From NCBI GenBank assembly GCA_032358255.1, contig JAULBX010029445.1, positions 1 through 22,003 of the forward strand: DNA of 22,003 bases, read 5' to 3'. The notes beneath the pieces are model-generated. The model did not search any database. It saw only the letters and a program-made list of their open reading frames with translations, and had not been told where the DNA came from. The DNA comes from Heterotrichella gracilis (taxonomy: Eukaryota; Sar; Xanthophyceae; Tribonematales; Xanthonemataceae). Shown here in pieces: positions 1-22,003 of the stretch (position 1 is the first letter of the stretch; the number at the start of each line of letters is the position of its first letter). The position numbers were made by a program, and so were the translations under genes.

Positions 1-96
1 CCACCACCACCACCACCACCACCACCACCACCACCACCACCACCACCACCACCACCACCACCACCACCACCACCACCGCCGCCGCCACCACCATAC
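1..96. repeat. (CCA)n microsatellite inside the last visible TOG-gene intron
   Basis: Perfect CCA triplets to about position 76, then GCC/CCA to 92. On the gene's sense strand this is (GGT)n starting directly after the exon-11 donor CAG|GTATGG, so it is intronic and not a poly-His or poly-Pro coding run. Confidence 0.9.
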
Positions 97-3000
97 CTGC
101 AGGGTCGCATCAGGCGCGTTGCATGGCGCCAGGTCCTGATACGCCACCTCAGTCACTGCGGCTGAGGAGGTGGATTCTACCGAAGGAGAACGGCGCAGGC
201 TGGAGGAGCGATCATACTCCTGAAACAAGGGGGAATAAGGCTGAAGGAAGTTGAGTTCACTTATTTACATTCATTGGCGCCGCATGTGCAAGAGTGCCTG
301 CTAACCTGGCTGTTGAGGGGGAAAAAAGTAAATAGAAAATAGGAGGGTGAGGGGCTGTCCTTGTGGCGCTTATTCACACATGCATATAAATTGTTGTATA
401 CAAATCGGGGTTATGGAGCGGAGGAGGATGATGTCAAATCCAAGCCTCCTCCCTTCACACCCACCACCACCACCGCCACCACCACCACCACCAACGACAA
501 CAACTTCATCAACATCACACCACCACCACCACCGCCACCAAACCATCACCACCTCCACCACCACCACCGCCACCACACCACCACCACCGCACCTGCAACG
601 ATGATGCGCGCGATCCTATCGGGCTGGAACCCCCCGAAGATGCCATGCTGCTTGGCTCCGAGGCCGCTGGGCCGCCGCCGCGGGGGGCAGGGCTGGCGGG
701 AGTGGGGGCGGGTGCGCGCTTGAGTGATCGAGCAGGGGAGGGGGGTGGCAGGGATCCCTGGCGCTGGAAGGGTCGAGAGTTTTTTTAGGGGGTGACTTGC
801 AAAGGGAAATATGTGGTTTCAAACTGGTTGGACGCATGTTTGTAAAAAACCATAGAACTTCCAACCCAGTGCGGTTGCAATTACACAGCTTGCCAAAAAA
901 ATAGATGATGCTGGCATGCAGATGCTAAATACCATTTTGTGATATCCAGCTTTGCTTCGTCAATGAACCACCTCCCACAACTCACCAGCGGTGGGCGCCT
1001 GCCAGTGAAGGGGCTGGCCTGCCCGCTGCGGCCCCCGCCACCATCCCCCCACTCGCCCCACGCGTCCGAGCGATCGCTCAGCGCAGGCCCCTCCCCTGGT
1101 GCAAGGTCCAGAATGCCGAGCTCAGCCGCCACTGCCGATAGGGAGGGCACCGGGCTGGCCCGCCGCATGGGGGGGGAGGGGAATACTGCGCTGGTGGATC
1201 GTCCTAGGCCTGCATGGTGGAAGGAGTGAGGGGAGTGGTGTGAGAAAGCTGATTGGGTGATGACCAGCGCAGATGCAAGATTTGACACCTGTTGCCGGGA
1301 TAATGTGGGTCTTCACATGCCCCTGCTCCAGCCCCTCCCCCTCCCTCCGCTTCAGTTGCTCCAACTTTTGCCCCACCTGGCCCTCCACCCTCCACCCTTA
1401 ATTTTGAACCCTGCACCTCAAAACCCTGCACTGTCCCCACCTGCAATCGCGCCCATGCGTGCAGGCTCCGAGTGGGTTCTCGTGAGAGCTGCGTTGGCGG
1501 AAAGCACCCTCCTTGCCTCCTGCCTCCTCCGCTTGAGCTGCTCCAGCTTCTGCCCCACCTTGTCTATCGAGGAGAGGGCGGTGGCTAGCTGGCTGTCGGC
1601 TTCGGCTGCGGGAGGGGAAGTTAGGGTTTTAGGGTTTGGTGTTTAGGGTTTTGTCCCACTTTGTGTACTGCGGAGAGGGCGGTGGGCAGCTGGCTATCAG
1701 CGGCGGCTGCGGCGCAGGGGAGTAAGGGTTTGAAATTTACTTTTGGAATTTCTAGTTTGGAGTGCGTGTATTTTGAAACCAATTCACAGGCACCATTTCA
1801 GAGTCATAACTCTTGACCTACTCCCACTGCCATGCCAGCATGGCGCCAACCCACCCACTCCATCGCCACCACCACCGCCACCACCACCACCACCACAACA
1901 ACAACAACAACAACAACAACCACACACCTTGCATGCCCTCCAGCGATGTCGGCGACCGCTGCAGCATAGTCCCAGGGGTAAAATTAAGCGAAAGGGAGGT
2001 AGCCAAGGGCGCATCCGGCCCTCGGCCCCCCCTGGCCGCCGCCCCCCTCTCCCCCCTCAACGCCGCGAGCGCGGGTGGTGGGGGGTGGGGTGGTGGGGGG
2101 TCCTCGAACAGCACCTTTTTGGCACTCTTGGCGGAGGTGGGGGTGGAGGTGGGGCTAGTGGAGTCTGGAAGGGGGTTGGGGGTCAGGGTTCAGGCATTTC
2201 ATCAATGGTGATGAGAATATAGCAGGTGGGTGGATGTCAATGATAGTCTATCAAGAACATTTTAAAATAATTTTAGTATTAAGAACATGATGAAATCCCA
2301 ATTATATGTGAATTAATGTTTAAGAACATTATGAAATCCCAATGCTATATGGATTTGCACCCGGTATACAATCCAGCATAGGGCCAGATTACAACTGGGA
2401 ATTCAAAAGCATATCTCTCTTTGTGAAGACAAGGGAAAGGAGCTGCAGGCGTGGCATGCTACAAAACGAAGAATGTCAAAATTTGGTGCAGCATGAGGCC
2501 TTAAACGCAAACACTGAAACCCTAATTCTGCTCACCGTGCCCCTCCCCTTCCTCCCCATGCATGCGCACACTCGACCCCCTGCTAGCGATACGCGACAGA
2601 ACCCTAAACCCTACATTCAAAAACCTACAAACCTAAGCGCTCACCGTGTCCCTCCCCCTCCTCTGCCTGCGTGCGCACACTCAACCCCCTGCCAGGGATG
2701 CGCGATAGTAGCGCGGGGCGAAGGGGAGGTGCAGAGCCCGCATGCCGCCCCGAGGGACCCGCCACCTCCCCACCACCACCACCACCACCACCAGCCATAC
2801 CCGCATGCTGCTGTCCCTCCCACACCCCACCCCCGCTTCGCCCCGCGACAGGGGAGGAATTATACGAGCTGTGGGCGGAGGAAAACTGGCTGCTGCTGCT
2901 GGCGCTGTTTGCCCTATCCAAGGGTATTTGGAGCGGCAGGGGCCCCCGGCGGGTGGGGTCTACATCCTGGGGGTGGGTGGTGTGGGGGCTGGGGGGGGAG

Positions 3001-6000
3001 GAGGGCAGGGAGGGGCGGCGGGTGGGGGATGCCCCCCCCGGAGGCCCCACTGCAGTGCTCCCGCTGGAATGGGAGGTGGGGGAGGGGGGCTGCGATGCCA
3101 GGAGTTGCTCCAATGAGGTAGTGCGGGGAGGGGGGAGGGCTGAAATGATGGCTGGGTCGCCACCCCCCACCCCCCCACCCCCGCCCCGGGGCATGTGCGG
3201 CGCAAGGGGGGCAGGGGGGTGGGGCAGGCTGTCGTAGGGGAGGTCGCGGAAAGAGGAGGTGGCGGGGAGGTAAATCGCGATTCCCGCCATGACGGTGGTT
3301 TTATCGCTGAGGGGGCGCGCCCCGGTGTTGGTGGTGGGGGCGTTGGTCCCCACCACCCCCAGCCCCTGCCCCTCCTCGCCCGGTGGGGGGTGGGGGGTGG
3401 GGGTTTTGTGCGAGGGGGCGCGTGAGAAGGAGGGGGTGTGCCTGGCGGCTGTGGGGCTGGTGGTGGCGGTGGAGGGGCGTGCGATGTTGGGCTGCGAGGG
3501 GAGGGGGTGAAATCAATGTTGATTACTATTTTAGTTTTATTACATTTTCTATTCTTGCTTGGATGTACAATGCCCTCCATAGTCAAGTGACGCCAACGCA
3601 GCTCTCCACACCCTATCACCACCACCACCACATGACACCCATTGCAAGGCACCCCACAACACATCCCCCGCCAGTGCGTAGCACCACCATTATTTTATTA
3701 TATTTTATTATATTTTACCACACTACCACCCCGCCACCATGACTGCCGCACTTGCATCTCATCATGAAAAAAAGCCCTCCACAGGCAAGTACAGCCAACG
3801 CCAGCTCAACACACCAAATCGCCACCACCACCACCACCACCACCACCACCACCACCACCACCCCACTCACATGGTACTCCACAAACCCCTCCTCGCCAAT
3901 GGTGGGTGGGGGGGTGGGAGAGGCCCACCGCAAGTGCACCTCCCGCAGCGTAGAGTCTGGTAGATGGCACCCATTCAGCAGGCCCTGCACACAAGAGCAC
4001 CACAAGAGGACGTTAAACCATGTTTAACCATGTTGTTGTTAGGTGGGCTGACGTCGGCCTTTCAGTTTTTTTTGCAATGTCGCGGTGGTGGCGGTGGTGG
4101 TGGTGCTCTAGTCATTCCTAGCACTGCCAACATGGTGGATGGCAGAACCCACCACCACCACCACTGCCACCTCTATCGCAACCGCAACCAGCCCATCCGC
4201 CACCAACACCGCCACCGCCACCGCCACCACCACCATCCACTACCGTCGCAGCCACCCTCATCATCACCACCCAAACCTCCATCACCATGTCAATAAAGAA
4301 TACTCAATAAATATTATTTATTAAATAATATTACCTCCAGCGCCTGGCTTGGCACCGCCTGCCTCAGCGCCGCCATGCCTTCAAGCGCCGCCACACGCAC
4401 CGCCCCTGGCCACTCGGGGGCCAGGCTGCGCGCAAGCAGGCGCACCATGGGCGCAAGGGGGAGCTCCTCCCGCCGGAAGGACAGCGCGGCCTGTGAAGAA
4501 GATAGGCAACGATTTATTTGTTTATCAACTTGATACTTTATTTTTGAAATATGGACAATAAAGAGCAAAATCGGCAGGAGGAGCTCACGGCGGTACTGCC
4601 TGGGACCTTATAATAAGAATATCAATGATAATAACACAAATAAATGGAAGCAAGGAATGCCACGCCCTTCACATACACCACCCCCCACACCTCACCAGTG
4701 TGCACCACCCCCACCACCCACTCCACCCCCCACCCTACACCAACATGCACCACCCCAACACCCCCACACCACACACCCCACCACCCACCAGCGTGCACAG
4801 CCCCGCAAGCTCCTCCTGCACCCGCCACCCCCCACCCCCCGCCCCCTCCGCCGCAGCCGCCAAATACTCCATGAGCGCGGGGGGGCGCACCGCCTGCATC
4901 AGCGCAGCCACCACCCGCACCGCAGCCTGGCGCACCACCACCTTGTTATCGCCCAGCTTGGCCACGACTGCGGGGAGAGTCGTCCTGAGAAAACAACGGA
5001 ATTTTCTTAGTCAGGCCCAAGAGAATTCAAAGGAACATAATCTATTCCACGGCGGAATAAAGCATGGTGTGTGTAATTAAATGCGCCGGGCTACCACTTG
5101 AAGGAGGTCCTTTATCTCACACCTAGAACCTTGTTCTAACATGAATCCACCGCAAAATCTACACCCCCGAGTGTGTTTTGACATGGTGTTACAAAGCAGG
5201 CAAGGCCTCTATTTGACCTAAACCCTAGGCATGACCCCCAAAACCCAACTTTGCCGCACTGCCACCACCCCCACCCCAAGCAGCGCCGAATCGCGACGAC
5301 CCCTCCACAAGCGACACCAGGAACGCATGCAACCTACTGCGCGCTGGGATTCGACCCTAACCCCTGTATTGCCCCAAACCAAATGTTGCTGCCACGTACC
5401 CTAGGCAGGGCCGGATTTCCGCCCCGATCTTTCCCGCCAGCTCCGCCAGAATCTGCATGGTCGACAGCGAAATCTTGAAGTTGGGATCCCCAACCAGCGA
5501 CACCAGGAACGCAACAAAGGAGGGCAGCGCGGGGCGTAGCGCCGCCACATCCCGCAGTTGGGTTACCCGCGTGTACAGCTGATCAATTGCTGCGGCTCGC
5601 ACCTGGGAGGGGCATTGGGGGGTGGTTAGGTGCGGGGTTTTGCCAGGGTTCGTGCTTTGGACGCAAAGGCTCTGCCTATAAGTGGGGTATGGGAGGGTGC
5701 GAAGGCTTCACAGGTAGGCAGCGCAGGGCGCGGCGCCGCCACATCCCGTAGCTGATGTAGGAGCAGAGCTGGTCGGTGGCTGCCCCATGCACTTGGGTGC
5801 ACTGGGGGGCAGGGGTGTGGGTGCGGGTGCGGATGGGTGGGATTAGGAAATGCAGGGGTTCGCCTAGGTGTGCTTTCAATGCCAAGGTCATGCTTCTGCT
5901 TGTTAAAAAAGTACTGGATGCTGCTGTGAGTGCCCTTATGGCCGAGGGAAGAGAACTCTTGCCAAGTCCCGTAAACCCTTGCTGGCCAGCAGGCGATGCT

Positions 6001-6221
6001 GTTGGCTGTTTCAGAACAGGAGCGCGCTGCGTGTGCCCAGATAGGGGGATGCTACTGGCCCGCAATGCCAAGCGTGTTGGGTGGTTGAGTTGCACTGTTA
6101 CCTGCCAGTTGCCAATCTCACGCAGGTCGCACACAGTTTGGAGGGGCACAAACCCAAACTCCAGCTCCTGCCCGCCATACCCCTGGCTGTTTATCTGCGG
6201 CATGGGAAGTGGGCTCAGCAT
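97..6221 (-). CDS. TOG-domain (crescerin/TOGARAM-like) microtubule-binding protein, 5' part, 11 exons
   Basis: Exons in transcript order: 6221-6102, 5602-5400, 4984-4789, 4490-4335, 3984-3871, 3491-2645, 2164-1928, 1605-1441, 1209-986, 763-593, 219-97. All are bounded by AG/GT and phases agree at every junction; 852 codons, no stop, so the gene continues beyond position 1. Residues about 18-260 form one array of HEAT-type helices typical of a TOG domain: NWQVRAAAIDQL, FVAFLVSLVGDPNFKISLST, VVAKLGDNKVVVRQAAVRVV. Residues about 264-810 are a disordered Ser/Pro/Gly linker with a short charged helix near 640-670 (VGQKLEQLKRRRQEARRVL). Exon 11 (VAYQDLAPCNAPDATLQ) looks like the start of a second TOG domain. 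In known families TOG domains bind tubulin; crescerins act in cilia. The family-level call is firm; crescerin rather than CLASP is an inference from the domain layout. The ATG at 6221 is the first in frame, but an upstream exon is possible. Exon 6 (847 nt) may hide an intron. Confidence 0.8.
220..592 (-). other. TOG-gene intron 10 with (CCA)n / (GGT)n tract at its 5' end
   Basis: The intron runs from donor CAG|GTGCGG at 592 to acceptor TTTCAG at 220. Interrupted CCA triplets at about 461-590 read as (GGT)n on the sense strand right behind the donor. The other part (220-460) is unique sequence with no coding frame. Confidence 0.7.
1341..1378 (-). repeat. Partial copy of TOG-gene exon 8 interior, in intron 8
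   Basis: Matches 1524-1565 and on the sense strand again encodes VGQKLEQLKRR. It lies downstream of exon 8, with no proper acceptor. Confidence 0.7.
1621..1652. repeat. Telomere-like TTTAGGG tract next to the exon 8 acceptor
   Basis: Imperfect TTTAGGG/TTTTAGGG units. On the sense (minus) strand they read CCCTAAA immediately 5' of the polypyrimidine tract and acceptor of exon 8. Confidence 0.75.
1653..1732 (-). repeat. Copy of TOG-gene exon 8 5' end with acceptor, in intron 7
   Basis: Diverged copy of about 1544-1630, including its own acceptor CGCCGCAG and the start of the exon, in which a TGA interrupts the frame. A TTTAGGG-type tract (CCCTAAA on the sense strand) at 1621-1652 separates it from the true acceptor. 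Confidence 0.8.
2531..2599 (-). repeat. Copy of TOG-gene exon 6 3' end with donor, in intron 6
   Basis: Aligns with 2640-2708, including the donor context CACG|GTGAGC in both copies. CCCTAAACCCTA at about 2600-2613 lies between them (TTTAGGG on the sense strand). The shared donor helps fix the exon 6 end at 2645. Confidence 0.85.
3821..3862. repeat. (CAC)n microsatellite behind TOG exon 5 donor
   Basis: About 14 near-perfect triplets; (GTG)n on the sense strand, starting a few bases behind donor CAT|GTGAGT at 3870. Confidence 0.9.
4082..4275. repeat. Opposed (GGT)n and (CCA)n tracts in TOG intron 4
   Basis: On the plus strand, G-rich (GGT)n at 4082-4105 and C-rich CCA/CCG triplets at about 4144-4275. 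Read on the sense strand, the intron has GGT repeats behind the exon 4 donor and ACC repeats before the exon 5 acceptor, so the two could pair in the transcript. Confidence 0.75.
4571..4605 (-). repeat. Weak copy of TOG exon 4 5' end, in intron 3
   Basis: On the sense strand, after CCCAG it reads QYRRELLLP, resembling SFRREELPL at the start of exon 4. Short and diverged, so chance similarity cannot be excluded. Confidence 0.4.
5305..5332 (-). repeat. Short copy of TOG exon 2 interior, in intron 2
   Basis: The 19-base core AGCGACACCAGGAACGCA is shared with exon 2 near 5497-5515. It lies downstream of exon 2 in the transcript. Confidence 0.6.
5716..5794 (-). repeat. Copy of TOG exon 2 5' end, in intron 1
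   Basis: Diverged copy of about 5519-5603. On the sense strand it matches the exon from its first codons through the GGGATGTGGCGGCGC block, but small indels break the frame. The flanking intron sequence (5610-5700 against 5800-5900) is also similar, so the duplication included intron. Confidence 0.75.
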
Positions 6222-7558
6222 CCCCACACCAACCTATGAACGTATATAGGAGGTGCCTTTCCCACCTCCTGACTTACCACAAGTGAAGTCATGTTCTTAC
6301 TGCTTGCTGCCAACCTGCTGCATGGTTGCTTAAACTGGTGGGGCTCCAGATCCAATCAAGCTGCTGCCTGGAAGAGTTGAAGACACCCACCCACCAAGAT
6401 AACGCCACTGTACAGCTGTGTTCTGTACTGACGTGTTAACCAAGCACACTGCTAAGCTGCCAAGGTGGTGTGCTATCAAGACGCCTTGAATTCAGAGGTA
6501 TGAGGCAGATCAAGGGTTGCTAATCAGTGCCACAAACCCAAACCAGCGTTGCAACACGCCAGAGACTTAAATATGGTCTTTGGTGAAAAGCCCTTTGTCA
6601 CAAACTGACTCCTGTTCCCGTAGTTTGCTGCCAACGTACCTGCATCCTTGCCCAGATTGGCGCTCAAATCACCCAATCCACCGACATCCCGACCGCTCGC
6701 TGTCCGAGGGAGGGAACTGTGCAGAACGACAGCCAAGCTATTCCTCAGAAGGTTTCCTCCTCGGTGCTTTGGACCTGATACTGCTTGGAGCTGCTATCTC
6801 AACGACGGCTGCCCACGCAGGACTGGCTAGTTGTTGTATTGCTGCCACAATCCGGGGGAAAGACACTTGGATGTACCCTTCGACAGCAACTGTTACAAGC
6901 CTCGAACTGTAGCTGGTTATGGGTCTTAGTCAGCTGTGTATAACCTCCACGATTGCCTTGCTGGGCCGTATCAGCTGTGCGGCTATTCAGAACTTGTCAA
7001 AAAATATGCATGCTCGCATGTGCACCCAGATCGCACCAAGAAAGTATTGCAAGAGAGTTACTGCAGACTGGATTGCTAGAGGAAACGAAAACCCTCGCTG
7101 CTAAGCCGATTAACAGGCTTTGCCTGCGGTACTGCTCAACTTCCAACACGACAACTTCAGTGCAAATAGGTGCAACCTTTTCTACAAAAGCCGTGCAAGC
7201 TGATGTCGGCCGCAATCAGCAACAGCAGCCAATATACGGCGCACGCAACACCCCTTGCTCGTGAGACCACGACGTGTAAGTGCTGCGTGAAGGTCACTGG
7301 GCGATTTCAAAAGCGTTCGGTGCAATGCAAGTTTTGCCACCCTCGCTGAAATTCCATACACAGCTTCCCTTGACCACTTGCAACATGCATCCCCAGCTGG
7401 GTTGTTTCGTTCTGCAGAACACAACAGAACGAAGACAGACTACAGAACAATCAGCTTGGCACCTTGCTTACCTCTTGCTGTCCCACTCCCACGGACGTGA
7501 GTGGCCAGATCAACATCCGCATGTGATAGCCGTCACGTGGATCCCTTGTCTTACCACA
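6222..7558. promoter_or_regulatory. Divergent intergenic region between the TOG gene and UGLYAH
   Basis: Lies between two divergently transcribed start codons, so it should hold both promoters and 5' UTRs. Unlike the introns it has no triplet repeats, no telomere-like motif and no exon copies. TATATA at 6241-6246 is a TATA candidate only about 20 bases from the TOG-gene ATG, too close to be convincing. The ORFs here look like chance frames. Short upstream UGLYAH or TOG non-coding exons cannot be excluded. Confidence 0.5.
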
Positions 7559-10500
7559 ATGCTCGCAGCCACGGTCACAACCCTGCTGCTGCTGCACCAT
7601 GCAGGTATGCGAATGCCTCCAGCATTGTCCCACAGGGCCACCCAACGTGCAACTTCAGCTGCTGTGCTGCTTGCATTGGCCTATATGGCTACATGCATCT
7701 TGCATGCATCCTTGCGCGTGGTTGACACACACCACCCACCTGTGCCGCAGCTGCGCTGGTGGACTCGTATGACTACTCAATGATCTTCGCGCCATCCCGG
7801 GATGCTGGCATAAAGTTTGAAGGTGAGGGGACCGCTGCACGCGATGCATGCACGCTCTTTAGGGTTTTAGGGTCACTGGCGCCATGCCTACAGTGCACCT
7901 TCTCCCTCTCAGGCGTTGGACTGAAGAGCCAGACTAAACTCCCAACCTTTTGCATGCATTTTACCAACCCTGTTTTTACCTCTGTGCGCACATGGTGTAA
8001 AAGTGGGCCCAAACCTACATGCCTTTCCCCCACTTGCATTGCTCTGCAAGACCTCGGGCCCCACGCAAGCAACAGCTTCGGTTGGTGGGAGCTGAAATCG
8101 AATGGTTGGTTAATGCTGCGCCCATGTGCCCATGCTAAGGCGCCGGCTGTAGGACAGCGGGCCGTGATTCCCGTTTTCATGCAGGCAGGCAGGCCGCCCC
8201 AACTCTCAGGTTATAACCCTACACCCTAGGCCTGCCGCCCCTGCTGCGTTGGGCCCAATACTGCCAGTTATGGCAGGCATCCACTGCTTCTTATTTCATC
8301 CATTTACCAAATACGTTTACATTTTGTAACTACCCATTCCCGCAGACCTACCTGGCTTCACCCGAAGCGTGTATGAGCGGGACCATGCACTCATCACCCC
8401 AGAGAGCAGGGTGTGGGCGGGCATGCCGGGATGGTGGGTGCACTGTGCGCCTGTGCAATTTCCTGTGCTGGGCGGGCATGCCGGGATGGTGCATATGCTT
8501 AGTTGGGTTAGTTGCCGCCTTTGCTGCAAAGCCCTTTAACCCTAAACCCTAAGTTGACTCATCACACCAGAGGGCAGGGTGTGGGCGGGCATGCAGGGAT
8601 GGTGCGTTGACTCAGTTGCCTAACCATATGCCTATGCGTGCGTGTCTGGCATTACCCTTGATCCCAAATCTTAGGTTGGACCAGTACCAGGGTGTGGCGG
8701 GCACGTCAGGATGGCGCCTGTGCATGTGCATGTCCATATGCATGTGGATGTGCATGTGTGCCTGTGCATGTGTTTAGGGTACAAACTAGGAGAATTTAGG
8801 GTACAAACTAGGAGAATGCAAGAATTCACGCCAGAATGACGAGGCCTAGGTGCAGGCCCGGCTCTCTACCCTAAACCGTAAAGCTAAACCCTAAACCCTC
8901 AAACCCCGCCCCCCTGCAGGCCCGGCTCTCTCACAGCCCACTTCATATCCGCTGCCAAGGGCGCCAACTTTGCCATGTACCTAGCTGATATGAAGGCAAA
9001 CGCAACCACAGCACCCGCAGCGGCGGGGGTAGAACGGTGCGGCGGGCAAGACCACACACAGGCACAGCAATTGCACAGTAATCAGGAAGTAGCAATGTCT
9101 GTGCACTTCATCATCAGCGGTAGGACGGTGTGGTTTGGGGCCAGTTCATGTTATCCCATAGGATAAATGACACAGTAATTTTAACAAGAAAACTGAGACA
9201 TCATATCCAGATTGACTATCTGAACCAGATGTGCATAATTGACACCATTCATTGGCGGCTGCTTGCAGGTTTGTGCAGGTTCTTGACGGGAGCATCACCG
9301 TCCCCGGGACTGACAACATCCGGGTCAACCTACACGCAAACGACTTTGTGTACTTCCCCCCAGACAGCCTCAACAGGTGGGTGTGATGAAAAAATGAAAA
9401 AAAATGTTCAAAAACATATCAATAACTTTAATTGGTGGGTGCAATAGGCAGTAAACAAATGGAGAATATATTATCTGCTCTGCCCTTGAACAGTTCCTGT
9501 GATCCTCGTGGCTGGACAGTGCTCATAACGCCATGCATTGGCTGCTTTTATTGTGAATCTTGTAATATATAGTAAGACAACGCAATCTTCGTTTGGCGCG
9601 GGATGAGAGGGTGGAACCCTACCCTGAACCCTCCCTAAACCCTAAACCTTAATCCCCCTGCCACCCGTAGCTTCAGTTCTGGTGGCGGTGCTGGGCCCTT
9701 AAACCCTGAACTCCTAACCCTAAACCCCAAACCCTAAATTGCTACCCTAAACTCTAACCCCCCTGCCCCCCACAGTTTCAGCTCTGGTGGCGGTGCTGGC
9801 CTGCTGGTGTACGAGCGCAAGTATGCTGTCAAGGTGGGTGTAGGGTTTAGGGTTTTAGGGTTTAGGGTGCTGGCCTGATGGTGTACGTGGGCAAGTATGC
9901 TGGCAAGGTGGGTTTAGGGGTATAGGGTTCTGGGTTTAGTGTTTAGGGTTCTAGGGTTTAGGGTTTATGGTGCTGGCCTGCTGGTGTACGAGCGCAAGTA
10001 TGCTGTCAAGGTGGGTGGGGACGGGGAAGGGGCTAAAATACTGGAGTCAGAATGAGTGTGATTGGTGCAGGGTGGCAGGCCCCAGAACCAGTACGGGACC
10101 GTAGATCAGCAGAAACTGCTGCCCTGCGCGGGGTTAGGGGTTTAGGGCTCAAGGTGTTTGGCCTGCGCAAGCTGATGCTACAGGAGAACATGACCGATGA
10201 AAAGTAGGTTTAATCGTCACAACACTGAAGTTAAAATGAGCGTGGTTTATGCAGGGCGGCAGCCCCCGGTACCAGTACGGGAACGTGGATCAGCAGAAAC
10301 TGCTGCCATGCGCGGGGGAGGTGTTTGCCCTGCGTAAGCTGCTGCCTCAGACCGGGGACTATGATTTCAACGTGCACGTCATGGACTTCAAGCCAGGGGA
10401 ATACTTGAACATCAAGGTAGGTTACGTTCTCACTGTATTTGTTGTTAGTCATTTTATTCGCTTTTTCTTGTAGTTGGTTGGTCGCTCAATTGGCATGCAC

Positions 10501-11221
10501 TACATTTTGCACGCAATGGACTTCCTAGCCAGGGAGTATTTCCAGCATCAAGTAGCATCCATCCATTGGGTTTTTTCCCTCTCCATTTATATTGACCTGC
10601 CTTCCCCCATGCCTTCCCCCCTTGTGGTGCACAGAGTACTATTTTTTAGTTCCTTTTATTATTGAAAGCTTTACTAAAATGTATCATTATCCCTCCCCTC
10701 CTCTCCCTGCAGGAGGTCCACTACAACCAGCACGGTCTGCTGCTGCTACAGGGCAAGGGGATCTACAGGCTGGGTGACAAGTGGTAAGCACACAGGAAAC
10801 CCCAACAAACCCTGACATACCTTAGGGAGTACATGTAAATGGGTTGTTTCCTATTGTGCTCATTGCTTTCCTTGCTTGCACGTTGCGTGTGAAGGTACCA
10901 CCACTAGTCTCAAACATACTGAGAAGTTTACTTGGGTTGCATGTAGGGATCCCAGGGGATCAGCATTTTAACCACCTCCAGCACCACCATCAAAGTACCC
11001 CATCCTTTACTTAGTCTACCACCATACCCACTGCTACCCACCGCCACCAACACACAGCCTATATCCACCACCCCTCACCCACATCCAGGTACCCCGTCCA
11101 AGCCGGCGATGCCATTTGGATGGCCCCATACGTGCCCCAGTGGTACGCAGCGCTAGGCGAAACCAGCACTCGCTACGTCATCTACAAGGACACAACCATC
11201 AACCCACTCAGCGACGTATGA
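7559..11221 (+). CDS. UGLYAH: (S)-ureidoglycine aminohydrolase (bicupin, Mn-dependent), 9 exons, complete
   Basis: Exons: 7559-7604, 7751-7822, 8346-8433, 8920-9036, 9269-9376, 9776-9833, 10255-10416, 10713-10783, 11089-11221; all junctions are GT-AG and phase-consistent, giving 284 aa, close to plant enzymes (about 300). The enzyme family releases ammonia from (S)-ureidoglycine to give (S)-ureidoglycolate in purine (allantoin) catabolism. Recognised segments: LPGFTRSVYERDHALITPES, GANFAMYLADM, LLPQTGDYDFNVHVMDFKPG, EVHYNQHGLLLLQGKGIYRL, WYPVQAGDAIWMAPYVPQWY. The C-terminal cupin keeps E218, H220, H224 and Q258, in the same spacing as the four Mn ligands of the Arabidopsis enzyme. The first exon encodes MLAATVTTLLLLHHA, a signal peptide, fitting the ER location known in plants. 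The start is the ATG at 7559: its 46-nt exon joins in phase 1 to the conserved second exon. Introns are crowded with partial copies of exons 3, 4, 6 and 7. Confidence 0.94.
8467..8714 (+). repeat. Three diverged copies of the UGLYAH exon 3 3' end, in intron 3
   Basis: The true exon 3 end (8387-8436, encoding ALITPESRVWAGMPG) recurs at 8467-8492, 8557-8604 and 8680-8714. The middle copy is longest and keeps the GGGATG|GTG donor context. A CCCTAAACCCTAA tract at 8538-8553 precedes it. These could act as decoy or alternative donors. Confidence 0.85.
8851..8867 (+). repeat. Short copy of the UGLYAH exon 4 acceptor
   Basis: TGCAGGCCCGGCTCTCT is identical to the true exon 4 acceptor and first bases at 8915-8931. 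The CCCTAAA tract at about 8868-8901 lies between them. Confidence 0.8.
8868..8901 (+). repeat. Telomere-like CCCTAAA tract before UGLYAH exon 4
   Basis: Four imperfect CCCTAAA units directly upstream of the pyrimidine tract and acceptor of exon 4. Confidence 0.8.
9661..9696 (+). repeat. Copy of the UGLYAH exon 6 5' end with acceptor, in intron 5
   Basis: CCCGTAG then a near match to exon 6 (9771-9800, FSSGGGAG). CCCTAAA-type tracts lie on both sides (about 9632-9655 and 9700-9758). Confidence 0.85.
9866..10017 (+). repeat. Two copies of the UGLYAH exon 6 3' end with donor, in intron 6
   Basis: The true end (9794-9839, GLLVYERKYAVK plus donor AAG|GTGGGT) recurs at 9866-9913 (diverged) and 9969-10017 (almost identical, keeping YERKYAVK and the donor). 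Each is preceded by a TTTAGGG-type tract (9840-9866; about 9914-9968). A transcript could use any of the three donors. Confidence 0.9.
10041..10183 (+). repeat. Copy of the UGLYAH exon 7 5' half, split by a telomere-like insert
   Basis: Matches 10224-10360, including intron flank, acceptor and exon start (QYGTVDQQKLLPC against QYGNVDQQKLLPC). At about 10130-10150 a TTAGGGGTTTAGGG-containing insert interrupts the copy and brings an in-frame TAG, then homology resumes (LRKL). Not usable as a full exon. Confidence 0.85.
10505..10553 (+). repeat. Degenerate copy of the UGLYAH exon 7 3' end, in intron 7
   Basis: Resembles 10368-10421 (VHVMDFKPGEYLNIK plus donor), with several substitutions and a short indel. 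Confidence 0.7.
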
Positions 11222-11409
11222 TTTAGATCTTCACAGCAAATGCGCCCCAAGATGCATGCGCACACAGGCATTCCTTCACCGGGGTTTTGAGGCGCCCATG
11301 GGGGGGGGTGCCTGCAGGGGCCCCTGAGGGCTTCTGGGGGAAGGGTATACCAATAATTATGAAGGTTTGGTACTAATTGGATGTAATTGAGCGCTAATTG
11401 GATGTAATT

Positions 11410-11514
11410 GCAGCGCTAGGCGAAACCAGCACGCGCCACATCAATTACAAGGACACCGTGTCCTTGATGGTGACCATCAACCCACTCAGCACACCAGTAC
11501 TCGTATTCAGCTAG
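11410..11514 (+). repeat. Downstream copy of the UGLYAH last-exon end
   Basis: Copies 11147-11215 after an acceptor-like ATTGCAG. It is still open: ALGETSTRHINYKDT, then five extra codons, TINPLS and a different ending PVLVFS before TAG at 11512-11514. Either a relic or an alternative terminal exon. It is preceded by a doubled 21-base AATTGGATGTAATTG unit (about 11375-11410) containing TGTAA, the usual green-algal polyadenylation signal. Confidence 0.8.
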
Positions 11515-11842
11515 ATTATCTTGAGAGAAAGCAGCCTGGTATCGTGGTGGTTCACAAGTTGAAGTGGTGGGGCGGACACTGGTGCTGAACGAGCTAGCTT
11601 GAGTGTCAAAATGTGAGAGAAAGACCTGACCGCGCGTTCAGGCAGGTGGTTGTGGGCGGGGGCGCGGTGCTTGTGTGGGTTTCTAACGTGCGCGTTGAAG
11701 CTGGGGAGCGGGAAGGGGGGGAGTTGCTGGCGCTCCCCGTGGCACTGAGGTGGCCTATCGATCACCTTGCAGTCGACAGGATCCTGAGAGTTTTTATATA
11801 CTGCATAGGCTATGACTCTGTACAAATGGTTCAACCTGGCAT

Positions 11843-12184
11843 TGTAATACTGATTCAGTGTATTCTCAGCATCTAAGAATCTGAGACCGTCTCAGATCAA
11901 ACATTAATCTGGGCTAAATCTGATGAGCTCAGTCCGGACCATGCAGCATGCAGCTTGGCAGTCTGTCAACATTCAATTTAAATGCCAGCTTGGCAGTCTA
12001 TCGACATTCAATTGATATGCTAGCCTGCAGGCTGGGCGCCCCATCATGGTTCAACCTGCGGCAGTCCGGACTGTCGGCCGACATTGATATGCCATGCTCA
12101 CTAGGAAGTTCCCGGCGTGCCTGGTATTACTGATATCATCGATTCAATAAGATAAATTATGTAATGTAATTAAATGTAATTACA
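11843..12184. terminator. Candidate polyadenylation signals of two convergent genes
   Basis: TGTAA, the polyadenylation signal common in chlorophycean algae, occurs on the plus strand at 11843-11847 and several times in 12160-12180 (also 11382 and 11403). Its complement TTACA at 12180-12184 could serve the methyltransferase gene on the minus strand. The motif is short, so which copies are used is unknown. Confidence 0.3.
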
Positions 12185-12302
12185 CATCATCTTAAAAATG
12201 ACATGGCTGTCTCAAAAAAATCCTCTACAAATTCCTGTAAATCATTTTTTGATTGCCACAGTGGCATAGTTAATTAACATACCTAGTTGGTCCAGGATCG
12301 AT

Positions 12303-12330
12303 CCAATGAATTGGGCCTCAGGCCCATTGG
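12303..12330. repeat. Imperfect inverted repeat
   Basis: CCAAT, a 5-base bulge, GGGCCT, one central C, then AGGCCC ATTGG: arms of 11 pairs with one bulge. Another partly complementary ATTGGCCCAATTGG follows at about 12333. It could form a hairpin in either 3' UTR; function unknown. Confidence 0.6.
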
Positions 12331-12823
12331 CGATTGGCCCAATTGGACATGATCATTCAAGTTTGCAATTATGATAATTGCCCAACTTTAGGCGTCAGCC
12401 ATGCATGACGGCACGAATCATTCGTCGGTCAACGTGCATGTACAACGAGGCCCTCATCCTGGATGCTCGAGGCCGCCATGATCAGCCTTGAAGCTTTCAC
12501 TGAAGCTCTCACTGAAATTTGAAGTCAGGGCTGTGTTGGCCTAACTTGAAACGCAACAGCCTGCGGGAGAATGTAGCTTTGACAATGTCACTAGGCTAAG
12601 CGCTAAACCTAACCTGAGGCTCTTCAAGTCATTGTCAGGCTAACTAAATGTCTCAAAGTAATTGTACTGGTTGACCAACAACATGCCTGGCAAGCTCATG
12701 GCCCAATGACTCTCAACATGCCATCATGTGTGGTTCAACCAACACTGTTCAACCAACACTGTTCAACCAACACTGAGCCTGTGGCAGTGCCATCTTGCCC
12801 CATCCAGCATTGATCGCGTGCGG

Positions 12824-15800
12824 TCACCCACACTTTGGGTAGGCCTCCTTCGCCACCCACACCAGGCTGCACACCCCCTTGGGAGCGCGCTTGCAGTGCG
12901 CGATGATGGGACCCGATAGGGTGTCGTCGTTGAAAGCAGACACCATGCGCCGCACCGCCGGGGTCCCTGCCGGTTCTGGGCCGGTTTTCCAATGCTTGGG
13001 CGGCTCTGCCACATGCACCTGCACAGGGGGAAATACACAGAAAAGGTAAAGCAACTCTTTTTGACAAAGTGTAATGCGCAGTAATATATTTAACGAGAAA
13101 GGAATGGGCCAGGCTGGTAGTCGGCGTTGAAAGCTGACACCATGCGCCGCAAAGTCGGGGTCCCAGCAGACTTTCCAGTGCTTGGGCGGCTCGGCCACGT
13201 GCACTGCGCCAGGAAGAAATACACAATTTGAGAGGGAAAACAAAAAGCAACTCTGTTACAGCAATGTGCAGCGCGCCCAATAGAAGTAAGTCCATAACTA
13301 AAGCAGGCATTTGCCTGTACCCAAAGGCATGTCAGGCATCCCGGGTGCCATGCGCATGCACAAACGCATGGTGTGGTTAGTGCAGCCATGCCCCTCCTAC
13401 GCCGTACACCAACGAGGAGATGCGAGCCTAACCAGGCCTGTTTGGGGGCCAGGTGCGGCATCACACCCCTGCCCTACCTCCTTCAGGGTGCGTGTAAGCC
13501 GCCAGCGCAATCCGGCGCCTTTAGGGTTTCTAGGGTTTGTAGGTTTTCTTGAGGGTTTATAGGTTTTGCGGCATCACACCCCTGCCCTACCTCCTTCAGG
13601 GTGCGTGTAAGCCGCCAGCGCAATCCGGCGCCTGTAGGGTTTCTAGGGTTTGTAGGTTTTCTTGAGGGTGTATAGGTTTCTAGGCTTAGGTTTTGGGGGA
13701 TCGACCCCTGCCCTACCTCCTTCAAGGTGTGCGTCGCCGCCAACGCGACCAGGCCTTTGCCGGTACCCATGGGCATGCCTGGCATTCCGGGTGCCATGCG
13801 CATGCTCAACAAGTATACCTCGACACGCCAACAACCACCCGCCTCCACACCCCCTCTATCCCTTGGCATCCACAGGCACAGAATCACCCCACCGCCATCC
13901 CTCACCCCCTACCTCTTTCAGGGCGTGCGTCGCCGCCAACGCGACCAGGCCTTTGCCAGTACCCACGGGCATGGCGGGCGTCCTGGGTGCCATGCGCATG
14001 TACACCATGTACACAGTGCACTGCGACAGGAGCCGAGAGGCCCCCAGCACCACCGCCGCCTCCAGCCCCTCCACATCTATGTGCAGCGCTAGCACATCCC
14101 GGAAACGCCCCTGCAGATGCGAGGAAATAGATTACGATTCACACGATTGAATTACTATCAGTACACGCTTTGTGTAAATGGAACATTTTTTTTTTGCGTA
14201 TTCAGACGTGCTGCTCCACCAGCCGCTGCCTCCAGCCCCTCCACATCCACATGCAGCGCTAGCACGTCCCGGAAACGCCCCTAAAATGCACAGCGCAATA
14301 CAGTGATTAAGAGTACATATTACTTTTTACAAGGAAACTCGATTTAATCATTTCTTTGCTACAGCCGGGAGGCCCCCAGCACTACAGCCGCCTCCAGCCC
14401 TTCCACATCGACATGCAGCGCCAGAACATCCAGGAAACGGCCCTGCAAGTGTGAGAAAACAGAATGCGATTCAAACGATTTCAATAATAGCAATACATCC
14501 ACTAAGTTAAAAGGATATTTTATCATTCATCGTATACAGCCGAGGGTCCCCCAGCACAACCGCTGCCTCCAGGACCCCTCCACACCCTTTCAGGCTGTGT
14601 AGGGGGTGTGCAAAGCCAGTCCGTTTCCACCTCCTAGTTTTGGAGGGTCCCTACCTCAAAATGTGCATCCAGTGTGGTGACTGGGGTTATCACCACATGT
14701 TGGAAGGTGTGGGCCTTGGCGCCACGCGCTCTCCCTTGCTTCGTGTCGTCTTTCAGGTATACCTTTGCGCTCTTGGAGTCGGCCGTCCAAGCCACCCAGG
14801 CCTCCCCCACCGAATGCGCCACCGCCACAGGCTCCACATGCACCTGCACACATTATGCACTCTTTTGGCAAGGGTTTGATAGGGTGTGGCAAGGGTTTGA
14901 TGAGGATTTATAGGATGGCGCTTGCTTGGATTCGTCATTAAGGAGTGTCCTTGCGGGTTTTGGGGTCGCCCGCCCATGCAACCCAGGCCTCCCCCACCGC
15001 ATGCGCCACCGCCACAGGCTCCACATGCACCTGGGAATGTTGTGCACACTGCCAAGGGATTGGTAGGGGTTTGGTGGGGGTCTAGGAAGGGTTTGGTAAG
15101 GTTTTACGGGAACATGACGCTGCTTGGTCATGTCTCTGGGCAGCCGTTGGGCCAGAGCAGGGTTTGGTAAGGGTTTCTCCAGGGTTTTTATGGCTGGGTT
15201 CAACCCGCCTTACCCTCCCACAGAATCTGTTGGCCACCACCCCCTAGCACAGGCGCCGCTGGTGGGCGGGGTTGGACTCAAAGGCGTGCACCTTTAGGGT
15301 TTAGGGTTTAGGGTTGTGCACATGCACCAAGTGGGTCCAAGGGTCAGAGCAGACAGAGGGGAGGCGACATGAACTGCCAATCCTACCTGGCCAGAGGATC
15401 GATTGGCCACCCTAAACCCTAAACCCTAAACCCAATCATACCTGGCCAGAGGATCGATTGGCCACCCTAAACCCTAAACCCTAAACCCAACGACCCTGGC
15501 CAGATGATCGGTTGGCCATCCCCCCTTGACACAGGCGCCGCTGGTGGGCGGGGCGGGCCTCAAATGCGTGTTTACGGTCTGAGGTTTTGCAGATGAAGGA
15601 TTGGGGTGTCAGCTCCCGGCGACCAGGAAACCCAAGGCAATGCACTATTGGCAGCCAGGGGTGGAGACACAGGGAAAAGCAGGGGAGATTAATGACCAGT
15701 ACCTGCCCGCAGAATCTGTCAGCCACAACCCCTTGGCACAGGCGCCGCTGGTGAAAATGGGGTTGGACTCAAAGAGTGCACGTTTAGGATGTAAGGTTAT

Positions 15801-17973
15801 GCAGATGCAGGATTCATGGTCTCAACTCCCTGAGATGAGGAAATGAACCCAAAACAGTCAGGGGACACAGTAAATATCCCCCGCATGCATTACCTGCCCG
15901 CAGAATCTGTTAGCCACAACCCCTTGGCACAGGCGCCGCTGGTGGGCGGGGTTGGACTCAAAGGCATGCACCGTGTGCCCCATGGCCGCGGCGAAGAGGG
16001 TGAACCAGCCGGTGGTTGCCCCCACATCCACCACCAACCCCGCTGGAAGGTTCAGGAGGGCGCGCTCGGCAGCCTCCCTCAACCCAGGCGCCTGCTCGAA
16101 GGACAAACATGATCAAATGGTGTATTCATCAGAGTAAAAAATGGGTGCACAGGGTGTAATTTACGGGCAGTACAGGTGAGTTAAAACCATCAGGTGGTTG
16201 CCCCCACATCCACCACCAACCCTGCTGGAAGGTTCAGGAGGGCGCGCTCGGCAGCCTCCCTCAACCCCGGCGCCTGCTCGAAAGAAAAACATGATCAAAT
16301 GGTGTATACATCGGAGTAAAAAATGGGTGCACAGGGTGTAATTTACGGGCAGTAAAGGTGAGTTAAAACCATCCGGTGGTTGCCCCCACATCCACCACCA
16401 ACCCTGCTGGAAGGTTCAACAGGGCGCGCTCGGCAGCCTCCCTCAACCCTGGCGCCTGTGGCAGTAAAAAAAAACCAAAACGATTAATAGCAATCCATCT
16501 ATCTGGAATTTGATACGTACGCATGCTGTACGCCAGCAGGCATGCTCATTAAACAGGACGGTCAAATGAGCCAGCCAGTGGTATCGCCCACAACCTAATT
16601 CCCTTGTAGCGACACCACGAATTGGCCTGGGTCATGTACATTCCAGTGGTATTCCCCCCTTGCGTCTCCCATGCCCCTACCCTGAAACCTGGACCTTCTA
16701 TTTTCACCACTCAAACCCTAAACCCTACAACTGGACCCTACCAGCTCCTGCAGCTCCGCCGCATGGGGGCGCGCGTCGTGCGGCTTGCCACGCAGCGACA
16801 CCACGAAACTGGGCTGGGTCCTTGAAAACACCAGAATAATGGCATCCCTACAATTCCCCCTTGCGTCTGTCATGCCACAACCCTAAAACAGGGTCCCTGC
16901 AACACAGGGTTACCACCCCAACCCCAAACCCTTGAAGCCCCACCAGCTCCTGCGGTGCTTTGTGGCGCGCGTCGTGGGGCTTGCCATGCACGACACCACT
17001 GTTCGAGGGTGCAGAGTATAGAGTTTTAGAGTGTGCGGTCTTGCCAGTACACGCATTGACAGTTTGCTGACCGGGGGGTACGCACGAGCCCCACCTCTCC
17101 ACCACACACTTCCTAAAACCCTAAACCTAAAACCCTAAATTAAAAGCCCTACCAGCTCCTGCGGTGCTTTGTGGCGCGGGTCGTGCGGCTTGCCATGCAG
17201 CGACACCACAAAACCGGGCTGGTCCTTGAGAACGCCAGAATAATGGCATCCCTACAATTCCCCCTTGCGTCTGTCATGCCCCAGCCCTAAAACAGGGTCC
17301 CTGCAACACAGGGTTACCACCCCAACCCCAACCTCTTGAAGCCCTACCAGTTCCTGTGGTGCTTTGTGGCGAGCGTCGTGCGTCTTGCCATGCAGCGACA
17401 CCACGAAACTGGGCTGGGTCTTGGAAAACACAAGGGTGACTGCCTCCAAGTTAGTGGTGGCGTTGAGGGGGATGGCGCTGGAGTTGACGGCCGGGCAGGC
17501 GGCCGCCAGGTAGTCTACGCCTGGAGGAAACACGATGGAATTGGTTGATGTAAATAGTGAAATATATGTTAAATACAGTAATCCTTACCTGTCCCTGGCT
17601 GCAGATTGGTGGTGGTGGTGGCGGGTTGGGGCTTCAGCTAGTCCCGCACCTGCCTGTCTAAACCCCAACCCTTACATGCAGTAACCCTGAACCCTACACC
17701 CTAATCCCTACCTGTCCCAGGCTGCAGATTGGAGGTGGAGGTGTTGGTGGTGGGTGGGGGCTCCAGCGAATCCCGCACCTCGCTGTCTAGGGCATCATCA
17801 AACACGCGGCAGGCTCGAGTGCGGCTAAATGCAGCTGCTGCGGTGGTGGGGGGTTGGGCGGCGGCGGCGGTGGGGGTTGGGGTGGCGAGGGAGCACAGCA
17901 TGAGGCACCAGGCTGCCAGTAGATAGGCGGTGTAGGTGGTGTGGGCACATGTGCTTCGGGTGGGTGCGCTCAT
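12824..17973 (-). CDS. FkbM-family methyltransferase-like membrane-anchored protein, 6 exons, complete
   Basis: Exons in transcript order: 17973-17712, 17520-17348, 16091-15894, 14843-14655, 14110-13913, 13018-12824 (stop at 12826-12824). First intron phase 1, the rest phase 0; 404 aa. Residues 16-32 (AYLLAAWCLMLCSLA) are an uncleaved signal anchor or signal peptide. The FkbM methyltransferase domain spans about 146-400: S-adenosylmethionine motif VVDVGATTGWF (165-175), acidic end of the second strand FESNP (E190), then VTTLDAHFEGRFRDVLALHI followed by DVEGLEAAVVLGA (D286, E288, G289), the family's late signature. The acceptor substrate cannot be read from sequence; a sugar or other small O-methylation in the secretory pathway is an inference. 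The gene is convergent to UGLYAH. Every intron contains extra diverged copies of flanking exon borders, so alternative exons are possible. An in-frame upstream extension into His/Thr repeats exists, but a second copy of the MSAPTR start at 18342 supports the ATG at 17973. Confidence 0.85.
13114..13206 (-). repeat. Copy of methyltransferase exon 6 5' end, in intron 5
   Basis: After an acceptor-like GGCGCAG it encodes VHVAEPPKHWK like the true exon 6, then loses the frame through an indel before the MVSAFN block. Confidence 0.85.
13305..13805 (-). repeat. Four copies of methyltransferase exon 5 3' half, in intron 5
   Basis: Copies at 13305-13362, 13466-13520, 13578-13632 and 13705-13805. The last keeps an intact frame and donor (MRMAPGMPGMPMGTGKGLVA, then LAATHTLKE|GTAGGG). 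The two middle copies, part of a 112-bp tandem unit (13456, 13568), keep TLKE|GTAGGG but are shortened. Imperfect CCCTAAA-type tracts (sense strand) precede the repeated units. Confidence 0.88.
13521..13692. repeat. TTTAGGG-type tracts between the exon 5 copies
   Basis: Degenerate TTTAGGGTTTCTAGGG units at about 13521-13560 and 13634-13692, each abutting an exon 5 copy. On the sense (minus) strand they read CCCTAAA, 5' of the copy. Confidence 0.7.
14213..14590 (-). repeat. Three copies of methyltransferase exon 5 5' end, in intron 4
   Basis: Copies at 14213-14283, about 14360-14446 and 14536-14590. The middle one has a good acceptor (CTTGCAG) and an open frame GRFLDVLALHVDVEGLEAAV, then LGASRL and a stop, preserving the FkbM DVEG signature. 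The first also keeps LALHVDVEGLEAA behind a weak TTTTAG. The third is only the inner end. Confidence 0.88.
14915..15031 (-). repeat. Copy of methyltransferase exon 4 5' end, in intron 3
   Basis: After ATTCCCAG it reads VHVEPVAVAHAVGEAWVAWA, one of the clearest copies. Similarity fades beyond DPKTRK. Confidence 0.88.
15210..15782 (-). repeat. Copies of methyltransferase exon 3 3' end, in intron 3
   Basis: Long copies at 15210-15291 (VHAFESNPAHQRRLC then TAG), 15495-15570 (in frame, HAFEARPAHQRRLCQGGMAN) and 15700-15782 (frameshifted, keeps GCGGGCAG|GTACTG donor). Two short copies, 15384-15409 and 15437-15463, form a 54-bp tandem unit with exact CCCTAAACCCTAAACCCTAAA tracts between; on the sense strand TTTAGGG follows each donor. 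Confidence 0.88.
15292..15489. repeat. Telomere-like tracts of both orientations in methyltransferase intron 3
   Basis: TTTAGGG x3 at 15292-15316 and CCCTAAA x3 at about 15410-15432 and 15466-15489. The orientation flips across the exon-copy block, so the tracts form an inverted pair. Confidence 0.9.
16011..16462 (-). repeat. 182-bp tandem repeat containing the head of methyltransferase exon 3
   Basis: Period 182 bp, starts at 16011, 16193 and 16375 (last unit partial). Each unit holds acceptor, APGLREAAERALLNLPAGLV and the VDVGATT start of the SAM motif. In the 16193 unit the next codon is TGA; in the 16375 unit GWF is followed by TAA. Only the 16011 unit continues into the full exon. High identity suggests recent duplication. 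Confidence 0.92.
16607..17343 (-). repeat. Copies of methyltransferase exon 2 3' end and of its intron spacer, in intron 2
   Basis: Exon-end copies at 16607-16633 (short), 16735-16834, 16938-17000 and 17146-17240; the true end is 17348-17425. The 16735-16834 copy is fully open (LVFSRTQPSFVVSLRGKPHD, ending LQEL|GTAGGG), two codons longer than the true exon. The 17146 copy lost one base. A spacer block is duplicated too (16831-16935 and 17236-17343). Confidence 0.88.
17584..17660 (-). repeat. Copy of methyltransferase exon 1 3' end with donor, in intron 1
   Basis: Matches 17706-17790, including donor ACAG|GTAAGG. In the exon frame it has a TAG (GTGCGGGACTAG), so using it as an exon would end translation. 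Confidence 0.88.
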
Positions 17974-18265
17974 TGGGGTGCGGGTGGCGGTGGCGGTGGT
18001 GGTGGTGGTGGTGGTGGTGGTGGCGGTGGTGATTGCGGGTGGCGGGTGGTGGCGGCGGCGGTGGTGGTGGTGGTGGCGGAGCGGTCTGCTTCCCCCTCCC
18101 CTTTCCGTTGCCCTGCCCACACCGTTCCACTCTGGTTGCGGAGCGGGTTGTGGTGGCGGTGATGGTGGTTGTGGTGGGTGGTGGCGATTGCGGGTGATGC
18201 TGGGGGCGGTGGTGGGTGATGCTGGTGGTGGTGGTGGTGGTGGTGGTGGATGGTGGTGGTGCGGT
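17974..18265. repeat. (GGT)n tracts upstream of the methyltransferase start
   Basis: Long GGT/GGC runs at about 17984-18080 and 18150-18255. On the sense (minus) strand they are CCACC repeats in the 5' UTR or promoter. ORFs through them give only His/Thr/Pro or Gly/Val repeats. Confidence 0.85.
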
Positions 18266-18322
18266 GGGGCAAATCAGGCTGCACCAGGCCCGTGCCAGGC
18301 TGTCAGTTTGGGGGGCGCCTGG

Positions 18323-18342
18323 TTGCGTGTCGGTGCGCTCAT
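18323..18342 (-). repeat. Short copy of the methyltransferase start codon region
   Basis: Sense strand reads ATGAGCGCACC then codons for T and R: the same MSAPTR as the true start at 17973, before diverging to a stop 17 codons later. Short, but it fits the pattern of exon-head copies lying upstream. Confidence 0.55.
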
Positions 18343-18667
18343 GACTTGTGCCTCCCGACTCTCAGGTGGATGTCCCGAGGCTGGCTGTGTAGGGTTTGGG
18401 GCTGTATGAGCTGTGTCAAATATTCCTCTCGGCCTTCATGTAAGCACGCCTTGTGAAAAGCGGCTTGCTCACTGCACGGGGCTTCAAGTCAGAAGGGTTG
18501 GTAGGCGGCCTGTGTGCTTGCCCGCTAAGGTGTTGAGGGTTCAGGATTTGGGTGGCGGTGTGGCGGCAAATGCTATCGTGTGCTGCATCTACGCCTGGGC
18601 AGCTTGTAAGGTGGAGGGCCCACTCGCTCCCTGTGGGTACACGGGCCCTCCGCGGGGGGTGAGGCTG

Positions 18668-19050
18668 TTTAGGGTTTAGGGGTTGTGAGCCTTGGATGTT
18701 CCTGCAAGGCGGATGAGGGTTTTTTAGGGTTGTGGGCTTTAGGGTTTTTCAGGGTTGTGGGCTGTAGGGGTTAGGGTTGTGGCCTTGTGTGTGCCTGCAA
18801 GGGGGGATTAGGGTTGTAGGGTTGTGGGCTTTAGGGTTTAGGGCTTGTGGCCTTGTGTGTGCCTGCAAGGGGGGATTAGGGTTTTAGGGTTGTGGGCTTT
18901 AGGGGTTAGGGGTTGTGGCCTTGTCTGTGCCTGCAAGGGGGGATGAGGGTTTAGGGTTGTGGGCTTTGGGTGTGCCTGTGAAGGGGATTAGAGTTTTAGG
19001 GTTGTGGGCTTGAGGGTTTAGGGATATGGGGTTGGGGTGTGCCTGCTGGG
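18668..19050. repeat. Minisatellite with embedded TTTAGGG motifs
   Basis: About six imperfect units of 45-95 bp, each with GTGCCTGCAAGG, GGGGATTAGGG, TTTTAGGGTTGTGGGCTTTAGG and GGGTT stretches (landmarks at about 18697, 18791, 18861, 18928, 18973, 19037). Not a pure telomere array, so an interstitial minisatellite. Confidence 0.9.
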
Positions 19051-20488
19051 TGGTGAGGCAGAGTCAGTGGGTAGACAAGGGGCCAGCAGGGCATAATGGC
19101 TGGGACACATCGTGGGATGGAGGTGCATGGGAGTGTAGATGCGCAAGCAAGCATCAACATGGCGTTAACCCAGTACTGGAACATGGGGTTGCCCAAGCAT
19201 TACGACGCACAACGGTTTCAGATGAAAAAAGCACCGCCGTTGCTACTCTTGGCAACCAACTGACTGGAGGAAACCCAATATGGACGCATGCAACAGAGGC
19301 TGTTTTCTGCCCGCGGCGTTGTCCTAGACCTGACATGCACGCGTAGTAAGTCAAAGCAGTGGCATGGGTTATTGCGCGTGTGTCTATCTCACCATAGCGG
19401 GTGCTAGTCTGCGAGCTAGCCAGCTGGCATGACAAGCGACGCACGCTTGCATGCATGCATTATCATAAACTCCGCGCATGCTCACGAGCTAAGACATAAC
19501 AACCTAGGAACACAGACTGTACCGATCCTAGACACAGTCAAGGGTGTGATCCTCGGATGGGCATACCGTCAGCGGGCAAACGCCATTCGGTGAGCAGCTG
19601 GATGCAGGCATGCCATGTCTCCTATCCTGTCGAGTCTCCTGTGCGCCCCGGCAACATATATGGGGAGGGATGTATGCAGCTGTGCTTGCTCACAAGCCAC
19701 TGACAAACTGCAGGGGCATTCCGCTTAAATGTGTTCGAGTGGTGTTTTATCAACGTCAGAGCCAGGCGTTCAAATACGAAATATGTCACGTTCATAACGC
19801 AACAGGTGGACCAAAGGCTTGCTTGAACTTCAACTTTCGGTTAGAAGCACGCTGGTGTCAAATTCACTTCAAGCTTCCTTCTCCTCCCAATCGCACCTGT
19901 CAATTGCCTCGTTGTGCCTCATCCCTGCCTCGACCTATTCGAGTGTGCAGTTGCCACGCCACATGAGGTATCGTTGCAGGCTGTGCCATACCGCTCCAGG
20001 GAGTGCCCCGCTTTGATGTCGTTCGGACGGACCTTCCGCCGCCTAGCTCCCTTCAACGTCGCCGTAGCAGTCGGGTAGGTACTGCAGCTGGGTGGTCGCG
20101 TGCATAGACAACTATGCATGCCCCCACACGCATGCATATTGCACTCTAGCACACCCACACGCCCCTGGTGCCACTAAGTACGCAAGTGAGTATCTGCAGT
20201 CCAGCTTAGAAGCCAGCTCAGCATATCTGGGTATGCCTCACCCCAGTTCAAGAGCCATCTCCTATCTGCCACAGTTTCCAGTGTGGCAGATGGTGGCCAA
20301 CCAATCATGCCGCTTACCGCACCCTAGTGCTACCCATCTACCCCGGCGCAAAGTGCAGGTTGTTGTGTAACCGTTAAGTCAGATGCTCTAAACCACGGGT
20401 TTTTTTAGGCACCCACGTGTTCCTCTCATGAGTCGGGAGCCTTGCTTATGCATGCATATACAAGTGCCGGCTCGCCATGCTATCTATA
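19051..20488. promoter_or_regulatory. Second repeat-poor region, between the methyltransferase and the right-hand gene
   Basis: Unique, balanced composition resembling 6222-7558 and, like it, upstream of two divergently oriented genes. ORFs here have no recognisable product. I see no RNA gene or convincing core promoter motif; it may contain first exons of the right-hand gene. Confidence 0.4.
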
Positions 20489-20580
20489 TAGGAAGCGCTG
20501 ACCGCGGTATCATAGGAAACTTAGATCATGGTAGTGTAGGAATTGCTGACCGATGTAAATGGAACCATACATCACGGTAG
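20489..20580 (+). repeat. Doubled block of about 45 bases
   Basis: 20489-20532 and 20539-20580 share the order GGAA, GCTGACCG, GGAA and CA.GGTAG with substitutions. It lies just before the first copy of the triplicated exon head. Confidence 0.6.
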
Positions 20581-20594
20581 CATACGTGCGGTGC

Positions 20595-20912
20595 AGGGGT
20601 GGTGTGGTGGCTGGGCAGCACTTGTTCACCAGAGCCCCTCCGAAAGTACTCGGCAATTTTTATTGCAGTACACCTTTCCCATATTTTTATCTGCTTACAT
20701 ATTATCAATTTTCGGGGTGGAGGGTGGCATGGTGACTGGGCAGTACATGTACCAGGAGCCCCTCCAAAAGTACTGGGCATATATCATTATGTATATCAAT
20801 AGTTATGTTCGTTATTCCCCCCCTCTACTTATGTACATAATTTCTATTTGGGGTGCAGGATGGGCGTGGTGACAGGGCAGTACATGTTCCAGGAGCCCCT
20901 CCGAAAATACTG
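20595..20912 (+). repeat. Triplicated exon head of the right-hand gene
   Basis: Copies at about 20595-20655, 20717-20782 and 20855-20912, sharing GGGCAGYACATGTNCCAGGA and CCCCTCC.AAAGTACT. AT-rich spacers of about 65-75 bases separate them. Confidence 0.85.
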
Positions 20913-20980
20913 GGAATCGCAGCAGGGAGAAGGGGGCAAGGCCAGCTCAGACAGTCCCCCGCCACCCCCACCACGAGCCA
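20856..20980 (+). CDS. Candidate exon of an unrecognised plus-strand gene (third of three copies)
   Basis: After the acceptor GGGGTGCAG, the frame reading VVTGQYMFQEPLRKYW followed by a Ser/Pro-rich tail is open to a TAG at 20978-20980. Two diverged copies of its head lie at about 20595-20655 and 20717-20782, upstream, which is where copies of an exon's 5' end lie in the neighbouring genes; this supports the plus strand and the acceptor. Changes between copies 2 and 3 are mostly silent or conservative in this frame (aca/act, aaa/aag, ttc/tac). Another frame stays open through a donor-like CGGCAG|GTGTAC at 20998, so this may be a last exon or an internal exon in the other frame. I do not recognise the family and could not find its other exons. 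Confidence 0.4.
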
Positions 20981-21107
20981 CCTAGGCGGACCCTCGGCAG
21001 GTGTACATACCCTCATCACCACCACCACCATCACCAGCATTTTCAGCCACCTTCTGCTGCGGAAGCATTCCCGCCTGAGCAGTCAGCAAAGGTGGCAAGA
21101 GCACTGG

Positions 21108-21325
21108 GATGCACATTTGGGATGCGCAACGGGAAGCAGTGGGGATGGGCAGCGGGGATGCGCATTAGGGCGCAGCGGGGATGCAGCGGGGACGCACAGT
21201 GGGGATGGGCAACAGGGCGCAGCGGGGATGCAGCGGGGATGCAGCGGGGATGCGCATAAGGACACAGCGGGGATGGTTTAGGACGCAACGGGGATGCGGA
21301 GTAGTGCGCAGCGCGGGGTAATGGG
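21108..21325. repeat. GGGATGC-rich minisatellite
   Basis: Roughly 18 imperfect 11-12 base units of AGCGGGGATGC, some as higher-order pairs with GCGCA. Open in more than one frame, but that follows from the unit and is not evidence of coding. Confidence 0.88.
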
Positions 21326-21370
21326 GCAAGCTAGCGCAGCAGGAGTACACTCGTATTTCTTCTCTCTTAG

Positions 21371-21592
21371 ATACTTGTTTTTCGAGGGTGTCCCTGTGAC
21401 ACAAAAATCCAGCCCAAGGGCCCGGTTGGATGCAGGCGCTGCGGCAAAATACGGTGTGCACATCAGGGGGAGTAAATGCACCCCCTGAGTGCTGTGGGCA
21501 ACTCGCAGGACTCCTCTGAGGAGGAGGCCTTGGCAATAGCCAGCATGAGCCCGAGTCAGCTGTCAGTATTTTTCACTAAGTGTGGTGCCCTG
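21371..21592 (+). CDS. Possible further exons of the unresolved plus-strand gene
   Basis: Two coding-like stretches. The first begins after TCTCTTAG at about 21371, reads RYLFFEGVPVTQKSS and stays open to about 21466, next to a GTAAAT donor-like site. The second begins after ACTCGCAG at about 21513, reads DSSEEEALAIASMSPSQLSV and on to FFTKCGAL, next to a possible donor GTGCGA near 21593. The phases of the two and of the exon at 20856 do not chain cleanly, so borders or exon membership are wrong somewhere. The acidic, Ser-rich composition suggests a linker. No family is recognised. Confidence 0.25.
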
Positions 21593-21662
21593 GTGCGAGC
21601 CCGTGGCCCCCTAACTACGCCTCTGTGCGTTCCCTTTCTTTCTGTTTAGTGACTAGTTATAG

Positions 21663-22003
21663 CCATGGCTTGCAAGTTGATCTGAAGGCTTCTTCATCAG
21701 ATTCTGTTGTTACATGATGATATTATGGACATTGCCGGGCAAATTAAATCTTCAAACAAATTGTCACAAGTATTGAACATTAATATATATCACAGGTCAC
21801 CGCCGCCACGTTGACCATCAATTGAACCTGCGCCAAACGGCATCATGCTGTTGCAATGTTATTAACATACCGTTGCAATACCAAGGAAAAGAAGCCCTGA
21901 ATTTGACAATATTGAATCACCATGGTACCCTCCAACGGTCGACCCAGCCGTTGGCTCAGCACCTGAGTTTGAGTTGAGTCTTGAGTTCAACTAAGCAAGG
22001 GGT
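21663..22003. other. Unassigned right end
   Basis: AT-richer unique sequence; no supported gene, RNA or repeat apart from short TTGAGTT direct repeats near 21968-21990. Confidence 0.5.

What the first reader, a model, noticed from the sequence alone, without database searches (positions are those of the whole stretch)
1341..20912. Introns filled with polarised copies of neighbouring exon borders
In 15 of 23 modelled introns (6/10 TOG gene, 4/8 UGLYAH, 5/5 methyltransferase), plus the UGLYAH 3' flank and the right-hand gene, there are extra partial copies of adjacent exon ends. 3'-end copies lie downstream of the exon, 5'-end copies upstream, usually with the splice site included. Copies range from nearly identical to badly decayed, so the process is continuing and is not one event or an assembly doublet. 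This looks like a mode of intron growth by tandem duplication across splice borders. I know of no named system that matches it.
Basis: partly seen in the sequence, partly recalled or inferred. Interest (0 to 1): 0.88.

Follow-up and report, generated by a model that had tools for sequence, protein, structure and literature searches.

The report
Telomere-patched exon-edge duplications in introns
In an unidentified green alga, many introns have lengthened because short pieces spanning an exon edge were copied next to themselves, often with stray telomere repeats between the copies, as if breaks near splice sites had been patched by repair machinery; this makes one way of intron growth directly testable.

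Summary
With homology- or frame-checked models, 14 of 20 window introns carry a significant copy of a neighbouring exon border (12 of 20 at a stricter score). In nine CCT/chaperonin genes taken blind, 12 of 34 introns do (7 of 34 strict); in one gene picked because it had duplications, 5 of 5. Copies lie on the expected side at 38 of 118 borders against 5 of 82 on the wrong side. They drift neutrally: divergence from the exon is 8-9% at codon positions 1 and 2, 18% at position 3. Introns with copies are longer (median 396 vs 232 nt).

Duplications cross splice borders more often than uniform placement predicts (29 to 1 intron-only).

Best reading: staggered breaks repaired by fill-in, telomere-type filler and end joining; only events spanning a coding edge leave the mRNA unchanged, which forces the polarity. 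The components are known; the splice-border focus with telomere filler looks like a new variant. The mechanism is inferred.

The parts
7559..11221 (+). UGLYAH ((S)-ureidoglycine aminohydrolase) gene, 9 exons: 7559-7604, 7751-7822, 8346-8433, 8920-9036, 9269-9376, 9776-9833, 10255-10416, 10713-10783, 11089-11221
   Evidence: 4e2q E 1.5e-89; 854 homologues at E<=0.001; open frame
1418..6221 (-). TOG/HEAT-domain gene model, 8 exons
   Evidence: One open frame with GT-AG junctions; PF21040 E 1.1e-8 in the N-terminal part
12824..17973 (-). FkbM-type methyltransferase gene, 6 exons
   Evidence: Open frame; PF05050 E 4.6e-11
8557..8607 (+). Copy of UGLYAH exon 3 3' end plus donor to +6 (original 8389-8439)
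   Evidence: 92% identity
8851..8867 (+). Copy of UGLYAH exon 4 5' end with the last 5 intron bases (original 8915-8931)
   Evidence: 17 of 17 identical, 0 of 200 shuffles as good
8868..8914 (+). Filler between the two exon 4 edge copies, CCCTAAA type
   Evidence: 26 of 47 nt in exact telomere units
9639..9694 (+). Copy of UGLYAH exon 6 5' border (original 9744-9799); filler 9695-9743 of CCCTAAA type
   Evidence: 86% identity; filler 30 of 49 nt telomere units
9866..9913 (+). Nearer copy of UGLYAH exon 6 3' border; TTTAGGG-type filler on both sides (9841-9968 apart from the copy)
   Evidence: 79 of 128 nt of 9841-9968 in telomere units
9969..10017 (+). Farther copy of UGLYAH exon 6 3' border, donor to +7 (original 9792-9840)
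   Evidence: 49 of 49 identical
10037..10143 (+). Copy of UGLYAH exon 7 5' border with 34 intron bases (original 10221-10326)
   Evidence: 83%
10508..10555 (+). Decayed copy of UGLYAH exon 7 3' border
   Evidence: 78%, 0 of 200 shuffles as good
11410..11456 (+). Copy of the end of UGLYAH exon 9 beyond the stop codon (original 11147-11193)
   Evidence: 89%
1649..1731 (-). Copy of TOG exon 8 5' border (original 1548-1629); filler about 1630-1648
   Evidence: 78%; filler 16 of 19 nt telomere units
2530..2599 (-). Copy of TOG exon 6 3' border (original 2639-2708)
   Evidence: 84%
5701..5754 (-). Copy of TOG exon 2 5' part (original 5507-5560)
   Evidence: 80%; extends across the border at 70%
1344..1378 (-). 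Copy of TOG exon 8 sequence beyond the stop codon
   Evidence: 89%
3569..3834 (-). The one intron-only duplication (3569-3631 and 3771-3834), TOG intron 5
   Evidence: 81%
17579..17660 (-). Copy of methyltransferase exon 1 3' border (original 17702-17789); telomere-like filler 17661-17701
   Evidence: 82%; 16 of 41 filler nt in exact units
16713..17228 (-). Array of copies of methyltransferase exon 2 3' border (original 17339-17423)
16185..16458 (-). Two 182-base tandem copies of the exon 3 5' border (original starts 16003)
   Evidence: 95%
15207..15798 (-). Copies of the exon 3 3' border, with TTTAGGG-type (sense) repeats among them
   Evidence: 79-90%
14921..15030 (-). Copy of the exon 4 5' border
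   Evidence: 75% over 208 columns
14217..14584 (-). Copies of the exon 5 5' border
13304..13818 (-). Copies of the exon 5 3' border, CCCTAAA-type repeats (sense) between some
13120..13225 (-). Copy of the exon 6 5' border (original 12923-13039)
   Evidence: 76%
20587..20917 (+). Three copies of one segment in the unmodelled right-hand gene (about 20587-20653, 20722-20780, 20849-20917)
   Evidence: 79% and 72.5% pairs

Best explanation
The copies are relics of local tandem duplications made during repair of staggered DNA breaks at or near splice sites. (1) Nicks on the two strands tens to about 200 nt apart leave overhangs covering an exon edge (inferred). (2) Both overhangs are filled in, so the edge exists twice (inferred). 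(3) Before joining, an end is often extended with the alga's telomere repeat; G-rich donors (GTGGGT, GTAGGG) and C-rich acceptor tracts resemble telomere sequence and could prime telomerase (filler and its orientation shown; telomerase inferred). (4) End joining gives edge - filler - edge. (5) Only events spanning a splice border or the stop codon leave the mRNA unchanged, so surviving spare copies of exon 3' ends lie downstream and of 5' ends upstream (logical consequence). (6) The spare copy decays freely (shown) and the intron stays longer (correlation shown). Some cases are plain tandem repeats without filler.
For: Copies at 21 of 59 donors and 17 of 59 acceptors on the expected side, 5 of 82 wrong-side. 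Direct, hardly ever inverted: 36 direct and 0 inverted in the window at E<=1e-6; at looser cut-offs 42 direct and 2 inverted in the window, 38 direct (distance 70-967) and 1 inverted in the seven algal-composition sampled stretches that hold any. Codon-position divergence 53/633, 56/636, 114/633 as expected for a free copy and a constrained exon. Telomere units in 331 of 2753 filler nt, 501 of 15279 other intron nt, 53 of 2659 copy nt, 39 of 16689 exon nt. 17 of 38 fillers hold a whole unit (my count). 21 of 31 introns with a copy hold a unit, 7 of 28 without (p 0.0016). TTTAGGG-sense runs in the 5' half 36 of 43, CCCTAAA-sense in the 3' half 26 of 42. TTTAGGG is the telomere: its 70-mer lies within 7 bases of the start of five contigs and at the very end of C460. 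A telomerase RNA-binding domain is encoded. Introns share telomere repeats between loci and little else (25 of 28 hits).
Against: 21 of 38 fillers hold no whole telomere unit. Orientation is not absolute: 16 of 42 CCCTAAA runs lie in the 5' half, and genome-wide TTTAGGG before acceptor words (221) equals the expected 217 rather than falling below it. 5 of 9 CCT genes and 7 of 14 algal-composition stretches show no duplication at the BLAST cut-off. Acceptor copies have no sharp intron-side end (-2 to -40). One donor copy ends 12 nt inside the exon (L021 exon 3) and one weak one 19 nt inside (C152). In sampled stretches 10 of 38 duplications touch no predicted coding sequence. No empty-site comparison, reads or RNA were available. 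No single step of the repair was observed.
Confidence: 0.6

Rival explanations
1. Ordinary tandem duplication (slippage, unequal exchange) happens everywhere; border copies are those that selection and detection leave visible, and telomere repeats arrive independently.
For: Perfect tandem arrays exist (182-base unit x3 in the methyltransferase gene). Duplications also occur away from predicted coding sequence (10 of 38) and between genes (18668-19046, 21106-21316). Intron-only pairs diverge faster, so some are missed. In CCT genes alone the count is 8 border to 0 intron-only, which is not decisive (0.67^8 = 0.04).
Against: 29 border to 1 intron-only against 33-44% expected (p 9e-5 to 6e-7). 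Donor copies end at +1 to +14 in 12 of 21 (6 of 8 at identity >=90%). Telomere units are concentrated between copies.
Confidence: 0.22
2. Assembly artefact: misjoined reads or uncollapsed haplotypes.
For: Fragmented assembly (903 contigs), no reads available.
Against: Identities 70-100%, indels in 15 of 38 copies, codon-position pattern of long drift; same pattern on independent contigs.
Confidence: 0.03
3. The introns themselves were gained by duplication of an exonic segment (Rogers / Hellsten model).
For: Direct repeats of exon ends inside introns.
Against: In that model the copy of the upstream exon abuts the new 3' splice site; here 18 of 18 donor copies end 58-812 nt before it, and 14 of 18 carry the donor GT followed by further intron.
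Confidence: 0.05
4. A mobile element (introner-like) inserts near splice sites with long target duplications.
For: Edge - insert - edge layout.
Against: 25 of 28 inter-locus intron matches are telomere repeat; 3 others are short and not at borders by any test made. Sample only; no genome-wide repeat library.
Confidence: 0.05
5. The copies are kept for a function, such as spare or decoy splice sites.
For: Splice dinucleotides kept in 14 of 18 donor and 11 of 17 acceptor copies.
Against: Codon positions 1 and 2 diverge alike and indels and stops occur; young copies would keep the dinucleotide anyway.
Confidence: 0.05

Closest known systems
Small tandem duplications from fill-in at staggered breaks by CST / Pol alpha-primase and end joining (PMC8355091; abstract and introduction read). 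Plant paired-nick duplications (recalled: Schiml and Puchta 2016; Vaughn and Bennetzen 2014)
   Same: Short direct duplications next to each other
   Different: Here focused on splice borders and often separated by telomere-type filler; enzymes untested
Interstitial telomeric sequences inserted at double-strand breaks (PMC7215372; 12 of 29 passages shown)
   Same: Short tracts of the species' telomere repeat inside chromosomes; flank duplication at some loci (3 of 66 simple duplications in its Table 5), ascribed there to staggered breaks
   Different: Here duplication of the flank is the main feature and lies at exon edges; that paper found intronic insertions compatible with random placement
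[quoted passage not shown] Hellsten et al. 2011, not held; PMC4974935, 12 of 20 passages shown)
   Same: Duplication involving exonic sequence and splice motifs
   Different: Here existing introns grow; copies do not abut the acceptor
Interstitial telomeric repeats in Chlamydomonas (PMC6549138, passages read)
   Same: Green alga with internal telomere repeats
   Different: That paper suggests chromosome fusion as a source; no link to exon copies in the passages seen
Introner elements of green algae (recalled)
   Same: Large-scale change of introns in algae
   Different: No insert family shared between the sampled loci

Membership tests
Staggered-break tandem duplication | Direct adjacent copies of tens to a few hundred bases | tested here: met
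   few inverted pairs
Staggered-break tandem duplication | Dependence on Ku, CST, Pol alpha-primase | not testable with these tools
   Needs mutants
Telomere-repeat insertion at breaks | Tract matches the species' own telomere repeat | tested here: met
   70-mer at six known contig ends (three further contigs of unknown length), 14-mer at 5629 places against 5 for the reversed control
Telomere-repeat insertion at breaks | Insertion accompanied by changes of the flanks, here duplication | tested here: met
   17 of 38 fillers between copies hold a whole unit; not shown to be one event
Telomere-repeat insertion at breaks | Bases in telomere register at the break; empty orthologous site | tested here: inconclusive
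   Register seen by eye in several junctions, e.g. GGGT followed by TTAGGG after 9913; no control; no relative available
Intron gain by tandem duplication | Copy of upstream exon end abuts the 3' splice site | tested here: not met
   18 of 18 donor copies end 58-812 nt away
Introner or other mobile element | Shared insert sequence between loci | tested here: not met
   25 of 28 inter-locus hits telomere repeat, sample only
Tandem exon duplication | Whole exon copied with constraint on the copy | tested here: not met
   Partial copies; codon positions 1 and 2 at 8.4 and 8.8%, indels in 15 of 38

The most novel reading that the evidence does not exclude
Splice sites in this lineage are repair hot spots because their motifs imitate telomere ends: breaks at G-rich donors and C-rich acceptors are healed by telomerase and filled in as if they were telomeres, which duplicates the exon edge and steadily lengthens introns across the genome.
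Probability: 0.25. Interest if true: 0.85.

Novelty: new variant of a known kind. Interest (0 to 1): 0.62.

Why it matters
How introns lengthen without transposons is hard to observe. Here intermediate states remain legible: young to decayed copies, filler, and an in-built clock from the drifting copy. If the telomere link holds, it joins telomere maintenance, break repair and intron evolution and makes the question testable with paired nicks and repair mutants in laboratory algae.

Tried and rejected
An unsupervised gene finder trained on the window ran away into hundreds of tiny exons and was dropped. A coding score replaced it (at threshold 7 it marks 0.61 of exon and 0.02 of intron positions); by a similar score 28 of 38 duplications in seven stretches touch predicted coding sequence, 21.1 expected, a weak excess. 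My first methyltransferase exon 4 began at a border copy and was corrected. Pfam scans of parts of L018, L023, L016 and L010 gave no match or single domains, too little for models; L021 was modelled because it had duplications and a clear family match, so it is not an unbiased sample. Rejected: mobile element, intron gain, whole-exon duplication, assembly doublet.

Rows dropped before counting: of 65 modelled junctions 59 were kept (20 window, 5 L021, 34 of 40 CCT); six were dropped for frame fit (more than 2 residues off) or low splice score. Two fillers longer than 260 nt (methyltransferase donors 2 and 3) were left out of the coverage figures but are among the 38. The 29-to-1 count of border to intron-only families was made by hand from the lists: window 15, CCT 8, L021 6; copies of copies merged; 3 copies past stop codons counted apart. 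One right-side hit (TOG exon 5 donor) and one wrong-side hit lie in GGT-type simple sequence. Genome-wide word counts include overlapping matches in one array, bacterial contigs, and degenerate telomere words such as TTTCAGG that imitate acceptors.

Literature: ten searches listed no paper whose title or shown start of abstract describes telomere filler between exon-border copies; two searches listed 10 of 18 and 15 of 67 papers. The library lacks most subscription papers.
Full report
SOURCE. The window is a whole 22,003-base contig (C691) of a 68.5-Mb, 903-contig assembly. The assembly also holds what look like bacterial contigs: tRNA synthetase genes in single open frames on C111 and C68 and 35-38% GC stretches of different composition (L011, L012, L026). 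The UGLYAH protein is at most 66% identical to any of the 120 listed homologues, the best of them green algal or unnamed, so the host is an unidentified green alga. The telomere repeat is TTTAGGG: its perfect 70-mer has 11 matches on 9 contigs, within 7 bases of the start of five, at the very end of C460 (length), and at high coordinates of three whose length I do not know. PMC12636532 (passages) gives (TTTAGGG)n for Chlorella and Coccomyxa.

GENE MODELS. UGLYAH: 9 exons, one single-residue gap against PDB 4e2q. TOG-domain gene 8 exons, FkbM methyltransferase 6, each in one open frame. Controls: nine CCT/chaperonin loci found by PF00118 without regard to duplications, and an isopropylmalate synthase gene in L021, one of 16 stretches obtained of 20 asked at fixed contig numbers, modelled because it had duplications. 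59 introns passed the junction filter.

THE OBSERVATION. 42 direct local pairs in the window, none in 20 of 20 shuffles. For each border up to 80 exon nt plus 40 intron nt were aligned to the intron where a copy should lie and to the intron on the other side. Hits (0 of 200 shuffles as good, z>5): donors 21 of 59, acceptors 17 of 59; wrong side 5 of 82. Four of the five wrong-side hits are the other border of a short exon (UGLYAH exon 3; exon 6 twice; L021 exon 2); the fifth matches GGT-type simple sequence in TOG introns 4 and 5. 31 of 59 introns carry a copy: window 14 of 20, CCT 12 of 34, L021 5 of 5; at score >=40 12, 7 and 5 (split by gene counted by hand).

NOT EVERYWHERE. The window is rich: 16.4 direct pairs per 10 kb at E<=1e-6 against 0-15.5 in the 16 sampled stretches. 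None is seen at the BLAST cut-off in 5 of 9 CCT genes or in 7 of 14 algal-composition stretches, though these hold coding-like sequence. Outside modelled genes duplication is only weakly tied to coding sequence.

NEUTRAL RELICS. Exon and copy differ at 53 of 633, 56 of 636 and 114 of 633 sites at codon positions 1, 2, 3: what a freely drifting copy (t everywhere) and a constrained exon (free at position 3) predict, with t near 0.085. 15 of 38 copies have indels and 4 an in-frame stop. Introns with copies are longer, median 396 vs 232 nt, p 5e-5.

POLARITY. A duplication across a donor gives edge-edge-intron; only the first donor preserves the mRNA, so the spare copy lies downstream. At an acceptor the last one must be used, so the spare lies upstream. 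The same filter explains three copies past stop codons (TOG exon 8, UGLYAH exon 9, C418).

BORDER EXCESS. By families, 29 duplications cross or touch a splice border, 3 pass a stop codon, 1 lies wholly inside an intron. Uniform placement of units of the observed lengths among harmless positions predicts 33-44% intron-only; 1 of 30 gives p 9e-5 to 6e-7. Faster divergence of intron-only pairs works against seeing them but at this divergence should not remove most. CCT genes alone (8 to 0) are not decisive. Donor copies end on the intron side at +1 to +14 in 12 of 21 cases, and in 6 of 8 with identity >=90% (+1, +4, +6, +7, +7, +13); five run to the query's end near +40 and two stop inside the exon. 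Acceptor copies show no sharp end.

TELOMERE FILLER. Telomere-unit coverage: 331 of 2753 filler nt, 501 of 15279 other intron nt, 53 of 2659 copy nt, 39 of 16689 exon nt. 17 of 38 fillers hold a whole unit, 21 do not. 21 of 31 introns with a copy contain a unit, 7 of 28 without (p 0.0016). Orientation follows the splice sites: TTTAGGG-sense runs in the 5' half in 36 of 43, CCCTAAA-sense in the 3' half in 26 of 42. Within 60 nt, TTTAGGG lies by donors 11 times and by acceptors never, of 32; CCCTAAA by acceptors 10 times and by donors once, of 20. Genome-wide, of 5629 14-mers, a donor word lies just upstream of 454 in TTTAGGG and 280 in CCCTAAA orientation (116 expected); an acceptor word just downstream of 457 in CCCTAAA and 221 in TTTAGGG orientation (217 expected). 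Donors are G-rich (47% G in +1 to +10) and 21 of 59 read GTRGGG, GTGGGT or GTAGGT.

INTERPRETATION. Direct adjacent copies, telomere-type filler and no shared insert family fit repair of staggered breaks: fill-in, telomere-repeat addition, end joining, then selection. Fill-in by CST/Pol alpha at breaks with 3' overhangs makes small tandem duplications (PMC8355091); telomere repeats enter breaks, sometimes with flank duplication (PMC7215372). The parts of these papers I saw do not describe a focus on splice borders. Whether that focus is mechanistic (telomere-like splice motifs, fragile G-rich sequence, nucleosome linkers) or residual ascertainment is not settled.

NOVELTY. Ten searches listed nothing matching (see Tried and rejected). 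I rate it a new variant of a known kind.

Noticed in passing
G000 genome-wide: 5629 places hold (TTTAGGG)2 against 5 for the reversed control; 834 hold (TTTAGGG)3, so short internal telomere tracts are very common in this assembly.
   Followed up: partly
window 18668-19046: Telomere-derived tandem array with a unit of about 68 bases between genes, upstream of the methyltransferase gene.
   Followed up: no
window 21106-21316: Intergenic tandem array, copies 83 bases apart, of GATGCGCAGCGGGG-like sequence.
   Followed up: no
window 1-92 and 17977-18038: (CCA)n at the left contig end and (GGT)n before the methyltransferase start; the contig may have broken at the microsatellite.
   Followed up: no
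G000 C111, C68; L011, L012, L026: Contigs of bacterial look (single-frame synthetase genes; 35-38% GC), so the assembly is mixed.
   Followed up: partly
L007 2121-2182: Short repeat shared with introns C547.i3 and L021.i1, possibly a dispersed element.
   Followed up: no
sampled algal loci: CpG observed/expected 0.46-0.69 in loci of algal composition against 0.89-1.08 in the low-GC ones, which hints at CpG methylation.
   Followed up: no
C409, C152, C101, C547, C537 versus C902, C418, C395, C487: Genes of one family differ sharply in the presence of duplications; the cause of this patchiness is unknown.
   Followed up: no
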